Below, piece by piece: positions 1 to 64,000 of a stretch of 64,000 bases of DNA. The stretch's first letter is position 1, and each line of letters begins with the position of its first letter. The translations under genes were made by a program, and so were the position numbers. This DNA is from Terrabacter aerolatus (lineage in GTDB: Bacteria; Actinomycetota; Actinomycetes; Actinomycetales; Dermatophilaceae). The stretch lies in NCBI RefSeq assembly GCF_007991735.1, contig NZ_BJYX01000002.1, forward strand, positions 62,001 through 126,000, written 5' to 3'. The notes under the pieces were generated by a model. The model saw only the letters and a program-made list of their open reading frames with translations. It searched no databases and was not told the DNA's origin.

Positions 1-1
1 C

Positions 2-793
2 TGGCTGACCAAGCTGGCCGGGCAGATGCTCGCCGCGGGGCTGATGGCCTACACGGGGGTGCAGCTGCTCTCGCTCCCGATCTTCGGGACGACGATCCTG
101 CCGACACCGGTGCTCGTGCTCTTCACGGTGCTCGTCGTCATCGCCTCGACCAACGCCGTCAACTTCATCGACGGCCTCGACGGGCTCGCGGCCGGGGTCG
201 TCGGCATCGCGGCGTTCGCCTTCTTCATCTACAGCTACCTCGTGTCGAGGTCGTTCGTGCCGGCCAACGTCTTCTCCACCGCCACCTTCATCTGCGCGGC
301 CCTCGTCGGGTGCTGTGCCGGCTTCCTGCCCCACAACTTCCATCCCGCACGGCTGTTCATGGGTGACTCGGGGGCGCTGACCCTGGGCCTGCTGCTCTCG
401 GCCGCGACGATCACCCTGACCGGCAACGTCGACCCCGGCCAGGTCAGCGCCAACGAGGTCTCGGCTGCGTTCCTGCCGATCCTCGTACCGCTGGCCGTGC
501 TGCTGCTGCCGTTCCTCGACATGCTCCTCGCCGTCGTACGTCGCACCCGTGCGGGCCAGCGGCCGTGGCAGCCGGACGCGATGCACCTGCACCACCGCAT
601 GCTGCGCATCGGGCACGGCCACCGCCGAGCCGTGCTGATCCTCTACCTGTGGGCGGCCATCGTGGCCCTGGGGTCGGTGTCCTTCGTCATCTGGGACGGC
701 CTGCGCCCCCTGGCGGTCGTGGGCGCGACCGCGGCCATGGGTGTCGTGCTCACCGTGTGGCTTCCGCGGTGGAGGCCCTCGGAGCGCTTGTGA
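2..793 (+). CDS. wecA: Undecaprenyl/decaprenyl-phosphate GlcNAc-1-phosphate transferase, 5'-truncated
   Basis: The reading frame is already open at the window edge, so the true start lies upstream; about 263 residues remain. The polytopic membrane enzyme transfers GlcNAc-1-phosphate from UDP-GlcNAc to a polyprenyl phosphate, the first step of cell-wall linkage or teichoic-type polymer synthesis. Family motifs visible are NFIDGLDGLAAG (metal/active-site region, about residues 55-66), GDSGALTLG (about 122-130) and the HLHHRML box near residue 198, which separates the WecA/Rfe/TagO group from MraY. Several hydrophobic segments surround them. The same gene (rfe) precedes the atp operon in mycobacteria. 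The assignment to the family is secure; which polymer it primes is inference. Confidence 0.93.
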   Translation, partial: WLTKLAGQMLAAGLMAYTGVQLLSLPIFGTTILPTPVLVLFTVLVVIASTNAVNFIDGLDGLAAGVVGIAAFAFFIYSYLVSRSFVPANVFSTATFICAALVGCCAGFLPHNFHPARLFMGDSGALTLGLLLSAATITLTGNVDPGQVSANEVSAAFLPILVPLAVLLLPFLDMLLAVVRRTRAGQRPWQPDAMHLHHRMLRIGHGHRRAVLILYLWAAIVALGSVSFVIWDGLRPLAVVGATAAMGVVLTVWLPRWRPSERL

Positions 794-807
794 TAGCATT
801 CACAAGC
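786..807. promoter_or_regulatory. CRP/GlxR-type operator upstream of the atp genes
   Basis: A perfect 8-6-8 inverted repeat, GCTTGTGA-tagcat-TCACAAGC, overlaps the wecA stop codon. Its core TGTGA-N6-TCACA (789-804) equals the CRP family consensus, and the central TA agrees with the actinobacterial GlxR/Crp form. It lies about 130 bases before the first atp-linked gene. Regulation of respiration and ATP synthesis genes by cAMP-responsive GlxR is known in corynebacteria; its action here is inference. Confidence 0.6.
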
Positions 808-861
808 ACCTGAGGGCAGTCTGACAAGGCCGCTGCGGGAGCCGATCCACCTCTTCTCACC

Positions 862-887
862 CCCGTTCCGGGCCTGTCCCGGACGGG
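862..887. terminator. Bulged stem-loop after wecA
   Basis: CCCGTTCCGGG pairs with CCCGGACGGG around a 5-base loop, with one extra T bulged. There is no clear T run. It may end wecA transcription or be a leader structure of the atp operon; weakly supported. Confidence 0.3.
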
Positions 888-937
888 CCCGAACCCCGCC
901 CGCACTACGCCTCCACGACGCACCCAGGCAGGTTTTC

Positions 938-1423
938 TTGAGCGCCACACCGGCACCGAGCGCATCACAGTCCGATGCGTTCGCCCAGCTCCTCCGGGGC
1001 TCGCTGCTGCCGACCGCGCTCACCGGTCTCCTGTGCGTCGTCGTCGGGCTGTTCTCCAGCCCCAAGGCCGCGTGGTCGGCCGCTCTGGGAGCGGCCCTCG
1101 TCATCTTCTTCTTCAGCCTGACGCTGCTCGTCATGAAGCGCACGGCCGACCTGCCGCCCACCACGACGATGATGATCGTCATGGCCACCTACACCTTCAA
1201 GGTGCTGGTCCTCGGCGTCGTCATGTTCGCCCTGCGCGACGTCACGTGGGCCTCCGGCTACGCCATCGGGCTGTCCGTCACCATCTGCGCCGTCGTGTGG
1301 CTCTTCTTCGAGATGCGCGCCTACAAGCACCTGCGCATCTTCGCCTACGACCCCGACGGTGCCGCGTCCCTCGACTCCGCTGACCGTGACCAGGACGAGC
1401 GCGAGCCGCGTGATGAGCCGTGA
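938..1423 (+). CDS. atpI: AtpI-like four-helix membrane protein
   Basis: A 161-residue protein with four hydrophobic segments (about residues 20-38, 43-64, 72-95 and 101-121) and an acidic, charged C-terminus. Position directly upstream of the ATP synthase genes and topology fit the ATP-synthase-I/AtpI group, thought to assist c-ring assembly or cation supply. The start is TTG at 938 with an upstream AGGCAGG; no ATG or GTG upstream is credible. The stop codon overlaps an alternative GTG of the next gene, so the two are coupled. Family placement rests on context and topology rather than a diagnostic motif. Confidence 0.65.
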   Translation: MSATPAPSASQSDAFAQLLRGSLLPTALTGLLCVVVGLFSSPKAAWSAALGAALVIFFFSLTLLVMKRTADLPPTTTMMIVMATYTFKVLVLGVVMFALRDVTWASGYAIGLSVTICAVVWLFFEMRAYKHLRIFAYDPDGAASLDSADRDQDEREPRDEP

Positions 1424-1437
1424 CACCGGAGGTCGAG

Positions 1438-1758
1438 ATGACGACGCCACCCACTCCCGGCACCCCCGAGCCATCCGCGGGGTCGACGGGCCCGACGGAG
1501 CCCACGACCGAGCCCACGATCGAGCCCACGGAGCCCACGGAGGCCGAGCGGGACGAGGAGCTGCGCGCCTTCAACATCCGCGAGCAGGACTCGGCCTGGA
1601 GGGCCGTGGCCTACCTGCTCACCGGGCCCCTCATCTACGGCGGCCTCGGTGCCCTCGCCGACCACTGGCTCGGCACGGGCTGGCTCGTCGGAGCGGGGAT
1701 CGTGGGTGGAATGGCCCTGTCGCTCTACCTCATCTGGTTCCGATACGGTACCCAGTGA
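1438..1758 (+). CDS. AtpZ/AtpI family small membrane protein
   Basis: About 106 residues. The N-terminal third is a disordered, repetitive Thr-Glu-Pro tract; the C-terminal half has two transmembrane segments separated by a short loop (GLGALADHWLGTG), typical of AtpZ/ATPase_gene1 proteins encoded before atpB. These assist Fo assembly or carry magnesium/calcium; the exact role in actinobacteria is unsettled. ATG at 1438 is preferred because GGAGG sits at 1428-1432 with a 5-base spacer; the alternative GTG at 1420 overlaps the preceding stop. The 161-base gap before atpB shows no strong structure. Confidence 0.75.
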   Translation: MTTPPTPGTPEPSAGSTGPTEPTTEPTIEPTEPTEAERDEELRAFNIREQDSAWRAVAYLLTGPLIYGGLGALADHWLGTGWLVGAGIVGGMALSLYLIWFRYGTQ

Positions 1759-1918
1759 GCCCGCAGACCAGCCCGACGGCCACCGCGCCGCCCGCCAGCG
1801 CGTCGCCTGCCGGCCCGCAGACCCGGGGCCTCGTCGGGAGCACGCACCCGAGCACCGCCCCTGCACCCCTGACGCCCGCCGTCAGTCGAAGCGCCCAGAA
1901 CCTACGAAGGAGTAACCC

Positions 1919-2698
1919 GTGAGCATCGTGGCCGCCGCCCCGACGGACTACACCGCCCCCGGTGTCGAGGAGTTCTGGCAGCCCCTCATCGGTGACGGCG
2001 CATGGGCGATCACGCGCCCCATGTTCCTCATGGCCCTGTCGGTCCTGGCCATCAGCATCTGGCTGCTCGTCACGACCCGCAAGAAGGCCCTCGTCCCGAG
2101 CAAGGGCCAGATGGGCACCGAGGCCGTCTACGGCCTCGTCCGCAACGGGGTGGCCAAGGACCTCATCGGCAGCCACGAGTTCATGCGCTTCGTGCCGCTG
2201 CTCTTCACGATGTTCGTGCTCATCCTCGTCAACAACCTCTTCGGCGTCATCCCGCCGATGAGCTACCCGACGATGAGCCGCATCGGCTTCCCCATCGCCC
2301 TGGCCCTCATCGTCTGGATCGTCTTCCACGTCGTCGGCATGAAGAAGCACGGCTTCTTCGGCTACTGGAAGTCGCTCGTCCCCTCGGGCCTGCCCAAGGG
2401 CATGATCGTCCCGATCTTCATCCTCGAGCTGATCACGGACCTCTTCACCCGTCCGGTCACGCTCGCCCTGCGACTCTTCGGCAACATGTTCGCCGGCCAC
2501 ATCCTCATGGTCCTGTTCATCACGGGTGGCTGGTACATGCTGACCTCCGGCGGCATCCTCGTCGTCGCCGGTGGAGTGACGTGGGTCTTCGCCTTCGTCA
2601 TGACGCTCTTCGAGCTGCTGGTGGAGTTCCTGCAGGCCTACGTCTTCACCCTGCTCGCCGCGCTCTACATCGCGGGTGCCGTCGCCGACGAGCACTGA
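1919..2698 (+). CDS. atpB: ATP synthase Fo subunit a
   Basis: A 259-residue polytopic membrane protein forming the stator half-channels for protons. The diagnostic helix ALRLFGNMFAGHILM (about residues 181-195) carries the essential arginine that faces the c-ring glutamate. Start is GTG at 1919, preceded by GAAGGAG. It opens the structural part of the atp operon and is followed by atpE after 123 bases. Confidence 0.98.
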   Translation: MSIVAAAPTDYTAPGVEEFWQPLIGDGAWAITRPMFLMALSVLAISIWLLVTTRKKALVPSKGQMGTEAVYGLVRNGVAKDLIGSHEFMRFVPLLFTMFVLILVNNLFGVIPPMSYPTMSRIGFPIALALIVWIVFHVVGMKKHGFFGYWKSLVPSGLPKGMIVPIFILELITDLFTRPVTLALRLFGNMFAGHILMVLFITGGWYMLTSGGILVVAGGVTWVFAFVMTLFELLVEFLQAYVFTLLAALYIAGAVADEH

Positions 2699-2821
2699 GC
2701 GTCCACCGCGCGCCCGTCGCGCAGCTTCACCCCGCACCACCGCACGAGCACCACGAACCAGCTTCGCCCAAGCCCGTCTGGTAACCGCCAGCCGGACAAG
2801 ACAAGAAGGAACGGAACAAAC

Positions 2822-3031
2822 ATGACTGGCAACATCGCCATCCTCGGTTACGGCCTCTCCGCCATCGGCCCCGGTATCGGTGTCGGTCTGATCTTCGCCG
2901 CCTACATCAACGGCGTCGCCCGTCAGCCCGAGGCCCGCGGCATGCTCCAGCCCATCGCCTTCCTCGGCATGGCCATCACCGAGGCGCTCGCCATCTTCGG
3001 TATCGCGCTCGCGTTCGTCTTCAAGGGCTGA
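2822..3031 (+). CDS. atpE: ATP synthase Fo subunit c
   Basis: A 69-residue hairpin proteolipid. Helix 1 is glycine-rich ([15 protein letters not shown]), the polar loop is ARQPEARG, and helix 2 holds the proton-binding glutamate in [11 protein letters not shown] (Glu54). The Glu and absence of the sodium-type ligand set indicate a proton-driven ring. AGAAGGAACGG precedes the ATG. The c-ring transfers torque to gamma and epsilon. Confidence 0.98.
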
Positions 3032-3087
3032 CGCCCCCACGGGGGCAGCTCGAAGCACCGACCGTCATTTCTCTCTAGGAGAAGCTC

Positions 3088-3687
3088 ATGCAAGCAGTGA
3101 CCGTGACCGCCTCAGGCGGCGAGGGCTTCTGGGCCACCGCGGCACCGATCATCCCGCACCCGCTGGAGTTCTTCTTCGGCCTGGTGTGCTTCGCGATCCT
3201 CTACGTCGTGGTGTCCAAGAAGGTCGTGCCGCGGCTGGAGCAGATCTACGCCGAGCGCACGGCTGCCATCGAGGGCGGCATGAACAAGGCGGAGGAGGCC
3301 CAGGCCCAGGCCCAGGCCGCGCTCGAGCAGTACCAGGCGCAGCTCGTCGAGGCTCGCTCCGAGGCCGCCCGCATCCGTGAGGACGCGAAGGCCCAGGGCG
3401 CGCAGATCATCGCCGAGATGCGCGAGCACGCCGCCTCCGAGGCGTCGCGGATCACCGAGACGGCCCACAAGCAGATCGAGGCCGAGCGCCAGCAGGCGGT
3501 CGTCTCGCTCCGCGGCGACCTCGGCCGGATCTCGACCGACCTCGCGAGCCGCATCGTCGGCGAGTCCCTCCACGAGGAGACCCGTCAGAAGGGCATCGTC
3601 GAGCGCTTCCTCGCCGAGCTCGAGTCGGGCGACGTCGTGCGCGAGAAGGTCGGCGGCCCCGCCGGCAGCCAGGGCGGAGACGCCTGA
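3088..3687 (+). CDS. atpF: ATP synthase Fo subunit b
   Basis: A 199-residue stator subunit. One membrane helix lies at about residues 27-45 (FFFGLVCFAILYVVV), followed by a long charged, alanine-rich coiled coil that reaches the delta subunit. It is a stand-alone b subunit, unlike the mycobacterial b-delta fusion. AGGAGAAG precedes the ATG. The stop codon overlaps the atpH start (TGATG), so translation is coupled. Confidence 0.97.
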   Translation: MQAVTVTASGGEGFWATAAPIIPHPLEFFFGLVCFAILYVVVSKKVVPRLEQIYAERTAAIEGGMNKAEEAQAQAQAALEQYQAQLVEARSEAARIREDAKAQGAQIIAEMREHAASEASRITETAHKQIEAERQQAVVSLRGDLGRISTDLASRIVGESLHEETRQKGIVERFLAELESGDVVREKVGGPAGSQGGDA

Positions 3688-4499
3688 TGCAGGGACCCTC
3701 ACGCGCAGCAGCGGCGGCGAGCCGCGAGGCGTTCACCGGCGTCCTTGCTGCCGGCGCCGACCGCTCGCGGTTGGCCGAGGAGCTCTTCGCCGTCGTCGGC
3801 GTCATCGACGGCAGCGCGACCCTGCGTCGCGCCGTCGCCGACCCCTCCCGCGAGGGGGCCGACAAGGCGCAGCTCGCCGAGCGTCTCTTCGCCGGCAAGG
3901 TCAGCGCCGAGGCGCTCGTCGTGCTCAAGGGCGCCTTCGGGCACCGCTGGAGCTCCGAGCGTGACCTGACCGACACGCTCGAGTCGTATGCCGTCGAGGC
4001 CGTCATCGCCCAGGCCGAGGCCGACGGCCGTGCCGACCGGGTCGAGGACGAGCTCTTCCGCTTCGAGCGGATCGTCGCGGCCGACGCGGCGCTGCGTTCG
4101 GCGCTGGCCGACACCCAGGCGCCTGCCGAGAAGCGCGCGGACCTCGTGTCCTCGCTCCTGCTCGGCAAGGTCGCCCCGGAGACGCTCGTGCTGGCCCGTC
4201 AGGCCGTGGTCGCCCCCCGCGGCCTGCGCTTCGACCGGGTCCTCGAGAAGTACCTCGAGACGGCCTCGAGCCGCCGCGAGCAGCAGACGGCCGTCGTCAC
4301 CTCGGCCGTCCCGCTCACCGACGACGACCGTGCCCGCCTCGCGGCGGGCCTGGCTGCCATCTACGGCGGCACGGTCCACGTCAACACCGTCGTGGACCCC
4401 CGGGTCATGGGCGGGGTCAAGGTCGAGATCGGTGACGAGCTCATCGACGGCACCGTCATCCGCAAGCTCGACGCGGCCCGCCGGGCCATGGGTGCCTGA
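3687..4499 (+). CDS. atpH: ATP synthase F1 subunit delta
   Basis: A 270-residue protein; the C-terminal OSCP/delta signature is seen in TSAVPLTDDDRARLA, then GTVHVNTVVDPRVMGGVKVEIGDELIDGTV. It is longer than the roughly 180-residue E. coli delta, as usual in actinobacteria. It ties the peripheral stalk to the top of F1. The ATG overlaps the atpF stop. One copy of the octamer GTATGCCG falls in codons for Tyr-Ala at 3986. Confidence 0.96.
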   Translation: MQGPSRAAAAASREAFTGVLAAGADRSRLAEELFAVVGVIDGSATLRRAVADPSREGADKAQLAERLFAGKVSAEALVVLKGAFGHRWSSERDLTDTLESYAVEAVIAQAEADGRADRVEDELFRFERIVAADAALRSALADTQAPAEKRADLVSSLLLGKVAPETLVLARQAVVAPRGLRFDRVLEKYLETASSRREQQTAVVTSAVPLTDDDRARLAAGLAAIYGGTVHVNTVVDPRVMGGVKVEIGDELIDGTVIRKLDAARRAMGA

Positions 4500-4568
4500 G
4501 GCACCCACCACCAGCTGTGATCAACCATTGGCCCGTCCTGCGGGTCGAGACCGAGGAGAAGATCTGAC

Positions 4569-6200
4569 ATGACGGAGCTTTCGATCCGTCCGGAGGAGAT
4601 CCGGGACGCACTGGACTCGTTCGTCCAGTCCTACGAGCCCGGCGCGGCCTCCCGCGAAGAGGTCGGCCGCGTCACCGACGCCGGTGACGGCATCGCTCAC
4701 GTCGAGGGTCTTCCCTCGGCCATGACCAACGAGCTGCTCCAGTTCGAGGACGGCACGCTCGGCCTCGCGCTGAACCTCGACGTCCACGAGATCGGTGTCG
4801 TCGTCCTCGGTGACTTCGCCGGCATCGAGGAGGGCCAGACCGTCAAGCGCACGGGCGAGGTCCTCTCCGTCCCGGTGGGCGACGACTTCCTCGGCCGCGT
4901 CGTGGACCCGCTCGGCAACCCGATCGACGGCCTCGGCGAGATCAAGACCGACGAGCGTCGCGCCCTCGAGCTGCAGGCGCCCAACGTCGTCCAGCGCAAG
5001 TCGGTGCACGAGCCGCTCCAGACCGGCATCAAGTCGATCGACGCCATGACGCCGATCGGCCGCGGCCAGCGCCAGCTCATCATCGGCGACCGCCAGACCG
5101 GCAAGACCACGGTCGCGATCGACACGATCATCAACCAGAAGCGCAACTGGGAGTCCGGCGACCCCGACGCCCAGGTTCGCTGCATCTACGTCGCCATCGG
5201 CCAGAAGGGCTCGACCATCGCGTCGGTCCGCGGCACGCTCGAAGAGGCCGGCGCCCTGGAGTACACGACGATCGTCGCGGCCCCCGCGTCCGACTCGGCC
5301 GGCTTCAAGTACCTCGCGCCCTACACCGGTTCGGCCATCGGCCAGCACTGGATGTACCAGGGCAAGCACGTCCTCATCGTCTTCGACGACCTGTCCAAGC
5401 AGGCCGAGGCCTACCGCGCCGTGTCGCTGCTGCTGCGCCGCCCGCCGGGCCGCGAGGCCTACCCGGGCGACGTCTTCTACCTGCACTCGCGGCTGCTCGA
5501 GCGTTGCGCGAAGCTCTCCGACGACCTCGGCCACGGCTCGATGACGGGTCTGCCGATCATCGAGACCAAGGCGGGCGACGTCTCGGCGTACATCCCGACC
5601 AACGTCATCTCGATCACGGACGGCCAGATCTACCTGCAGGCCGACCTGTTCAACGCCAACGTGCGTCCGGCCATCGACGTGGGTGTCTCGGTCTCCCGAG
5701 TCGGTGGTGCCGCGCAGATCAAGGCGATGAAGTCGGTCGCCGGTCGACTCAAGCTCGACCTCGCGCAGTTCCGCGCCATGGAGGCGTTCGCCATGTTCGC
5801 CTCCGACCTCGACCCGGCCTCGCGTGCCCAGCTCGCCCGTGGTGCGCGCCTCGTCGAGCTGCTCAAGCAGCCGCAGAGCTCGCCGTACCCCGTCGAGGAG
5901 CAGGTCGTCTCGATCTGGACCGGCACGACCGGCAAGCTCGACGACATCGCCGTCGAGGACGTGCGGACCTTCGAGTCCGAGCTGCTCGAGGCGCTGCGTC
6001 GCGACGGCAAGATCCTCCAGACGATCCGCGAGACCCTCAAGCTCGACGAGGACACCGAGACGGCCCTGTCCAAGGTCGTCGACGAGGTCAAGTTCACCTT
6101 CCGGGGCACCGGCAGGGACGGCCTCGAGGCCGGCAGCGAGGAGTTCGACGAGATCGCCGACGACCAGATCACCCAGGCGAAGATCGTCAAGCAGAAGTGA
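4569..6200 (+). CDS. atpA: ATP synthase F1 subunit alpha
   Basis: 543 residues. Beta-barrel N-domain, then the Walker A motif GDRQTGKTT near residue 172, the segment VSRVGGAAQ near 375, and a C-terminal helical domain. It forms the non-catalytic nucleotide sites of the alpha3beta3 hexamer. AGGAGAAG sits upstream of the ATG. It is followed within 5 bases by a perfect 19-bp inverted repeat before atpG, an uncommon arrangement within this operon. Confidence 0.98.
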
Positions 6201-6204
6201 CCAC

Positions 6205-6244
6205 CTTCCGTATGCCGCCCGGCCAGCCGGGCGGCATACGGAAG
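6205..6244. repeat. Perfect 19-bp inverted repeat inside the atp operon
   Basis: The left arm 6205-6223 and right arm 6226-6244 pair without mismatch around a 2-base centre (a 4-base loop in RNA). Each arm contains one copy of the iterated octamer (GTATGCCG at 6210, CGGCATAC at 6232). No T run follows, and the operon continues into atpG, so it looks like an RNA-stability or attenuating hairpin rather than a full terminator. Function is inferred. Confidence 0.85.
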
Positions 6245-6304
6245 CGGGCGTGAGCCCACCCTGCAGGCAACCACAGACTTCACAGACCAAGAGAGGCGGA
6301 GCAC

Positions 6305-7243
6305 ATGGGAGCGCAGATGCGGATCTACCGCCAGCGCATCAAGTCCGTCAACTCCATCAAGAAGATCACCAACGCGATGGAGCTGATCGCTGCCGCACGC
6401 GTCGTCAAGGCCCGCCAGCGGGCCACCGAGGCGATGCCGTACACGACCGCACTGACGCGTGCCGTGTCCGCGGTGGCGACCAACACGAACGAGGACCACC
6501 CGTTGACGACGGCGAAGGAGACCGCCAAGCGGGCCGGCGTCGTCATCATCACGGCGGACCGCGGACTTGCCGGTGCCTACTCCGTCGCGGCGATCAAGGA
6601 GAGCGCGGAGCTCATCTCCAAGCTGACCGGCGAGGGCAAGGAGGTCGTGCCCTACCTCGTCGGTCGCAAGGCCGTGAGCTACTACAAGTTCCGCAAGCGC
6701 GACTACGCCGCCGAGTGGACCGGCTTCTCCGACGCCCCGACGTTCGAGAACGCCAAGGAGATCGCCGACCGCATCTCGGCCGACTTCCTCAAGCCCACGG
6801 AGGAGGGCGGTCACGACGAGATCCACGTCGTGTTCACCCGCTTCCGCTCGATGGTCCGCCAGGACCCCTTCGTCCTGCGCCTGCTGCCCCTCGAGGTCGT
6901 CGACGCGGACGACGCGGGCGACGACGACAGCCTGGACCTCAGCGTGAACCGCTACGAGGAGGGCCAGATCCCGCCCGAGTACTCCTTCGAGCCGAGCGCG
7001 TCCGAGGTCCTCGACCTGCTGCTGCCGAAGTACGTGCGCAACCGCATCTTCACCGCGCTGCTCAGCTCGGCGGCCTCCGAACTCGCCGCCCGCCAGCGGG
7101 CGATGAAGTCGGCCACCGACAACGCGACGGAGCTGATCAAGACCTACCAGCGCCTCGCCAACCAGGCCCGCCAGGCCGGCATCACCCAAGAGATCAGCGA
7201 AATCGTGGGCGGCGCCAACGCCCTCGCCGACGCCAAGAAGTAA
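6305..7243 (+). CDS. atpG: ATP synthase F1 subunit gamma
   Basis: 312 residues forming the rotating central shaft. The N-terminal helix [18 protein letters not shown] and the C-terminal helix [16 protein letters not shown] are the conserved coiled-coil ends; [11 protein letters not shown] marks the Rossmann-like middle domain. An insertion rich in Asp (about 200-212) is typical of actinobacterial gamma subunits. GAGAGGCGGAG precedes the ATG. The 104 bases from atpA include the 19-bp inverted repeat. Confidence 0.97.
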
Positions 7244-8731
<1,488 letters not shown>

Positions 8732-8756
8732 CCCGAGCAGTCCGTTCCACCCGACG

Positions 8757-8787
8757 ACGGGGAGGTGCCCACTGGGCACCTCCCCGT
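8757..8787 (+). terminator. Stem-loop terminator after atpD
   Basis: A 14-bp perfect stem (8757-8770 with 8774-8787) with a 3-base loop lies 25 bases after the atpD stop. Only a short T-containing tail follows. It suggests that most atp transcripts end here, before ndh and atpC. Confidence 0.7.
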
Positions 8788-8907
8788 TCGTCATGTGGCC
8801 ACCCTCGCGTCGGCCTGCGGGCATGCGGGTACGTCGCACGGTGTTGACACGGATGGACCAGACGTCAGCGCCGACGAGCCAGCACCCACAGCAGGACGAG
8901 GAGAATC

Positions 8908-10377
8908 GTGAGCAGCACCACCCAGCACGCCACGCGGCACCGGGTCGTGGTCGTCGGATCGGGTTTCGGCGGCTTGTTCAGCACGCAGAAGCTCAAGGGC
9001 GCCGACGTCGACGTCACGCTCGTCGCGCGCACCACCCACCACCTCTTCCAGCCGTTGCTCTACCAGGTGGCGACCGGCATCCTCTCCGAGGGCGAGATCG
9101 CCCCCTCCACCCGGGAGGTGCTCCACCGTCAGCGCAACGCCAAGGTGCTCCTCGGTGAGGTGACGGAGATCGACCTCGCGGCGCGCACGGTGACCCACTC
9201 GGCGGTGGGCCGTGAGACGGTCACCCCCTACGACTCGCTCATCGTGGCCGCCGGTGCGGGCCAGTCCTGGTTCGGCAACGACCAGTTCGCGCGGCACGCC
9301 CCCGGCATGAAGTCGATCGACGACGCCCTCGAGCTGCGCGGGCGCATCTTCGGGTCCTTCGAGCTCGCCGAGCTCGCCACGACCCAGGCCGAGGTCGACC
9401 GCCTCATGACGTTCGTCGTCGTCGGTGCGGGTCCGACGGGCGTGGAGATGGCCGGCCAGATCTCCGAGCTGGCCCGCCGCACGCTCAAGCGCGACTTCCG
9501 GCGCATCGACCCGACCAAGGCGCGGGTCATCCTGCTCGACGCCGCTCCCGCGGTCCTCGGCTCGTTCGGCGAGAAGCTCGGTGACCGCGCCGTCAAGCGC
9601 CTCACCGAGATGGGCGTCGAGGTGCGGCTCGGCGCCAAGGTCGTCGACGTCGACTCCACCGGCATCGAGGTCGAGCACGGCGACGGCAGCCGCGAGCGCA
9701 TCGAGTCGGTGTGCAAGGTCTGGGCCGCGGGCGTCAGCGCCTCCCCGCTCGGGCGGCGGCTCGCCGAGCAGTCCGGGGCCGGTCTCGACCGGGCCGGGCG
9801 CATCGAGGTCAACGACGACCTGACCCTGCCCGGACACCCGGAGGTCTTCGTCGTCGGCGACATGATGGCCCTCGGGGGGCTGCCCGGGGTGGCCCAGGTG
9901 GCGATCCAGGGCGGTCGCTACGCGGCGGAGCAGATCACCCGCCGGCTCGAGGGACGAGAGCCCAAGGGCCCGTTCTCGTACTTCGACAAGGGGTCGATGG
10001 CCACGATCTCCCGGTTCTCCGCGGTCGCGTCGGTGGGCAAGGCGCAGTTCAGCGGTTTCTTCGCCTGGGTGCTGTGGCTCGCCGTCCACCTCGTCTACAT
10101 CATCGGCTTCAAGAGCCGGCTCACGACGCTCCTGCACTGGGTCGTCACCTTCATCGGTCGTGGCCGCTCCGAGCGGGTGGTGACCGAGCAGCAGGTCTTC
10201 GCGAGGCAGGCCATCTCCGACCTCGGCTCCGAGTTCAGCCCGGAGCTGCCACGCGTCGCCGGGGACCGGTCGCACGCGGCCGCGCCGTCAGAACCGGCCG
10301 AACCGGCATCAGCAGCAACGGATGGTGCGCCCGCGACGCGAGCCGAGCAGGAGTCGGACGCCTCGCGGATCGAGTGA
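8908..10377 (+). CDS. ndh: Type II NADH:quinone oxidoreductase
   Basis: 489 residues, a single-subunit, non-proton-pumping flavoenzyme at the inner face of the membrane. FAD-binding GSGFGGLFS (about 14-22), NAD-binding VVVGAGPTGVEMAG (about 170-183), and the FAD-closing segment VFVVGDMMALGG (about 313-324) are present. A C-terminal amphipathic/hydrophobic region (FFAWVLWLAVHLVYIIGFKSR) is the usual membrane anchor. Start is GTG at 8908 with AGGAG upstream. Its insertion between atpD and atpC is unusual and links electron entry with ATP synthesis by position. The final 45 residues are low-complexity and variable. Confidence 0.95.
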   Translation: MSSTTQHATRHRVVVVGSGFGGLFSTQKLKGADVDVTLVARTTHHLFQPLLYQVATGILSEGEIAPSTREVLHRQRNAKVLLGEVTEIDLAARTVTHSAVGRETVTPYDSLIVAAGAGQSWFGNDQFARHAPGMKSIDDALELRGRIFGSFELAELATTQAEVDRLMTFVVVGAGPTGVEMAGQISELARRTLKRDFRRIDPTKARVILLDAAPAVLGSFGEKLGDRAVKRLTEMGVEVRLGAKVVDVDSTGIEVEHGDGSRERIESVCKVWAAGVSASPLGRRLAEQSGAGLDRAGRIEVNDDLTLPGHPEVFVVGDMMALGGLPGVAQVAIQGGRYAAEQITRRLEGREPKGPFSYFDKGSMATISRFSAVASVGKAQFSGFFAWVLWLAVHLVYIIGFKSRLTTLLHWVVTFIGRGRSERVVTEQQVFARQAISDLGSEFSPELPRVAGDRSHAAAPSEPAEPASAATDGAPATRAEQESDASRIE

Positions 10378-10406
10378 CGCTCGACCGCCACCATCCAGGC
10401 ACACGA

Positions 10407-10437
10407 CCGGGCCGGCTCCCTCAGGGAGCCGGCCCGG
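10407..10437. terminator. Bidirectional terminator between ndh and the converging gene
   Basis: A 14-bp perfect stem (10407-10420 with 10424-10437) and 3-base loop stands between two convergent genes. It is directly followed by one octamer copy, CGGCATAC, at 10438. Confidence 0.8.
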
Positions 10438-10463
10438 CGGCATACGTGGTCGGTGGTGGCGCC

Positions 10464-10901
10464 TCAGGGGACGAGGCGCTCCACGGCTGCGCCGAGGCGG
10501 GGCAGCGCCGCGACGACGTGATCCTTGGCCTTGCCGCGCAGCGAGCCGTAGACCTTGGCCGCCGAGCCGTGCGACGTGTTGGCCGCCTTGGCGTCCGTCA
10601 CGGCGAGCAGGGCGTCCGCGGCCGCCTCGGGCTGGGCCGCGAGGTGGGCGCCGAAGGGCTGCTCACCCTTGGTGGCCCAGAACGGGTCGAGGGCACTGGC
10701 GAACTGGGGGAGCAGGCGGTCGGTGGCACTCGTGACGAAGTTCCCGCCGAGCTTCTTCGCGGCGGCGTAGCCGGCCTTGACGGCGGCGCCGCCGAGACCG
10801 GACTTCTCGGAGACCTCGGCGTCGATGACGTCGGTGAGGGTGGCGACGGCGACGGGCCTGCGGGTGGGCTCGAGGAGGGCGTCGGACACGGCGGTGCTCA
10901 T
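10464..10901 (-). CDS. Small conserved protein, DUF6918-like
   Basis: 145 residues, soluble, helical, with an N-terminus of the form SDALLEPTRRPVAVATLTDVIDAEVSEKSGLGGAAVKAGY that I associate with the actinobacterial DUF6918 family (recalled, not searched). Function is not known. ATG at 10901 is chosen because AGGAG lies 8 bases upstream; a much longer frame continues upstream but is a high-GC artefact. It lies antisense between ndh and atpC, interrupting the ATP synthase gene set. Confidence 0.75.
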   Translation of the reverse strand: MSTAVSDALLEPTRRPVAVATLTDVIDAEVSEKSGLGGAAVKAGYAAAKKLGGNFVTSATDRLLPQFASALDPFWATKGEQPFGAHLAAQPEAAADALLAVTDAKAANTSHGSAAKVYGSLRGKAKDHVVAALPRLGAAVERLVP

Positions 10902-10982
10902 GGGGAAGACTCCTGTAGAGGGTCGGGGATCGGAGCGGGCGGCCTGCGCCACCTCGCGTACGGAGCATCCTTGCAGAGGCAC

Positions 10983-10988
10983 TAAACT
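10983..10988 (+). promoter_or_regulatory. Putative -10 element for atpC
   Basis: TAAACT lies 31 bases before the atpC start, in the gap after the antisense gene. No good -35 is seen. Since atpC has no upstream gene on its strand for 600 bases, a local promoter is needed. Confidence 0.4.
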
Positions 10989-11019
10989 GCTGAGGACACC
11001 CCCACGATCCGGAGGAAAC

Positions 11020-11295
11020 GTGAGTTCGCTCAAGGTAGAGATGGTTGCCGCCGACCGGAAGGTCTGGGAGGGCGAGGCCAAGTTCGTACGCGCTCGGTCC
11101 ATCTCGGGCGAGCTGGGCATCCTGCCGGGCCACGCACCGTTGCTCGGTGTCCTCGTCGAGGGCGAGGTGTCCATCGAGTCCCTCGAGGGCGAGCGTCGCA
11201 CCGTGACGGTCGACGGTGGGTTCCTCTCCGTCGACTCCGACGTGGTGACCATCGTCGCCGAGCACGTCGACGCCTCGTCACTGCAGACGAACTGA
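11020..11295 (+). CDS. atpC: ATP synthase F1 subunit epsilon
   Basis: 91 residues. The beta-sandwich domain is intact, with the conserved GELGILPGHAPLLGVL near residues 28-43. The C-terminal helical domain of the E. coli type is missing, as in other actinobacteria, so inhibition by an extended C-terminal helix is not expected. GTG at 11020 follows GGAGGAAAC. It is detached from atpD by a terminator, ndh and an antisense gene. Confidence 0.96.
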   Translation: MSSLKVEMVAADRKVWEGEAKFVRARSISGELGILPGHAPLLGVLVEGEVSIESLEGERRTVTVDGGFLSVDSDVVTIVAEHVDASSLQTN

Positions 11296-11303
11296 GGTCG
11301 CGC

Positions 11304-11741
11304 GTGCCGACCGTTCTCGTCTCGACCGAGATCGTGATCGGCACCCTGCTGGTGGTCGCGGTGGTCGTCCTCGCGACGACCTTCCTGCGTCGCCGCTACA
11401 TCGCCAAGGGGCTCCCGCTGACGCTGTGCGGCCTGCGCCGGTCCCCGTCCGACCGCTGGCGCCTGGGCCTCATCAGGTTCGGCGACAACGCCCTCGAGTG
11501 GTACACCCTCGGGGGCGTCTCCGTCCGGCCGCGGCACCGTTGGCTGCGCCAGCGCCTGCTGCTCGACGTGCCCGAGCCGCTCAGCGGGAGCGAGTCGCTC
11601 CCGCTCCTGCCCGGAGCGAGCCGGGTGCCGTGCAGCGACGGCGACCGCGACTTCGAGCTGGCCCTGCAAGGACCCGCCTACACCGCGCTGCGGTCGTGGC
11701 AGGAGGCCGCGCCTCCCGGCTACAACGTCAACGTCGCCTGA
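11304..11741 (+). CDS. DUF2550 family membrane-anchored protein
   Basis: 145 residues. One N-terminal transmembrane helix (about 9-27) is followed by a basic linker and a compact cytoplasmic domain with [20 protein letters not shown], characteristic of DUF2550. The gene follows atpC by 8 bases, as Rv1312 does in M. tuberculosis. Function is unknown; conserved linkage suggests a role tied to ATP synthase or the envelope. GTG start at 11304. Confidence 0.85.
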
Positions 11742-11787
11742 CGGGAGGCCCCCACGGGCTTCGCCGGGCGTATGCCGGGTGGCCGGG

Positions 11788-12432
11788 TCAGGCTTTCGTG
11801 GATCGCTCAGGCTTCTCGACGCGTCCACCGCCGGGCTGCCACAGCACGTCGCCGCCGATCGGCTTGTTGGCGATACGGGCCAGGATGAAGAGCAGGTCCG
11901 AGAGGCGGTTGAGGTACTTCGCCGTGAGGACGTTGACGCCACCGACCCCGCGGGCGTCCGTGCCCTCGGGAGCCGGCTCGGTACCGTGCTCGTCGACGGC
12001 GGCCCAGGCGGACCGCTCGGCCCGTCGCACGATGGTCGTCGCGAGGTGCAGGTGGGCCGACCCGGGGGTGCCACCGGGAAGGATGAACGACCGCAGCTTC
12101 TCGACCTGCTCGAGGTAGTGGTCGCAGTCCTTCTCGAGGTCGTCGACCCAGGGCTGCTCGACGCGCAGCGGGGGGTAGTCGTAGCGCTCGCGCAGCGGCG
12201 TCGACAGGTCGGCGCCGACGTCGAAGAGCTCGTTCTGCACCCGCTGCAGCGTCGCCGTGACCTCGTCGGTGAGGCCGCCGCACGCGACGGCGATGCCGAT
12301 CGCGGCGTTGGCCTCGTTGGAGTCGGCGTAGGCGTGCAGCCGCGCGTCGTTCTTGCTGACCCGCGAGAAGTCGCCGAGGCTCGTCGTGCCGTCGTCGCCG
12401 GTGCGCGTGTAGATCCGCGTCAGGTTGACCAT
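11788..12432 (-). CDS. Cob(I)alamin adenosyltransferase, PduO type
   Basis: 214 residues. ATP-binding [19 protein letters not shown] at the N-terminus, RRAERSAW near residue 136 and [13 protein letters not shown] near 185 are PduO signatures. It makes adenosylcobalamin, the cofactor of the MeaA-type mutase encoded 2 kb away, which supplies a natural partner. The start ATG at 12432 lacks a clear ribosome-binding site; GAGAGT lies 6 bases upstream, possibly a leaderless promoter variant. The same gene sits antisense next to murA in mycobacteria. Confidence 0.93.
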
Positions 12433-12485
12433 GGGCCCACTCTCTCACCCGCGTCGGCCGGTCCGGTGGCCGCCCACGTCCCCGC

Positions 12486-12491
12486 TAGGGT
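12486..12491 (+). promoter_or_regulatory. -10 element of leaderless murA promoter
   Basis: TAGGGT followed by 7 bases and then the GTG start of murA, with no ribosome-binding site. Confidence 0.6.
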
Positions 12492-12498
12492 TCGGTGG

Positions 12499-13785
12499 GT
12501 GAGAGAGCGATTCCGGGTCGTCGGTGGGGCACACCTCGTGGGCGAGGTGCGCGTGGTGGGCGCCAAGAACAGTGCGCTCAAGCTGATGGCCGTGGCCCTG
12601 CTGGCCGTGGGTCGCACGACCTTGACCAACGTCCCGGCCATCGCCGACGTGACGATCATGGCCGAGCTCCTGCGGCGGCTCGGGGTCGGCGTCGACTACG
12701 ACGCTGCGGCCGGCGTCGTGGTCCTCGACGTGCCCGAGCGCATCGGCCACCGCGCCGACTATGAGCTCGTCCGGGCGCTGCGGGCCTCGATCTCGGTGCT
12801 CGGCCCGCTCGTGGCCCGCGTGGGGGAGGCGGACGTCGCCGTGCCCGGCGGGGACGCCATCGGCTCGCGTGGTCTCGACCTGCACGCGGCAGGGCTCGAG
12901 GCGCTGGGGGCCGAGGTCCACGTGACCCACGGCTACCTCGTCGCCACGGCGCCGCGTGGGCTGACGGGCGCCGAGATCCGCCTGGACTTCCCGAGCGTGG
13001 GGGCGACCGAGAACATCCTGACGGCCGCGGTCCTGGCCCGCGGCACGACGACGATCGACAACGTCGCCAAGGAGCCCGAGATCGTCGACATTGCGCAGAT
13101 GCTCATCTCGATGGGCGCCCGCGTCGAGGGCGCCGGCACGTCCCGCATCACCGTCCACGGGGTCGAGGCGCTGGCCCCGACGGAGCACGCCGTCGTCTCG
13201 GACCGCATCGCGGCCGGTACCTGGGCGTTCGCGGCAGCGACGACCCGCGGCGACATCGAGATCGTCGGTGGTGTGGCCGACCACCTCCGAGCCCCTCTGG
13301 GGGCCCTCGAGTCGGCCGGCTGCCACGTCGAGGTCACCGACCGTGGGTTCCGGGTGTCCGCCGTCGACCGGCGTCCCCGCGCCTTCGACGTCGCGACCCT
13401 GCCCTACCCGGGCTTCCCGACCGACCTGCAGCCCTTCGCCCTGTCCTACAACGCCGTCGCCGACGGGTCGGCGATGGTCACCGAGAACCTGTTCGAGGCG
13501 CGGTTCCGCACCGTCCAGGAGCTGGCCCGCCTCGGCGCCGACGCGCAGGTCGACGGTCACCACGTCATGACGCACGGCGTGCCGATCCTGTCCGGTGCCC
13601 CGGTCGAGAGCAGCGACATCCGCTCGGGCGCGGCGCTCGTCATCGCCGGACTCGTGGCGGAGGGCGAGACCCTGGTCAGCGGCGTCCACCACATCGACCG
13701 CGGCTACCCGCGTTTCGAGGAGGCGCTGCGGGCGATGGGGGCCGAGGTCACCCGCGAGCCCGACGACGAGCCGCCGTTCGCCTAG
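12499..13785 (+). CDS. murA: UDP-N-acetylglucosamine 1-carboxyvinyltransferase
   Basis: 428 residues. It adds enolpyruvate from PEP to UDP-GlcNAc, the first committed step of peptidoglycan synthesis, in the cytoplasm. The N-terminal [12 protein letters not shown] and the active loop [14 protein letters not shown] are clear. In the loop the usual cysteine is replaced by aspartate, the same exchange that makes the mycobacterial enzyme insensitive to fosfomycin. GTG at 12499 is chosen from the TAGGGT-N7-GTG arrangement. The 219 bases after the gene hold only a short tandem repeat. Confidence 0.96.
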
Positions 13786-13809
13786 CCCGTCCTGGTCGGT
13801 CGGCAGCGG

Positions 13810-13831
13810 GTCGGCGGCAGGTCGGCGGCAG
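13810..13831. repeat. Two tandem copies of an 11-bp unit
   Basis: GTCGGCGGCAG is present twice in a row, flanked by degenerate copies, in the gap after murA. No further structure was recognised in 13786-14004; the segment 13880-13935 is somewhat AT-richer and may hold the promoter of the next gene. Confidence 0.6.
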
Positions 13832-14004
13832 GTCGGGGGACGGATCGTCCACCTTTGCCGGATGTGCTCCGATCGGGTCATGGTGCCGCGTCACGTTGTT
13901 CGCGCGAAGGTCGTATTTCTTGACCACTTCTTGACTCCGAGGGGCAACGTTTTCGTCGGCTGAGGCGTCATCATGGTGACGGCACAGCGTTGAGAGGGGT
14001 CTGC

Positions 14005-14373
14005 ATGACGCTGAACACCCACCGCAGGGGTCCGGTCCGAGTGCTCGACGCGCCCGACGGCCACGATGTCATCATCGAGGGTCGTCTCGACGTCCACACG
14101 GTGCCGGACATCCGCGACGCGATCCACGCGGTCATCAACGAGGGGCCGGGCGAGCTGCGCCTGCACCTCGGGGACGCCGAGATCGGCGACGCCACGGGTC
14201 TCGGGGTCATCGTCCACCTCCACCGGCGTGCCACCCGGGCGGAGCGTCGCCTGCTGCTCGTCGACGCGAGCGACCGCACGACGCGGCTGCTGCGTGGCTG
14301 CCGGCTCGAACGCATCCTCGCGCCACGGCACCCGGTGTCCGACGGCGTGACTGTGGCGCCTCTCACCGCCTGA
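14005..14373 (+). CDS. STAS-domain protein, anti-sigma factor antagonist-like
   Basis: About 122 residues. The fold shows the STAS pattern: GHDVIIEGRLDVHTVPDIRDAI, then LRLHLGDAEIGDATGLGVIVHLHRRA. At the phosphorylated position of SpoIIAA/RsbV-type proteins (DS-x-G) a threonine is present (GDATGLG), which may still be phosphorylatable. ATG at 14005 follows GAGAGGGG; TTG at 13990 is the alternative. No anti-sigma kinase or sigma gene is adjacent, so it is an orphan partner. Confidence 0.75.
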   Translation: MTLNTHRRGPVRVLDAPDGHDVIIEGRLDVHTVPDIRDAIHAVINEGPGELRLHLGDAEIGDATGLGVIVHLHRRATRAERRLLLVDASDRTTRLLRGCRLERILAPRHPVSDGVTVAPLTA

Positions 14374-14401
14374 GCGCCTGCCCACGGCGAGACGCCGCCG
14401 C

Positions 14402-14407
14402 TACCGT
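14402..14407 (+). promoter_or_regulatory. -10 element of leaderless meaA promoter
   Basis: TACCGT, 6 bases, then ATG at 14414; no ribosome-binding site. Confidence 0.55.
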
Positions 14408-14413
14408 CGAGCC

Positions 14414-16495
14414 ATGTCTTCGACGGAGAGCACACCGCCCGCGGCTGCCCGGGTGACGCCCGACCGGCCCTGGGTCATGCGCACGTATGCCGGCCACTCG
14501 AGTGCCGCCGCGAGCAACGCGCTCTACCGTCGGAACCTCGACAAGGGGCAGACCGGCCTGTCGGTCGCCTTCGACCTGCCGACCCAGACCGGCTATGACC
14601 CCGACCACGTGCTCTCGCGCGGCGAGGTCGGCAAGGTCGGCGTCCCGATCAGCCACATCGGTGACATGGCCGCACTCTTCGCCGACATCCCGCTGCGCGA
14701 GATGAACACATCGATGACGATCAACGCGACGGCCATGTGGCTGCTCGCCCTCTACCAGGTCGCCGCCGAGCAGCAGGCCGAGGCGGCCGGAGACGACCCG
14801 GCGGACTGGGTGCACGCCCTCGCGGGGACGACGCAGAACGACATCATCAAGGAGTACCTCTCGCGGGGGACCTACGTCTTCCCGCCCGGTCCGTCGCTGC
14901 GGCTCATCACCGACCTCGTCGCCTACACGGTGCGCGAGATCCCGAAGTGGAACCCCGTCAACATCTGCAGCTACCACCTGCAGGAGGCCGGCGCCACGCC
15001 CGTGCAGGAGATCGCCTACGCCATGTCGACGGCCGTCGCGGTGCTCGACGCGGTGCGCGACTCGGGGCAGGTTCCGGCCGAGGAGTTCTCGAGCGTGGTG
15101 GCCCGGATCTCCTTCTTCGTCAACGCCGGCGTCCGCTTCGTCGAGGAGATGTGCAAGATGCGCGCCTTCGTGCAGCTGTGGGACGAGCTGACCCGCGAGC
15201 GCTACGGCGTCACGGACGCCAAGGCCCGACGCTTCCGCTACGGCGTCCAGGTCAACAGCCTCGGCCTGACCGAGGCCCAGCCCGAGAACAACGTCCAGCG
15301 CATCGTCCTCGAGATGCTCGGCGTGACGCTGTCCAAGGACGCGAGGGCGCGCGCGGTCCAGCTGCCGGCCTGGAACGAGGCCCTCGGCCTCCCGCGACCG
15401 TGGGACCAGCAGTGGAGCCTGCGCATGCAGCAGGTGCTCGCCTACGAGTCCGACCTGCTCGAGTACGACGACCTGTTCACCGGGTCGGTCGTCGTCGAGG
15501 CCAAGGTCGCCGAGCTCGTCGCGGGCGCCCGGGCCGAGATGGCGCGCATCGAGGAGCTGGGTGGGGCGGTCGCGGCGGTCGAGTCGGGCTACATGAAGTC
15601 CGCACTCGTCGCCTCGCACGCGGAACGTCGCCGCCGCATCGAGGCCGGCGAGGCCGTCGTCGTGGGTCTCAACCGGTTCGAGACGACCGAGCCCAACCCG
15701 CTGACCGCCGACCTCGACACGGCGATCCAGGCCGTCGACGCCGACGTCGAGCGGCACGCCTCCGAGTCCGTACGCGGATGGCGCCAGGCGCGTGACGCCG
15801 ACCCCGAGCGCCGCGAGCGGGCGCGAGCCGCGACGGAGCGCCTCCGTTCCGACGCCGCGTCGGGCGCCAACCTCATGGCCGCGTCGCTCGAGTGCGCCCG
15901 CGCGGGCGTGACGACGGGGGAGTGGACCGCCGCCCTGCGTGAGCAGTTCGGCGAGTACCGCGCTCCCACAGGCGTGTCCGGCTCGGTGGGGGTGGCCTCG
16001 AGCGAGCCGGGTGACGCCCTGTCGCGGGTGCGCGAGCTGGTCGCCGGTACCGGTGAGGAGCTGGGTGAGAAGCTGCGCATCCTCGTCGGCAAGCCCGGCC
16101 TCGACGGGCACAGCAACGGCGCCGAGCAGGTGGCCGTGCGGGCTCGCGACGCCGGCTTCGAGGTCGTCTACCAGGGCATCCGCCTGACGCCGGAGCAGAT
16201 CGTCGCCGCAGCCGTGGCCGAGGACGTCCACCTCGTCGGGATCTCGATCCTCAGCGGCTCGCACATGGAGCTCGTGCCCGAGGTGCTCCGCGGGCTGCGC
16301 GAGGCAGGCGCGGGTGACGTGCCGGTCATCGTCGGTGGCATCATCCCCGAGTCCGACGCCGCGGCCCTGCGGGCGGCCGGGGTCGCCATGGTCTTCACGC
16401 CGAAGGACTTCGGGCTCAACGACATCATGGGCGAGATGGTCGGTGTGATCCGGGCCGCACGCGGGCTCGCGCCGCTCGAGTCCGCCCCGGCCTGA
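14414..16495 (+). CDS. meaA: MeaA-type adenosylcobalamin-dependent acyl-CoA mutase (ethylmalonyl-CoA mutase-like)
   Basis: 693 residues. The N-terminal 540 residues form the acyl-CoA mutase barrel (RTYAGHSSAAASNALYR, SVAFDLPTQTGYD, AGTTQNDIIKEYLSRGTY, NICSYHLQEAGATP); the C-terminal 130 form the B12 domain with base-off motif DGHSNG and GGIIPESD. One chain carries both domains, unlike the usual two-subunit methylmalonyl-CoA mutase of actinobacteria. Family knowledge: MeaA proteins rearrange (2R)-ethylmalonyl-CoA to methylsuccinyl-CoA. Ccr, epimerase and MeaB in this window fit that pathway. Substrate choice over methylmalonyl- or isobutyryl-CoA is inference. Confidence 0.88.
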   Translation: MSSTESTPPAAARVTPDRPWVMRTYAGHSSAAASNALYRRNLDKGQTGLSVAFDLPTQTGYDPDHVLSRGEVGKVGVPISHIGDMAALFADIPLREMNTSMTINATAMWLLALYQVAAEQQAEAAGDDPADWVHALAGTTQNDIIKEYLSRGTYVFPPGPSLRLITDLVAYTVREIPKWNPVNICSYHLQEAGATPVQEIAYAMSTAVAVLDAVRDSGQVPAEEFSSVVARISFFVNAGVRFVEEMCKMRAFVQLWDELTRERYGVTDAKARRFRYGVQVNSLGLTEAQPENNVQRIVLEMLGVTLSKDARARAVQLPAWNEALGLPRPWDQQWSLRMQQVLAYESDLLEYDDLFTGSVVVEAKVAELVAGARAEMARIEELGGAVAAVESGYMKSALVASHAERRRRIEAGEAVVVGLNRFETTEPNPLTADLDTAIQAVDADVERHASESVRGWRQARDADPERRERARAATERLRSDAASGANLMAASLECARAGVTTGEWTAALREQFGEYRAPTGVSGSVGVASSEPGDALSRVRELVAGTGEELGEKLRILVGKPGLDGHSNGAEQVAVRARDAGFEVVYQGIRLTPEQIVAAAVAEDVHLVGISILSGSHMELVPEVLRGLREAGAGDVPVIVGGIIPESDAAALRAAGVAMVFTPKDFGLNDIMGEMVGVIRAARGLAPLESAPA

Positions 16496-16502
16496 GCAGG
16501 CG

Positions 16503-16508
16503 TAGCGT
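16503..16508 (+). promoter_or_regulatory. -10 element, leaderless promoter
   Basis: TAGCGT, 7 bases, then ATG at 16516. Confidence 0.5.
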
Positions 16509-16515
16509 CGCGGGT

Positions 16516-16863
16516 ATGAGCGACCTGCAGTGTGCCGCGCGCATCATCGTCGTCAACCCGCCGGGACTCGCGGACGTCGCGTGGCTCGCGTCGGCCATCC
16601 ACCTCGAGAAGATCCAGGCGGTGTATGCCGCCGACGACGTCCCGGACACCGGGCCGGTCGAGTCCCTGGCCGACGACCTCGGGGTCCCCTCCCACCTCGG
16701 TCACGGTGACCTGCACGACGGGTCGTCCGGGCTGGAGGAGCTCGTCGACCGGCACCGGGGTGAGAGCGTCGTCGTCGTGCGTGGCGGCGACTCCGCCGAG
16801 CCGGTGCTGCTGCTCGTCGACGCCGACGGCACGACGCGTCGGTCGCTCGAGGGCCTGTCCTGA
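16516..16863 (+). CDS. Small protein, possible degenerate histidine-phosphatase fold
   Basis: 115 residues, no membrane segment. I do not recognise a named family. The pattern IIVVNPPGLADVAWLASAIHLEKIQAVYAADDVPDTGPVESLADDLG resembles the first half of phosphoglycerate-mutase-type phosphatases (IxAVYSS..RA..TA..LA..LG), and GESVVVVRGGDSAEPVLLL the later (V)VVSHG region, but both catalytic histidine motifs are missing. If so it is a non-catalytic relative. It lies between meaA and an AlkD-like gene, 23 bases before the latter. Confidence 0.6.
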   Translation: MSDLQCAARIIVVNPPGLADVAWLASAIHLEKIQAVYAADDVPDTGPVESLADDLGVPSHLGHGDLHDGSSGLEELVDRHRGESVVVVRGGDSAEPVLLLVDADGTTRRSLEGLS

Positions 16864-16886
16864 GTCCCGCGGCCTCCGCCGACACG

Positions 16887-17555
16887 GTGCTCGCCGAGCT
16901 GGAGGCGGAGCACAGCGACGAGGCCCTCGCCTCGGTGCGCCGGCGCCTGGACCCGGACGAGGAGGCCCTCGGCGTGCGGATGGGCACGCTCTTCGCCATC
17001 GCCAAGCGCCACACGGGACTTCCGCTGACGGAGGTCGAGCGACTCCTCGCCCACCCGGCCTACGAGCCGCGGCTCGCCGCCCTGTGCGTCCTCGACTTCA
17101 AGGCGCGGCGCAAGCGCATCGACGGCCACGGCCGCGGCACGCTCGCTCGGACCTACCTGGGCCATCACGACCGGATCACGACGTGGGACATGGTCGATCG
17201 TGCCGCGCCCCGTGTGATCGGGCTGTGGCTCGTGGGTCGCGACAAGCAGGTCCTGCGGGACCTCGCGGGGTCGCCCGACCCGCTCCGCCGACGGACCGCC
17301 ATGACGGCACCACTGGGCCTGCTCGACACCCCCGACGTCGAGGTCGGCTGGGAGCTTGCCGCGCAGCTCGCCACCGACCGGGACCCACTGGTGCACAAGC
17401 CGGTCGGCATCTTCCTCAAGCATGCCGGCAGCCGTGACCAGGACCGGCTCGTGGGCTTCCTGGAGGAGCACGCCTCCGACCTGCCGCGGCCCGCCGTCCG
17501 CCTGGCCGTCGAGAAGCTGCCGCCGGAGCTGCGAGCGCGATGGGTCGGACGCTGA
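16887..17555 (+). CDS. AlkD-like DNA alkylation repair protein
   Basis: 222 residues made of HEAT-like helical repeats. RMGTLFAIAKRHTGLPLTEVERLL, then YEPRLAALCVLDFKARR, TWDMVDRAAPRVIGLWL and VHKPVGIFLKHAG follow the order of AlkD/AlkC family proteins that excise alkylated bases. The start is uncertain: GTG at 16887 is the first standard start, yet the frame is open upstream to 16860. It neighbours nucS, tail to tail with a 3-base gap, giving a small DNA-repair pair. Confidence 0.8.
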   Translation: MLAELEAEHSDEALASVRRRLDPDEEALGVRMGTLFAIAKRHTGLPLTEVERLLAHPAYEPRLAALCVLDFKARRKRIDGHGRGTLARTYLGHHDRITTWDMVDRAAPRVIGLWLVGRDKQVLRDLAGSPDPLRRRTAMTAPLGLLDTPDVEVGWELAAQLATDRDPLVHKPVGIFLKHAGSRDQDRLVGFLEEHASDLPRPAVRLAVEKLPPELRARWVGR

Positions 17556-17558
17556 ACC

Positions 17559-18254
17559 TCAGAAGAGGCGCGACTCCGCGTCGTCGATGCCCTTGAGGGC
17601 GTCGTAGTCGAGCACGACGCAACGGATGCCGCGGTCCTCGGCGAGGGTGCGGGCCTGCGGCTTGATCTGCTGGGCCGCGAAGACGCCCGTGACGGGCGCG
17701 AGGTGCGGGTCGCGGTTCATCAGCTCGAGGTAGCGGGTCAGCTGCTCGACGCCGTCGATCTCGCCACGGCGCTTGATCTCGACCGCGACGCTCGTGCCCG
17801 ACGAGTCCCTGGCCAGGATGTCGACCGGTCCGATGGCCGTCATGTACTCGCGGCGCACGAGCGACCAGCCGTGCCCGAGCGTGTGGATGTGCTCGGCGAG
17901 CAGCCGCTGGAGGTGGGCCTCGACGCCGTCCTTGACGAGGCCGGGGTCGATGCCGAGCTCGTGGTCCGAGTCGTGCAGGACCTCGTGGATGAGCACGGTC
18001 AGGCGGTCCTCGCTCTTGGCGTGCTGCACGCGCCAGACGGCGACGACGCCCTCGTCCGTCTGGCTCTCGTCGGGGTCGACCTCGGCCATGGTGCACGGCG
18101 GTGACATCCAGTTGAGCGGCTTGTACGAGCCCCCGTCGCTGTGGACGAGGACCGAGCCGTCGGCCTTGACGACGAGCAGCCGGGTCGCGAGTGGGAGGTG
18201 GGCGGTGAGACGACCGTCGTAGTCGACGCTGCACCGGGCTATGACGAGACGCAC
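17559..18254 (-). CDS. nucS: Mismatch-specific endonuclease NucS/EndoMS
   Basis: 231 residues, the usual length. N-terminal DNA-binding/dimer domain, then the nuclease core with VDILARD and VAVEIKRRG (D-x(n)-E-x-K) near residues 155-175. The C-terminus SRLF resembles the clamp-binding tail of the family. In actinobacteria lacking MutS/MutL, NucS performs mismatch correction. The start is GTG at 18254, supported by a TAGGGT hexamer 6 bases upstream. The gene is also close to the mce/thiolase pair in M. tuberculosis. Confidence 0.95.
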
Positions 18255-18260
18255 CGGACC

Positions 18261-18266
18261 ACCCTA
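18261..18266 (-). promoter_or_regulatory. -10 element of leaderless nucS promoter
   Basis: On the minus strand TAGGGT lies 6 bases before the nucS GTG. Confidence 0.6.
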
Positions 18267-18339
18267 GAGGAGGTCGCGTGGGGAGCGTCACGCCCGCGGC
18301 GGGTGTGGTCGGCGCGGCCGCTCTGCGAGACTTTCGCCC

Positions 18340-20118
18340 ATGTCTCGTGAGTTCACCAAGGTCGGCGTCATCGGACTCGGCACCATGGGTGCCGGCATCG
18401 TGGAGGTCTTCGCCCGCAACGGCATCGACGTCGTCGCGGTCGAGGTCACCGAGGAGGCCGTCGAGAAGGGCAAGGGGGTGCTCCAGCACTCGACCGACCG
18501 CGCCGTCACCCGCGGCAAGCTCACCACCGAGGACCAGGCCGCGCTCCACTCCCGGGTGCAGTTCACGAGCGACATGGCCGACCTCAAGGAGTGCCAGCTC
18601 GTCGTCGAGGCCGTGCCCGAGCACCTCGACCTCAAGAAGGAGATCTTCGCCAGGCTCGACGCGATCGTCGCCGACGACGCGATCCTCGCGACCAACACGA
18701 GCTCGCTGCCCGTCACCGAGATCGCCGTCGCCACGATCAACCCCAAGCGTGTCGTGGGCATGCACTTCTTCAACCCCGCGCCGGTCCTGCAGTTCGTCGA
18801 GGTCATCAAGACCGTCATCACGAGCGACGAGATCTTCGAGGAGGTCAAGGCCCTCGCCGAGCGGCTGGGCAAGAAGCCCGTCATCGTCGGCGACAAGGCC
18901 GGGTTCATCGCCAACGCCCTGCTCTTCGGCTACCTCAACCACGCCGTGGCGATGTACGAGAGCAGGTACGCGACCCGCGAGGACATCGACGCGGCCATGA
19001 AGCTCGGCTGTGGCTATCCCATGGGCCCGCTCGCGCTCATGGACCTCATCGGTCTCGACACGGCCTACGAGATCCTCGACACGATGTACAAGCAGGGGCG
19101 TGACCGGCTCCACGCGCCGAGCCCCATCATCAAGCAGATGGTCAGCGCCGGTCTCAAGGGTCGCAAGAGCGGCCGCGGGTTCTACACGTATGCGGCGCCG
19201 GGCAGCTCGGCGGTCGTCGACGACGCCCTGACGCCGAAGGGCGCGGACGCCACCACGTCGGGCACGCGGCCGATCCGGACGGTCGGCGTGGTCGGCTCGG
19301 GCACCATGGCTACGGGCATGGTCGAGGTCTTCGCCAAGGCCGGCCTCGACGTCACCTTCGTGGCCCGGTCCGAGGCCAAGGTCGAGGCCGTCCGCGCGGC
19401 GGTCGAGCGCAGCCTCGAGAAGGGTGTCCAGCGCGGCAAGCTGACCGAGGACGAGCGCGACTCGGCCCTGGGGCTCGTCCGCGGCTCGGTGCGTCTTGAG
19501 GACCTCGCGCAGGTCGACCTCGTCGTCGAGGCCGTCGTCGAGGACCTCACCGTCAAGCGCGCCCTGTTCGAGAACCTCGACGAGATCTGCCGACCGGGCG
19601 CCATCCTCGCGACGACGACGAGCTCGCTGCCGGTCGTCGAGTGCGCGGCCGCGACGAAGCGCCCCCAGGACGTCATCGGCATGCACTTCTTCAACCCGGC
19701 CCAGGTCATGAGGCTCGTCGAGGTCGTGCACACCGTCTCGACCGCCGCCGATGTCGTCGCCACCGTGCAGGCGCTCTGCGTGGCGGTGGGCAAGCACCCC
19801 GTGACGTGCGGCGACCGTGCCGGCTTCATCGTCAACGCCCTGCTCTTCCCCTACCTCAACGACGCCGTGAAGATGCTCGAGGCCAACTACTCGACGGCCG
19901 ACGACATCGACACCGCGATGAAGACGGGCTGCGGCCTTCCGATGGGCCCGTTCGAGCTGCTCGACGTCGTCGGCCTCGACGTCTCGCTGGCCATCGAGCG
20001 CGAGCTCTACCTCGAGTTCCGCGAGCGCGGCTACGCTCCGGCCCCGCTGCTCGAGCACCTCGTCACGGCCGGCTACCTCGGGCGCAAGACCGGGCGCGGC
20101 TTCCGCACCTACGCCTGA
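18340..20118 (+). CDS. Tandem 3-hydroxybutyryl-CoA dehydrogenase (two fused copies)
   Basis: 592 residues composed of two complete 3-hydroxyacyl-CoA dehydrogenase units, about 1-285 and 305-592. Each has a Rossmann domain, SSLPV with the catalytic serine, MHFFNPA with the catalytic histidine, and a C-terminal helical domain ending GLKGRKSGRGFYTYA or GYLGRKTGRGFRTYA. The units differ at the nucleotide site: GLGTMG with a Glu after strand 2 (VVAVEVT) in the first; GSGTMA with Ala-Arg-Ser (VTFVARS) in the second, which suggests NADH for the first and NADPH for the second. This role fits acetoacetyl-CoA reduction in the ethylmalonyl-CoA route. GAGACT lies 7 bases before ATG. Confidence 0.9.
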   Translation: MSREFTKVGVIGLGTMGAGIVEVFARNGIDVVAVEVTEEAVEKGKGVLQHSTDRAVTRGKLTTEDQAALHSRVQFTSDMADLKECQLVVEAVPEHLDLKKEIFARLDAIVADDAILATNTSSLPVTEIAVATINPKRVVGMHFFNPAPVLQFVEVIKTVITSDEIFEEVKALAERLGKKPVIVGDKAGFIANALLFGYLNHAVAMYESRYATREDIDAAMKLGCGYPMGPLALMDLIGLDTAYEILDTMYKQGRDRLHAPSPIIKQMVSAGLKGRKSGRGFYTYAAPGSSAVVDDALTPKGADATTSGTRPIRTVGVVGSGTMATGMVEVFAKAGLDVTFVARSEAKVEAVRAAVERSLEKGVQRGKLTEDERDSALGLVRGSVRLEDLAQVDLVVEAVVEDLTVKRALFENLDEICRPGAILATTTSSLPVVECAAATKRPQDVIGMHFFNPAQVMRLVEVVHTVSTAADVVATVQALCVAVGKHPVTCGDRAGFIVNALLFPYLNDAVKMLEANYSTADDIDTAMKTGCGLPMGPFELLDVVGLDVSLAIERELYLEFRERGYAPAPLLEHLVTAGYLGRKTGRGFRTYA

Positions 20119-20122
20119 CACC

Positions 20123-20128
20123 TACGCT
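20123..20128 (+). promoter_or_regulatory. -10 element, leaderless promoter
   Basis: TACGCT, 6 bases, then ATG at 20135; it starts only 5 bases after the preceding stop codon. Confidence 0.5.
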
Positions 20129-20134
20129 GGGACC

Positions 20135-20443
20135 ATGCCCTCGCGTCGTCGTCCCAGCAAGCACGCGCGGGAGCACGTGCCCCTTGACGTGACGCGGATC
20201 CAGGGTGGCGCCACCCGTGAGGAGTCGTATGCCGGCACGCGCTGGACGGTGCGCTCCGTGAGCGGTGCGACCGCCACCCGTGACTACCTGTGCCCGGGCT
20301 GCCAGCAGGACATCCCGCCCGGGGTGCCCCACGTCGTCGTGTGGCCGGCCGAGGGCGTGGGTGGTCTCGGCGACCGGCGACACTGGCACACGGGGTGCTG
20401 GCAGAGGAGGGACGCCCGCCCGAGCGGCAACTCCTACCGCTGA
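20135..20443 (+). CDS. Small protein with putative zinc site
   Basis: 102 residues, no recognised name. A basic N-terminus (MPSRRRPSKHAREH) precedes a compact domain with LCPGCQQDIPPGVPHVVV and RRHWHTGCW, so C-x2-C and H-x2-C could bind one metal ion. Similar short proteins are common in actinobacteria. It lies directly after the dehydrogenase fusion; no functional tie is evident. Confidence 0.7.
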   Translation: MPSRRRPSKHAREHVPLDVTRIQGGATREESYAGTRWTVRSVSGATATRDYLCPGCQQDIPPGVPHVVVWPAEGVGGLGDRRHWHTGCWQRRDARPSGNSYR

Positions 20444-20515
20444 CCCGGACGCTGCCTCCTCGGTCCGAGACGTGTCTGCGCGGTCCCGAGCCGCGGGGAC
20501 ACATCGAACGGGTGG

Positions 20516-21094
20516 TCAGGCGTCGAGGAGCGGAGCGAGCTCGCGGGCCACGAGCCGCAGGGGAGCGGTGTCGCGCTGCGCCCTGGCGAGGACGAGGGCT
20601 CCTTCGAGCGTGCACAGCATGAGGGTCGAGAGGGTCTCGGCGCGCCGTCGACTCCGGCCCATCGTCACGAGTGCCTCGGTGATCGGCCGGCGCCACGTGT
20701 CCAGGGCGGCCGAGGCCGCCTGTCGGATCGCCGGGTTGGTGTCGGCGCAGTCGACGACGGCGCCGGCGACCGGGCAGCCGCGCTCGAAGTCGCGGGCCTG
20801 CAGCTCCGCCGCCCAGTCGTCGAGCATGGCCGTGAAGAGCCGGCCGGGGGAGGGCCGGCGCATGCCTGAGACGTGCTGGGCGACACGCTCGGCGGCCCAC
20901 GTTCCGGCCCAGTCGAGGGCCTCGGTCACGAGCTGGTCCTTGCCGCCGGGGAAGTAGTGCTGGAGCGAGCCCCTCGGAGCGGCGGCGTCGGCCACGACCT
21001 GTCGCAGGCCCGTGCCACCGACCCCCGCCCTGCGCAGGTGCTGGGCGGCCTCGTAGACGATGCGCTCGCGGTGCCCGCGTGAGCCCTCCTGCAT
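20516..21094 (-). CDS. TetR/AcrR family transcriptional regulator
   Basis: 192 residues. The N-terminal helix-turn-helix is clear (IVYEAAQHLRRAGVGGTGLRQVVADAAAPRGSLQHYFPGGKDQLVTEAL), followed by a ligand-binding helical domain with a YxAF/LmrA-type C-terminal region. It is divergent from a beta-hydroxyacid dehydrogenase gene, and the 102-base gap contains two matching palindromes, so it very probably represses that gene and itself. ATG at 21094 is chosen since the longer frame crosses the operators. Confidence 0.92.
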   Translation of the reverse strand: MQEGSRGHRERIVYEAAQHLRRAGVGGTGLRQVVADAAAPRGSLQHYFPGGKDQLVTEALDWAGTWAAERVAQHVSGMRRPSPGRLFTAMLDDWAAELQARDFERGCPVAGAVVDCADTNPAIRQAASAALDTWRRPITEALVTMGRSRRRAETLSTLMLCTLEGALVLARAQRDTAPLRLVARELAPLLDA

Positions 21095-21125
21095 GTCGCC
21101 TCCGGTCCTCGAGTGGTGGTCTTGA

Positions 21126-21143
21126 CTATGACATCTGTCATGA
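21126..21143. promoter_or_regulatory. Putative TetR operator, imperfect copy
   Basis: CTATGAC-atct-GTCATGA matches the neighbouring perfect palindrome with the same 4-base spacer; the inner ATGACA-tc-TGTCAT is fully symmetric. Confidence 0.7.
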
Positions 21144-21153
21144 CGTGTGGCTA

Positions 21154-21171
21154 CTATGACAAGCGTCATAG
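21154..21171. promoter_or_regulatory. Putative TetR operator, perfect copy
   Basis: CTATGAC-aagc-GTCATAG is a perfect 7-4-7 palindrome, 28 bases centre to centre from the first copy and 25 bases before the dehydrogenase ATG. TACTAT at 21153-21158 inside it could be the -10 element. Confidence 0.75.
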
Positions 21172-21196
21172 CCTGCCGGCGCGGTTGGAGGTCGCC

Positions 21197-22108
21197 ATGG
21201 AGACACGGGTCGGGTTCATCGGTCTGGGCATCATGGGCCGGCCCATGGCATCGCACCTGCTGCGGTCGGGCGTGCCTCTGTCCGTGTGGAACCGGTCCGC
21301 CGGTGCGAGCGGGGCGCTTCAGGCGCTCGGTGCCACCGTCGCGGACTCGCCCGCCGACGTCTTCGGGGTCAGTGACGTCGTCCTCCTCATGCTGGCCCAC
21401 GAGTCCGCGATCGACGAGGTCCTCCAGCGCGGGACCGCGCAGTTCGCCGACATGGTGTCGGGCCGGACCGTCGTGCACCTCGGGACGACCTCACCGGACT
21501 ACTCGGCGGCGCTCGGTGGCGACGTCGAGGCAGCGGGTGGCGACTACGTCGAAGCGCCGGTCTCGGGCTCGCGTGTCCCGGCGGAGCGCGGGGAGCTCGT
21601 CGCGCTGACGGCAGGACGGCCGGCGGTCCTCGACCGCGTCGAGCCGCTGCTCGCCCCCTTCTGCCGGGAGGTCCTGCGGTGCGGCGCCGTCCCGTCCGGG
21701 ACCGGGACCAAGCTCGCCGTCAACCTCTACCTCTGCACCATGGTCGCCGGCCTCGCGGAGGCCTACCATCTCGCCATCGCGCTCGGCCTCGATCCGGGCG
21801 CCTTCCAGCGGGCCCTGGACGCCGGCCCGATGGCGAGCGCCGTCTCGACCCTGAAGCTCGCCATGCTCGTCGAGCGGGACTTCGAGACGCAGGCGGCGAT
21901 CCGCGACGTCCACCGCAACACCCGGCTCGTCGCCCACGCGGCCCGGGCGGTCGGCGCGGTGAGCCCCCTGCTGGACGTGACCCGTGAGCTCTTCCGCGAG
22001 ACGGAGGACCTCGGCTCCGGGGCCCTCGACATGGCCGCCGTGGTCACCGCCCTCGAGCGGCGGGACGGCATCGGGACGGCGACCCGGCGCGCAGCCGCGC
22101 GCTGCTGA
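21197..22108 (+). CDS. Beta-hydroxyacid dehydrogenase, 3-hydroxyisobutyrate dehydrogenase family
   Basis: 303 residues. NAD(P)-binding GFIGLGIMGRPMASHLL at the N-terminus, substrate motif EAPVSGSRVPAE near 115, and catalytic lysine in SGTGTKLAVNLY near 173. Family members oxidise 3-hydroxyisobutyrate, tartronate semialdehyde or related acids; the particular substrate is not shown. ATG at 21197 is chosen for GGAGG 5 bases upstream; upstream ATGs at 21113 fall in the operator region. The divergent TetR gene probably controls it. Confidence 0.88.
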   Translation: METRVGFIGLGIMGRPMASHLLRSGVPLSVWNRSAGASGALQALGATVADSPADVFGVSDVVLLMLAHESAIDEVLQRGTAQFADMVSGRTVVHLGTTSPDYSAALGGDVEAAGGDYVEAPVSGSRVPAERGELVALTAGRPAVLDRVEPLLAPFCREVLRCGAVPSGTGTKLAVNLYLCTMVAGLAEAYHLAIALGLDPGAFQRALDAGPMASAVSTLKLAMLVERDFETQAAIRDVHRNTRLVAHAARAVGAVSPLLDVTRELFRETEDLGSGALDMAAVVTALERRDGIGTATRRAAARC

Positions 22109-22123
22109 CCGGTGCCAGACGGC

Positions 22124-22630
22124 CTATGCCGGCGTCCGGGCCGCGAGCACTTGCTCGCGGAGGATGTCGGCATGGCCGCAGTGCTGGGCGAGCTCGCGCA
22201 GCACGTGGAGGTAGACCCAGCGGAGCGGCAACGGACCGCGGCGGTTGCCCGGCAGCAGGTCGTCGAGCCCGAGCCCGGCCGTCGCCGCGCGTGAGGCCTC
22301 GCAGGCCTCCCGGTGCGCCTGCCGCACCGAGGCCACCGTGTCGGCGTCGTCGAGCGCGAACGACTCGTCCGGCGTGGCCGGGATGCCGATCGCGACCCGC
22401 GACCGTCCGGTGACCGCCTCGTCGAACCACACCTTCTCGACGAACGTCACGTGCTTGACGAGGCCGAGCAGCGTCGTGGCAGAGGGCACGAGCGACCGCC
22501 GGGCCTCGGCCTCCGTCAGACCGTCGAGGACGGCCGTCAGGGCGGCCCGGTGCTCGTCGACGAAGACCTCGAGCTGCACGCGCGCGGGCTCGGCGATGAC
22601 GTCCTCGGCTGACCGTGGAGGGTGCGACAT
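22124..22630 (-). CDS. DinB/DUF664 family protein
   Basis: 168 residues. Four-helix bundle typical of DinB-like proteins: LEVFVDEHRAALTAVLDGLTEAEARRSLVPSATTLLGLVKHVTFVEKVWF, with the metal histidines in VKH and HVLRELAQHCGHADILRE. Such proteins include mycothiol-dependent transferases. The immediate reaction is unknown. ATG at 22630; CAGGCT lies 7 bases upstream. It converges on the dehydrogenase gene with a 15-base gap. Confidence 0.87.
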   Translation of the reverse strand: MSHPPRSAEDVIAEPARVQLEVFVDEHRAALTAVLDGLTEAEARRSLVPSATTLLGLVKHVTFVEKVWFDEAVTGRSRVAIGIPATPDESFALDDADTVASVRQAHREACEASRAATAGLGLDDLLPGNRRGPLPLRWVYLHVLRELAQHCGHADILREQVLAARTPA

Positions 22631-22648
22631 GGGGCTGAGCCTGCCAGA

Positions 22649-22668
22649 CGTCGCCCGTGCGGGCGACG
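22649..22668 (-). terminator. Short stem-loop between AI-2E transporter and DinB genes
   Basis: CGTCGCCCG-tg-CGGGCGACG forms a 9-bp perfect stem downstream of the transporter gene and upstream of the DinB gene. No T run. Confidence 0.4.
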
Positions 22669-22710
22669 CTGACTGACGACGGCGACCGACCGGTCCACCC
22701 GGGGCCCCGG

Positions 22711-24117
22711 CTAGTGCCGGCGCTGCCTCGGGACGAGGACCTCCTCGTAGAGCAGCAGCGCCCCCGCCGCGAAGGGGATCGCCAGGAGCGCGCCGAGGAT
22801 GCCGAGCAGCGCGCCACCCGCGAGCGCCGCGACGACCGTCACGGCGCCGGGGACGGCCACCGTCCGCTGCATGACGCGCGGCATGACGGCGTAGTTCTCG
22901 ATCTGCTGGTAGACGATGAAGTAGATGATGACGATGAGCGCCTTCCGGGGCTCGTCGAAGAAGGCGACGACGGCGACGACGGACGCGCCGAGGGTCGCAC
23001 CGACCATCGGCACGAGCCCGAGGAAGCCCACGAGCACCGCCAGCACCGCGGCGAACTGCAGCCCGAGGAGGCTCATCATGATCCAGGCGAAGAACGCGTT
23101 GATGGCGGCGACGGCGACCTGGCCGATGGCATACGAGCCCACGCGGCGCATGACCTCCTCGGCGAGGGAGACGGCTCGCGGCCGGCGGCTGGCCGGGACG
23201 AGGGCATAGGCCGCCTGCTTGACCGCCGGGAGCGACGCGAGGAAGTAGAGGGTGAGCACGAGCACCGTGAGGCCGCTGAAGACGCCCGTCGCGATGAGCC
23301 TGCCCGCGTCGAGGACGCCGCCGAAGACGCCCGCCCACAGGTTGCCGTCGGCGACGCGCTTGTTGACCTCCTCCTGGACGCGCTGGACGAGCTGGTAGCG
23401 ATGGTCGACGTCCTGCACCCACGGGTTGGCCAGGAGGTTGTCGAACATCCGTGGCACGTTCGTGGCGAGGTCGGTGCCCTGCTGTGCCACCGGGGGGATG
23501 ACGACCCAGCCGACGAGGGTGAAGACCGCGATGACGCCGAGGAAGACGATCGTCACGGCCCAGCCTCGTCGCACGGTGCGCCGGGTCAGCGCCTCGACGA
23601 GCGGGTTGAGGGCCAACGTGAGGAAGAACGAGATGACGAGCAGCGTGATGACGGTGCCGAGCCGCCCGACGGCCTGCACGACGGCGTATGCCGTGAGCAC
23701 GCCGAGCGCGCCCACGAAACCGATGTAGAACGGCGACTGCTTGTTGAAGGGCGTGCCGCTCTGCCCGAAGTCCTTCCGTCCCTCCTTGCCGGGCCTGCTG
23801 CCGGCCGAGGGCCGGGGGGCGCCGGACCGGGGTGGTGACGGTGGCTCCCGGTCGTCCCCCGCGCCTGAGTCGACGTCGGCGAGCTCGAGGGGCAGGGCGT
23901 CGGCGAGGGGACCCGGGCCGGGCGCGCCCGCCGGCTGCGGCGTCGCCGGCGAGTCGGGCGCGTCGGGTGCATCGGGTGGGCCGCCGGAGGGCCGCGAGGA
24001 CCTGCCCCAGGCCGCCTGCGAGGCCTCGACGTCGAAGCCGAGGTCGCGGGCCCGGAAGCCGTCCATCCGGGCTCGCTGGGCGCGTCGGTACCGCGTCCAG
24101 CGTCCCCAGATGCTCAC
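22711..24117 (-). CDS. AI-2E family transporter (PerM-like)
   Basis: 468 residues. The first 110 are disordered, rich in Pro, Gly and Asp; then eight hydrophobic segments of the AI-2E exporter family, including the amphipathic loop FDNLLANPWVQDVDHRYQLVQRVQEEVNKRV and the C-terminal block GLVPMVGATLGASVVAVVAFF. Family members export autoinducer-2, indole or ions; substrate unknown here. GTG at 24117 is selected because TAGGCT lies 7 bases upstream; a longer frame beginning at 24240 crosses this element. Confidence 0.88.
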   Translation of the reverse strand: MSIWGRWTRYRRAQRARMDGFRARDLGFDVEASQAAWGRSSRPSGGPPDAPDAPDSPATPQPAGAPGPGPLADALPLELADVDSGAGDDREPPSPPRSGAPRPSAGSRPGKEGRKDFGQSGTPFNKQSPFYIGFVGALGVLTAYAVVQAVGRLGTVITLLVISFFLTLALNPLVEALTRRTVRRGWAVTIVFLGVIAVFTLVGWVVIPPVAQQGTDLATNVPRMFDNLLANPWVQDVDHRYQLVQRVQEEVNKRVADGNLWAGVFGGVLDAGRLIATGVFSGLTVLVLTLYFLASLPAVKQAAYALVPASRRPRAVSLAEEVMRRVGSYAIGQVAVAAINAFFAWIMMSLLGLQFAAVLAVLVGFLGLVPMVGATLGASVVAVVAFFDEPRKALIVIIYFIVYQQIENYAVMPRVMQRTVAVPGAVTVVAALAGGALLGILGALLAIPFAAGALLLYEEVLVPRQRRH

Positions 24118-24124
24118 GGTCGCG

Positions 24125-24130
24125 AGCCTA
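24125..24130 (-). promoter_or_regulatory. -10 element of leaderless transporter promoter
   Basis: On the minus strand TAGGCT, 7 bases, then GTG at 24117. One octamer copy (CGGCATAC) lies at 24156 just upstream. Confidence 0.5.
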
Positions 24131-24242
24131 CGGCAGGCCTCGGGGCCACGCCTGACGGCATACGGGTACGACCACGGGGAACGACGACATGACGGCGCCG
24201 CCGACGGCACCGTCACCCACCCGACCACCACGAGGAGCACCC

Positions 24243-24674
24243 GTGCCCAGCGTCACCCGCAGCTTCACCGTCCGCCCCGCCCCGGCCGCCGTCATCGACT
24301 ACCTCAAGGACTTCGCCAACGCCGAGGAGTGGGACCCCGGCACCGAGTCGTGCACGCGGGTCGGAGAGGGCCCGGTCGCCGTCGGGGCGCACTGGCACAA
24401 CGTCTCCAAGATCGCCGGTGTGACGACCGAGCTCGACTACGAGCTGGTCGAGCTCACCGACAGCCGGATCGTCCTCGTCGGGCGCAACGACAGCGCGACG
24501 TCGACCGACACGATCACCGTCCTGCCGTCGGGCGACGGCAGCGAGATCACCTACCACGCCGACCTCGGCCTGCACGGCCTCGCCAACCTCGCCGCGCCGG
24601 CGATGAAGCTCGTCTTCGAGAAGCTCGCCGACGACACCGAGGAGCAGCTGACGAGGGTGCTCGAGTCCCGCTGA
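24243..24674 (+). CDS. SRPBCC/polyketide-cyclase-like protein
   Basis: 143 residues with the helix-grip fold: SVTRSFTVRPAPAAVIDYLKDFANAEEWDPGT, KIAGVTTELDYELVELTDSRIVLVGRNDSATSTDTITV, and the long C-terminal helix ANLAAPAMKLVFEKLADDTEEQLTRVL. Members bind hydrophobic ligands; no catalytic residue is diagnostic. GTG at 24243 is preferred for the AGGAG upstream; ATG at 24189 is the alternative. Confidence 0.82.
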   Translation: MPSVTRSFTVRPAPAAVIDYLKDFANAEEWDPGTESCTRVGEGPVAVGAHWHNVSKIAGVTTELDYELVELTDSRIVLVGRNDSATSTDTITVLPSGDGSEITYHADLGLHGLANLAAPAMKLVFEKLADDTEEQLTRVLESR

Positions 24675-24683
24675 CCCGCCACG

Positions 24684-24722
24684 ACGAGGGCCGGCCCACC
24701 GTGGTGGTGGGCCGGCCCTCGT
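24684..24722. terminator. Bidirectional terminator between SRPBCC and ccr genes
   Basis: A 17-bp perfect stem (24684-24700 with 24706-24722), 5-base loop, between two convergent genes. Confidence 0.8.
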
Positions 24723-24746
24723 GCTCACGGCGCGTGACGCGGGGGA

Positions 24747-26087
24747 CTACTGGTCGGCGAAACGGTTGATCGCCGACGCGAACCCGGCGCGCTTGTCCGG
24801 GTCGGTCACCCCGAGGCCCGGCTCGGGGGAGAGCGTCAGCACGCCGACCTTGCCCTGGTGCGCGTTCTGGTGGACGTCGAGCGCCGCCTGGCCGACCTCG
24901 TCGAGCGTGTACGTCTTGCTCAACGTCGGGTGGATCAGACCCCGGTTGATCAGCTCGTTGGCCTCCCACGCCTCGCGGTAGTTGGCGAAGTGCGAGCTGA
25001 CGATGCGCTTGAGGTTCATCCAGAGGTAGCGGTTGTCGTACTCGTGCATGTAGCCCGACGTCGACGCGCACGTGACGATGGTGCCGCCCTTGCGCGCCAC
25101 GTAGACGCTCGCGCCGAAGGTCTCCCGGCCGGGGTGCTCGAAGACGATGTCGACGTCGTGGCCTCCGGTCAGCTCACGGATCTTCTTGCCGAGCCGCTGC
25201 CACTCGCGGGGGTCCTGCACCGTGCCTTCCTCGTTCCAGAAGCGGTAGCCCTCCGCGTTGCGGTCGATGATGAGATCGGCACCCATGGCGCGGCAGATGT
25301 CGGCCTTCTCGGGGGAGGAGACGACGCAGATCGGGGTCGCGCCGCCGGCGAGGGCCATCTGCGTGGCGTAGGAGCCGAGGCCACCTGACGCGCCCCAGAT
25401 GAGCACGCGGTCGCCGAGCTTCATGGCGGCGCCGTTCTTGGAGACCAGCTGTCGGTAGGCGGTGCTGTTGACGAGGCCGGGGGAGGCCGCCTCCTCCCAG
25501 GTGAGGTGACCGGGCTTGGGCATCAGCTGGTTCGCCTTGACGATCGCGAGCTCGGCGAGGCCGCCGAAGTTCGTCTCGAAGCCCCAGATGCGCTGCTGCG
25601 GGTCGAGCATCGTGTCGTCGTGGCCCTCGGCGTCCTCGAGCTCGACGGACAGGCAGTGCGCGACGACCTCGGTGCCCGGCTTCCACTTGGTCACGCCGGG
25701 CCCGGTGCGCAGGATGACGCCGGCGAGGTCGGACCCGACGACGTGGTAGGGCAGGTCGTGACGCTTGGAGAACTCCGACATGCGGCCGTAGCGCTCGAGG
25801 AAGCCGAACGTCGAGACGGGCTCGAAGATCGAGGTCCACACGGTGTTGTAGTTGATCGCGCTGGCCATGACGGCCACGAGCGCCTCACCGGGCGCGAGCT
25901 CGGGCACGGGGACCTCGTCGATGTGCAACGACTTGCGCGGGTCCTTGTCGCGCGTGGCGAGTCCCTCGAACATGCCGACCTCGTCCTTGTGGACGGTCGC
26001 CCCGCGGTAGGTCGCGGGGATCTCGATGTTCGCGTAGGTCTCCTGGGTGCGGTCGCCGGAGAGGATGGCGTCGCGGATGGCCTGCAT
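24747..26087 (-). CDS. ccr: Crotonyl-CoA carboxylase/reductase
   Basis: 446 residues, medium-chain dehydrogenase/reductase fold. It reductively carboxylates crotonyl-CoA to (2S)-ethylmalonyl-CoA with NADPH and CO2. The four residues known to bind CO2 in the Kitasatospora enzyme are present at matching positions: Asn81 (INYN), Phe170-Glu171 (WGFET) and His366 (SSHFANYREAWE). The nucleotide loop is GASGGLGSY near 233. This is the signature enzyme of the ethylmalonyl-CoA pathway and separates it from simple reductases. AAGGAC precedes the ATG. The divergent 192-base gap carries a GTGACC-tg-GGTCAC palindrome. Confidence 0.96.
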   Translation of the reverse strand: MQAIRDAILSGDRTQETYANIEIPATYRGATVHKDEVGMFEGLATRDKDPRKSLHIDEVPVPELAPGEALVAVMASAINYNTVWTSIFEPVSTFGFLERYGRMSEFSKRHDLPYHVVGSDLAGVILRTGPGVTKWKPGTEVVAHCLSVELEDAEGHDDTMLDPQQRIWGFETNFGGLAELAIVKANQLMPKPGHLTWEEAASPGLVNSTAYRQLVSKNGAAMKLGDRVLIWGASGGLGSYATQMALAGGATPICVVSSPEKADICRAMGADLIIDRNAEGYRFWNEEGTVQDPREWQRLGKKIRELTGGHDVDIVFEHPGRETFGASVYVARKGGTIVTCASTSGYMHEYDNRYLWMNLKRIVSSHFANYREAWEANELINRGLIHPTLSKTYTLDEVGQAALDVHQNAHQGKVGVLTLSPEPGLGVTDPDKRAGFASAINRFADQ

Positions 26088-26207
26088 TGAAGGTCCTTAC
26101 GTCGCAGCGTCATTGGTGGGTCCAGACGGTGTCGAACCCGTGCGGTGTGCCCCCGAACGTAGCGAGACGTGACCCGCCGGTAGCTCCATCTGAGACGGCC
26201 ACCACAG

Positions 26208-26221
26208 GTGACCTGGGTCAC
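26208..26221. promoter_or_regulatory. Candidate operator between ccr and a membrane protein gene
   Basis: GTGACC-tg-GGTCAC is a perfect 6-2-6 palindrome 121 bases upstream of the ccr start and 59 bases before the divergent start. The binding protein is unknown. Confidence 0.45.
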
Positions 26222-26267
26222 GGGGACGGGAGAGGTGACGTCGCGCGGGGCCACGCCTCCGAGCGGG

Positions 26268-26273
26268 TACGGT
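26268..26273 (+). promoter_or_regulatory. -10 element, leaderless promoter
   Basis: TACGGT, 6 bases, then GTG at 26280. Confidence 0.5.
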
Positions 26274-26279
26274 CGGCGC

Positions 26280-26933
26280 GTGCGACGGATGACGCTGGGA
26301 CGCGGCTGCTGGCTCGCGCAGCCCGGCTACCTGCTCGTCGAGCTGCTCGTGGCGGCCGGCGCGTCGACGACCTACTCCCTCCGGGACGACACGATCAGCG
26401 CCCTCGGGATGCTGACGTGCGGCCCGGGGCACGGCGGCTCGCCCGTCGACATCTGCTCGCCGTGGCACGTCGGGATGGACGCCGCCTTCATCGTCTTCGG
26501 CGTGCTCCGAGCGGCCGGCGCCGTGCTCCTCCGGCCACGGTTCGGTGCCGGCGCCTGGGGTGGGGCCGCCGTGGCGCTCTGGGTCGTCTCGGCGATCGCG
26601 GCCGCGGCCGTCGGGCTCGTGCCCGTCGACCAGCAGCCCTCGTGGCACGTCGTAGCGGCGCTGCCGGTCTTCGTGCTCCAGCCGCTCGCCGTGCTCGTCA
26701 CCGCCGAGGCGCTGCGGCGCTCCGGCGCCGTGTCTCGAACTGTCGCCCGGTCCGGCCTCGTGGTCGGTGTGCTCACGCTCCTGGCTGCTGCGGCCTTCGC
26801 GCTGCGGCTCGGGGCCGTGAGCTGGGTCGGCGGCCTCGAGCGACTGGCCCTCTGGCCCGCCTACCCGTGGCTCGGGGTGGTCGCGCTGGCCCTCGTACCG
26901 GCCAGCAGGTCCGAGACGGTGACGAAGCCGTAG
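26280..26933 (+). CDS. DUF998 family membrane protein
   Basis: 217 residues with about six hydrophobic segments and the DUF998-type N-terminus (CWLAQPGYLLVELLVAAGAST followed by SLRDDTISALGM). Function unknown. GTG at 26280 is supported by TACGGT 6 bases upstream; ATG at 26289 is the alternative. Its last 73 bases overlap the converging deacetylase gene. Confidence 0.8.
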   Translation: MRRMTLGRGCWLAQPGYLLVELLVAAGASTTYSLRDDTISALGMLTCGPGHGGSPVDICSPWHVGMDAAFIVFGVLRAAGAVLLRPRFGAGAWGGAAVALWVVSAIAAAAVGLVPVDQQPSWHVVAALPVFVLQPLAVLVTAEALRRSGAVSRTVARSGLVVGVLTLLAAAAFALRLGAVSWVGGLERLALWPAYPWLGVVALALVPASRSETVTKP

Positions 26934-27730
26934 CCGTCGTCGCGAAGCCGGCGGATGATCGCGGGCAGGCGGTCGATGGTGACGAGCCGGTCCTGCGAGC
27001 CCGTGTCGTGCATGAGCACGATCGAGCCCGGCCGGACCTGCGAGGCGATGTCGTCGACGATGCCGTCCGGGCGCCCGGACACGAGGTCCTCGCGGGCTTG
27101 GGCAGACCACAGCACCGTGGTGAGGCCCGCCTCGGCGGCCGCGAGGAGCGACGCCCCGCCGAGGTGGCCGTACGGCGGACGGAACAGCGTCGGGGTGGCG
27201 CCGTAGGTGTCCTCCATGAGCCGCGTCGTGCGTGCGATCTCGTCGCGGCACTGCGACCAGTCGAGCCGGCCGAGATCGGGGTGCTCGAAGGTGTGGTTGG
27301 CCAGCTCGTGGCGTCCGACGCTCTCACGATGCAGCCCGCCGTGGTCACGCACGTTGCGGCCGAGGCAGAAGAAGGTGGCCGGCACGTCCTGCGCCGCGAG
27401 CGCCGCGAGCACGCGCGGGGTCCAGTCCGGGTGGGGGCCGTCGTCGAAGGTCAACGCCACCCGCCGCTGGTCGGCGCCGCCACCCGCGCCACCCGCGCCA
27501 CCCGCGCCACCCGCGCCACCCGCGCCACCCGCGCCACCCCAGACGACCGACGCGCTCGCTGCGGACGGCGGCGTGCGGTCCGGCCGCACCGCGCTCACGG
27601 GGCTGCCGTAGAAGGGCAGCGGCGTCGACTCGTCGAGGTGCTCCTTGAGGCGGACGCCACCGACCGCCCCGGCCGCGCCGACGGCTGCGCCCGCTGCCGC
27701 TGTCAGGGCCTGACGGCGTGTCACCTCCAT
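26861..27730 (-). CDS. Exported polysaccharide deacetylase (NodB domain)
   Basis: 289 residues. A twin-arginine start (RRQALTAAAGAAVGAAGAVGG) predicts export by Tat or Sec. A Gly-Gly-Ala repeat linker (about 67-87) leads into the NodB domain: TFDDGPHPD (catalytic Asp and metal Asp), HTFEH (metal His pair), RPPYG and IVLMHDTG. It would remove N-acetyl groups from cell-wall glycan or a surface polysaccharide. The linker is encoded by a perfect 9-bp tandem repeat. TAGCAT stands 8 bases before ATG. Divergent to a secreted GH15-like gene. Confidence 0.92.
   Translation of the reverse strand: MEVTRRQALTAAAGAAVGAAGAVGGVRLKEHLDESTPLPFYGSPVSAVRPDRTPPSAASASVVWGGAGGAGGAGGAGGAGGAGGGADQRRVALTFDDGPHPDWTPRVLAALAAQDVPATFFCLGRNVRDHGGLHRESVGRHELANHTFEHPDLGRLDWSQCRDEIARTTRLMEDTYGATPTLFRPPYGHLGGASLLAAAEAGLTTVLWSAQAREDLVSGRPDGIVDDIASQVRPGSIVLMHDTGSQDRLVTIDRLPAIIRRLRDDGYGFVTVSDLLAGTRASATTPSHG
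27481..27540. repeat. 9-bp tandem repeat (VNTR) within the deacetylase linker
   Basis: Six perfect units of CACCCGCGC run from 27481 to 27534, with partial units on both sides. In frame they encode Gly-Gly-Ala, so unit loss or gain changes linker length but keeps the frame. Confidence 0.95.
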
Positions 27731-27810
27731 GGCAGCCGATGCTACGGGGCGGTGGTCCCGATCCCCGGTCGGGAGGTCCGGGGTCGTGCCACACTGGCCC
27801 CGGTCGACGG

Positions 27811-27905
27811 GCAGGGTCAGGGCGCGTCGAGGGGCAGGGCCCAGGGGCAGGTCCAGGCAGGTCCAGGGGCAGGTCGAGGGGCAGGTCGCCGCGAGGTCGA
27901 GGAGG
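27811..27905 (+). repeat. G-rich degenerate repeat tract in the leader of the GH15-like gene
   Basis: Variants of CAGGGGCAGGTC and CAGGTC recur about eight times on the + strand just before the start at 27911. The final GGAGG at 27901-27905 serves as ribosome-binding site. The tract could fold into G-rich structure; no protein is encoded convincingly. Confidence 0.65.
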
Positions 27906-27910
27906 TGCGC

Positions 27911-29167
27911 GTGCGTCGGTTCGTGCTGGCTGCCGTGGCCTCCGTCGTCGTGGCCGGCTGGGTGCTGGTCCCTCAGCTCATGGGCAACGACCCGCTCCCG
28001 GTCCTGCGCAACGACGCCGGCTGGCGGTCGGGGTCGCTCCTGGCTCCGACGTCCCTCGGCGACCGGTTGGTCGGCCCGGTGGTCGAGGGGGTCTGGCTCG
28101 CCGACGGGACGGTGCCGGCGGCCGGCGCCCGCTCCCGCGTCGCAGCCCAGGCGCTCCGCGACCTCCATGCGCTCACCCTCGCGAACGGTGCGGTGGCAGC
28201 CGGGCCCGACGGGCCGTGGGCGTACGCCTGGCCGAGGGACTCCGCCTTCGTCGCCGTCGCGTTCGCCGAGACCGGACACCTCGCGGACGCCCGGCGGGTG
28301 CTGGGCTTCATGGGCAGGGTGCAGCTGCCGGACGGCGGGTTCGAGGCCCGCTACCGGCTCGACGGTTCGGGGCCGCCCGACGGCCGTCCCCGCCAGACGG
28401 ACGGCGCCGGTTGGGTCCTGTGGTCGCTCGACCGGGTCCGGGCCGCGAGTCCGGACCGGGTCCTGTCTCCGGCGCTGCGCGGCCTGCGCGACCGCGCCGT
28501 CGGCTTCGCCCTGGCACAGACGGACGGTGGCGCGCGCCTGCCCGAGGCCTCGCCCGACTACTGGGAGGTGTCCGAACGCCGGGTCACCCTCGGCACCGCA
28601 GCGCCCCTCGCCGCCGGACTCGAGGGCGCGTCCAGGACGTATGCCGCGGAGGGCGACAGCCGCCGGGCCGAGCACGTGGCGCGGGCCGCTCACCGCCTCC
28701 GGGCCCTGATCCGCACCCAGTTCGGGCCGGACTACGAGCGGCACGGTCACTCCGGAGGCCTCGACGCGGCCGTGGCCATGCTCATGCCGCCCTTCGCCGA
28801 GACCGACGACGTCGCGGCCGAGCGGGCCTGGGCCCGGTACCCCGTCCTGGCCCTGCGCAGCGCGGGCGGCCTGGCGCCGGGGGTGGCCTGGAAGAGCGAC
28901 GGCGTGTCCTGGACCCCCGAGACGGCGATGGTCGCCTACTCCGCCGCCGCGTCCGGGCACCCTCTCGTCGCCGAGCACTGGATGACGTGGCTGAGCCACC
29001 ACTGCACCACCTGGGGCAGCCTTCCCGAGAAGGTCCTCCCGGACGGGAGCCCCGCCGGCCCGGCACCCCTCGCCTGGACCGCGGCCCTCGTCGTGCTGAC
29101 CGAGAGCGAGCTCGCGTCGCACCGGTCCGGCGTCGCCGGGCCGCTCGCGTCGTCAGTGAGCGGCTGA
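27911..29167 (+). CDS. Membrane-anchored GH15/glucoamylase-like protein
   Basis: 418 residues. An uncleaved-type signal anchor (MRRFVLAAVASVVVAGWVLVP) is followed by an alpha/alpha-barrel sequence with AYAWPRDSAFVAVAFAETGHLADARRVLGFM, the typical WPRD block of glucoamylase-type enzymes, DYWEVSERRVTLGTAAP, and KSDGVSWTPETAMVAYSAAA. Hydrolysis of alpha-glucosidic linkages outside the membrane is likely, though catalytic residues are not proven. GTG at 27911 has GGAGG with a 5-base spacer. Its last 15 bases overlap the converging epimerase gene. Confidence 0.78.
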   Translation: MRRFVLAAVASVVVAGWVLVPQLMGNDPLPVLRNDAGWRSGSLLAPTSLGDRLVGPVVEGVWLADGTVPAAGARSRVAAQALRDLHALTLANGAVAAGPDGPWAYAWPRDSAFVAVAFAETGHLADARRVLGFMGRVQLPDGGFEARYRLDGSGPPDGRPRQTDGAGWVLWSLDRVRAASPDRVLSPALRGLRDRAVGFALAQTDGGARLPEASPDYWEVSERRVTLGTAAPLAAGLEGASRTYAAEGDSRRAEHVARAAHRLRALIRTQFGPDYERHGHSGGLDAAVAMLMPPFAETDDVAAERAWARYPVLALRSAGGLAPGVAWKSDGVSWTPETAMVAYSAAASGHPLVAEHWMTWLSHHCTTWGSLPEKVLPDGSPAGPAPLAWTAALVVLTESELASHRSGVAGPLASSVSG

Positions 29168-29596
29168 GGCCGCCGGCTCGACGAGCTCGACGAGGACTCC
29201 GCCGGCGTCCTTGGGGTGGATGAAGTTGACGCGGCTGTCGCTCGTACCGCGCTTGGGGGTGTCGTAGAGCAGGCGCAGCCCGCGCTCGCGCAGGGTGGCG
29301 CACACGGCGTCGATGTCACCGACCCGGTAGGCGAGCTGCTGGATGCCCGGCCCGCTGCGGTCGAGGAACTTCGCGATCGTCGACTCGGGGGACAGCGGCG
29401 CGAGCAGCTGGATGCACGAGCCGGACTCCCCGACGCCCATCATCGCCTCACGCACGCCCTGCTCGGCGTTCGTCTCCTCGTGCAGCATCGTCATGCCGTA
29501 CTTCTCCTCGTAGAACGCGATCGCCGCGTCGAGGTCCGGCACGGCGATGCCGACGTGGTCGATGTGGGTGAAGAGGGGGTCGGGAGTCGCACTCAT
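29153..29596 (-). CDS. mce: Methylmalonyl/ethylmalonyl-CoA epimerase
   Basis: 147 residues, VOC/glyoxalase fold with two beta-alpha-beta-beta-beta units. [25 protein letters not shown] begins the first unit; [18 protein letters not shown] the second; the metal ligands are His12-type histidine, Gln/His and the Glu in GGVLVELVE. It interconverts 2R and 2S forms of ethylmalonyl- or methylmalonyl-CoA, needed between Ccr and MeaA. ATG at 29596 is supported by TACGTT 6 bases upstream. Divergent to the thiolase gene, as Rv1322A/Rv1323 in M. tuberculosis. Confidence 0.93.
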
Positions 29597-29602
29597 GCTC
29601 CC

Positions 29603-29608
29603 AACGTA
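29603..29608 (-). promoter_or_regulatory. -10 element of leaderless mce promoter
   Basis: On the minus strand TACGTT, then 6 bases (GGGAGC), then ATG; GGGAG could also aid ribosome binding. Confidence 0.5.
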
Positions 29609-29617
29609 GGGGGCGTG

Positions 29618-29642
29618 ACGGCATACGACCCGCGTATGCCGT
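29618..29642. repeat. Inverted pair of the octamer between mce and thiolase
   Basis: ACGGCATACG-acccg-CGTATGCCGT, a perfect 10-5-10 palindrome in the divergent promoter region, made of two opposed octamer copies. It could act as an operator or as a hairpin at the head of either transcript. Confidence 0.75.
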
Positions 29643-29733
29643 GTGCGCTTGGTCATGCTCGGAGGGGGCTCCCGGACGCCCGCGACTAGAGTTGACGGCG
29701 ACATCCCCCATGACGTCGGAAGAGGCTTCACCC

Positions 29734-30939
29734 ATGACTGCTGACCGTCCCACCTCCGTGATCGTCGCCGGTGCCCGGACCCCCATGGGTCGCCTGCTCG
29801 GCTCGCTCAAGGACTTCTCCGGTTCGGACCTCGGTGGCGTCGCCATCAAGGGCGCTCTCGAGAAGGCGGGCGTGGCCCCGGAGCAGGTCGAGTACGTCAT
29901 CATGGGCCAGGTCCTGCAGGCCGGTGCCGGACAGATCCCGGCCCGCCAGGCCGCGCACGCCGCGGGCATCCCCATGACGGTGCCCGCCCTGACGATCAAC
30001 AAGGTCTGCCTCTCCGGCATCAACGCCATCGCGATGGCCGACCAGCTGATCCGTGCCGGCGAGGTCGACGTCGTCGTGGCGGGCGGCCAGGAGTCCATGA
30101 CCAACGCGCCGCACCTCATGACGAAGTCGCGTGAGGGCTACAAGTACGGCGACGTGACGATGCGCGACCACATGGCCTTCGACGGCCTGTGGGACGCCTT
30201 CACCGACCAGGCCATGGGGCTGCTCACCGAGCAGGCCAACACCGGCGAGCAGGCGTTCACCCGTGAGGAGCAGGACGAGTTCTCCGCCCGCAGCCACCAG
30301 CTGGCCGCCAAGGCGTGGAAGGACGGGCTCTTCGACGACGAGGTCGTCCCCGTGAGCATTCCGCAGCGCAAGGGCGACCCGGTCGTCTTCAAGAGCGACG
30401 AGGGCATCCGTGCCGACACGACGACCGCCTCGCTCGGTGGCCTGCGTCCCGCCTTCAGCAAGGACGGCACCATCACGGCCGGCTCGGCCTCGCAGATCTC
30501 CGACGGCGCCGCCGCGGTCGTCGTCATGAGCAAGGCCAAGGCCGAGGAGCTGGGCATCACGTGGCTCGCCGAGATCGGCGCGCACGGCATGGTCGCCGGG
30601 CCCGACTCGACGCTGCAGCAGCAGCCGGCGCGTGCCATCGCCCGGGCCTGCGAGAAGGAGGGCATCACGCCCGCCGACCTCGACCTCGTCGAGATCAACG
30701 AGGCCTTCGCCGCGGTCGGCCTCGCCTCCGCCAAGGAGCTCGGCATCGACGTCGACAAGGTCAACGTCAACGGCGGCGCCATCGCCCTCGGCCACCCCAT
30801 CGGCATGTCGGGTGCCCGCATCGCGCTGCACCTGGCCCTCGAGCTCAAGCGCCGCGGCGGTGGCGTTGGGGCCGCGGCCCTCTGCGGTGGTGGCGGGCAG
30901 GGCGACGCCCTCGTCGTCCGCGTGCCCAAGAGCGCCTGA
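29734..30939 (+). CDS. Acetyl-CoA C-acetyltransferase (thiolase)
   Basis: 401 residues. Nucleophile cysteine in [11 protein letters not shown] near 91, NEAFA near 325, [16 protein letters not shown] near 350 and the second cysteine in [12 protein letters not shown] near 385. It condenses two acetyl-CoA to acetoacetyl-CoA (or reverses it), the entry step of the ethylmalonyl-CoA route or PHB metabolism. Equivalent to fadA4 of M. tuberculosis by position. ATG at 29734 follows GGAAGAGG by 8 bases; ATG at 29710 is the alternative. meaB follows after 17 bases. Confidence 0.94.
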
Positions 30940-30956
30940 CGAGCGAGTTCCCCCAC

Positions 30957-31922
30957 GTGGCACGGCGATCCGTCGACGTCCCCGCCCTGGTCGAGTCGGC
31001 CGGGGCGGGTTCGCCGCGCGCCGTCGCACGCCTCATCTCCCTCGTCGAGGACGGGCACGAGTCCCTCCGTCAGGTCATGGCGGCCCTCGCGCCCCATGCC
31101 GGCAACGCCTGGGTCATCGGGATCACCGGCTCGCCCGGGGTCGGCAAGTCGACGACGACCACCGCCCTCGTCGGCGCCTTCCGTGAGCGGGGCCTGCGGG
31201 TCGGCGTGCTCGCGGTCGACCCCAGCTCGCCCTTCTCCGGCGGCGCGCTGCTCGGGGACCGCATCCGCATGCAGGACCACGCGCTCGACCCGGAGGTCTA
31301 CATCCGGTCCATGGCCTCCCGCGGGCACCTCGGCGGACTGTCCTTCACGACGCCGCAGGCCATCCGCGTGCTCGACGCAGCAGGGTGCGACGTCGTGCTC
31401 GTCGAGACGGTCGGTGTGGGGCAGTCGGAGGTCGAGATCGCAGGCCTGGCCGACACCTCGGTCGTGCTCCTCGCGCCGGGGATGGGCGACGGCATCCAGG
31501 CCGCCAAGGCCGGCATCCTCGAGATCGGCGACGTCTTCGTCGTCAACAAGGCCGACCGTGACGGCGCCGACGCCACGGTCCGCGACCTGCGCCACATGAT
31601 CTCCCTCGGCGACCGCACCGAGCCCGGCCTCTGGAGACCGCCGGTCGTGAAGACCGTTGCGGCACAGAAGGTCGGCATCGACGAGGTCATGGAGGCGCTC
31701 GACAAGCACCGCGCCCACATCGAGGAGAACGGCGATCTCGTCCAGCGTCGCGAGCGTCGCGTCGTCGACGAGATCGAGACCATCGCCCTCGCGGCGCTGC
31801 GGGCCCGGCTCGGTCACCTCGGGGGGCATGACGGCGTCACCGCCCTGGCCCGCGACGTCATCGCCGGTCGCACCGACCCGTATGCCGCCGCCGACCGTCT
31901 CGTGGAGCAGCTCGGTACCTGA
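30957..31922 (+). CDS. meaB: MeaB/ArgK-type GTPase chaperone of B12 mutases
   Basis: 321 residues. Walker A GSPGVGKSTTT near 60, DPSSPFSGGALLGDRIRM near 90, ETVGVGQSEVEIAGLAD near 145 and NKADRDGAD (base specificity) near 195. MeaB loads and protects adenosylcobalamin in acyl-CoA mutases, using GTP. It probably serves the MeaA-type mutase at 14.4 kb, since no methylmalonyl-CoA mutase gene lies beside it. GTG at 30957, weak ribosome-binding site, co-transcribed with the thiolase. An octamer copy encodes Tyr-Ala near its end. Confidence 0.94.
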   Translation: MARRSVDVPALVESAGAGSPRAVARLISLVEDGHESLRQVMAALAPHAGNAWVIGITGSPGVGKSTTTTALVGAFRERGLRVGVLAVDPSSPFSGGALLGDRIRMQDHALDPEVYIRSMASRGHLGGLSFTTPQAIRVLDAAGCDVVLVETVGVGQSEVEIAGLADTSVVLLAPGMGDGIQAAKAGILEIGDVFVVNKADRDGADATVRDLRHMISLGDRTEPGLWRPPVVKTVAAQKVGIDEVMEALDKHRAHIEENGDLVQRRERRVVDEIETIALAALRARLGHLGGHDGVTALARDVIAGRTDPYAAADRLVEQLGT

Positions 31923-32098
31923 GCCCGCCGCCGCCGGTTGAGTGGCGACCGGGACACCGGAGGTCGGCAGCGGTGAAGCTCGTGCGACCGAGCGCCGGTA
32001 CCTGCTGTGTCACGACGGACCGGCGGGGCGCGCGTCGGAGGCACACGGCATCCGTAATTCGTTGGCGCGGTGGCGGCCCTCGGTGCCACCGTCGACAG

Positions 32099-33106
32099 AT
32101 GGAGATCATCCCGCTCGACCATGACGACGACGTCATGCTCAAGGCGCTCCACGGCGTGGTCACGCGCAGTGAGGCGGTCTCACGCGTCCAGCCGATCCGA
32201 CGCACCGAGGAGGAGTTCGTCAAGACGGTGCGTTTCACGTTCCCGGGCGAGCGTGACCAGGGAGCTGTCGCACTCGTCGACGGGTCACCGGCCGGCTGGA
32301 GCCGCCTGTCCTTCCCGGAGCGCGACAACCTCGACAAGTGCTGGTTCGAGCTGCAGGTCGACCCCGAGCACCGGCGGGCCGGTGTCGGGACGGCCCTGCT
32401 CGACTGGACGGAGCAGCAGGCGAGGGACGCCGGGCGAGACCTGCTGCTCAGCGAGGTCTTCGTCCCGGTCGGCAGCCGCGAGTCGCACTCCGACCGCGAG
32501 TTCGCCCTGAAGCGAGGGTATTCCGTGTCGAGCGTCGAGATCGTGCGCTCGCTGCGGCTGCCCGTCGCCGCCGACGTCATGGCGCGACAGTGCGCCCGGA
32601 CGGGTGAGGCCACGGCGGGTGCGTACGACATCAGCGTCCACGTCGACGGTGTCCCCGACGAGTTGCGCCAGGGTGTCTGCGACGCGTCGAACCGGCTCAT
32701 CCTCGACGCCCCGACCGGCGAGGTCGAGTTCGAGCCCGAGTCGCTGACCGTCGAGGACTACCAGACGATGCTCGACCACCAGCGCGACACGGGACGAACC
32801 CTCGTCACGGCCGTGGCCGTGCACCACGCGAGCGGTGTCGTCGCCGCCTACTCGGACCTCTGCGTGCCCTCGACGGAGCCCGACGTCGTGTTCCAGTGGG
32901 GCACGCTCGTCCTGCCGGAGCACCGTGGCCACCGCCTCGGCATGGCGGTCAAGGTCGCCAACCTCGAGGGGCTGGGTCGCCTTGCGCCACAGAGGCGCTC
33001 GGTGCGCACGATGAACGACGAGCAGAACCCGTGGATGGTCCGGATCAACGTCGACCTGGGCTTCGAGATCATCGAGGAGGCCCTGACGATGCGCAAGGCC
33101 GTGTAG
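32099..33106 (+). CDS. GNAT N-acetyltransferase with two GNAT folds
   Basis: 335 residues. The first half contains ELQVDPEHRRAGVGTALLDW, the acetyl-CoA-binding Q/R-x-x-G-x-G/A signature; the second half repeats the fold with LVLPEHRGHRLGMAVKVANLEGL and NDEQNPWMVRINVDLGF. This tandem arrangement resembles mycothiol synthase-like and antibiotic-acetylating enzymes; the acceptor is unknown. CACCGT lies 6 bases before the ATG. The 176 bases upstream hold no recognised element. Confidence 0.85.
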   Translation: MEIIPLDHDDDVMLKALHGVVTRSEAVSRVQPIRRTEEEFVKTVRFTFPGERDQGAVALVDGSPAGWSRLSFPERDNLDKCWFELQVDPEHRRAGVGTALLDWTEQQARDAGRDLLLSEVFVPVGSRESHSDREFALKRGYSVSSVEIVRSLRLPVAADVMARQCARTGEATAGAYDISVHVDGVPDELRQGVCDASNRLILDAPTGEVEFEPESLTVEDYQTMLDHQRDTGRTLVTAVAVHHASGVVAAYSDLCVPSTEPDVVFQWGTLVLPEHRGHRLGMAVKVANLEGLGRLAPQRRSVRTMNDEQNPWMVRINVDLGFEIIEEALTMRKAV

Positions 33107-33175
33107 CTCCGTGACCCGCGGAGCCGGGTCGGCGCGGTCGGCGAGGGCGGTCTCGCGACGGGTGCCGGGGCGGCA

Positions 33176-33181
33176 TACGGT
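33176..33181 (+). promoter_or_regulatory. -10 element, leaderless promoter overlapping an octamer copy
   Basis: TACGGT, 6 bases, then ATG at 33188. The octamer CGGCATAC (33171-33178) supplies the first three bases of the hexamer. Confidence 0.5.
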
Positions 33182-33187
33182 GAGGGC

Positions 33188-33502
33188 ATGCTGATCGCCT
33201 TCTCCGTCGCTCCCACCGTCGCGGCCGACGACACCGGATCGGTGTCCGACGCCGTCGCCCGAGCCATCCGCGTCGTGCGTGACTCCGGTCTGCCGCACCG
33301 CACCGACGCGATGTTCACGACCATCGAGGGGGAGTGGGACGAGTGCATGGCCGTCGTCAAGCAGTGCTGCGACGTCCTGGCCCAGACCTCGCCGCGGGTC
33401 GGCCTCGTGCTCAAGGCGGACATCCGCCCCGGGTGGACCGGTGAGCTCGACGGCAAGCTCGAGCGACTCGAGGACGCCTTGGGCCGTCAGCAGGATGACT
33501 GA
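33188..33502 (+). CDS. MTH1187/YkoF-like thiamine-binding protein
   Basis: 104 residues of the ferredoxin-like Thiamine_BP fold: LIAFSVAPTVAADDTGSVSDAVARAIRVVRDSGLPHRTDAMFTTIEGEWDECMAVVKQ. Family members bind thiamine or hydroxymethylpyrimidine in the cytoplasm; direct role unproven. The stop codon overlaps the next gene by 8 bases. Confidence 0.85.
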   Translation: MLIAFSVAPTVAADDTGSVSDAVARAIRVVRDSGLPHRTDAMFTTIEGEWDECMAVVKQCCDVLAQTSPRVGLVLKADIRPGWTGELDGKLERLEDALGRQQDD

Positions 33503-34007
33503 GCACGCTTGGCACCTCAGGCCGCTCGCGGCCGAGGACTGTGACGAGCTGGGGCGCGTCCACATGGCCGTGTGGCGCGAGACGTACGCCGGCCTCATGC
33601 CTGCGGACTACCTGGCCGGCCTCAGCGACGAGCGGTGCGCAGACACCTGGCGTGAGGTCGTCGCGCGGCGCGACGTGACGGGGTCCGGCGGTGCCCGAAC
33701 CCTCGTCGTCGTCGACGGGGAGGGCGACCTCGCCGGCTTCGGCAGTGCCGGCCCGAGCCGCGACGAGGACGCCCCCACGGCGTGGGAGCTGTATGCCGTC
33801 AACCTCACGTCGCGCGTCCGTGGCACGGGTGTCGCGGACCGCCTGTTCGACGACCTCGTCGGCGCCCGGGCGGCGACCCTGTGGGTCGTCGAGGGCAATG
33901 CCCGCGCGCAGGCGTTCTACCGGCGTCGGGGTTTCGTCGACGAGGGTGGTCGGGACGTGCACCCGGCGACGGGGACACCAGAGATGCGGATGATCCGACG
34001 CGCTTGA
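33495..34007 (+). CDS. GNAT family N-acetyltransferase
   Basis: 170 residues with a complete GNAT fold: LRPLAAEDCDELGRVHMAVWRETYAGLMP, ELYAVNLTSRVRGTGVADRLFDDLV (acetyl-CoA loop), then VVEGNARAQAFYRRRGF. The RETYAGLMP segment is typical of a common actinobacterial subgroup. Acceptor unknown. It overlaps the thiamine-binding gene and is translationally coupled to it. Confidence 0.87.
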   Translation: MTEHAWHLRPLAAEDCDELGRVHMAVWRETYAGLMPADYLAGLSDERCADTWREVVARRDVTGSGGARTLVVVDGEGDLAGFGSAGPSRDEDAPTAWELYAVNLTSRVRGTGVADRLFDDLVGARAATLWVVEGNARAQAFYRRRGFVDEGGRDVHPATGTPEMRMIRRA

Positions 34008-34143
34008 ACAGAGCGGGACGAACTGCGCATAACGGGCATCCGTCTCGATGCTCCAGCGTGACCCGTCTGACATCGACGAGCCCCTGCTGCACGAAGTGCG
34101 CCCGGACCGTCCGGAAATGTCCTCGGCGAGCCGCTCCCGCGGA

Positions 34144-34174
34144 TTGGGGAACCAGCACGGTCCGTGCGTATCGT
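34144..34174 (+). promoter_or_regulatory. Putative promoter with dyad in a long spacer
   Basis: TTGGGG (34144-34149) and TATCGT (34169-34174) are 19 bases apart, and GCACGG-t-CCGTGC (34155-34167) lies in the spacer. Long spacers with a central dyad are characteristic of MerR-type activated promoters. It precedes the lipoprotein gene by 55 bases. The rest of 34008-34143 shows one small palindrome, CCGGAC-c-GTCCGG at 34102. Confidence 0.4.
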
Positions 34175-34229
34175 GGGTCGCGGTCGAGCGTGCTCGGCCT
34201 GTCCTCCTGCGTCACCGAAAGGCTTTTCC

Positions 34230-35210
34230 ATGCCCCGCACCGCGACCCGTCGACGTGCTCTTGCCGCCGCGCTCGCCTGTGCTGCCATGCTCTCCGCCTG
34301 CACCGGCAACTCGGACGACAGCGGTGCCCCCGGGACCCCCGCCGTCGCCCCGGACGCCGCGCAGACGACGGCCACCTCGGCGGTGAGCGCCGCCGCGACG
34401 TCGTCCCTCGACGCCTCGGCCGGCGGCGCCGCTGCCCGTGACAAGGCCTTCGTCGGTGCCGCCCTGCAGTCGGCCAACGCCTACGCCAAGAGCCTGCCGG
34501 GCCGCACCACGGCCGAGAAGGCCGACGCGGAGCTCGCCACCACTGGCGTCAAGGTCCTCGCGATCTCGCGCGGCGGCGACAACCCGCAGCAGGTGCTGGC
34601 GCAGACGACGCTGAAGAAGACCGGGGCCGCGGTCCTCGTGCTCCTCGTCGGAGGACAGGACGGCGCCTCGTTCAAGGCCGCCGCGGTCACGCCGATGCTT
34701 CCCGACGCCAAGCTCGACGCGCTCGACCCCACGTCCGACGGGTCAGCCGCCCTCGGCGACGGCTCAGGCCTCAGCGCCAAGCCCGACGACGTCGTCGCCG
34801 CGTTCGCCGCCTCGGTGAAGTACCCGGACCCGACGAGCACGAAGGTGCTCGCGGACGACCCGCTGTCGGAGCAGCTGCGCCAGTCCGCGATCGCCCAGTC
34901 CAAGGCGCTCAACAACCAGGGCGCGTTCACCCAGGAGCACCAGCCCAAGGGCGTCATCGGCGGCCTGCGTCTCAAGGACGGCAAGGGCGCCATCGTCTTC
35001 GCCCACCTCGTGCGCAACGACGCCATCGCGATGCGGACCCCGGTCAAGCTCACCCCGGCCAAGGACCTGACGCTCCTGACCGGCATCAAGCAGATCACCA
35101 CGGAGGCCAACCTGACCTCCAACGAGATCATCGCCATCGTCATCCCTGCGTCGGGACAGGCGCGCATCGTCGCCGCATCCGACCAGCTCGTCGCCGGCTC
35201 GGGTCGGTGA
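34230..35210 (+). CDS. Putative lipoprotein of unknown function
   Basis: 326 residues. A signal peptide with lipobox LSAC (Cys about residue 24) predicts lipid anchoring outside the membrane. A Thr/Ala/Ser-rich linker follows (about 30-70), then a mixed alpha/beta region with VLLVGGQDGASFKAAAVTPMLP and LRLKDGKGAIVFAHLVRNDAIAMRTPVKLTP. I do not recognise the domain. GAAAGG lies 7 bases before ATG. The next gene starts 14 bases downstream. Confidence 0.82.
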   Translation: MPRTATRRRALAAALACAAMLSACTGNSDDSGAPGTPAVAPDAAQTTATSAVSAAATSSLDASAGGAAARDKAFVGAALQSANAYAKSLPGRTTAEKADAELATTGVKVLAISRGGDNPQQVLAQTTLKKTGAAVLVLLVGGQDGASFKAAAVTPMLPDAKLDALDPTSDGSAALGDGSGLSAKPDDVVAAFAASVKYPDPTSTKVLADDPLSEQLRQSAIAQSKALNNQGAFTQEHQPKGVIGGLRLKDGKGAIVFAHLVRNDAIAMRTPVKLTPAKDLTLLTGIKQITTEANLTSNEIIAIVIPASGQARIVAASDQLVAGSGR

Positions 35211-35224
35211 GGCAGGATTGATCT

Positions 35225-36169
35225 ATGAGTCACCAGCCATTCACCGCAGCAGCACTTCGCGGTGCCGTCGACCTGTCATCGCTCAAGCGTCCGGCCCAGC
35301 CGGCTGGCCCCGCCTCCGGCGCGGTCTCCACCTTCGGGGACGGTGCTGGCCTCGTCATCGAGGGCACTGACGCCACGATCCGTGACGTCATCGCGGCATC
35401 CGACCGGCACCCGGTCGTCATGGTGCTGTGGTCCGCGCGTCTGCAGGAGTCCGCCGACTTCGTGACGACGTTCGGCTCGGTCGCCCGGCGCTACGGCGGC
35501 CGCTTCCAGCTGGTCAGCGTCGACGTCGACGCCAACCCCACGATCCTGCAGGCCTTCCAGGTGCAGGCCGTCCCGGTGAGCTTCGCGTTCGTGCAGAGCC
35601 AGCCCGTGCCGCTCTTCGAGGGGGTGCAGCCCGAGGCCCAGATCACCGCGGTCATCGACCAGGTGCTCCAGCTCGCCGCGCAGCACGGGGTCACCGGTAC
35701 CGTTCCGGCGGGAGACGCCGCCCCCGCGGCAGGTGAGGCGGAGCAGGAGCAGCCCCTCCCGCCGCTGCACCAGAAGGCGTTCGACGCCATCGAGTCGGGT
35801 GACCTCGACGGTGCTGCCGCTGCCTACCGTGAGGCGCTCGCGCAGAGCCCCGCCGACACGGATGCCAAGCTGGGCCTCGCCCAGGTCGGGCTCATGCAGC
35901 GCACGCAGGGCGCGGACCTCCAGGCCGCGCGGGCCGCCGCCGCGGCAGCGCCGACGGACGTCGACGCCCAGATCCTCGTCGCCGACCTCGACCTGCTCGG
36001 CGGTCACGTCGAGGACGCGTTCATGCGCCTCATCGACACCGTGCGGGTCACGGCCGACGCCGACCGCAACAAGGCGCGCGAGCACCTCGTGGAGCTCTTC
36101 GAGGTCATCGGTGTCACGGACGAGCGCGTCGCCAGGGCGCGCAAGTCCCTCATGAGCGCCCTCTTCTAG
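35225..36169 (+). CDS. Thioredoxin-fold/TPR co-chaperone, YbbN (CnoX)-like
   Basis: 314 residues. Residues 45-145 form a thioredoxin fold (PVVMVLWSARLQESADFVTTFGSVARRYGGRFQLVSVDVDANPTILQAFQVQAVPVSFAF), but the CxxC is replaced by SARLQE, so it cannot act as a disulfide reductase. After an acidic linker, residues 180-314 are TPR-like helices. YbbN proteins hold unfolded substrates for chaperonins. The same gene (Rv1324) follows the thiolase in M. tuberculosis. CAGGAT lies 6 bases before ATG. Confidence 0.88.
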   Translation: MSHQPFTAAALRGAVDLSSLKRPAQPAGPASGAVSTFGDGAGLVIEGTDATIRDVIAASDRHPVVMVLWSARLQESADFVTTFGSVARRYGGRFQLVSVDVDANPTILQAFQVQAVPVSFAFVQSQPVPLFEGVQPEAQITAVIDQVLQLAAQHGVTGTVPAGDAAPAAGEAEQEQPLPPLHQKAFDAIESGDLDGAAAAYREALAQSPADTDAKLGLAQVGLMQRTQGADLQAARAAAAAAPTDVDAQILVADLDLLGGHVEDAFMRLIDTVRVTADADRNKAREHLVELFEVIGVTDERVARARKSLMSALF

Positions 36170-36186
36170 AGTCCGAGCCACGCTCG

Positions 36187-36224
36187 CAGCGCCGAGCCAC
36201 CCGCGTGCGGGTGGCTCGGCGCTG
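36187..36224. terminator. Bidirectional terminator after ybbN-like gene
   Basis: An 18-bp perfect stem (36187-36204 with 36207-36224) closes the rightward genes and the leftward glycogen operon. Confidence 0.8.
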
Positions 36225-36293
36225 TCGTGCGACCTCGCCACCGACAGGGTGGCTCGCTGCGCACAGGGTGGTTCGGGTGCCGACCGTGCGCCG

Positions 36294-36797
36294 TCAGTCG
36301 GTCTCCGCGGTCAGCACGAGGGCGTCCGCGAGGCGCTCCACCACGTCGTCGGCGGTGGCGTCGGTGTCTGCTGCGTCGTCGGTACCGTCCGTGCCGACCC
36401 ACAGACCCCAGTGCGGGGTCGCCGGGTCCGCGTCGTCGCGCACGACGACGACGTGCACCGGCTCCGGCTCGACGAGGTCGAGGAAGTCCTCGAGTCGGTC
36501 TCCGAGGGCGTCCTCGGAGACGATCGCGTCGAAACCCTCGAGCTGGTAGGTCTCGGCGACGGCCAACGCGGCCGACCAGCGCAGCAGCCGCAGCCTCAGC
36601 TGCTCCGACGTCGGCGGGTCGTCCCAGCCCGGCGCCGCTCCTGAGCAGAGGGCCTGCTCGAGCGCGGCCCCGTCGACGAGGACCGCGCGGTCGAGGCGGC
36701 CGGCCACCGCCGCGGCGAGGGCCGCCCGGACCGGAGCCCGGGCGGCCGTCACGAGCAGGAGCCGACCTCGCGGGCCGGACTCGTCCGTCGCGCTCAT
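36294..36797 (-). CDS. Degenerate P-loop kinase-like protein, last gene of the GlgE operon
   Basis: 167 residues. The order of elements follows small AAA/zeta-toxin-like kinases ([38 protein letters not shown], then [38 protein letters not shown], then VHVVVVRDD), but the Walker A glycines and lysine are gone, so ATP hydrolysis is unlikely. An acidic tail ([15 protein letters not shown]) ends it. The ATG overlaps the pgm stop (ATGA), so it is translated with the glucan genes. Function unknown; a binding or regulatory role is inference. Confidence 0.72.
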
Positions 36798-38440
36798 CCG
36801 CCGAGGGCCGCCGACACGACGTCCTTGGCCTCGGCCTGCACGCGGGCGAGGTGGTCCGCGCCCTGGAAGGACTCGGCGTAGATCTTGTAGACGTCTTCGG
36901 TGCCCGAGGGGCGGGCCGCGAACCAGGCGCTCTCCGTCGTCACCTTGAGCCCCCCGATCTTGGCGCCGTTGCCGGGAGCCTCCGTGAGCTTGCCGGTGAT
37001 CGGCTCCCCGGCCAGCGTCTCGGCCGTCACGTCCTCGGGGGAGAGGGCGCCCAGCTTGGCCTTCTCCTCCCGGGACGCCGCTGCGTCGATGCGGGCGTAT
37101 GCCGGGTCGCCGTGTCGGGCGGTCAGCTCGGCGTAGTGCTGGCTGGGTGTCCGGCCGGTGGCCGCGAGGATCTCGGAGGCGAGCAGGGCCAGCAGGATGC
37201 CGTCCTTGTCGGTGGACCAGACGGTGCCGTCCGTGCGCAGGAAGCTCGCGCCGGCGGACTCCTCGCCCCCGAACCCGACCGAGCCGTCGAGCAGGCCCGG
37301 CACGAACCACTTGAAGCCGACGGGCACCTCGAGGAGCGTTCGCCCGAGATCGCCCGCCACGCGGTCGATCATCGAGGAGGAGACGAGCGTCTTGCCGATG
37401 GCGGTCGTCGCCGGCCAGTCGGGGCGGGCGCCGCCGTAGAGGTACTGGATCGCGACGGCGAGGTAGTGGTTGGGGTTCATCAGCCCGGCGTCCGGGGTGA
37501 CGATGCCGTGCCGGTCGGCGTCGGCGTCGTTGCCGGTCGAGATGTCGTAGGCGTCCTTGGCGTGGATGAGCGAGGCCATCGCCGACGGGGAGCTGCAGTC
37601 CATGCGGATCTTGCCGTCCCAGTCGAGCGTCATGAAGGCCCACTGCGGGTCGACGCGCGGGTTGACCACCGTGAGGTCGAGCCCGTGACGCTCGCCGATC
37701 TCGCCCCAGTAGGCCACCGAGGCGCCACCGAGCGGGTCGGCCCCGATGCGCACCCCGGCATCGCGGATCCTGGCCAGGTCGAGGACGTTGGGCAGGTCGT
37801 CGATGTAGGTGCCCATGAAGTCGTAGGAGCCGGCCTCGCCGCGGGCCTGCTCGAACGGCACGCGCCGGACGTCCTTGAGCCCGCCCCGGATGAGGTCGTT
37901 GGCTCGCCGGGCGATGACGGACGTCGCGTCGGTGTCGGCCGGGCCGCCGTGCGGCGGGTTGTACTTGAAGCCGCCGTCGGCGGGTGGGTTGTGGGAGGGC
38001 GTGACGACGATGCCGTCGGCGAGACCGCTGGAGCCGGAGTGCTTCCCGTGGTTGGCGCGCAGGATCGCGTGCGAGACGGCCGGTGTCGGGGTGAACCCGT
38101 CGCGGTCGTCGACGAGGACCTGCACACCGTTCGCGACGAGGACCTCCAGCGCGGAGCGCCAGGCCGGCTCGGAGAGCCCGTGGGTGTCGCGGCCGATGAA
38201 GAGCGGGCCGTCGAAGCCCTGCGAGGTGCGGTAGTCGACGATCGCCTGGGTCGTGGCGAGGATGTGGTGCTCGTTGAAGGCGGTGCGCAGGCTCGACCCG
38301 CGGTGGCCGGACGTGCCGAACGCGACCTGCTGGTCGGGGTCGTCGACGTCGGGGTGCCGGTCGTAGTAGGCGCCGACGAGGGCGTCGACGTCGACGAGGT
38401 CCTCGGGCTGGGCGGGCTGACCGGCGCGCGGGTGGGTCAT
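36794..38440 (-). CDS. pgm: Phosphoglucomutase (alpha-D-glucose-phosphate specific)
   Basis: 548 residues, the length of the E. coli Pgm type. Phosphoserine loop TPSHNP near 148, metal loop DADADRHG near 298, sugar loop GGEESAGA near 387 and phosphate loop RPSGTED near 515. It interconverts glucose 1- and 6-phosphate, joining GlgP-released glucose 1-phosphate to glycolysis or feeding glucan synthesis. ATG overlaps the glgB stop. Its codons for DPAYA include one octamer copy that uses the rare Ala codon GCA. Confidence 0.96.
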
Positions 38441-40755
38441 GAGGGGTCTCCGTTCGTGGTCGTGGCGGGTGCGGAGTCGACGGCGGTGCCCGGCACGGTG
38501 GCGCCGGCGGCCGAGGCGTGGGCCGTGGCCGCGACAGCGGGAGCCCCGGGCTCGTCGACGGGCACGAGCCAGACGGTCGACAGGCGCGGCACGGTGAGGT
38601 CGACGGCATACGGCTGGTCGTGCCAGGGCTCCGGGCGGGCCTCGACGACGAGCCCGGTGCTGCTCGGGGCGTCGGGGTGGTAGCCGGCGGTGTCGAGGAC
38701 GACGGTCCACCGGCCGCCCCTCGGCAGCCCGATCCGGTACGACTGCTGGGTCTCGCCGCTGAAGTTCATGACGCAGGCGACGACCGGGGCGTCGGTCGCG
38801 CGGTCACCCGTGCCGAAGCGCAGCCACGAGAAGGTGTTGTGGGCGGCGTCGTCGGCCTCGAGCCACTCGAAGCCCGAGCGGTCGGCGTCCAGCTCCCACA
38901 GGGCGCGGCGGCTGCGGTAGATGCCGTTGAGGTCCTTGACGAGGTTGTGCACGCGGTAGTGCAGCGGCTGCTCCAGCAGCCACCAGTCGAGGCTGCGACC
39001 CTCGGACCACTCGGACTCCTGGCCGAACTCGCAGCCCATGAAGAGCAGCTGCTTGCCGGGGTGGCACCAGAGGTAGGCGAGGAACGCGCGCAGCGTCGCC
39101 ACCTGCTCCTCGCGCGAGCCGCGCGACTTGCGCAGCAGGGAGCCCTTGCCGTGGACGACCTCGTCGTGACTGATCGGCAGCACGAAGTTCTCGTCGAACG
39201 CGTACATGAGCGAGAAGGTCAGCTTGCCGTGGTGGTACTTGCGGTAGATGGGCTCCTCGCCGAGGTACTTGAGCGAGTCGTTCATCCAGCCCATGTTCCA
39301 CTTGAAGCCGAAGCCCAGACCGCCCTCGTTGGTCGGCTTGGTGACGCCCGGCCACGTCGTCGACTCCTCGGCGATCGTGACGATGCCGCCGACGCGCTTG
39401 TAGGCGGTGCCGTTGGTCTCCTTCAGCAGCTCGACCGCCTCGAGGTTCTCGCGGCCGCCGTCCTTGTTGGGCACCCAGGCGCCCGGGTCACGGGCGTAGT
39501 CGAGGTAGAGCATCGAGGCGACGCCGTCGACCCGCAGGCCGTCGAGGTGGAACTCCTCGAGCCAGTAGATCGCGTTGGCGACGAGGAAGTTGCGCACCTC
39601 GGGACGGCCGTAGTCGAAGATGTTGGAGCCCCACTCGGGGTGCCACCCCTTTCGGGGGTCCGGGTGCTCGTAGAGGGGCAGCCCGTCGAACCGGGCCAGG
39701 GCCCACTCGTCGGTGGCGAAGTGACCGGGCACCCAGTCGAGCAGCACCCCGATGCCGGCCCGGTGCAGCTCGTCGACGAGGAAGCGGAAGTCGTCGGGCC
39801 GGCCCCACCGCGAGCTCGGGGCGTAGTAGCCGGTGACGTGGTAGCCCCACGACGGCACGTAGGGGTGCTCCATGACGGGCAGGAACTCCACGTGGGTGAA
39901 GCCGAGGTCACGGACGTAGTTGACGAGGTGCTCGGCGAGGCCGCGGTAGCCGAGCTCCTGGCGCCACGAGCCGAGGTGGACCTCGTAGATGCTCATCGGG
40001 CCCTGGTGGGCGTTGCTCGTGCGGCGACGCTCCATCCAGTCGTCGTCGCGCCAGTCGTAGTGCGTCTCGGTGACGATCGCGGCCTGCTTGGGGGCGACCT
40101 CGGTCATGCGCGCCATGGGGTCGCTCTTGAGCCGGACGAGCTCGTCGGGCCCGCGGACGGCGAACTGGTAGTTCATGCCCTCCTGGGCGCCGGGCAGGAA
40201 CAGCTCCCAGATGCCGCTCTCGCCGAGGGCCCGCATCGGGTGCGAACGGCGGTCCCAGTCGTTGAAGTCGCCGATGACGTGCACGGCCTTGGCCCGCGGG
40301 GCCCAGACGGCGAACGACACGCCCCACACGTCGCCGAGGGGACCGGGGTAGTGGCGCACGTGCGCACCGAGGACGGTCCACAGCTGCTCGTGACGGCCCT
40401 CGTTGATGAGGTGCCGGTCGATCTCGCCGAGCGTCGGGGCGAAGCGGTAGGGGTCGTCCTGCTCGTGCTCGACGCCGTCGCCGTACTCGACGAGCAGGCG
40501 GTAGTCGTGCGTCGTGCCGAAGTCCGGCGAGGTCATCGACCAGATGCCGTCGCGCACGTGCTGCAGCTCGACGCGTTCGCCCGAGTCGAGGCGGGCGCCG
40601 ACGCGCGTCGCGAACGGGCGGTAGGCCGTGATCGTCAGGCCGCCCGGGCCGACGTGGTGGCCGAGCAGGTCGTGCGGCTGGCCGTTGCGGCCCTGGAGGA
40701 AGGCCGTGATGGCGGCGTCGTCGAGGGAGGGACCATGGGTGGTCTCGGGGGTCAT
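38437..40755 (-). CDS. glgB: 1,4-alpha-glucan branching enzyme
   Basis: 772 residues, GH13. N-terminal carbohydrate-binding domains ([20 protein letters not shown] near 140), then the barrel with [16 protein letters not shown] (nucleophile Asp), [11 protein letters not shown] (acid Glu) and [14 protein letters not shown] (Asp). A C-terminal low-complexity Ala/Thr tail of about 30 residues is extra. It introduces alpha-1,6 branches into the glucan made by GlgE. ATG at 40755 overlaps the maltokinase stop. Confidence 0.97.
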
Positions 40756-42179
40756 GGCGTGCCTTCCGGGGTGGTGAGCCGCTCGACGGCGCCGAGCGGG
40801 ATCGGCAGCCACGTGGGCCGGTTGCGCGCCTCGTAGACCACCTCGTAGAGCGCCTTGTCGAGCTCGAGCGCACGGGTGAGGACCTGCGCGTCCGCATCGG
40901 GCGTGCCGGCGACGGAGGCGTACCCGTCGAGGAAGGCGGCCCGGCAGCTCGCGGCCCAGGCGGTGGCGTCGACCGGCACCTCGGCGAGCGCCACGGAGCC
41001 CGCGGCGTAGTCGAACGACCGGAGCATGCCCGCGACGTCACGGGCCGTGAGGTCCGGGCGCACGCGTTCGGCGAGCGGGCGCAGCGGCTCGCCCTCGAAG
41101 TCGAGCGCCACCCAGCCCCGCTCGGGAACGTCGAGCACCTGGCCCAGGTGGTAGTCACCGTGGATGCGTTGCAGCGGGGGCCAGTGCACGTCACGCACCG
41201 ACGCGACGACGCGCTCGACCGCGGCCGAGCGGGAGGCGAGGTCGGGCACGAGGGCCACGGCTGCGGCGTACCTCTGCCGCATCGAGGTGACGACGGCCTC
41301 GCGGGCCTCGGGCGTGACCTCGTGGGTGCCGAGGGAGTGCGCGAGCGCGCCGTGGATCTGCGCGGTGACGACGCCGAGGTCGCGGGCCCTGGACGTGAAG
41401 TCCGTGCCCGACGCGGCAGCGACGAGGGCCACCCGCCAGGCGTCCTCGACGCCGGGGATGAACTCCTGCGCGAAGGCGAGGTGACCGTGCATCGGTGGGC
41501 CACCCTCGGGTGCGTCCCAGGCGCCGGAGAGGTGGCCGATCGCCATCGGGACGCGGTCGGAGCCCTCGGCCGTCAGGGCCGACTGGACGACGACGTCGGG
41601 GTTGTCGCCGTCCTGGAGGGTGCGGAAGACCTTGACGATGAGCGGCTCGCCGGGGCCGCCCTCCGGCGCGGTCGTGCGGCAGATGATCGAGGTGTTGGAC
41701 TGCTCGCCGCTGAGCACCGACGACGACGAGACCGAGCCGTCCGCGTGGCCCGTGGACGACCCGGTGGCGAGCGCGTTGCTGCCGACGGAGGCCTGCGCCT
41801 CGTCGGACACGCCGGCGCCGAGGATCGTCGCCACGAGCTGGTCGACGTAGACGGGGTCGTGCGGGCCGTCGTAGACCCAGCGCGTGCCGAGGACGCTGTG
41901 CTCCATGGTGCCGAGCAGGGCGTGCTCGGCACCCTCCAGCGGCGCGGCGCGGTACGTGAGCGGGACCTGGTAGACGACCGCGGGGCTCACGGCCTCGTCG
42001 GCGAGCAGCAGCGTCTCGCAGCCGACCTCACCCTCGGGGTCCTCGAAGCGGAAGCCGCCGACGCGGCGCAGCACCGGGACGTGTCCCTTGCCGTGGTACC
42101 AGCGCTGGCGCGGCATCCACTCGGTCACCATCTCCGTCTTGGTCGGCACGATGGACGCGCCCTTGTGCACGATCGCCAT
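40752..42179 (-). CDS. mak: Maltokinase (Pep2-type)
   Basis: 475 residues with an aminoglycoside-phosphotransferase-like kinase domain: N-terminal lobe KTEMVTEWMPRQRWYHGKG, then LIVKVFRTLQDGDNPDV, catalytic loop RIHGDYHLGQVL and metal motif LDFEGEP. It phosphorylates maltose with ATP to maltose 1-phosphate, the GlgE donor. It is not fused to TreS as in some actinobacteria. ATG overlaps the treS stop (TGATG). Confidence 0.95.
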   Translation of the reverse strand: MAIVHKGASIVPTKTEMVTEWMPRQRWYHGKGHVPVLRRVGGFRFEDPEGEVGCETLLLADEAVSPAVVYQVPLTYRAAPLEGAEHALLGTMEHSVLGTRWVYDGPHDPVYVDQLVATILGAGVSDEAQASVGSNALATGSSTGHADGSVSSSSVLSGEQSNTSIICRTTAPEGGPGEPLIVKVFRTLQDGDNPDVVVQSALTAEGSDRVPMAIGHLSGAWDAPEGGPPMHGHLAFAQEFIPGVEDAWRVALVAAASGTDFTSRARDLGVVTAQIHGALAHSLGTHEVTPEAREAVVTSMRQRYAAAVALVPDLASRSAAVERVVASVRDVHWPPLQRIHGDYHLGQVLDVPERGWVALDFEGEPLRPLAERVRPDLTARDVAGMLRSFDYAAGSVALAEVPVDATAWAASCRAAFLDGYASVAGTPDADAQVLTRALELDKALYEVVYEARNRPTWLPIPLGAVERLTTPEGTP

Positions 42180-43882
42180 CAGCGGTCATCCCCGCCCCGC
42201 ACGCGGAGCCAGAAGAAGTCGCGCGAGCCGAGCGTCAGGGTGACCCGGCCGTCGTCGGCGACCCACGGGAAGCCGCTACCGCCGAACAGGTCGATGAGCT
42301 CACGTCCCGCGAGGTGCTCGGGCAGCTGGATCGTCGCGGCCTGGGGACGGCTCGAGAGGTTGTTGACGCAGAGCACCGCCTCGCCGGGCTCGTTGCCGTC
42401 CGGCTCCATCGTGCGCGTGAACGCGAGGATCGCCTCGTTGTCGGCCTCGACGACCGTGAAGTCACCGAGCCCGAAGACGGGGTGGCGACCGCGGACCTGG
42501 AGCATGCCGCGCACCCAGTGCAGGAGCGAGGCCGACGAGGCCATCTGCGCCTCGACGTTGATGTTGTTGTAGTGGTAGACGAGGCTGCTGATGACGGGCA
42601 GGTAGAGCTTGCCCGGGTCGACGCTCGAGAAGCCGGCGTTGCGGTCGGGCGTCCACTGCATCGGCGTGCGCACCGCGTCGCGGTCGGTGAGCCAGATGTT
42701 GTCGCCCATCCCGATCTCGTCGCCGTAGTAGAGGCACGGTGACCCCGGCAGCGACAGGATGAGCGCGTGGATGAGCTCGATCTCGGGCCGTGAGTTGTCG
42801 AGCAGGGGAGCCAGCCGGCGGCGGATGCCGACGTTGGCGCGCATGCGCGGGTCGGGCGCATACCAGCCGTACATCGCGGCGCGCTCCTCGGGCGTGACCA
42901 TCTCGAGGGTCAGCTCGTCGTGGTTGCGCAGGAAGGTGCCCCACTGGGTGCCGTTCGGGATGGCCGGGGTGTCGGCGAGCACGTCGATGATCGGCGCGGC
43001 CTTCTCCTCGCGGAGCGAGTAGTAGAGGCGCGGCATGACGGGGAAGTGGAAGCACATCTGGCACTCCGGCGCCTCCTCGGTGCCGAAGTAGTCGACGACC
43101 TCGGCCGGCGGCTGGTTGGCCTCGGCGAGCAGGATCCGGCCGGGGTACTCCGTGTCGACCATGGCGCGCAGCTTGGCGAGGAACTCGTGGGTCCTCGGCA
43201 GGTTCTCGCAGTTGGTTCCCTCCTCCTCGAAGAGGTAGGGGACCGCGTCGAGGCGGAAGCCGTCGATGCCGAGGTCCATCCAGAAGCGCACGATGTCGAA
43301 CATCGCCTCCTGCACGGCCTCGTTCTCGAAGTTGAGGTCGGGCTGGTGGCTGAAGAAGCGGTGCCAGAAGAACTGCCGGCGCACCGGGTCGAAGGTCCAG
43401 TTGGACACCTCGGTGTCGACGAAGATGATGCGCGCGTCGTCGTAGCCGTCGTCGGTGTCGGACCAGACGTAGAAGTCGCCGTAGGGCCCGTCCGGCTCGG
43501 CGCGGCTCGCCTGGAACCACGGGTGCTGGTCGCTCGTGTGGTTCATGACGAAGTCGGTGACGATGCGGATGCCGCGCGCGTGGGCCTGCGAGACGAGCTC
43601 GGTGAACTCGGGCAGCGTGCCGAACTCGGGCAGCACCGCCTTGTAGTCCGCGATGTCGTAGCCACCGTCGCGCAGCGGCGAGGCGTAGAAGGGCGGCAGC
43701 CAGAGGCAGTCGACCCCGAGCCACTGGAGGTAGTCGAGCCGGTTGATGAGGCCGGTGAAGTCACCGGCGCCGGAGCCCTTGGAGTCGGCGAAGGCGCGGA
43801 CGAGCACCTCGTAGAAGACCGCCTTCTTGAACCACTGGGGGTCGTGCTTCAGGCCGGGCTGGGACAGGTTGAGGCCCTGCAT
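42179..43882 (-). CDS. treS: Trehalose synthase (maltose alpha-D-glucosyltransferase)
   Basis: 567 residues, GH13. [27 protein letters not shown] at the N-terminus is TreS-like; catalytic residues are in [19 protein letters not shown] and [12 protein letters not shown]. It isomerises trehalose and maltose, supplying maltose to Mak. ATG at 43882 is 3 bases after the glgE stop, so the operon is tightly packed. Confidence 0.96.
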
Positions 43883-43885
43883 CTG

Positions 43886-46090
43886 TCAGTGGCTCCTAAC
43901 GTGGATGATGTGGACGGGCTCGGAGTCGGGCCCCAGTCGGACGAAGTTGTCCTGGCGCCACTCCCACGTCTGGTTCGTGATGTGGTCGTGCGCCTCGAAG
44001 GTCGACCACGTGGCCATACCCAGAGCCTCCATGTCGAGGTGCACCCACGTCTCACGCGTCGCGTGCGGGTCGAGGTTGGCGATGACGAGGACGGTGTCGC
44101 GCTCACCCGTGGCCGGGTCGACGACGCGGGACTTGCTGAAGACGAGGACGTTCTCGTCGTCGGCCGCGTGGAAGCGCAGGTTGCGCAGCCAGCGCAGCGC
44201 CGGGTGCCAGCCGCGGATGTCGTTGAGCCGCTTGAGGTACCAGGCGAGCGAGCGGCTCTCGAGCGGGCCGCCCGGCTCGTAGAGGTACCACTGGCGGTCC
44301 TTGTACTCGTACTTCTCGTTGTCGAGCTGCTCCTCGGCGCCGGGGCGGGCCAGGTGCTCCATGAGCTCGTAGCCGGCGTAGATGCCGTAGGTCGGTGACA
44401 TCGTCGCCGCGACGGCGGCGCGCAGCTTCCACGCCGTGGGCCCGCCGTACTGCATGTAGGGGGTGAGGATGTCGTGGGTGGTGGGCCAGAACGACGGGCG
44501 CATGTAGGCGGCGCCGGTGTCGTCCCCGGCGAGCTCGCGGCCGTACTCCTCGAGCTCCCACTTCGCGTTGCGCCACGCGTAGTACGTGTAGCTCTGCTGG
44601 AAGCCGGCCTTGGCGAGGTGGTGCATCATCGCCGGCTTCGTGAACGCCTCGGACAGCCAGATCGTGTCGGGGTGGGTCAGGGCGACGTCGGCGATCAGCC
44701 ACTGCCAGAAGGCGACCGGCTTCGTGTGGGGGTTGTCGACTCGGAAGATGCGCACGCCGTGGTCGAGCCACACCTGGATGACGCGGCGCACCTCGGCGTA
44801 GGCCTCGGCCGGGTCGTTGTCGAAGTTGAGCGGGAAGATGTCCTGGTACTTCTTGGGCGGGTTCTCGGCGTAGGCGATGGTTCCGTCGGCGCGCGTCGTG
44901 AACAGCGACGGGTGCGTCTGGACCCACGGGTGGTCCGGGGAGGCCTGGAGGGCGATGTCGAGGGCGACCTCGAGCCCGGCGCTCTTCGCCTCTGCGACGA
45001 AGTGGTCGAAGTCCTCGAAGGTGCCGAGGTCGGGGTGGATCGCGTCGTGGCCGCCGTCGGGCGAGCCGATGGCGTAGGGGGATCCGGGGTCGCCCGGCTC
45101 GGCGCTCAGCGAGTTGTTGCGGCCCTTGCGCGCCGTCGTGCCGATGGGGTGGATCGGCGTGAGGTAGACGACGTCGAAGCCCATGGCGGCGATGGCGGGC
45201 AGGCGCTCGGCCGCGGAGCGGAAGGTGCCCGAGACCCACTCGCCGGTCGTCTCGTCACGGTGCGCGCCCTCGGACCGGGGGAAGATCTCGTACCACGCGC
45301 CGAAGAGCGCGCGCTCGCGCTCGACGAGCAGGGAGTATGCCGGTGAGGCCGACACGAACTCGCGCAGCGGCACGAGCGCGGCGAGGCCCGTGATCTCGGG
45401 CGAGGTCGCGGCACCGAAGCGGTGGGCGGCGGGGGAGCGGGTGTCCCCGAGCGCCAGCACGCCCTTGTCGATCTCGGACGCGTCGACCCCGAGGCCGCGC
45501 ACCGACTCGGCGAAGCGCTCGAGCACGCGCACGCCCTCGGCGCACATGAGGTCCTCGTCGACCCCCGCGGCGATCTTGATGCCGGCGTCGTGCACCCACG
45601 TCGCGTAGGGGTCGGACCAGCCCTCGACGCGGTAGGTCCACCAGCCCTCGCGGTCGGCGACGACCGAGGTGGACCACTCGGACAGGCCCGGGTTGTCGCT
45701 GTGCATCGCGAAGTAGTGGTCGGTGCCGTCCGGGTCGGTCAGGACCGCGGTCGCGTTGACGGCGTCGTGGCCCTCGCGGAAGACCTTGGCCCGGACGGTG
45801 AACTCCTCACCGACGACCGACTTCGCGGGACGGGTCCCACCGTCGACGAGGGGACGGACGTCGCTCACGGGGATGCGGCCCATCGGGAGCGCGGCACCCG
45901 GCATACCTTCGACGGTCGGCGGCGTGCTGACGGGGTGGTCGGGCGCGAGGTGGACGGCTCCCGCCGCGGTGTCGTCGACGAAGGCGGTGTCTGCGGTCGG
46001 GGTGGCGTCAGCGCGTCGTGGTGCTTGGGGTGCGGCGCTGCGCACGCGGGTCGGCTTGCTGGAACGATGCTTCTTCGCTGAGCCAGTCAC
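43886..46090 (-). CDS. glgE: Alpha-1,4-glucan:maltose-1-phosphate maltosyltransferase
   Basis: 734 residues, GH13_3. Catalytic motifs FRVDNPHTKPVAFW (nucleophile Asp), WLSEAFTKPAMM (Glu) and WPTTHDILTPYMQ. It extends alpha-glucan chains with maltose from maltose 1-phosphate. The domain normally starts near GRIPVSDVRPLVDGG, but here about 75 residues precede it, basic then acidic, without homology known to me. GTG at 46090 is chosen because TACGGT lies 7 bases upstream; the open frame continues to 46189. First gene of the operon glgE-treS-mak-glgB-pgm-unknown, divergent from glgP. Confidence 0.95.
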   Translation of the reverse strand: MTGSAKKHRSSKPTRVRSAAPQAPRRADATPTADTAFVDDTAAGAVHLAPDHPVSTPPTVEGMPGAALPMGRIPVSDVRPLVDGGTRPAKSVVGEEFTVRAKVFREGHDAVNATAVLTDPDGTDHYFAMHSDNPGLSEWSTSVVADREGWWTYRVEGWSDPYATWVHDAGIKIAAGVDEDLMCAEGVRVLERFAESVRGLGVDASEIDKGVLALGDTRSPAAHRFGAATSPEITGLAALVPLREFVSASPAYSLLVERERALFGAWYEIFPRSEGAHRDETTGEWVSGTFRSAAERLPAIAAMGFDVVYLTPIHPIGTTARKGRNNSLSAEPGDPGSPYAIGSPDGGHDAIHPDLGTFEDFDHFVAEAKSAGLEVALDIALQASPDHPWVQTHPSLFTTRADGTIAYAENPPKKYQDIFPLNFDNDPAEAYAEVRRVIQVWLDHGVRIFRVDNPHTKPVAFWQWLIADVALTHPDTIWLSEAFTKPAMMHHLAKAGFQQSYTYYAWRNAKWELEEYGRELAGDDTGAAYMRPSFWPTTHDILTPYMQYGGPTAWKLRAAVAATMSPTYGIYAGYELMEHLARPGAEEQLDNEKYEYKDRQWYLYEPGGPLESRSLAWYLKRLNDIRGWHPALRWLRNLRFHAADDENVLVFSKSRVVDPATGERDTVLVIANLDPHATRETWVHLDMEALGMATWSTFEAHDHITNQTWEWRQDNFVRLGPDSEPVHIIHVRSH

Positions 46091-46097
46091 GGGATCG

Positions 46098-46103
46098 ACC
46101 GTA
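46098..46103 (-). promoter_or_regulatory. -10 element of leaderless glgE promoter
   Basis: On the minus strand TACGGT, 7 bases, then GTG at 46090. Confidence 0.55.
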
Positions 46104-46109
46104 TCGAAG

Positions 46110-46184
46110 TTGCAGCGTTTGGCCCATGAGGCGGAGCGGGTCCGTCCGGTGGGTGAAACCCCGCTGCAAGGGTTGCAAGAACCC
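46110..46184. promoter_or_regulatory. TGCAA-containing repeats in the glgE-glgP divergent region
   Basis: TTGCAGCG (46110-46117) is inverted as CGCTGCAA (46162-46169), and CTGCAAG (46164-46170) is followed by TTGCAAG (46173-46179), the latter inside GGGTT-gcaag-AACCC (46170-46184). Such TGCAA repeats resemble operators of LacI-type maltose/glucan regulators; the regulator is not identified. Confidence 0.45.
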
Positions 46185-46212
46185 GTCATCGCGCCCCCTA
46201 TGCTGTCCCCTT

Positions 46213-48801
46213 GTGAAGGCCATCCGTCGCTTCAGCGTCCGCACCGTCCTGCCGAGCCGCATCGAGGGCCTCGGCGTCCTCGCGAGCAACCTGCGTTGGT
46301 CCTGGCACCCGCCGACCCGCGACCTGTTCGAGAGCATCAGCCCCCGCAAGTGGGCCCAGGCGGGGGAGGACCCCGTCAAGCTCCTCTCGCGCCTGTCGGC
46401 CGACGAGCTCGCGTCGCTCGCCGCCGACGACGACTTCGTCGGGCGCGTCGTGGCCGCCAACGAGGACCTGCACCACTACCTCACCGACGAGCGGTGGTAC
46501 CAGTCGTGGAGCCGTGAGCAGGAGGCCGCCGGCAAGGCTGCCCCCGCGGCCGTCGCCTACTTCAGCCCCGAGTTCGGCATCACCTCGGTGCTGCCCCAGT
46601 ACTCCGGTGGCCTCGGCATCCTCGCCGGTGACCACCTCAAGTCGGCGTCCGACCTCGGCGTGCCGATCGTCGGCGTCGGCCTCTTCTACAAGACCGGCTA
46701 CTTCAAGCAGTCCCTGAACCGCGACGGCTGGCAGGTCGAGACCTACCCCGTGCTCGACCCCGACGGACTGCCGCTGTCGCTGCTGCGCGAGGAGGACGGC
46801 ACGCCCGCCGTCGTCACCGTCAGCCTGCCCGCCGGTCGCGAGCTGCACGCGCACGTCTGGAAGGCGCAGGTCGGCCGCGTGCCCCTGCTGCTCCTCGACT
46901 CCGACGTCGCCGGCAACGACGAGCAGACCCGCAAGGTCACCGAGTCGCTCTACGGCGGCGGCGGCGACACCCGCCTGGAGCAGGAGCTGCTCCTCGGCAT
47001 CGGTGGTGTGCGCGCCCTGCGCCTGTGGTCGCGCCTCTCCGGCGCCCCGACGCCGGAGGTGTACCACACCAACGAGGGCCACGCCGGCTTCCTCGGCGTC
47101 GAGCGCATCACCGAGCTCGTCCGCGACCACGGCCTGACCTTCGACGACGCCCTCGAGGCCGTCCGGGCGGCGACCGTCTTCACGACCCACACGCCCGTCC
47201 CCGCCGGCATCGACCGCTTCGACGCCGCGAAGATCAACCTCTTCTTCGGTGGCGCCAACGCCATCCCCGGTGTGCCGGTCGAGCGGCTGCTCGCCCTCGG
47301 TGCCGAGGACTACGACGGTGGCCAGCCGGGCATCTTCAACATGGCCGTCATGGGGCTGCGGCTCGCCCAGCGCGCCAACGGCGTCTCCCAGCTGCACGGC
47401 GTCGTCAGCCGTGAGATGTTCGACGGGCTGTGGCCGGGCTTCGACGACGTCGAGGTCCCGATCTCCAGCATCACCAACGGTGTCCACGCCCCGACGTGGG
47501 TCGACCGCGCCGTCTACGACGTGGCCCGCACGTACCTCGGAACGGCCGACATCGCCGGCGAGGACGCCTGGGGCCGCATCGACGAGGTGCCCGCCGAGGC
47601 CGTCTGGTCGACGAAGCGCGAGATGCGCGAGAAGCTCGTCGCCGACGTGCGCCGCCGCGTGCGCTCCTCGTGGCAGAAGCGCGGGGCGAGCGACGCCGAG
47701 CTCGGCTGGGTCGAGGACATCCTCGACCCCGACGTGCTGACCATCGGCTTCGCCCGGCGCGTGCCGACCTACAAGCGCCTCACCCTGATGCTGCGCGACC
47801 CCGAGCGGCTCAAGCGCCTCCTGCTGCACCCGGAGCGCCCCGTCCAGCTCGTCATCGCCGGCAAGTCGCACCCCGCCGACGAGACCGGCAAGCGCCTCAT
47901 CCAGGAGATGGTCCGCTTCGCCGACGACCCCGAGGTGCGTCACCGCATCGTCTTCCTGCCCAACTACGACATCGCGATGGCCCAGCACCTCTACCCGGGC
48001 TGCGACGTCTGGCTCAACAACCCGCTGCGCCCGTTCGAGGCGTGCGGCACGTCAGGCATGAAGGCGGCCCTCAACGGCGGCCTCAACCTCTCGATCCTCG
48101 ACGGCTGGTGGGACGAGTGGTTCGACGGTCGCAACGGCTGGGCCATCCCGACGGCCGACGGTGTCGAGGACGCCGACCGGCGTGACGACATCGAGGCCTC
48201 GGCGCTCTACGACCTCATCGAGAACGACGTCGCCGCCAAGTTCTACGACCGTGACGCCGCCGGCCTGCCGCAGGGCTGGATCGACATGATGACCCACACC
48301 CTCAAGACGCTCGGCCCGAAGGTGCTGGCCAGCCGCATGGTGCAGGACTACACCGAGCAGCTCTACAGCCCGGCTGCCGGGGCGGGGCGCTCGGTCGGGG
48401 GGTCGGACTTCGCCGGGGCCAAGGACCTGGCGGCCTACAAGTCCAGGATCCGTGCGGCCTGGCCGAAGGTCCGCGTCGAGCACGTCGAGCCCTCGGGCCT
48501 GTCGGACTCGCCGCAGATCGGCGACGTCCTCGACCTGCGCGCCTACGTCGCCCTCGACGGCCTGACGCCCGACGACGTCGAGGTGCAGCTCGTGCACGGT
48601 CACGTCAACGATGTCGACGAGCTGTGGGGCATGGAGGTCGCACCGCTCGCGCTCGTCGAGTCCTACGAGGACGGACGGCACCAGTTCGCCGGGTCGCAGC
48701 CGCTGCGTCGCACCGGCTCGTTCGGCTACAGCGTCCGGGTCGTGCCGAAGCACACCGGTCTCGCCGGACCGGCCGAGCTCGGTCTGGCCCGCAACGCCTG
48801 A
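46213..48801 (+). CDS. glgP: Alpha-glucan phosphorylase
   Basis: 862 residues, GT35 of the long-N-terminal actinobacterial/thermophilic type. AVAYFSPEFGITSVLPQYSGGLGILAGDHLKSASDLGVP is the substrate-binding start; HTNEGHAGFLGVER is the middle block; the PLP lysine lies in CGTSGMKAALNGG near 616. It releases glucose 1-phosphate from glucan, feeding Pgm. GTG at 46213; TATGCT lies 8 bases upstream. It is divergent to the synthetic operon, so degradation and synthesis share a control region. Confidence 0.96.
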   Translation: MKAIRRFSVRTVLPSRIEGLGVLASNLRWSWHPPTRDLFESISPRKWAQAGEDPVKLLSRLSADELASLAADDDFVGRVVAANEDLHHYLTDERWYQSWSREQEAAGKAAPAAVAYFSPEFGITSVLPQYSGGLGILAGDHLKSASDLGVPIVGVGLFYKTGYFKQSLNRDGWQVETYPVLDPDGLPLSLLREEDGTPAVVTVSLPAGRELHAHVWKAQVGRVPLLLLDSDVAGNDEQTRKVTESLYGGGGDTRLEQELLLGIGGVRALRLWSRLSGAPTPEVYHTNEGHAGFLGVERITELVRDHGLTFDDALEAVRAATVFTTHTPVPAGIDRFDAAKINLFFGGANAIPGVPVERLLALGAEDYDGGQPGIFNMAVMGLRLAQRANGVSQLHGVVSREMFDGLWPGFDDVEVPISSITNGVHAPTWVDRAVYDVARTYLGTADIAGEDAWGRIDEVPAEAVWSTKREMREKLVADVRRRVRSSWQKRGASDAELGWVEDILDPDVLTIGFARRVPTYKRLTLMLRDPERLKRLLLHPERPVQLVIAGKSHPADETGKRLIQEMVRFADDPEVRHRIVFLPNYDIAMAQHLYPGCDVWLNNPLRPFEACGTSGMKAALNGGLNLSILDGWWDEWFDGRNGWAIPTADGVEDADRRDDIEASALYDLIENDVAAKFYDRDAAGLPQGWIDMMTHTLKTLGPKVLASRMVQDYTEQLYSPAAGAGRSVGGSDFAGAKDLAAYKSRIRAAWPKVRVEHVEPSGLSDSPQIGDVLDLRAYVALDGLTPDDVEVQLVHGHVNDVDELWGMEVAPLALVESYEDGRHQFAGSQPLRRTGSFGYSVRVVPKHTGLAGPAELGLARNA

Positions 48802-48814
48802 CCGTCGACGACGC

Positions 48815-48850
48815 CGGAGAGCCCGGACCCGCACGGGTCCGGGCTCTCCG
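48815..48850. terminator. Bidirectional terminator between glgP and glgX
   Basis: A 16-bp perfect stem (48815-48830 with 48835-48850), 4-base loop, between convergent genes. Confidence 0.8.
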
Positions 48851-48875
48851 TCTGCCGTGAGCGCCGGCGCAGCGG

Positions 48876-51026
48876 TCAGGGGCGGTGGGTCGCCACCGAG
48901 CGCCAGAGCTGCATCGACGACGGGCCCATCGCGACGAAGTGCCCTGCCGGGACGGAGCCGGACGGAGGCGCTGGCCGCTCGTGCGTGCTGTCCCAGAGCA
49001 GCTCGTAGGCCGTGGCGCCGGGTGCCGAGGGCAGCGTGACGTCGGCGCCGCCGGCCGAGCCGTTGACGACGATGAGCACCGACCGCTCCGAGATCGCCGC
49101 GCCGTTGTAGAGCCCCTGCAGCACGGCGACCGCGGGTCCGTCCCAGCGCTCGCCCATCGGCTCACCGTCGGCTCCGAACCAGGCCAGGTCGGTCGAGCCG
49201 TCGGCGTGGATGCTCCTGCCGGAGAAGAAGGCCCGCTGCCGCAGCACCGGGTGCTCGTGCCGCAGACGCACGAGGTGCCGAGTCGTCTCGAGCAGGTCCT
49301 CCTGCCAGGGCTCGAGCTCCCACGAGGCCCAGCTGATCTCGTTGTCCTGCGAGTACGGGTTGTTGTTGCCCCGCTGGCTGCGCCCGAGCTCGTCGCCGGC
49401 GTTGAGCATCGGGACACCGGTCGAGAGCAGCAACGTGCCGAGCAGGTTGCGCATCGACCGTCGTCGGGCCGCGGCGACGTCAGGGTCGGTGGTGCGTCCC
49501 TCGACCCCGTGGTTCCACGACCGGTTGTCGTTGGAGCCGTCGGTCCCGCTGTGACCGTTGGCCCCGTTGTGCTTGGTGTCGTATGCCGTGAGGTCCGCGA
49601 GGGTGAAGCCGTCGTGCGCGGTGACGAAGTTGACCGACGCGATGGTCCCGCGGTCGTGCCGGTCGAAGAGGTCCTGCGAGCCCGCGAGCCGGGTGGCGAG
49701 CTCACGCACGCCGTGGCCGATCCCACCCGCCGCCGAGGCGGCGAGGTCGCGCAGCCAGAAGGTGCGTGTCGCGTCGCGGTAGCGGTCGTTCCACTCCGAG
49801 AAGGGGGGTGGGAACTGGCCCGTGCGCCAGCCGTGCAGGCCGAGGTCCCACGGCTCGGCGACGAGCTTGGCGCGGGAGAGCGCCGGGTCGGTACGCAGCG
49901 CGACGAGGAACGGGTGGTCGCGGTCGTAGCCGTCGTCCTTGCCCCGGCCGAGGGCGACGGCCAGGTCGAAGCGGAAGCCGTCGACGTGGCACTCCTGCAC
50001 CCAGTAGCGCAGCGAGTCGAGGACCATCCGGGCGACGACGGGATGCGTCAGGTCCAGGGTGTTGCCGCACCCGGTGACGTCGATGTCCCGCCCGCGGCCG
50101 TCGACGCGGTAGTAGGCGCGCTGGTCGAGGCCGCGCCACGAGAGGGTCATGCCGTCGCGGGAGTTCTCCGCGGTGTGGTTGTAGACGACGTCGAGCAGCA
50201 CCTCGATGCCGGCGGCGTGGAGGTCCTTGACCATCGTCTTGAACTCGTCGAGGGCACCCTGCGGGTCGCTCGTCGACGCGTACGCCGCGTGGGGCGCGAA
50301 GAACCCGAGGGTGTTGTAGCCCCAGTGGTTGGTCAGCCCACGCAGCACGAGGTCGGGCTCGTGGGTGAAGGTGTGGACCGGCAGCAGCTCGACCGCCGTG
50401 ACACCGAGCCCCAGCAGGTGCTCGACGAACGCCGGGTGGGCCAGGCCGGCATACGTCCCCCGGAGGTGCTCGGGAACGCCGGGGTGCAGCTTCGTCGCGT
50501 TCTTGACGTGGACCTCGTAGATGAGCGACTCGGTGAGCGAGCGTCGGGGGAAGTCGTCCGAATCCCAGTCGAACTCGTCCTCGACGATGACGCAGCGCGG
50601 CATGTGGGGAGCCGAGTCGCGGTCGTCGCGGACCCAGAGGTCTCCGCGCAGGTCGGGCCCGACGCGGTGCCCGTAGACGGCGGGATCGAGGCGCACCCCG
50701 CCCTCGATGGCCCGGGCGTACGGGTCGAGGAGCAGCTTGGCGGGGTTGTGCAGCAGGGACCGGTCGGGGTCCCAGTCACCGTCGACGCGGAAGGCGTAGC
50801 GCTGGCCCGCCGCGACGCCGGGAACGGTGTCGAACCACGTGCCGTGGGCCCGGTGCCGGAGCCTGACCCGGCGCTCGGTCGTCGTCCCGTCGGCGGCCTC
50901 GTCGAAGAGGCAGACGTCCACCGAGCGCGCGTGTCCGGCGTAGACGCAGAACTGGGCCCCGTCGGCTGTCAGCCGGACCCCGAGCTCCGGAGGCAGGTCG
51001 GGCGTCGCGGGCGGAGGCGGGCACAT
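48876..51026 (-). CDS. glgX: Glycogen debranching enzyme (GlgX/TreX type)
   Basis: 716 residues, GH13_11. N-terminal CBM48-like domain (LTADGAQFCVYAGHARSVDVCLFDE), barrel with DGFRFDLAVALGR (nucleophile Asp), KLVAEPWDLG (Glu) and FVTAHDGFTLADL (Asp). It hydrolyses alpha-1,6 branches left after GlgP action. ATG at 51026 is supported by TACGCT 7 bases upstream. Two octamer copies occur within it, one forcing GCA and one forcing TAT. Confidence 0.95.
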   Translation of the reverse strand: MCPPPPATPDLPPELGVRLTADGAQFCVYAGHARSVDVCLFDEAADGTTTERRVRLRHRAHGTWFDTVPGVAAGQRYAFRVDGDWDPDRSLLHNPAKLLLDPYARAIEGGVRLDPAVYGHRVGPDLRGDLWVRDDRDSAPHMPRCVIVEDEFDWDSDDFPRRSLTESLIYEVHVKNATKLHPGVPEHLRGTYAGLAHPAFVEHLLGLGVTAVELLPVHTFTHEPDLVLRGLTNHWGYNTLGFFAPHAAYASTSDPQGALDEFKTMVKDLHAAGIEVLLDVVYNHTAENSRDGMTLSWRGLDQRAYYRVDGRGRDIDVTGCGNTLDLTHPVVARMVLDSLRYWVQECHVDGFRFDLAVALGRGKDDGYDRDHPFLVALRTDPALSRAKLVAEPWDLGLHGWRTGQFPPPFSEWNDRYRDATRTFWLRDLAASAAGGIGHGVRELATRLAGSQDLFDRHDRGTIASVNFVTAHDGFTLADLTAYDTKHNGANGHSGTDGSNDNRSWNHGVEGRTTDPDVAAARRRSMRNLLGTLLLSTGVPMLNAGDELGRSQRGNNNPYSQDNEISWASWELEPWQEDLLETTRHLVRLRHEHPVLRQRAFFSGRSIHADGSTDLAWFGADGEPMGERWDGPAVAVLQGLYNGAAISERSVLIVVNGSAGGADVTLPSAPGATAYELLWDSTHERPAPPSGSVPAGHFVAMGPSSMQLWRSVATHRP

Positions 51027-51033
51027 GTGTCAG

Positions 51034-51039
51034 AGCGTA
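51034..51039 (-). promoter_or_regulatory. -10 element of leaderless glgX promoter
   Basis: On the minus strand TACGCT, 7 bases, then ATG at 51026. Confidence 0.55.
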
Positions 51040-51092
51040 GGGGGTGGCCGACCCCACTCCCGGGCCGGATCGACCTCGCCGCGTGGGCTCGT

Positions 51093-51098
51093 TACGGT
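51093..51098 (+). promoter_or_regulatory. -10 element of leaderless ybjN-like promoter
   Basis: TACGGT, 7 bases, then ATG at 51106. Confidence 0.55.
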
Positions 51099-51105
51099 TG
51101 GACGC

Positions 51106-51624
51106 ATGACCGATCCGACTTCGCTGCCCAACTTCATGCCGAGCACGCCCGATGCCGGCCCCACCCCCAACGGCGCTGCCGCGAGCGACGCCCCGGTGCG
51201 CGACCGCATCCTCGAGGTGCTGAAGGGCCTCGGCATCGAGGCGAGCATCGACGGGGACGGCGACCTCGAGTTCGCCATCGTCGACGACCAGGGCACGAGC
51301 ACGACCCTCTTCGCCCGGGTGGCCGAGGGCGACCTGGCCCTCGTGCGCTTCTTCGGACAGTGGCAGCTCGCCGACCCCGTGTCGCCCGAGCGCAACGAGC
51401 GCCTCGCCCGCTGCAACGACCTGACGATGCAGCTCAACATCGTCAAGCTCTCGCTCGTCCAGGAGAGCCTCGTCGTGAGCGCCGAGCACGTCATCACCCC
51501 GAACGCCGACCTCGACATCCTCGTGCCGCTCTCGGTCAACCACATCCTGCAGAGCGTCGGCTTCTTCTTCCAGTCCTGGCTGCCGATGGACGACGCCCCG
51601 GCCGGCCCGCTCGGCGACGCCTGA
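51106..51624 (+). CDS. YbjN-domain protein
   Basis: 172 residues. After a Pro/Ala-rich start, VRDRILEVLKGLGIEASIDGDGDLEFAIVDDQGTSTTLFARVAEGDLALVRFFGQWQL matches the YbjN/T3SS-chaperone-like fold, seen as a putative sensory or chaperone module. Function unknown. Its stop overlaps the next ATG (TGATG), coupling it to the enoyl-CoA hydratase. Confidence 0.85.
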   Translation: MTDPTSLPNFMPSTPDAGPTPNGAAASDAPVRDRILEVLKGLGIEASIDGDGDLEFAIVDDQGTSTTLFARVAEGDLALVRFFGQWQLADPVSPERNERLARCNDLTMQLNIVKLSLVQESLVVSAEHVITPNADLDILVPLSVNHILQSVGFFFQSWLPMDDAPAGPLGDA

Positions 51625-52403
51625 TGGGCGAGTTCGTCCGGCTCGAGGTCGAGGACGGGATCGGCACGATCCGCCTCGACCGGCCGAAGATGAACGCCCT
51701 CAACGTCCAGGTCCAGGAGGAGATCCGCGAGGCCGCCGCCGAGGCGACGGCGCGCACCGACGTCAAGGCGGTCATCGTCTACGGCGGCGAGCGCGTCTTC
51801 GCGGCCGGAGCGGACATCAAGGAGATGCAGACCATGTCGTACACCGACATGGTCGAGCGCTCGGGTCCGCTCATGAGCTCGATCACCTCGGTCGCGCGCA
51901 TCCCGAAGCCGGTCATCGCCGCGATCACGGGGTATGCGCTCGGTGGCGGTTGCGAGCTCGCGCTCGCGTGCGACTTCCGGGTCGTCGCGGACGACGCCAG
52001 GCTGGGGCAGCCGGAGATCCTCCTCGGCATCATCCCGGGCGCCGGCGGCACGCAGCGCCTGTCGCGCCTCGTCGGCGCCTCGCGGGCCAAGGAGATCATC
52101 TTCAGCGGCCGCTTCGTCGACGCGCAGGAGGCGCTCGCCATCGGCCTCGCCGACAAGGTCGTGCCGGCTGCCGACGTCTACACCGCCTCGCGCGAGTGGG
52201 CCTCGACCTTCGTGGGGGCCGCGTCCTTCGCCGTGCGCGCCGCCAAGGAGGCCATCGACCGCGGCCTCGAGGTCGACCTCGAGACCGGCCTCGAGATCGA
52301 GCGGATGCTGTTCGCGTCGCTCTTCGCGACGAAGGACCGTGAGATCGGCATGACGTCGTTCGTCGAGCACGGCCCCGGCAAGGCGCAGTTCGAGGGTCGA
52401 TGA
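51624..52403 (+). CDS. Enoyl-CoA hydratase (crotonase)
   Basis: 259 residues. Oxyanion loop ERVFAAGADIKEM near 55; both catalytic glutamates are present in GGGCELALACD and GQPEILLGIIPGAGGTQRL, exactly as in active crotonases, so hydration of crotonyl-CoA is likely. It would dehydrate (S)-3-hydroxybutyryl-CoA to crotonyl-CoA for Ccr, although it lies 25 kb from ccr. It also serves beta-oxidation together with the etf genes nearby. Confidence 0.94.
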   Translation: MGEFVRLEVEDGIGTIRLDRPKMNALNVQVQEEIREAAAEATARTDVKAVIVYGGERVFAAGADIKEMQTMSYTDMVERSGPLMSSITSVARIPKPVIAAITGYALGGGCELALACDFRVVADDARLGQPEILLGIIPGAGGTQRLSRLVGASRAKEIIFSGRFVDAQEALAIGLADKVVPAADVYTASREWASTFVGAASFAVRAAKEAIDRGLEVDLETGLEIERMLFASLFATKDREIGMTSFVEHGPGKAQFEGR

Positions 52404-52418
52404 CCCGTCCACCGCTCC

Positions 52419-52455
52419 AGGCGGACCCGCGGCCTCGGGGCCGGCGGGTCCGCCT
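52419..52455. terminator. Stem-loop after enoyl-CoA hydratase
   Basis: AGGCGGACCCGC pairs with GCGGGTCCGCCT (12 bp); the 13-base loop contains a further GGCC/GGCC pairing. Confidence 0.65.
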
Positions 52456-52479
52456 CGAGGGTCCCGGCGGCCTTCGGCC

Positions 52480-52827
52480 ATGACGGCGCAGCCGGGGCGC
52501 GGACCCCTCGACGTCCTCGTCGTCTACGTCCCCGTCGGTGACACCGACGCCCTGCTCGACGCCCTCTTCGCCGCCGGGGCCGGTGCGGTCGGCGACTACC
52601 GGGAGTGCGCCTTCGTCACCCGCGGCACGGGACAGTTCCGCCCGCTGGCCGGAGCGACCCCGACGATCGGCGTCGTCGGTGACCTCGAGACGGTGGCGGA
52701 GAACCGCGTCGAGCTCGTCCTGCACCGGGCGCTGCGGACAGAGGTCGTCGCCGCGCTCCGGGCCGCGCACCCCTACGAGGAGCCGGCCTTCCACGTCCTC
52801 GAGACCGCTGACCTCGACCCCGCCTGA
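52480..52827 (+). CDS. NIF3/YqfO C-terminal-like PII-fold protein
   Basis: 115 residues. DVLVVYVPVGDTDALLDALFAAGAGAVGDYRECAFVTRGTGQFRPLAGATPTIG and AAHPYEEPAFHVLE match the PII-like insert domain of NIF3/YqfO proteins, which here stands alone. HPYEEPA is the most diagnostic part. Function unknown, perhaps divalent metal or nucleotide binding. Confidence 0.82.
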   Translation: MTAQPGRGPLDVLVVYVPVGDTDALLDALFAAGAGAVGDYRECAFVTRGTGQFRPLAGATPTIGVVGDLETVAENRVELVLHRALRTEVVAALRAAHPYEEPAFHVLETADLDPA

Positions 52828-52903
52828 CGGTTCGGGGGCCGCGGCGCCGGGACCGGGCCGTGGCGGGTGGTGCGGCCGCAGGTTCGGGGGCCACGGCGCC
52901 GGA

Positions 52904-53701
52904 TCAGCCGGTCCTGAAGCCGCCGTTGCTGTGCAGCAGCTGGCCGTTGATCCACGCTCCGGCGTCGGAGAAGAGGAAGCGGACGAGGTCCGCCGTGTCC
53001 CGCGCCGTGCCGAGCCGGCCGGCGGGGGTCTCGGCGACCCCGAGGGCACGGATCCGGTCGTCCATCCATCCGGTGGCGACGGGACCGGGGTTGATGACGT
53101 TGGCCCGGACCCCACGGTCGGCGAGCTCGCCGGCGGCCGCGATGACGATGCGGTCGAGGGCGCCCTTGCTCGAGCCGTAGGGCAGGTTGTGCGTCGTGTG
53201 GTCGCTCGTCAGCGCCACGACGCGTGCGGCGGCCGGCGAGCCGGGTGGCTGGACGGGCAGTCGCTCGGCCAGGGCCCGGAGCAGCAGCCAGGTCGCGCGG
53301 GCGTTGACCGCGTAGTGCCGGTCCCAGCTCTCGAGCGACGTCGACAGGATGCCGCTGTCGACCGACTCGCAGTGCGACATGACGAGTCCGGTCACCGGTC
53401 CCAGACGCTCGGTCGCCGCGGCGACGAGCGCCTCCGGCGTGACCGGGTCCGCGAGGTCACCCGGCAGCAGCTCGACGCGGCCGCCCAGCTCGCGGCACTC
53501 CTGCGCGACGGCGGACGGGTCGTCGGCGCCGCGCTCGTAGCCGAGCCGCTCGTCGTAGGGCTGCCAGTGGCCGAGGGCGAGGTCCCACCCGTCGGCGGCC
53601 AGGCCCAGGGCCAGCTCGGCACCGATGGAGCGACGCCGGCCGACCCCCGTCACGATGGCGACGCGCGGCGGGGCAGGACGGGCCGGTGAGGTGAACGACA
53701 T
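52904..53701 (-). CDS. Short-chain dehydrogenase/reductase
   Basis: 265 residues. Nucleotide motif VTGVGRRRSIGAELA is an unusual variant of TGxxxGxG, similar to enoyl-ACP-reductase-like SDRs; catalytic Ser in VVALTSDHTTHN and Tyr-Lys in LPYGSSKGALD; C-terminus DAGAWINGQLLHSNGGF. Substrate unknown; 3-oxoacyl or sugar reductases share the pattern. ATG at 53701 is the most plausible; an upstream ATG at 53737 adds 12 residues. Confidence 0.88.
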   Translation of the reverse strand: MSFTSPARPAPPRVAIVTGVGRRRSIGAELALGLAADGWDLALGHWQPYDERLGYERGADDPSAVAQECRELGGRVELLPGDLADPVTPEALVAAATERLGPVTGLVMSHCESVDSGILSTSLESWDRHYAVNARATWLLLRALAERLPVQPPGSPAAARVVALTSDHTTHNLPYGSSKGALDRIVIAAAGELADRGVRANVINPGPVATGWMDDRIRALGVAETPAGRLGTARDTADLVRFLFSDAGAWINGQLLHSNGGFRTG

Positions 53702-53862
53702 GCGCCCATCCTCGGCACGGGTCGCCAACGCCGACAAGCGGTTTTGCCCCGGCCGAGCGCGTCTCCCGGGCTCGGCCGTCGGGCTCGTCCGGCGGGCTCG
53801 AGGTCGGCCACGGCATACGCTCGCGGTGGTCTGGTGGTGAGCGTCACGCCACCGGCGTGCGG

Positions 53863-53880
53863 ACTGAGCGGGCGCTCAGT
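53863..53880. promoter_or_regulatory. Palindromic operator upstream of etfBA
   Basis: ACTGAGCG-gg-CGCTCAGT is a perfect 8-2-8 palindrome 82 bases before the etfB start. TGAGCG-N2-CGCTCA is typical of TetR-type fatty-acid regulator sites. The 53702-53961 gap also holds a CACGCC-acc-GGCGTG palindrome, an octamer copy at 53811 and a leader hairpin TGCCGGA/TCCGGCA at 53898-53917. Confidence 0.65.
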
Positions 53881-53961
53881 GAGAGGATGGCAGGCAGTGC
53901 CGGAGCGACCTCCGGCAGCTCCATGAGCACCACCACCAGCAACGGAAGAGGACGTTCACCC

Positions 53962-54744
53962 ATGAACATCGTCGTCTGTGTCAAGTACGTGCCGGACGCC
54001 CAGGCCGAGCGCACGTTCAACGCATCTGACAACACGACCGACCGCGAGAACGTCGACGGCCTGCTGTCGGAGCTCGACGAGTACGCGGTCGAGGAGGCCC
54101 TGAAGATCGTCGAGGCCGGCGAGGGGGAGGTGACCGTGCTGACGGTCGGCCCCGAGGCCGCTGCCGACGCCATCAAGAAGGCCCTGCAGATGGGCGCCGA
54201 CAAGGGTGTGCACGTCAGTGACGACGCCATCCACGGGTCCGACGCCGTCGCCACCTCGCTCGTGCTCGCCGAGGCCATCAAGAAGATCGGTGACGTCGAC
54301 CTCGTCGTCACCGGCATGGCCAGCACCGACGGCACCATGGGCGTCGTCCCGGCCATGCTCGCCGAGCGCCTCGGCCTGCCGGCCGTCACCTTCGCGTCCG
54401 AGCTGACCGTCGAGGGCAGCACCGCGACGATCCGCCGCGACGGCGACGCGTCGACCCAGACGATCACGGCCACGCTGCCGGCCCTCGTCTCGGTCACCGA
54501 CCAGATCAACGAGCCGCGCTACCCCTCGTTCAAGGGGATCATGGCCGCGAAGAAGAAGCCCGTCGAGCAGTGGAGCCTCGCCGACCTCGGCGTGGACGCC
54601 TCGCAGGTCGGCCTCGACGCCGCCTGGACCAAGGTCGAGTCCTTCGCCGCCCGCCCGCCGCGCACCCAGGGCGAGATCGTCGCCGACGAGGGCGACGGCG
54701 GAGCCAAGCTCGCTGCGTTCCTCACCGAGCGCAAGTTCGTCTGA
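53962..54744 (+). CDS. etfB: Electron transfer flavoprotein subunit beta
   Basis: 260 residues. NIVVCVKYVPDAQAERTF at the start, ELDEYAVEEALKI, then LVVTGMASTDGTMGVVPAMLAERLGLPAVT, the AMP/FAD-holding signature of EtfB. With EtfA it carries electrons from acyl-CoA dehydrogenases to the quinone pool; methylsuccinyl-CoA dehydrogenase would be one client. GGAAGAGGA precedes ATG. etfA follows after 40 bases. Confidence 0.96.
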   Translation: MNIVVCVKYVPDAQAERTFNASDNTTDRENVDGLLSELDEYAVEEALKIVEAGEGEVTVLTVGPEAAADAIKKALQMGADKGVHVSDDAIHGSDAVATSLVLAEAIKKIGDVDLVVTGMASTDGTMGVVPAMLAERLGLPAVTFASELTVEGSTATIRRDGDASTQTITATLPALVSVTDQINEPRYPSFKGIMAAKKKPVEQWSLADLGVDASQVGLDAAWTKVESFAARPPRTQGEIVADEGDGGAKLAAFLTERKFV

Positions 54745-54784
54745 CTCGACTTGAAACTCCCAGCCAGCAAAGGAGATCCGCACC

Positions 54785-55741
54785 ATGGCTGAAGTACTCG
54801 TGCTCGTCGACCACGTCGACGGCAAGGTTCGCAAGACCACCTCGGAGCTGCTGACGATCGCCCGCCGTCTCGGTGAGCCGTCCGCCGTCTTCGTCGGGGC
54901 CGGCTTCGACGCCGCCAAGGAGACCCTCGCCCGTTTCGGGGCCGAGAAGGTCTACCGCGTCGAGTCGCCCGAGGTGCTGGAGCACCTCGTCGTGCCCCAG
55001 GCCGAGCTGCTCGCGCAGCTCGTCGCCGACAAGGCACCCGCCGCGGTCCTCGTCCCCTCCTCCCCGGAGGGCAAGGAGATCGCCGCCCGCCTCGCGATCA
55101 AGACCGAGTCGGGCCTCATCACCGACGCCGTCGACGTGCAGGCGGCCGACGGTGGTGTCGCCACGACGCAGTCCGTCTTCGCCGGCTCCTACACGGTCTC
55201 GGCGACGGTCACCAAGGGCACGCCCATCATCGCCGTCAAGCCCAACTCGGCCACCCCGGAGGAGGCCGCCGGTGCGGCCGCCGACGAGGTGCTCGACTTC
55301 ACCCCGTCCGATGCCGCCAAGGGCGCGAAGGTCACCGAGTCCAAGCCGAAGCAGGCCACCGGGCGCCCCGAGCTGACCGAGGCCGCCATCGTGGTCTCCG
55401 GCGGTCGCGGCACGGCGGGCGACTTCTCGAAGGTCGAGGACTTCGCCGACTCGCTCGGTGCCGCCGTCGGCGCCTCGCGCGCGGCGGTCGACGCCGGGTG
55501 GTACCCGCACACCTCGCAGGTCGGCCAGACCGGCAAGCAGGTCAGCCCGCAGCTCTACGTCGCGTGCGGCATCTCCGGCGCGATCCAGCACCGGGCCGGC
55601 ATGCAGACCTCCAAGACGATCGTCGCCGTCAACAAGGACAACGAGGCCCCGATCTTCGAGCTCGTCGACTTCGGCGTCGTGGGCGACCTCTTCTCGGTCC
55701 TCCCGCAGGCGACCGACGCGATCAAGGCCGCCAAGGACTGA
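54785..55741 (+). CDS. etfA: Electron transfer flavoprotein subunit alpha
   Basis: 318 residues. N-terminal Rossmann-like half, then the FAD-binding half with [65 protein letters not shown] and [16 protein letters not shown], the complete EtfA signature. AAAGGAG precedes ATG. A 21-bp terminator follows directly. Confidence 0.97.
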
Positions 55742-55752
55742 GCCGGCTCCAC

Positions 55753-55797
55753 CGTCGAGAGGCCACGAACCGGGATCCGGTTCGTGGCCTCTCGACG
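55753..55797. terminator. Strong bidirectional terminator after etfA
   Basis: A 21-bp perfect stem (55753-55773 with 55777-55797) with 3-base loop, between convergent genes. Confidence 0.85.
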
Positions 55798-55819
55798 TGT
55801 GCGGTGGGTGTGGGAGCGC

Positions 55820-56293
55820 TCAGGCGGCTTCCTGGTCGAGGTCGAGCCGGGCGGTCAGGCGCGCCCAGCTCTCGAGCCGCTCGCGGTTGAGGGCGTATGC
55901 CGTCCGGCCCGTCCCGAGGGTCCACCACGCCCCGCGCAGGGCCTCCGAGGGCAGCCGCACCGGACGGTCCCCACCGCGGCGCCACTCGAGCCGGCCGCTC
56001 GAGGACACCCGTCGCACGTCGCGCCGGTCCACCGTCGTCGTGGCGAGCGTGTTGTGCACCCGCAGGCTCCGCGCGCCGAGGTCGATCCGGGCCGACCACG
56101 CACGCCAGCCCAGCGTGAGCGCGACGGCCAGGCACACGGCATACGTCAGCACCGTCGGCAACGAGGGCACGAGGTGCTCGAGCAGCCGGGCGACGAAGAA
56201 GCCGACGACCGGGCACGTGAGTCCGGCCACGGCGCGGTGGGCAGCGGGCGCGGTGAGCCGGCTCCCGCCGGTGCTCTCGTGCCTGCCACGCAT
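55820..56293 (-). CDS. Small membrane protein with PH-like domain
   Basis: 157 residues. Two N-terminal hydrophobic segments (about 23-40 and 48-68), then [32 protein letters not shown] and [24 protein letters not shown], as in actinobacterial PH (bPH2-like) proteins. Function unknown. ATG at 56293 is chosen from TATGAT-N7-ATG; ATG at 56311 lies upstream of that hexamer. Two octamer copies lie inside. Confidence 0.78.
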
Positions 56294-56300
56294 GGGCCCG

Positions 56301-56306
56301 ATCATA
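56301..56306 (-). promoter_or_regulatory. -10 element of leaderless PH-protein promoter
   Basis: On the minus strand TATGAT, 7 bases, then ATG at 56293. Confidence 0.55.
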
Positions 56307-56385
56307 GGCACGCATCCACGACGCGGGGAGGGACTACGGCAGGTCAGGTCCGCGGCAGCATTCGGGGCGGGACCGGAGGCCGTCC

Positions 56386-56391
56386 TAGAAT
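56386..56391 (+). promoter_or_regulatory. -10 element of leaderless desulfurase promoter
   Basis: TAGAAT, 6 bases, then GTG at 56398; the hexamer is close to the best sigma-A form. Confidence 0.6.
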
Positions 56392-56397
56392 CGCCCT

Positions 56398-57588
56398 GTG
56401 ACTGCCTACCTCGACCACGCGGCGACGACGCCGATGCTCCCCGCCGCGCTCGCGGCGATGACGGAGCAGCTCGCGGTCGTGGGCAACCCCTCCTCCCTGC
56501 ACCGCACCGGCCGGGCGGCCCGACGCGCCGTCGAGGAGTCGCGCGAGCGCATCGCGCGCTCCCTCGGCGCGCGCCCCTCGGAGGTCGTCTTCACCTCGGG
56601 CGGCACGGAGTCCGACAACCTCGCGGTCAAGGGCACCTACTGGGCACGGCGCGACCGCGACCCCGCCCGGGTGCGCCTGCTCGTCGGCGCGACCGAGCAC
56701 CACGCCGTGCTCGACTGCGTCGACTTCCTCGTCGCGCACGAGGGCGCCAAGGTCACCTGGCTCGAGTGCACCGCCGACGGGGTCATCGAGCCCGCGACGC
56801 TCCGCGCCGCGATCGAGTCCGACCCCGGCTCGGTGGCACTCGTGTCGGTCATGTGGGCCAACAACGAGGTCGGCGCCGTCCAGGACATCCGAGCACTCGC
56901 CGACGTCGCCCACGAGTTCGAGATCCCGCTGCACACCGACGCCGTGCAGGCGGCGGGGCACCTGCCCGTCGACTTCGCGGCCTGCGGGGCGGACCTCATG
57001 TCCGTGACGGCCCACAAGCTCGGCGGGCCGATCGGCGTGGGCGCCCTCGTCGTCCGACGGGGTGCCGAGCTCGTCCCGCTCACCCACGGCGGTGGGCAGG
57101 AGCGGCAGGTGCGGTCCGGCACGCTCGACACGCCGGCCATCGTCGGGTTCGCGGCCGCGGTCGTCGAGGCGACGGCGTCGATGGAGACCGAGGCCGCGCG
57201 CCTCGTCGCGCTGCGCGACGACCTCATCGAACGCGCCATGGCGATCGCGCCCGACATCCGCCCCTCCGGGGTGTGGCACCGCGGGGACGGCGCGAGCCGC
57301 CTGCCGGGCAACGTGCACCTGCTCGTCCCCGGCTGCGACGGCGACTCCCTGCTCTACCTGCTCGACGCGGCGGGCGTCTCCTGCTCGACCGGCTCGGCGT
57401 GCCAGGCCGGAGTACCGCAGCCGAGCCACGTCCTGCTCGCGATGGGGGTGGCGGAGACCGACGCCCGAGGGGCCCTGCGCCTGACGCTGGGGCACACCTC
57501 CACGGCCGCCGACGTCGACACGTTCATCGACGCCCTGCCCGCTGCCATCGAGCGCGCCCGCCGCGCCCGCGAGGCGACCGCGTCGTGA
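56398..57588 (+). CDS. Cysteine desulfurase, IscS/NifS family
   Basis: 396 residues, PLP enzyme. [18 protein letters not shown] start, PLP lysine in [17 protein letters not shown] near 204, and the catalytic cysteine loop [19 protein letters not shown] near 325. It supplies persulfide sulfur; overlap with mnmA (GTGA) indicates that the main client is tRNA 2-thiouridylation. Start GTG at 56398 from the TAGAAT spacing. Confidence 0.95.
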
Positions 57589-58748
57589 GGGTCGTCGCCG
57601 CGATGAGCGGGGGCGTCGACTCGGCCGTCGCCGCCGCCCGCATGCTCGACGCCGGACACGAGGTCGTCGGGGTGCACCTGGCCCTGAGCCAGAGCGCCGC
57701 CACCCTGCGCGAGTCGGCCCGCGGCTGCTGCACCATCGAGGACGCCGGCGACGCGCGGCGGGTGGCCGACGTGCTCGGGATCCCGTTCTACGTCTGGGAC
57801 ATGGCCGCGCGTTTCAAGCGCGACGTCGTCGACGACTTCCGGGCCGAGTACGCCGCGGGGCGCACGCCCAACCCCTGCCTGCGCTGCAACGAGAAGATCA
57901 AGTTCGCGGCCCTGCTCGACAAGGCGCTCGCGCTCGGCTTCGACGCGGTCGCCACGGGGCACTACGCCCAGGTGGTCGAGACCGACGACGGCCACGGGGG
58001 AGTGCGGCGCGAGCTGCACCGGGCCGTCGACTCCGCCAAGGACCAGAGCTACGTGCTCGGTGTCCTCGACGAGGAGCAGCTCGCCCGGTCCTTCTTCCCG
58101 CTCGGCGACACGACGAAGCCCCGGATCCGTGAGGAGGCGGCGGATCGCGGCTTCTTCATCGCGAAGAAGCCCGACAGCCACGACGTGTGCTTCATCCCGG
58201 ACGGTGACACGCGCGGGTGGCTGACGCGCGAACTCGGGGCCGCGCCGGGCGACATCGTCGACACCGAGGGAGACGTCGTGGGCCGCCACGAGGGAGCCTT
58301 CGCCTACACCGTCGGCCAGAGACGCGGACTCGGCCTCTCGCGCCCGGCCGCGGACGGCGAGCCGCGCTACGTGGTGCAGGTGCGTCCCGAGACCAACCAG
58401 GTCGTCGTCGGGGCGGCCGACCTGCTCGGCGTCAACGCCATCACCGGCGACCACGCCCGCTGGTGCGGGCCGGCGCCCGAGGGTGTCGTGCGCGTGGGCG
58501 CCCAGGTGCGGGCGCACGGCGAGGAGTATGCCGCAACCGCCTGGGCCGAGGGTGGCCGCGTCGAGGTGCGGCTGCAGGGCCGGGTCCGCGGGGTGGCTCC
58601 CGGCCAGTCCGTCGTGCTCTACGACGGCACGCGCGTCGTCGGGTCGGCCAGCATCGCGACCTCCCGGCTCGAGCGGCCGAGCGAGGCCGGCGCCGTCCAC
58701 GGGGACCCGGCGGCCGACGAGGTCAGGTCAGTGACCGCGTCCACGTGA
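57585..58748 (+). CDS. mnmA: tRNA-specific 2-thiouridylase
   Basis: 387 residues. PP-loop [16 protein letters not shown], catalytic cysteines in [12 protein letters not shown] near 97 and [11 protein letters not shown] near 200, and the C-terminal beta-barrel with [11 protein letters not shown]. It thiolates wobble uridine 34 in tRNAs for Glu, Gln and Lys. GTG overlaps the desulfurase stop. Its last 26 bases overlap a converging GNAT gene. Confidence 0.96.
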
Positions 58749-59643
58749 CGGTCCGCGCGGACGGCCGGAAGCCCAGCGAGCGGTAGAGCCGCTGCGGGCC
58801 GGGATAGCCGGCGTCACCCCGCGGACTCACCTGCGCGACAGTGCCCCCCAGCTCGGCGAGGCGGTGGAGGGCCGCGAGGGTCACGGCGCGGGCGAGCCCG
58901 CGACCCCGGTGGTCGGGGACGCAGCCGACCGGTTCGACGAGCCCCACCCCGTTGCCCTCGTCCAGCCAGACGAGGGCCGAGGCGACCATCTCGCCGTCGC
59001 CGTCCACGGCGACCCAGTCGAGGTCGGGGCGGTAGGGCCACGCGCCCATGAGCCGGCGGTAGGCCGCCTCGTCCACCGTCGACGCACCGACGTCGGACCA
59101 CGCCGCCGCGTGCACGGCGGCACGCTGCCGGGCCTCGTGCGGCTCGACGTGCCGCAGGCGGTAGCCCGTGACCTCCGGCACCGGCGGCAGGCCGGCCAGG
59201 TCGGCCAGGTCGGCCAGGTCCAGGATGTGATGGGTGAAGTAGGGCTCGTCGGGACGCGGTGTGAACCCTGCTGCGGCGAGGGCCTGCTCGGCGACGTCAC
59301 CCTCCATGACCAGTGCCGACTGCGTCTCGGCGTCGCTCACCTCCTCGAACCAGTCGACGACCTCTGCTGCGACGTCGGGCCGCGCGGGGTCGACCTGGAG
59401 CTCGAGCCAGTCCGGCGCCTCGGCCCAGCCGAAACCGAGCGTCCGGCCTGCCTCGGACCACACGGCCGCGGCCTCGACGGCGCCGCGCGGCTCCGCGTCG
59501 ATCGGGCGGCTCGCGTGGTTCCAGGCGAGCTGGCCGGGGTGGAAGCGGCTCGACGGGGACCACAGGCGCGAGGCGAGGTCCTGCATCGCGCGGACGTCGT
59601 CCGGTCTGCCGAACTCGTGTCGCATCAGCTCATCGGGTGGCAC
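58723..59643 (-). CDS. GNAT family acetyltransferase, mycothiol-synthase-like architecture
   Basis: 306 residues with two GNAT-like halves. The C-terminal half is complete: [58 protein letters not shown], then [14 protein letters not shown]. The N-terminal half is divergent ([44 protein letters not shown]). Substrate unknown. GTG at 59643 is supported by TAGCGT 7 bases upstream; longer frames are artefacts. Confidence 0.85.
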
Positions 59644-59650
59644 CGTCGCC

Positions 59651-59656
59651 ACGCTA
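59651..59656 (-). promoter_or_regulatory. -10 element, leaderless promoter
   Basis: On the minus strand TAGCGT, 7 bases, then GTG at 59643. Confidence 0.5.
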
Positions 59657-59703
59657 CTGCTCGCCCGCGGACGAGCGGGTGCGGGGGCGTGCGCCGAGCG
59701 GCC

Positions 59704-59709
59704 TAGGCT
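59704..59709 (+). promoter_or_regulatory. -10 element, leaderless promoter
   Basis: TAGGCT, 6 bases, then GTG at 59716. It is 48 bases from the divergent -10. Confidence 0.5.
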
Positions 59710-59715
59710 GGCGCG

Positions 59716-60696
59716 GTGACTCTCGCTACCGGCATCGGCTCCTGGCCCGGCACCTCCGTGCGCGACGCGCTGGGACAGGTGCGTGAGCTGCTCGACGGCC
59801 AGCTCCCGTACCTGCCCGAGCTGCCGGCTCGCGGTCCCGGCGCCGACATGGTCGGACGCACCGCGGGCCTGCTCGTCGAGCTCCCGGTGGACCTCCAGCC
59901 CATCGGCTGGCGGCTCGTCGACCGACCCGGTCGCGACGCCTCGCGCACCGCGGCCCTGCTGGGCGAGGACCTCGACGAGCTCGCAGAGGCGTTCGACGGG
60001 CACACGGGGCCGCTCAAGGTGCAGGTCGTCGGACCGTGGACGCTGGCCGCCAACGTCTGGCTGTCGCGCGGTGAGCGCGTCATCGTCGACGACGGAGCGA
60101 GCCGCGACCTCGTCGAGTCCCTCGCCGAGGGGGTGCGCCTGCACGTCGCCGCCGTGCGCAGCCTCGTGCCGGGCGCGCAGGTCGTCCTGCAGGTGGACGA
60201 GCCCAGCCTGCCGACCGTCCTGGCCGGGCGCCTGCCCACGTCGTCGGGCTTCGGGCGCCTGCCGAGCCTCGACCCCCAGGTCGCCGCCGCCGGCCTCGCG
60301 ACCGTGCTCGCCGCCCACGACGGCGACACCGTCGTCCACTGCTGCGCGGACCGGCCACCCCTCGCCCTGCTGCGCGCCACCGGTGCCCGGGCGCTGTCGC
60401 TCGACACCTCGCTGCTGCGCCCGCGGGAGTGGGAGGGTGTCGCCGTCGCGGTGGAGGACGGCATACGCCTCCATGCGGGAGCCGTTCCCACCGACGGTGG
60501 TCGCACGCGACCCCAGGACCTGTCCGCCGACCTCGTCGGGGCGTGGACGCGCACGGGTCTGCCGCTCGCGTCGCTCGTCGACGTCGTCGTCACGCCGGCC
60601 TGCGGTCTGTCGGGCGCCTCGCCGGAGGTGGCTCGCTCCGTGCAGCGGGCGGCGGTCGAGACCGCCCGTGAGCTCGAGGAGCGCAGCGCCGACTAG
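59716..60696 (+). CDS. MetE-like (cobalamin-independent methionine synthase family) protein
   Basis: 326 residues, matching only the C-terminal catalytic barrel of MetE. TGIGSWPGTS start, QVVLQVDEPSLPTV (substrate Asp-Glu-Pro), zinc ligands in VVHCCAD (His, Cys) and VVTPACGLSG (Cys). The N-terminal folate-binding barrel of MetE is absent, so the methyl donor may differ, for example a corrinoid protein. An octamer copy falls in DGIRL and uses the rare Ile codon ATA. Confidence 0.85.
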   Translation: MTLATGIGSWPGTSVRDALGQVRELLDGQLPYLPELPARGPGADMVGRTAGLLVELPVDLQPIGWRLVDRPGRDASRTAALLGEDLDELAEAFDGHTGPLKVQVVGPWTLAANVWLSRGERVIVDDGASRDLVESLAEGVRLHVAAVRSLVPGAQVVLQVDEPSLPTVLAGRLPTSSGFGRLPSLDPQVAAAGLATVLAAHDGDTVVHCCADRPPLALLRATGARALSLDTSLLRPREWEGVAVAVEDGIRLHAGAVPTDGGRTRPQDLSADLVGAWTRTGLPLASLVDVVVTPACGLSGASPEVARSVQRAAVETARELEERSAD

Positions 60697-60743
60697 GTCT
60701 GCCGGGCTCACGGGGACCGTCGGGCCGCTCGCCGGGTACGGGA

Positions 60744-60775
60744 GAGGCCGGCCGCCCCGAGGGGCGACCGGCCTC
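60744..60775. terminator. Bidirectional terminator between metE-like gene and L,D-transpeptidase
   Basis: A 15-bp stem (60744-60758 with 60761-60775) with one mismatch and a 2-base centre between convergent genes. Confidence 0.7.
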
Positions 60776-60796
60776 CGACGTGTCAGGAGCGCGTGC

Positions 60797-62032
60797 TCAG
60801 AGCGCCGAACCCGCAGCCCACTGGGCCGGGGTGAGGTTCCAGTCGGAGTAGCCGTTGCCCATGGTCATGGGGCGGTTGGTCCCGGTGGTCTCGACGACGT
60901 CACCGATGGCGACGTTGTCGTAGAGCCAGCCGGCGTTCGCCTCGCTCATGCCCGTGCAGCCGTGGCTGACGTTGCGGTGACCCTGGTCGGCGACGGACCA
61001 GGGAGCCGAGTGCAGGAACTCGCCGGAGTTGGTGACGCGCATGGCGTACTTGACCTTGGTGTCGGCGTAGTAGTTCGGGTCGTCCTTCTTCAGCCCGATG
61101 GTCTCGGCCTTCATGGTGATGTTCATCTGCTTGTCCATGATGACCTTGGTGCCCGAGCGCGTGATGAAGCCGGGGCGGCCACCCGTGACGGGGATGCGCT
61201 TGGCCAGCTTGCCGTTGATCATGACGTCCATCTGGTCCGTCTTGAGGTTGACCTTGGCGATGACCGAGCGCCCGATGGTGAAGTCGGAGATCTGGGTCTT
61301 CTGGCCGAAGCGTCCGCCGCCGGCGGGGACGCCGTTGAGCCTGGCCTCGACGTGCACCTTGGAGCCGGCCTGCCAGTACGTCTTGGGGCGCCAGTGCACC
61401 TCGCGCGAGCTGAGCCAGTACCAGGAGCCCGACTGCGCGGGCGTCGCCGTGACCGTCATGTGCTTCTCGAAGCTCGCGCGGTCGACGACGGGCAGGTCGA
61501 AACGGACGACGACCGGCAGGCCGATGCCGACCGTGCCACCGTCACGCGGGGAGACGGCGACGTCGATCTGGTCGTCGAGGGTGAGGTTCACCGTGCGGAA
61601 GGTCTTCGTGGTGTCGACGACCTTGCCGTCGGTGTCCTTGGCCTGCATGGTCAGGGTGTACTGCACGCCGGGCTCGAGGAGGTCGCCCGCCGTCCACGTG
61701 CCGCCCTGGAGCGTGCCGTCGACGGGGATGCGGTTGCCCTTCTTGCTCGTGTAGAAGAGCGAGGCCTTGGTCAGGGTGCCCTTCTGTGCCGCGGCCGTGA
61801 CCCGCGTGTCGACGGACACGTCGGTGGCGTCGGCCGCCGGCGTGGTCGTGAAGACGACGGGGTCGGTGGTCGGCGTCGGGGACGACGACGGGGAGTCGGA
61901 CCCGCTGGACGAGGACGAGGAACCAGCAGGCTTGCCGTTCTCAGCCGTCGCGGTCGCGTTGCAGGCCGTCACGCCCAGCATGGCCACGACGGCCATCCCC
62001 GAGACAACGGCGGAACGGATGCTCGACTTCAC
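60797..62032 (-). CDS. L,D-transpeptidase lipoprotein with Ig-like domains
   Basis: 411 residues. Signal peptide with lipobox GVTAC (Cys about 24), a Ser/Pro linker, two Ig-like domains (about 55-260) and a YkuD domain with SHGCTGMS: His and catalytic Cys at about 360. This is the LdtMt2-like layout. It makes 3-3 cross-links in peptidoglycan outside the membrane. GTG at 62032 follows GAAGGG; the upstream open frame to 62092 is unlikely. Confidence 0.94.
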   Translation of the reverse strand: MKSSIRSAVVSGMAVVAMLGVTACNATATAENGKPAGSSSSSSGSDSPSSSPTPTTDPVVFTTTPAADATDVSVDTRVTAAAQKGTLTKASLFYTSKKGNRIPVDGTLQGGTWTAGDLLEPGVQYTLTMQAKDTDGKVVDTTKTFRTVNLTLDDQIDVAVSPRDGGTVGIGLPVVVRFDLPVVDRASFEKHMTVTATPAQSGSWYWLSSREVHWRPKTYWQAGSKVHVEARLNGVPAGGGRFGQKTQISDFTIGRSVIAKVNLKTDQMDVMINGKLAKRIPVTGGRPGFITRSGTKVIMDKQMNITMKAETIGLKKDDPNYYADTKVKYAMRVTNSGEFLHSAPWSVADQGHRNVSHGCTGMSEANAGWLYDNVAIGDVVETTGTNRPMTMGNGYSDWNLTPAQWAAGSAL

Positions 62033-62213
62033 GCGTGAATACCCTTCGCAGACGTGACGCCGGGCGCCCCGGGTCGGGACGGGGTGCGGCACGTCGATAG
62101 TGACCCTGCTCCAGTGTCACCGATCGGGCCCAATACTCCAAAACCAACGGCGAGTCCAAACCCTTGCGTGTCGCGGCCGTGGACGTGGTCCCGGGGAGGC
62201 GTGGTCGGGGCCG

Positions 62214-63725
62214 TCAGGGGGCCTCCACCGGCCGGACCTCGCGGCGCAGGATCTTGCCCGTGGGGCCCTTGGGCAGCTCTCCGAGGCTCCAGATCCGACG
62301 CGGGTACTTGTAGGCCGCCAGGCGGTCCTTGACGTAGGCCTGCACGTCCTCGAGGGTCGCGGTCGAGCCGGGGCGGAGCACGACGGCGGCCCCGACCTCC
62401 TCGCCCATGAGCTCGTCGGGCACGCCGACGACCGCGGCCTCCAGCACGTCGGGGTGCGTGTAGAGCACCTCCTCGACCTCCCGCGGGTAGACGTTCATGC
62501 CGCCCCGGATGATCATGTCCTTCTTGCGGTCGACGATCGTGTAGTAGCCCTCGTCGTCGACGGTCGCGAGGTCACCGGAGCGGAACCACCCGTCGGGGAT
62601 GGCCTCCTTCGTGGCCTCAGGGCGGTTCCAGTAGCCCTTCATGATGTTCTCGCCGCGGATCGCGATCTCGCCGATCCCACCGGCCGGGGTCTCGTTGCCC
62701 TCGATGTCGACGAGCTTCATCTCGCAGCCGGGGATGGCCCGGCCGATGGTGCCGGGCTTCGTCGGCTTGTCGGGCATGTTGAAGGACGCCACGGGGGAGG
62801 TCTCGGACAGCCCGTAGCCCTCGAGGATCTGGCAGCCGAACTTCTCCTCGAAGGCCTTCATGACCTGGGCCGGCATGGCGGAGCCGCCGGACGCGCAGGT
62901 GCGCAGGCTGCTCGTGTCGGCCTGGTCGGCGTTCGCGTGGTTGAGGATGGCGGCATACATCGTCGGGACGCCCTGGAAGATCGTCACGTGGTCGCGGCCG
63001 AGCACCTCGATGGCCTTGGCCGGGTCGAAGCGGGGGATCAGCGTCAGCGTGCAGCCCTGCTGGACGGAGGTGTTGAGCCCGCAGGTGAGGCCGAAGACGT
63101 GGAACAGCGGCAGGCAGCCCATGATGACGTCGTCCTGGGTGATCCGCATGATGTCGCTCGAGGTGACCTCGGCGTTGCGGTGCAGGTTGAAGTGCGTCAG
63201 CTCGGCGCCCTTGGGCTTGCCCGTGGTGCCGCTCGTGTAGAGGATGACGGCTGTGTCGTCGTCGGCCCGCTCGACGGGCTCGAGCACGGGAGCTCCCGCG
63301 GACTCGGACGCGTCGAACTGCCCGTCGGCGGGTCCCATGGGACCGCACACGAGCAGGCGGGTGCCGGTCTCGGCGGCGGCCTTGGCGGCCTCGTCGGCGA
63401 AGTCGGGCCACACGAAGCTGAAGCGGGCGCCGCTGTCCTCGTAGAAGTACTGGATCTCGCCGGACTTGAGCAGCGGGTTCATCGGCACGACGACGCCGCC
63501 GGCCAGCAGGGCGCCGTAGAACGCGACGGGGTATGCCGGCACGTTGGGCAGGATGAGCGAGACCCGGTCGCCCGGCTCGAGGCCCGCTGCCCGCAGCTGG
63601 CCGGCCACCGCTGCCGCCGCCCGGTGCAGGGCCGACCACGTCAGCTCCACCTGGTCGAGCTTGATGCCGACCTTGTCGGGGACGCGGGCCGCGGTGGCGG
63701 CGAGGTTGGCGGCGAGGTTGGTCAT
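62214..63725 (-). CDS. Long-chain fatty-acid/acyl-CoA ligase (AMP-forming)
   Basis: 503 residues. ATP-binding [16 protein letters not shown] near 161, [10 protein letters not shown] near 295, the hinge [41 protein letters not shown] near 385-425 and the catalytic lysine in PTGKILRRE near 493. It activates a fatty or related acid to acyl-CoA; chain length is not evident. GAAGGAG lies before the ATG. Two octamer copies are inside. The gap to the transpeptidase start is 181 bases without clear structure. Confidence 0.93.
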
Positions 63726-63881
63726 CTCTGCTCCTTCGCAGGGGGGCGACGCTCGGACTCGCGCCCATTGTCACCGCTGGGTCGCCCGGTGAACAGAGCG
63801 GGTGCCCCCGCCGTCGTGTGACGAGCGTCATCGACGCGGTGAGGTCGGGGCACCGTCGGGACCGGCTGGCAGGATGTGGGC

Positions 63882-64000
63882 GTGAGCGAGAGCACCGGCC
63901 CCACGCCTGTCACCGACGAGGTCCCGACCCAGAGCCACCAGGAGTGGGCCGAGCTCGCCGAGCAGGCGACGGCAGCCCAGTTCGCCTACCACGTCAAGGA
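63882..64000 (+). CDS. ligA: NAD-dependent DNA ligase, 3'-truncated
   Basis: Only the first 39 codons are inside the window. SHQEWAELAEQATAAQFAYHVKD resembles the N-terminal Ia domain of LigA (W-x-x-L...Y-x-x-x-D), and ligA commonly lies downstream of mnmA in actinobacteria. GTG at 63882 has CAGGAT 6 bases upstream, the same spacing as the ybbN-like gene. The call rests on a short stretch and context. Confidence 0.72.
   Translation, partial: MSESTGPTPVTDEVPTQSHQEWAELAEQATAAQFAYHVK

What the first reader, a model, noticed from the sequence alone, without database searches (positions are those of the whole stretch)
3986..63538. Highly iterated octamer GTATGCCG across the window
By eye I count 30 exact copies: 18 as GTATGCCG (3986, 6210, 8118, 11770, 14485, 16623, 20227, 23686, 28639, 29634, 31880, 33791, 37097, 45335, 49581, 55895, 58526, 63531) and 12 as CGGCATAC (6232, 10438, 24156, 29619, 33171, 38604, 45899, 50447, 53811, 56137, 60459, 62951). 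Base composition of about 72% GC predicts about two. They lie in genes in more than one reading frame and in gaps, and they often force rare codons (Tyr TAT, Ala GCA, Ile ATA). Two inverted pairs form hairpins. Selection on DNA is therefore more likely than on protein. It recalls cyanobacterial HIP1 or uptake-signal sequences, but no such system is known to me here.
Basis: partly seen in the sequence, partly recalled or inferred. Interest (0 to 1): 0.82.

Follow-up and report, generated by a model that had tools for sequence, protein, structure and literature searches.

The report
Probable Gram-positive DNA uptake signal sequence
An eight-letter DNA word repeated about 2,160 times in this actinobacterium, with one-letter "dialects" in related species and an unrelated word in two other genera, looks like the self-recognition tag that some bacteria use to choose which DNA to take up, a kind of tag best known from two Gram-negative families.

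Summary
All 30 copies of GTATGCCG are in the window (18 +, 12 -; about 1 expected), and the genome holds 2,163, about one per 2 kb. The nearest named relative is Terrabacter. The word is maintained at DNA level. In NNG-Tyr-GCC-GNN contexts the rare codon TAT is used 110 of 126 times, against 56 of 2,194 at Tyr outside such contexts. Intergenic density is 3.6 times coding density. Eleven close +/- pairs form hairpins, mostly just after stop codons. Orientation is balanced in 360 kb, and sites are kept 6 of 6 between species at 87% DNA identity. GTATGCCG is abundant in about 107 of 186 genomes of the family and in none of 362 other genomes of the order. Relatives use GGATGCCG or GTACGCCG, and two genera use the unrelated CGAAGGGG. 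This anatomy matches the uptake sequences of Neisseria (DUS) and Haemophilus (USS). ComEC is in 68 of 68 genomes tested and Tad-pilus ATPases in 53 of 53, the machinery types required for transformation of Micrococcus luteus. Best reading: a DNA uptake sequence with dialects in Gram-positive bacteria, working through Tad pili and ComEA/ComEC. Uptake itself is not shown and the receptor is unknown.

The parts
3986..3993 (+). GTATGCCG in a gene, Tyr-Ala frame
6210..6217 (+). GTATGCCG, 5' arm of a hairpin 10 nt after the stop codon of a 543-aa gene
6232..6239 (-). GTATGCCG, 3' arm of the same hairpin
8118..8125 (+). GTATGCCG in a gene, phase 1 (GT ATG CCG)
10438..10445 (-). GTATGCCG, intergenic
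11770..11777 (+). GTATGCCG, intergenic between convergent genes
14485..14492 (+). GTATGCCG in a gene, Tyr-Ala frame
16623..16630 (+). GTATGCCG in a gene, Tyr-Ala frame
20227..20234 (+). GTATGCCG in a gene, Tyr-Ala frame
23686..23693 (+). GTATGCCG antisense in a gene (forces Ala GCA)
24156..24163 (-). GTATGCCG, intergenic
28639..28646 (+). GTATGCCG in a gene, Tyr-Ala frame
29619..29626 (-). GTATGCCG, intergenic, inverted pair with 29634
29634..29641 (+). GTATGCCG, intergenic, inverted pair with 29619
31880..31887 (+). GTATGCCG in a gene, Tyr-Ala frame
33171..33178 (-). GTATGCCG, intergenic
33791..33798 (+). GTATGCCG in a gene, Tyr-Ala frame
37097..37104 (+). GTATGCCG antisense in a gene (forces Ala GCA)
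38604..38611 (-). GTATGCCG in a gene, Tyr-Ala frame
45335..45342 (+). GTATGCCG antisense in a gene (forces Ala GCA)
45899..45906 (-). GTATGCCG in a gene, phase 1
49581..49588 (+). GTATGCCG antisense in a gene (forces Ala GCA)
50447..50454 (-). GTATGCCG in a gene, Tyr-Ala frame
53811..53818 (-). GTATGCCG, intergenic
55895..55902 (+). GTATGCCG antisense in a gene (forces Ala GCA)
56137..56144 (-). GTATGCCG in a gene, Tyr-Ala frame
58526..58533 (+). GTATGCCG in a gene, Tyr-Ala frame
60459..60466 (-). GTATGCCG in a gene, Tyr-Ala frame
62951..62958 (-). GTATGCCG in a gene, Tyr-Ala frame
63531..63538 (+). GTATGCCG antisense in a gene (forces Ala GCA)

Best explanation
GTATGCCG is a DNA uptake sequence (DUS/USS-like self-recognition tag) of natural transformation. 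Inferred mechanism: a surface receptor, probably a Tad/Flp pilus component or a partner of ComEA, prefers double-stranded DNA carrying the word. The pilus brings that DNA to ComEA, ComEC passes one strand into the cell, and recombination replaces the resident allele. Fragments with the word are taken up more often, so mutations that create it are copied through the population and those that destroy it are repaired. The word therefore builds up at about one copy per 2 kb, first where the protein tolerates it. Pairs in inverted orientation are reused as terminator-like hairpins. When receptor specificity shifts, the genome-wide word shifts, giving dialects. Shown here: density, DNA-level maintenance, hairpins, balanced orientation in one 360-kb stretch, dialects, an unrelated substitute word, and presence of the machinery genes. 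Inferred: uptake bias, receptor, and drive.
For: 2,163 copies genome-wide in near-equal orientation; 96 forward and 106 reverse in 360 contiguous kb. Coding 0.42/kb, intergenic 1.50/kb; TAT 110 of 126 in the motif context, against 13 of 104 when GCC is present but a flank is missing and 56 of 2,194 at all other Tyr; GCA 41 of 89 against 794 of 18,602. Eleven +/- pairs under 60 bp against 1.74 by random placement (maximum 7 in 2,000 trials); 9 of the 11 lie outside called genes and 7 of those 9 within 10-33 nt after a stop codon. Sites conserved 6 of 6 against 38% of all 8-mers between the own comEC locus and Terrabacter L148, and 11 of 12 against 66% between two Terrabacter loci. Dialects GTACGCCG and GGATGCCG and unrelated CGAAGGGG in 19 of 186 genomes, all of two genera. 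Published traits of DUS/USS are the same: 65% and 35% in ORFs, about 10% inverted repeats, excess in non-coding DNA, no orientation bias (PMC1939737, passages). ComEC in 68 of 68; comEA beside comEC in 19 of 20 neighbourhoods by one of two tests; Tad ATPases, 2 to 9 per genome, in 53 of 53. In M. [quoted passage not shown] A Tetrasphaera phage has only 2 copies in 49 kb.
Against: No receptor was found: I saw no dialect-specific residue by eye in cluster-B pilins of 26 genomes (25 for tadG). Machinery presence does not predict the motif: G161 and G183 have none of the four words in quantity yet keep comEA, comEC and both Tad clusters. G178 keeps its word although its cluster-B pilin genes are broken. 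Single-mismatch forms are not in excess (308 seen, 338 expected, hand sum of the 24 words), whereas a drive tolerant of mismatches should leave such a footprint. One 60-kb stretch of contig 2 has 19 forward and 7 reverse copies, with 78% of coding length on the + strand. Two name searches found no report of natural transformation in this family. The largest motif-free gap looks like a flagellar gene cluster, not an obvious foreign island. Dialect labels hardly cluster on the pilus-protein tree (13 changes in all, shuffled mean 14.4, as low in 46 of 200).
Confidence: 0.75

Rival explanations
1. Chi-like or KOPS-like word read by a recombination or DNA-translocation enzyme inside the cell.
For: Octamers are typical of Chi (recalled); the match is exact, with no excess of near misses; the phage has few copies; one 60-kb stretch is skewed 19 to 7.
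Against: No orientation bias in 360 contiguous kb (96/106), although the replichore of that stretch was not established. Inverted pairs after stop codons and excess in convergent gaps (3.76/kb against 0.80/kb in divergent gaps of contig 1) are unexplained. Two genera use an unrelated word.
Confidence: 0.1
2. HIP1-like word kept by a DNA methylase or by mismatch or very-short-patch repair.
For: Very high density and DNA-level maintenance, as in HIP1 (recalled).
Against: Not palindromic; hairpins at gene ends; single-base dialects at two different positions and an unrelated word in other genera. A C-to-T mutation bias on GTACGCCG alone would not be expected to give 1.50 copies per kb in intergenic DNA.
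Confidence: 0.07
3. Codon-context bias or high GC alone.
For: Over half of the coding copies sit in one frame (110 of 176); GTACGCCG in G084 is explained this way.
Against: Intergenic density 1.50/kb and rare codons TAT and GCA forced; genomes of similar or higher GC have almost none of it (G161, G093, G014, G083: 0 or 1 in 40-60 kb).
Confidence: 0.02
4. A transcription-terminator stem or other RNA element.
For: Eleven +/- hairpin pairs, seven of them intergenic and within 10-33 nt after a stop codon.
Against: Only 22 of 250 copies are in such pairs; 176 of 250 lie inside genes.
Confidence: 0.02

Closest known systems
DNA uptake sequence (DUS) of Neisseriaceae
   Same: Thousands of copies, one-base dialects, one genome carrying two dialects at once, relatives with none (PMC3630211, one section read); excess in non-coding DNA and some inverted repeats (PMC1939737, passages).
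   Different: Other phylum; exact 8-mer; T4a-pilus marker PilM in only 3 of 68 genomes; receptor unknown (ComP in Neisseria); near misses not in excess. The six letters ATGCCG also occur in AT-DUS (recalled), but the CTG core does not follow, so probably coincidence.
Uptake signal sequence (USS) of Pasteurellaceae
   Same: Non-palindromic, genome-wide, no strand bias, part as inverted repeats (PMC1939737, passages).
   Different: Unrelated sequence (recalled); Gram-negative type IV pilus machinery.
Flp/Tad-pilus natural transformation of Micrococcus luteus
   Same: Same machinery types: comEA, comEC and tad clusters (PMC4322843, passages).
   Different: No uptake sequence is described there ('uptake sequence' occurs 0 times in that paper's main text).
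HIP1 of cyanobacteria
   Same: Highly iterated octamer in genes and gaps (recalled).
   Different: HIP1 is a palindrome (recalled); the present word is not and has dialects.
Chi and KOPS
   Same: Short exact words of similar density (recalled).
   Different: Those are strand-biased (recalled); this one is balanced in 360 kb.

Membership tests
DUS/USS uptake sequences | Hundreds to thousands of copies, far above expectation | tested here: met
   2,163 copies in 4.42 Mb; 250 against 7.3 in 464 kb
DUS/USS uptake sequences | Excess in non-coding DNA, codon choice bent to fit | tested here: met
   1.50/kb against 0.42/kb; TAT 110 of 126
DUS/USS uptake sequences | Some copies as inverted pairs forming terminator-like hairpins | tested here: met
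   11 +/- pairs plus 2 -/+ pairs in 464 kb; fold of one
DUS/USS uptake sequences | No orientation bias on the chromosome | tested here: met
   96 forward, 106 reverse in 360 kb; 30 and 18 in 104 kb; ori/ter not located
DUS/USS uptake sequences | Dialects in relatives | tested here: met
   C dialect weaker than G
DUS/USS uptake sequences | Competence genes present | tested here: met
   ComEC 68 of 68; comEA beside it in 19 of 20 by one of two tests; Tad ATPases in 53 of 53
DUS/USS uptake sequences | Type IVa pilus with a ComP-like receptor | tested here: not met
   PilM_2 in 3 of 68 genomes; pili here are Tad type; no receptor found
DUS/USS uptake sequences | Single-mismatch forms over-represented | tested here: not met
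   308 against 338 expected, hand sum
DUS/USS uptake sequences | The word raises DNA uptake and transformation | not testable with these tools
   needs an experiment
HIP1 | Palindromic octamer | tested here: not met
   GTATGCCG is not its own reverse complement (sequence)
Chi/KOPS | Strand bias along a replichore | tested here: inconclusive
   balanced in one 360-kb stretch, 30 to 18 in 104 kb; replichore not located
Chi/KOPS | Read by a recombinase or translocase | not testable with these tools
   needs biochemistry

The most novel reading that the evidence does not exclude
A class-wide actinobacterial DNA self-recognition code. GTACGCCG would be the old form, also enriched in Kribbella, Nocardioides and other families; GTATGCCG and GGATGCCG would be its dialects in the Intrasporangiaceae-type family, and CGAAGGGG a complete replacement in two genera. 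All would be read by a Tad/Flp-pilus receptor unrelated to ComP, so that uptake sequences arose independently in Gram-positive bacteria.
Probability: 0.35. Interest if true: 0.93.

Novelty: new variant of a known kind. Interest (0 to 1): 0.86.

Why it matters
Uptake sequences are described, in the papers I read, from Neisseriaceae and Pasteurellaceae. Finding them in actinobacteria, with single-base dialects, genomes carrying two dialects, repeated losses and an unrelated replacement word, would give an independent replicate. It would show that self-recognition in transformation evolves repeatedly and with pili of another type. It would make two long-standing questions testable: why such words accumulate, and how receptor specificity changes. 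It also predicts natural competence in many genera for which my few searches found no report of it, and offers a practical tag for transforming them.

Tried and rejected
Rejected: (1) G084 as a GTACGCCG dialect. Its coding copies sit almost wholly in two frames (40 of 41) with 0.06/kb intergenic, so it is counted as without a word. (2) Broken comEC in G114: the match ends near the end of an 8,504-base contig. (3) T4a pili as machinery: PilM in 3 of 68 genomes. (4) A motif-specific gene inside the comE or Tad neighbourhoods: 20 neighbourhoods each showed none. (5) Dialect-specific residues in cluster-B pilins: none seen by eye. (6) Motif-free gaps as foreign islands: one gap holds a transposase-like and a toxin-antitoxin-like pair, but the largest looks flagellar (named from sequence by eye, no family search). 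(7) A first, cruder gene caller was replaced by a codon-likelihood caller. They differ: 184/59/7 coding/intergenic/partial and 0.45 against 1.02 per kb by the first; 176/69/5 and 0.42 against 1.50 by the second, which is quoted. (8) Plasmid search with a window gene gave nothing of use. (9) The literal word in papers (643 papers hold it, 20 listed) gave, by title, only unrelated work. (10) GTACGCCG outside the family: Kribbella intergenic 7 against 1.0 and Nocardioides/Marmoricola 11 against 3.1, but Streptomyces 3 against 1.9, and three further stretches (L248-L250) had only 1, 1 and 0 intergenic copies. I call it suggestive only. Not used: structure prediction, fold search, Rfam and protein-family libraries.
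Full report
OBSERVATION. Dinucleotide shuffles give 0.90 on average, a first-order model 0.83. The window is G000:C2:62001-126000 of a 4.42-Mb draft genome that holds 1,072 forward and 1,091 reverse copies; the reversed control word has 195. In 464 kb sampled from that genome there are 250 copies against 7.3 by a second-order model, the highest score of any 8-mer with at least 10 copies. The 8 letters are sharp: the 24 single-mismatch forms together number 308 against 338 expected (hand sum). Flanks show only mild preferences (C just before the word in 152 of 250, T just after it in 126 of 250).

DNA-LEVEL MAINTENANCE. With a codon-likelihood gene caller of my own (crude starts, no reference annotation), 176 sites are coding, 69 intergenic and 5 straddle: 0.42 against 1.50 per kb. 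In the context NNG-Tyr-GCC-GNN, Tyr is TAT 110 times and TAC 16 times; with GCC but a flank missing TAT is 13 of 104; at all other Tyr it is 56 of 2,194. In NCG-Ala-TAC, GCA is 41 of 89 against 794 of 18,602 elsewhere. Between the own comEC locus and that of Terrabacter sp. Root85 (86.7% identical where aligned) 6 of 6 aligned sites are kept, while 37.7% of all 8-mers and 18 of 63 TAT/ATA-bearing 8-mers are. Against Terrabacter sp. Ter38 the same six sites are again all kept (35.3%; 23 of 60). Between those two Terrabacter loci it is 11 of 12 against 65.5% and 50 of 93. Of the three other pairs in that call, one was the same genome twice, one a locus against its own longer copy, and one had a single aligned site (kept); I do not count these.

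HAIRPINS AND ORIENTATION. In the 464 kb, fifteen neighbouring pairs lie under 60 bp apart: 11 are +/-, 2 are -/+, 2 are same-strand. Random placement gives 1.74 +/- pairs on average and 7 at most in 2,000 trials. Of the 11, 9 lie outside called genes, and 7 of those 9 lie 10 to 33 nt after a stop codon. The window example after the gene ending at 6200 folds to -42.4 kcal/mol, z -7.4. Convergent gaps hold 3.76 sites per kb in contig 1, tandem 1.44, divergent 0.80; in contig 2 the figures are 1.79, 1.62 and 1.46, with few sites. Orientation is balanced in contig 1 (96 forward, 106 reverse in 360 contiguous kb). In contig 2 it is 30 and 18 in 104 kb, of which 19 and 7 fall in one 60-kb stretch whose genes are mostly on +.

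DISTRIBUTION. In the family (186 genomes) my hand tally finds 107 with about 130 or more copies per Mb; the other 79 have about 102 or fewer. In the order (396 genomes, 34 of the family) none of the 362 genomes outside the family reaches 130 per Mb (hand tally). Within genera there are outliers at background: G008 (37 copies; its genus otherwise 1,251-1,660), G084 (19; sisters 3,681 and 1,062) and G114 (50; others of its genus 394 and more).

DIALECTS. I counted k-mers in 20-60 kb from each of 16 motif-poor family genomes. G089 and G002 have GTACGCCG (60 against 3.6; 46 against 3.4). G178 and G034 have GGATGCCG (67 against 5.2; 70 against 6.0). Family-wide counts, by hand tally: GGATGCCG exceeds 680 per Mb in 7 of 186 genomes (next highest 382). 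Two of these (G036, G037) also carry 1,217 and 1,189 GTATGCCG, so both words coexist there. GTACGCCG exceeds 300 per Mb in 10 of 186, one of which (G084) proved to be codon bias only; of the other nine only G002 and G089 were given the intergenic test. The G dialect has the full anatomy in G034 and G178: intergenic 1.79 and 2.01 per kb; Asp GAT 59 of 71 and 32 of 52 in context against 148 of 2,116 and 74 of 2,820 elsewhere; five +/- pairs each. The C dialect is weaker: in G089 and G002 intergenic 1.12 and 0.40 per kb; pooled 24 against a mean of 2.7 for same-composition words, reached by 2 of 1,120 words including itself. G093 and G052 carry an unrelated word, CGAAGGGG: 2.29 and 0.65 per kb intergenic, 6 and 2 close opposite-strand pairs, against 0.00 to 0.12 per kb intergenic in four other genomes. 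Family-wide it is abundant in 19 of 186 genomes, namely 16 of 16 of genus g27 and 3 of 3 of g36; the others stay at or below about 96 per Mb. Genus g27 is probably Janibacter: J. indicus L162 has 6 copies in 12 kb and no GTATGCCG; the 31-mer match itself is weak (274 against 266 for the runner-up). Taking the counts at face value, 140 of 186 genomes carry one of the four words in quantity and 46 none (hand tally). On a tree of 28 genomes from TadA-C of Tad cluster B well-supported branches force at least 2 changes for the G label, 2 for C and 7 for the group without a GTATGCCG-type word (7 rows, one of which, G052, has CGAAGGGG). Words thus switched and were lost more than once; the labels as a whole are hardly more clustered than shuffled ones (13 changes, shuffled mean 14.4).

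MACHINERY. ComEC is in 68 of 68 family genomes tested, motif-rich or not. comEA is beside it in 15 of 20 neighbourhoods by a strict pattern, in 17 of 20 by ortholog clustering, in 19 of 20 by one or the other. The T4a-pilus marker PilM is in 3 of 68. Tad ATPases number 2 to 9 per genome in 53 of 53. From their scores I took two classes and fetched 20 neighbourhoods of each, so presence of the ATPase there is by construction. Cluster A (CpaE-like, TadA, B, C, canonical Flp): each gene found in 17-19 of 20. Cluster B: TadA, B, C in 20 of 20, short Flp-like protein, TadE, F, G in 17-18 of 20. In Micrococcus luteus deletion of comEC abolished transformation, and deletions show that both tad clusters are needed (PMC4322843, passages only). 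Equating clusters B and A with its tad-1 and tad-2 is my inference from gene order and processing sites. G084, without a word in a motif-rich genus, has no flp, tadE, tadF or tadG beside its cluster B or in the 20 kb on either side. G178, motif-rich, has an insertion there and only a tadG remnant. The first fits loss of competence followed by decay of the word; the second would have to be a recent loss. Six other genomes labelled as lacking a GTATGCCG-type word (G008, G010, G052, G114, G161, G183) keep cluster-B pilins, G010 without a detected tadG; of these G052 has the CGAAGGGG word.

READING. This set of features is that of DUS/USS: Bakkali reports 65% and 35% in ORFs, about 10% as inverted repeats, excess in non-coding DNA and no orientation bias (PMC1939737, passages). 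Here 176 of 250 are in ORFs and 26 of 250 in inverted pairs. Frye et al. report thousands of copies, dialects of which some differ by one base, one genome with two dialects in nearly equal number, and relatives without any (PMC3630211, abstract and one section). Phage DNA lacks the word: Tetrasphaera phage TJE1 has 2 in 49 kb (0.63 expected), whereas an uncultured Tetrasphaera locus has 18 in 22 kb; the dialect of the phage's own host species was not tested. I therefore hold an uptake sequence as most likely (0.75). What is missing is any uptake experiment and the receptor.

PRIOR WORK. Full-text searches in the held library found no report of an uptake sequence in actinobacteria or of transformation in this family: searches (0 papers; 2 papers; one seen in passages, one in the listing; 0; 1, unrelated by its listing; 7, by listing none on actinobacterial uptake sequences), plus (20 of 55 listed; 12 of 14 listed) by listing only. 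The library holds open-licence papers only, so this is not proof of absence.

Noticed in passing
class search; loci L169, L176, L211, L222, L186: GTACGCCG is many-fold above the reversed control in several other families of the class (up to 3,588 copies in G607, control 134), but the intergenic test outside the family is only suggestive.
   Followed up: partly
L124 7556 downwards (G084) and L120 1602-7667 (G178): Cluster-B Tad pilin genes absent in G084 and replaced by an insertion, with a tadG remnant, in G178.
   Followed up: partly
G000:C1:128156-138647: Longest motif-free gap of the sampled 464 kb holds what look like flagellar genes (flhA, flhB, fliR, fliQ, fliP types by eye).
   Followed up: no
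G000:C1:92013-101305: Second-longest gap holds a transposase-like gene and a toxin-antitoxin-like pair (by eye).
   Followed up: no
G154 and G159 (genus g47): GGATGCCG at 1,210 and 1,336 copies, intermediate between background and a full dialect; g47 is represented in the tree by G161, sister to G034/G036, so possibly a decaying dialect.
   Followed up: no
L108 14960-15418: Small secreted protein just after Tad cluster B of the own genome that looks like a lamin-tail (LTD) domain protein; recalled resemblance, not tested.
   Followed up: no
G144 and G147 (genus g44): Both GTATGCCG (625, 836) and GTACGCCG (865, 1,011) are present in moderate number, perhaps a dialect shift in progress.
   Followed up: no
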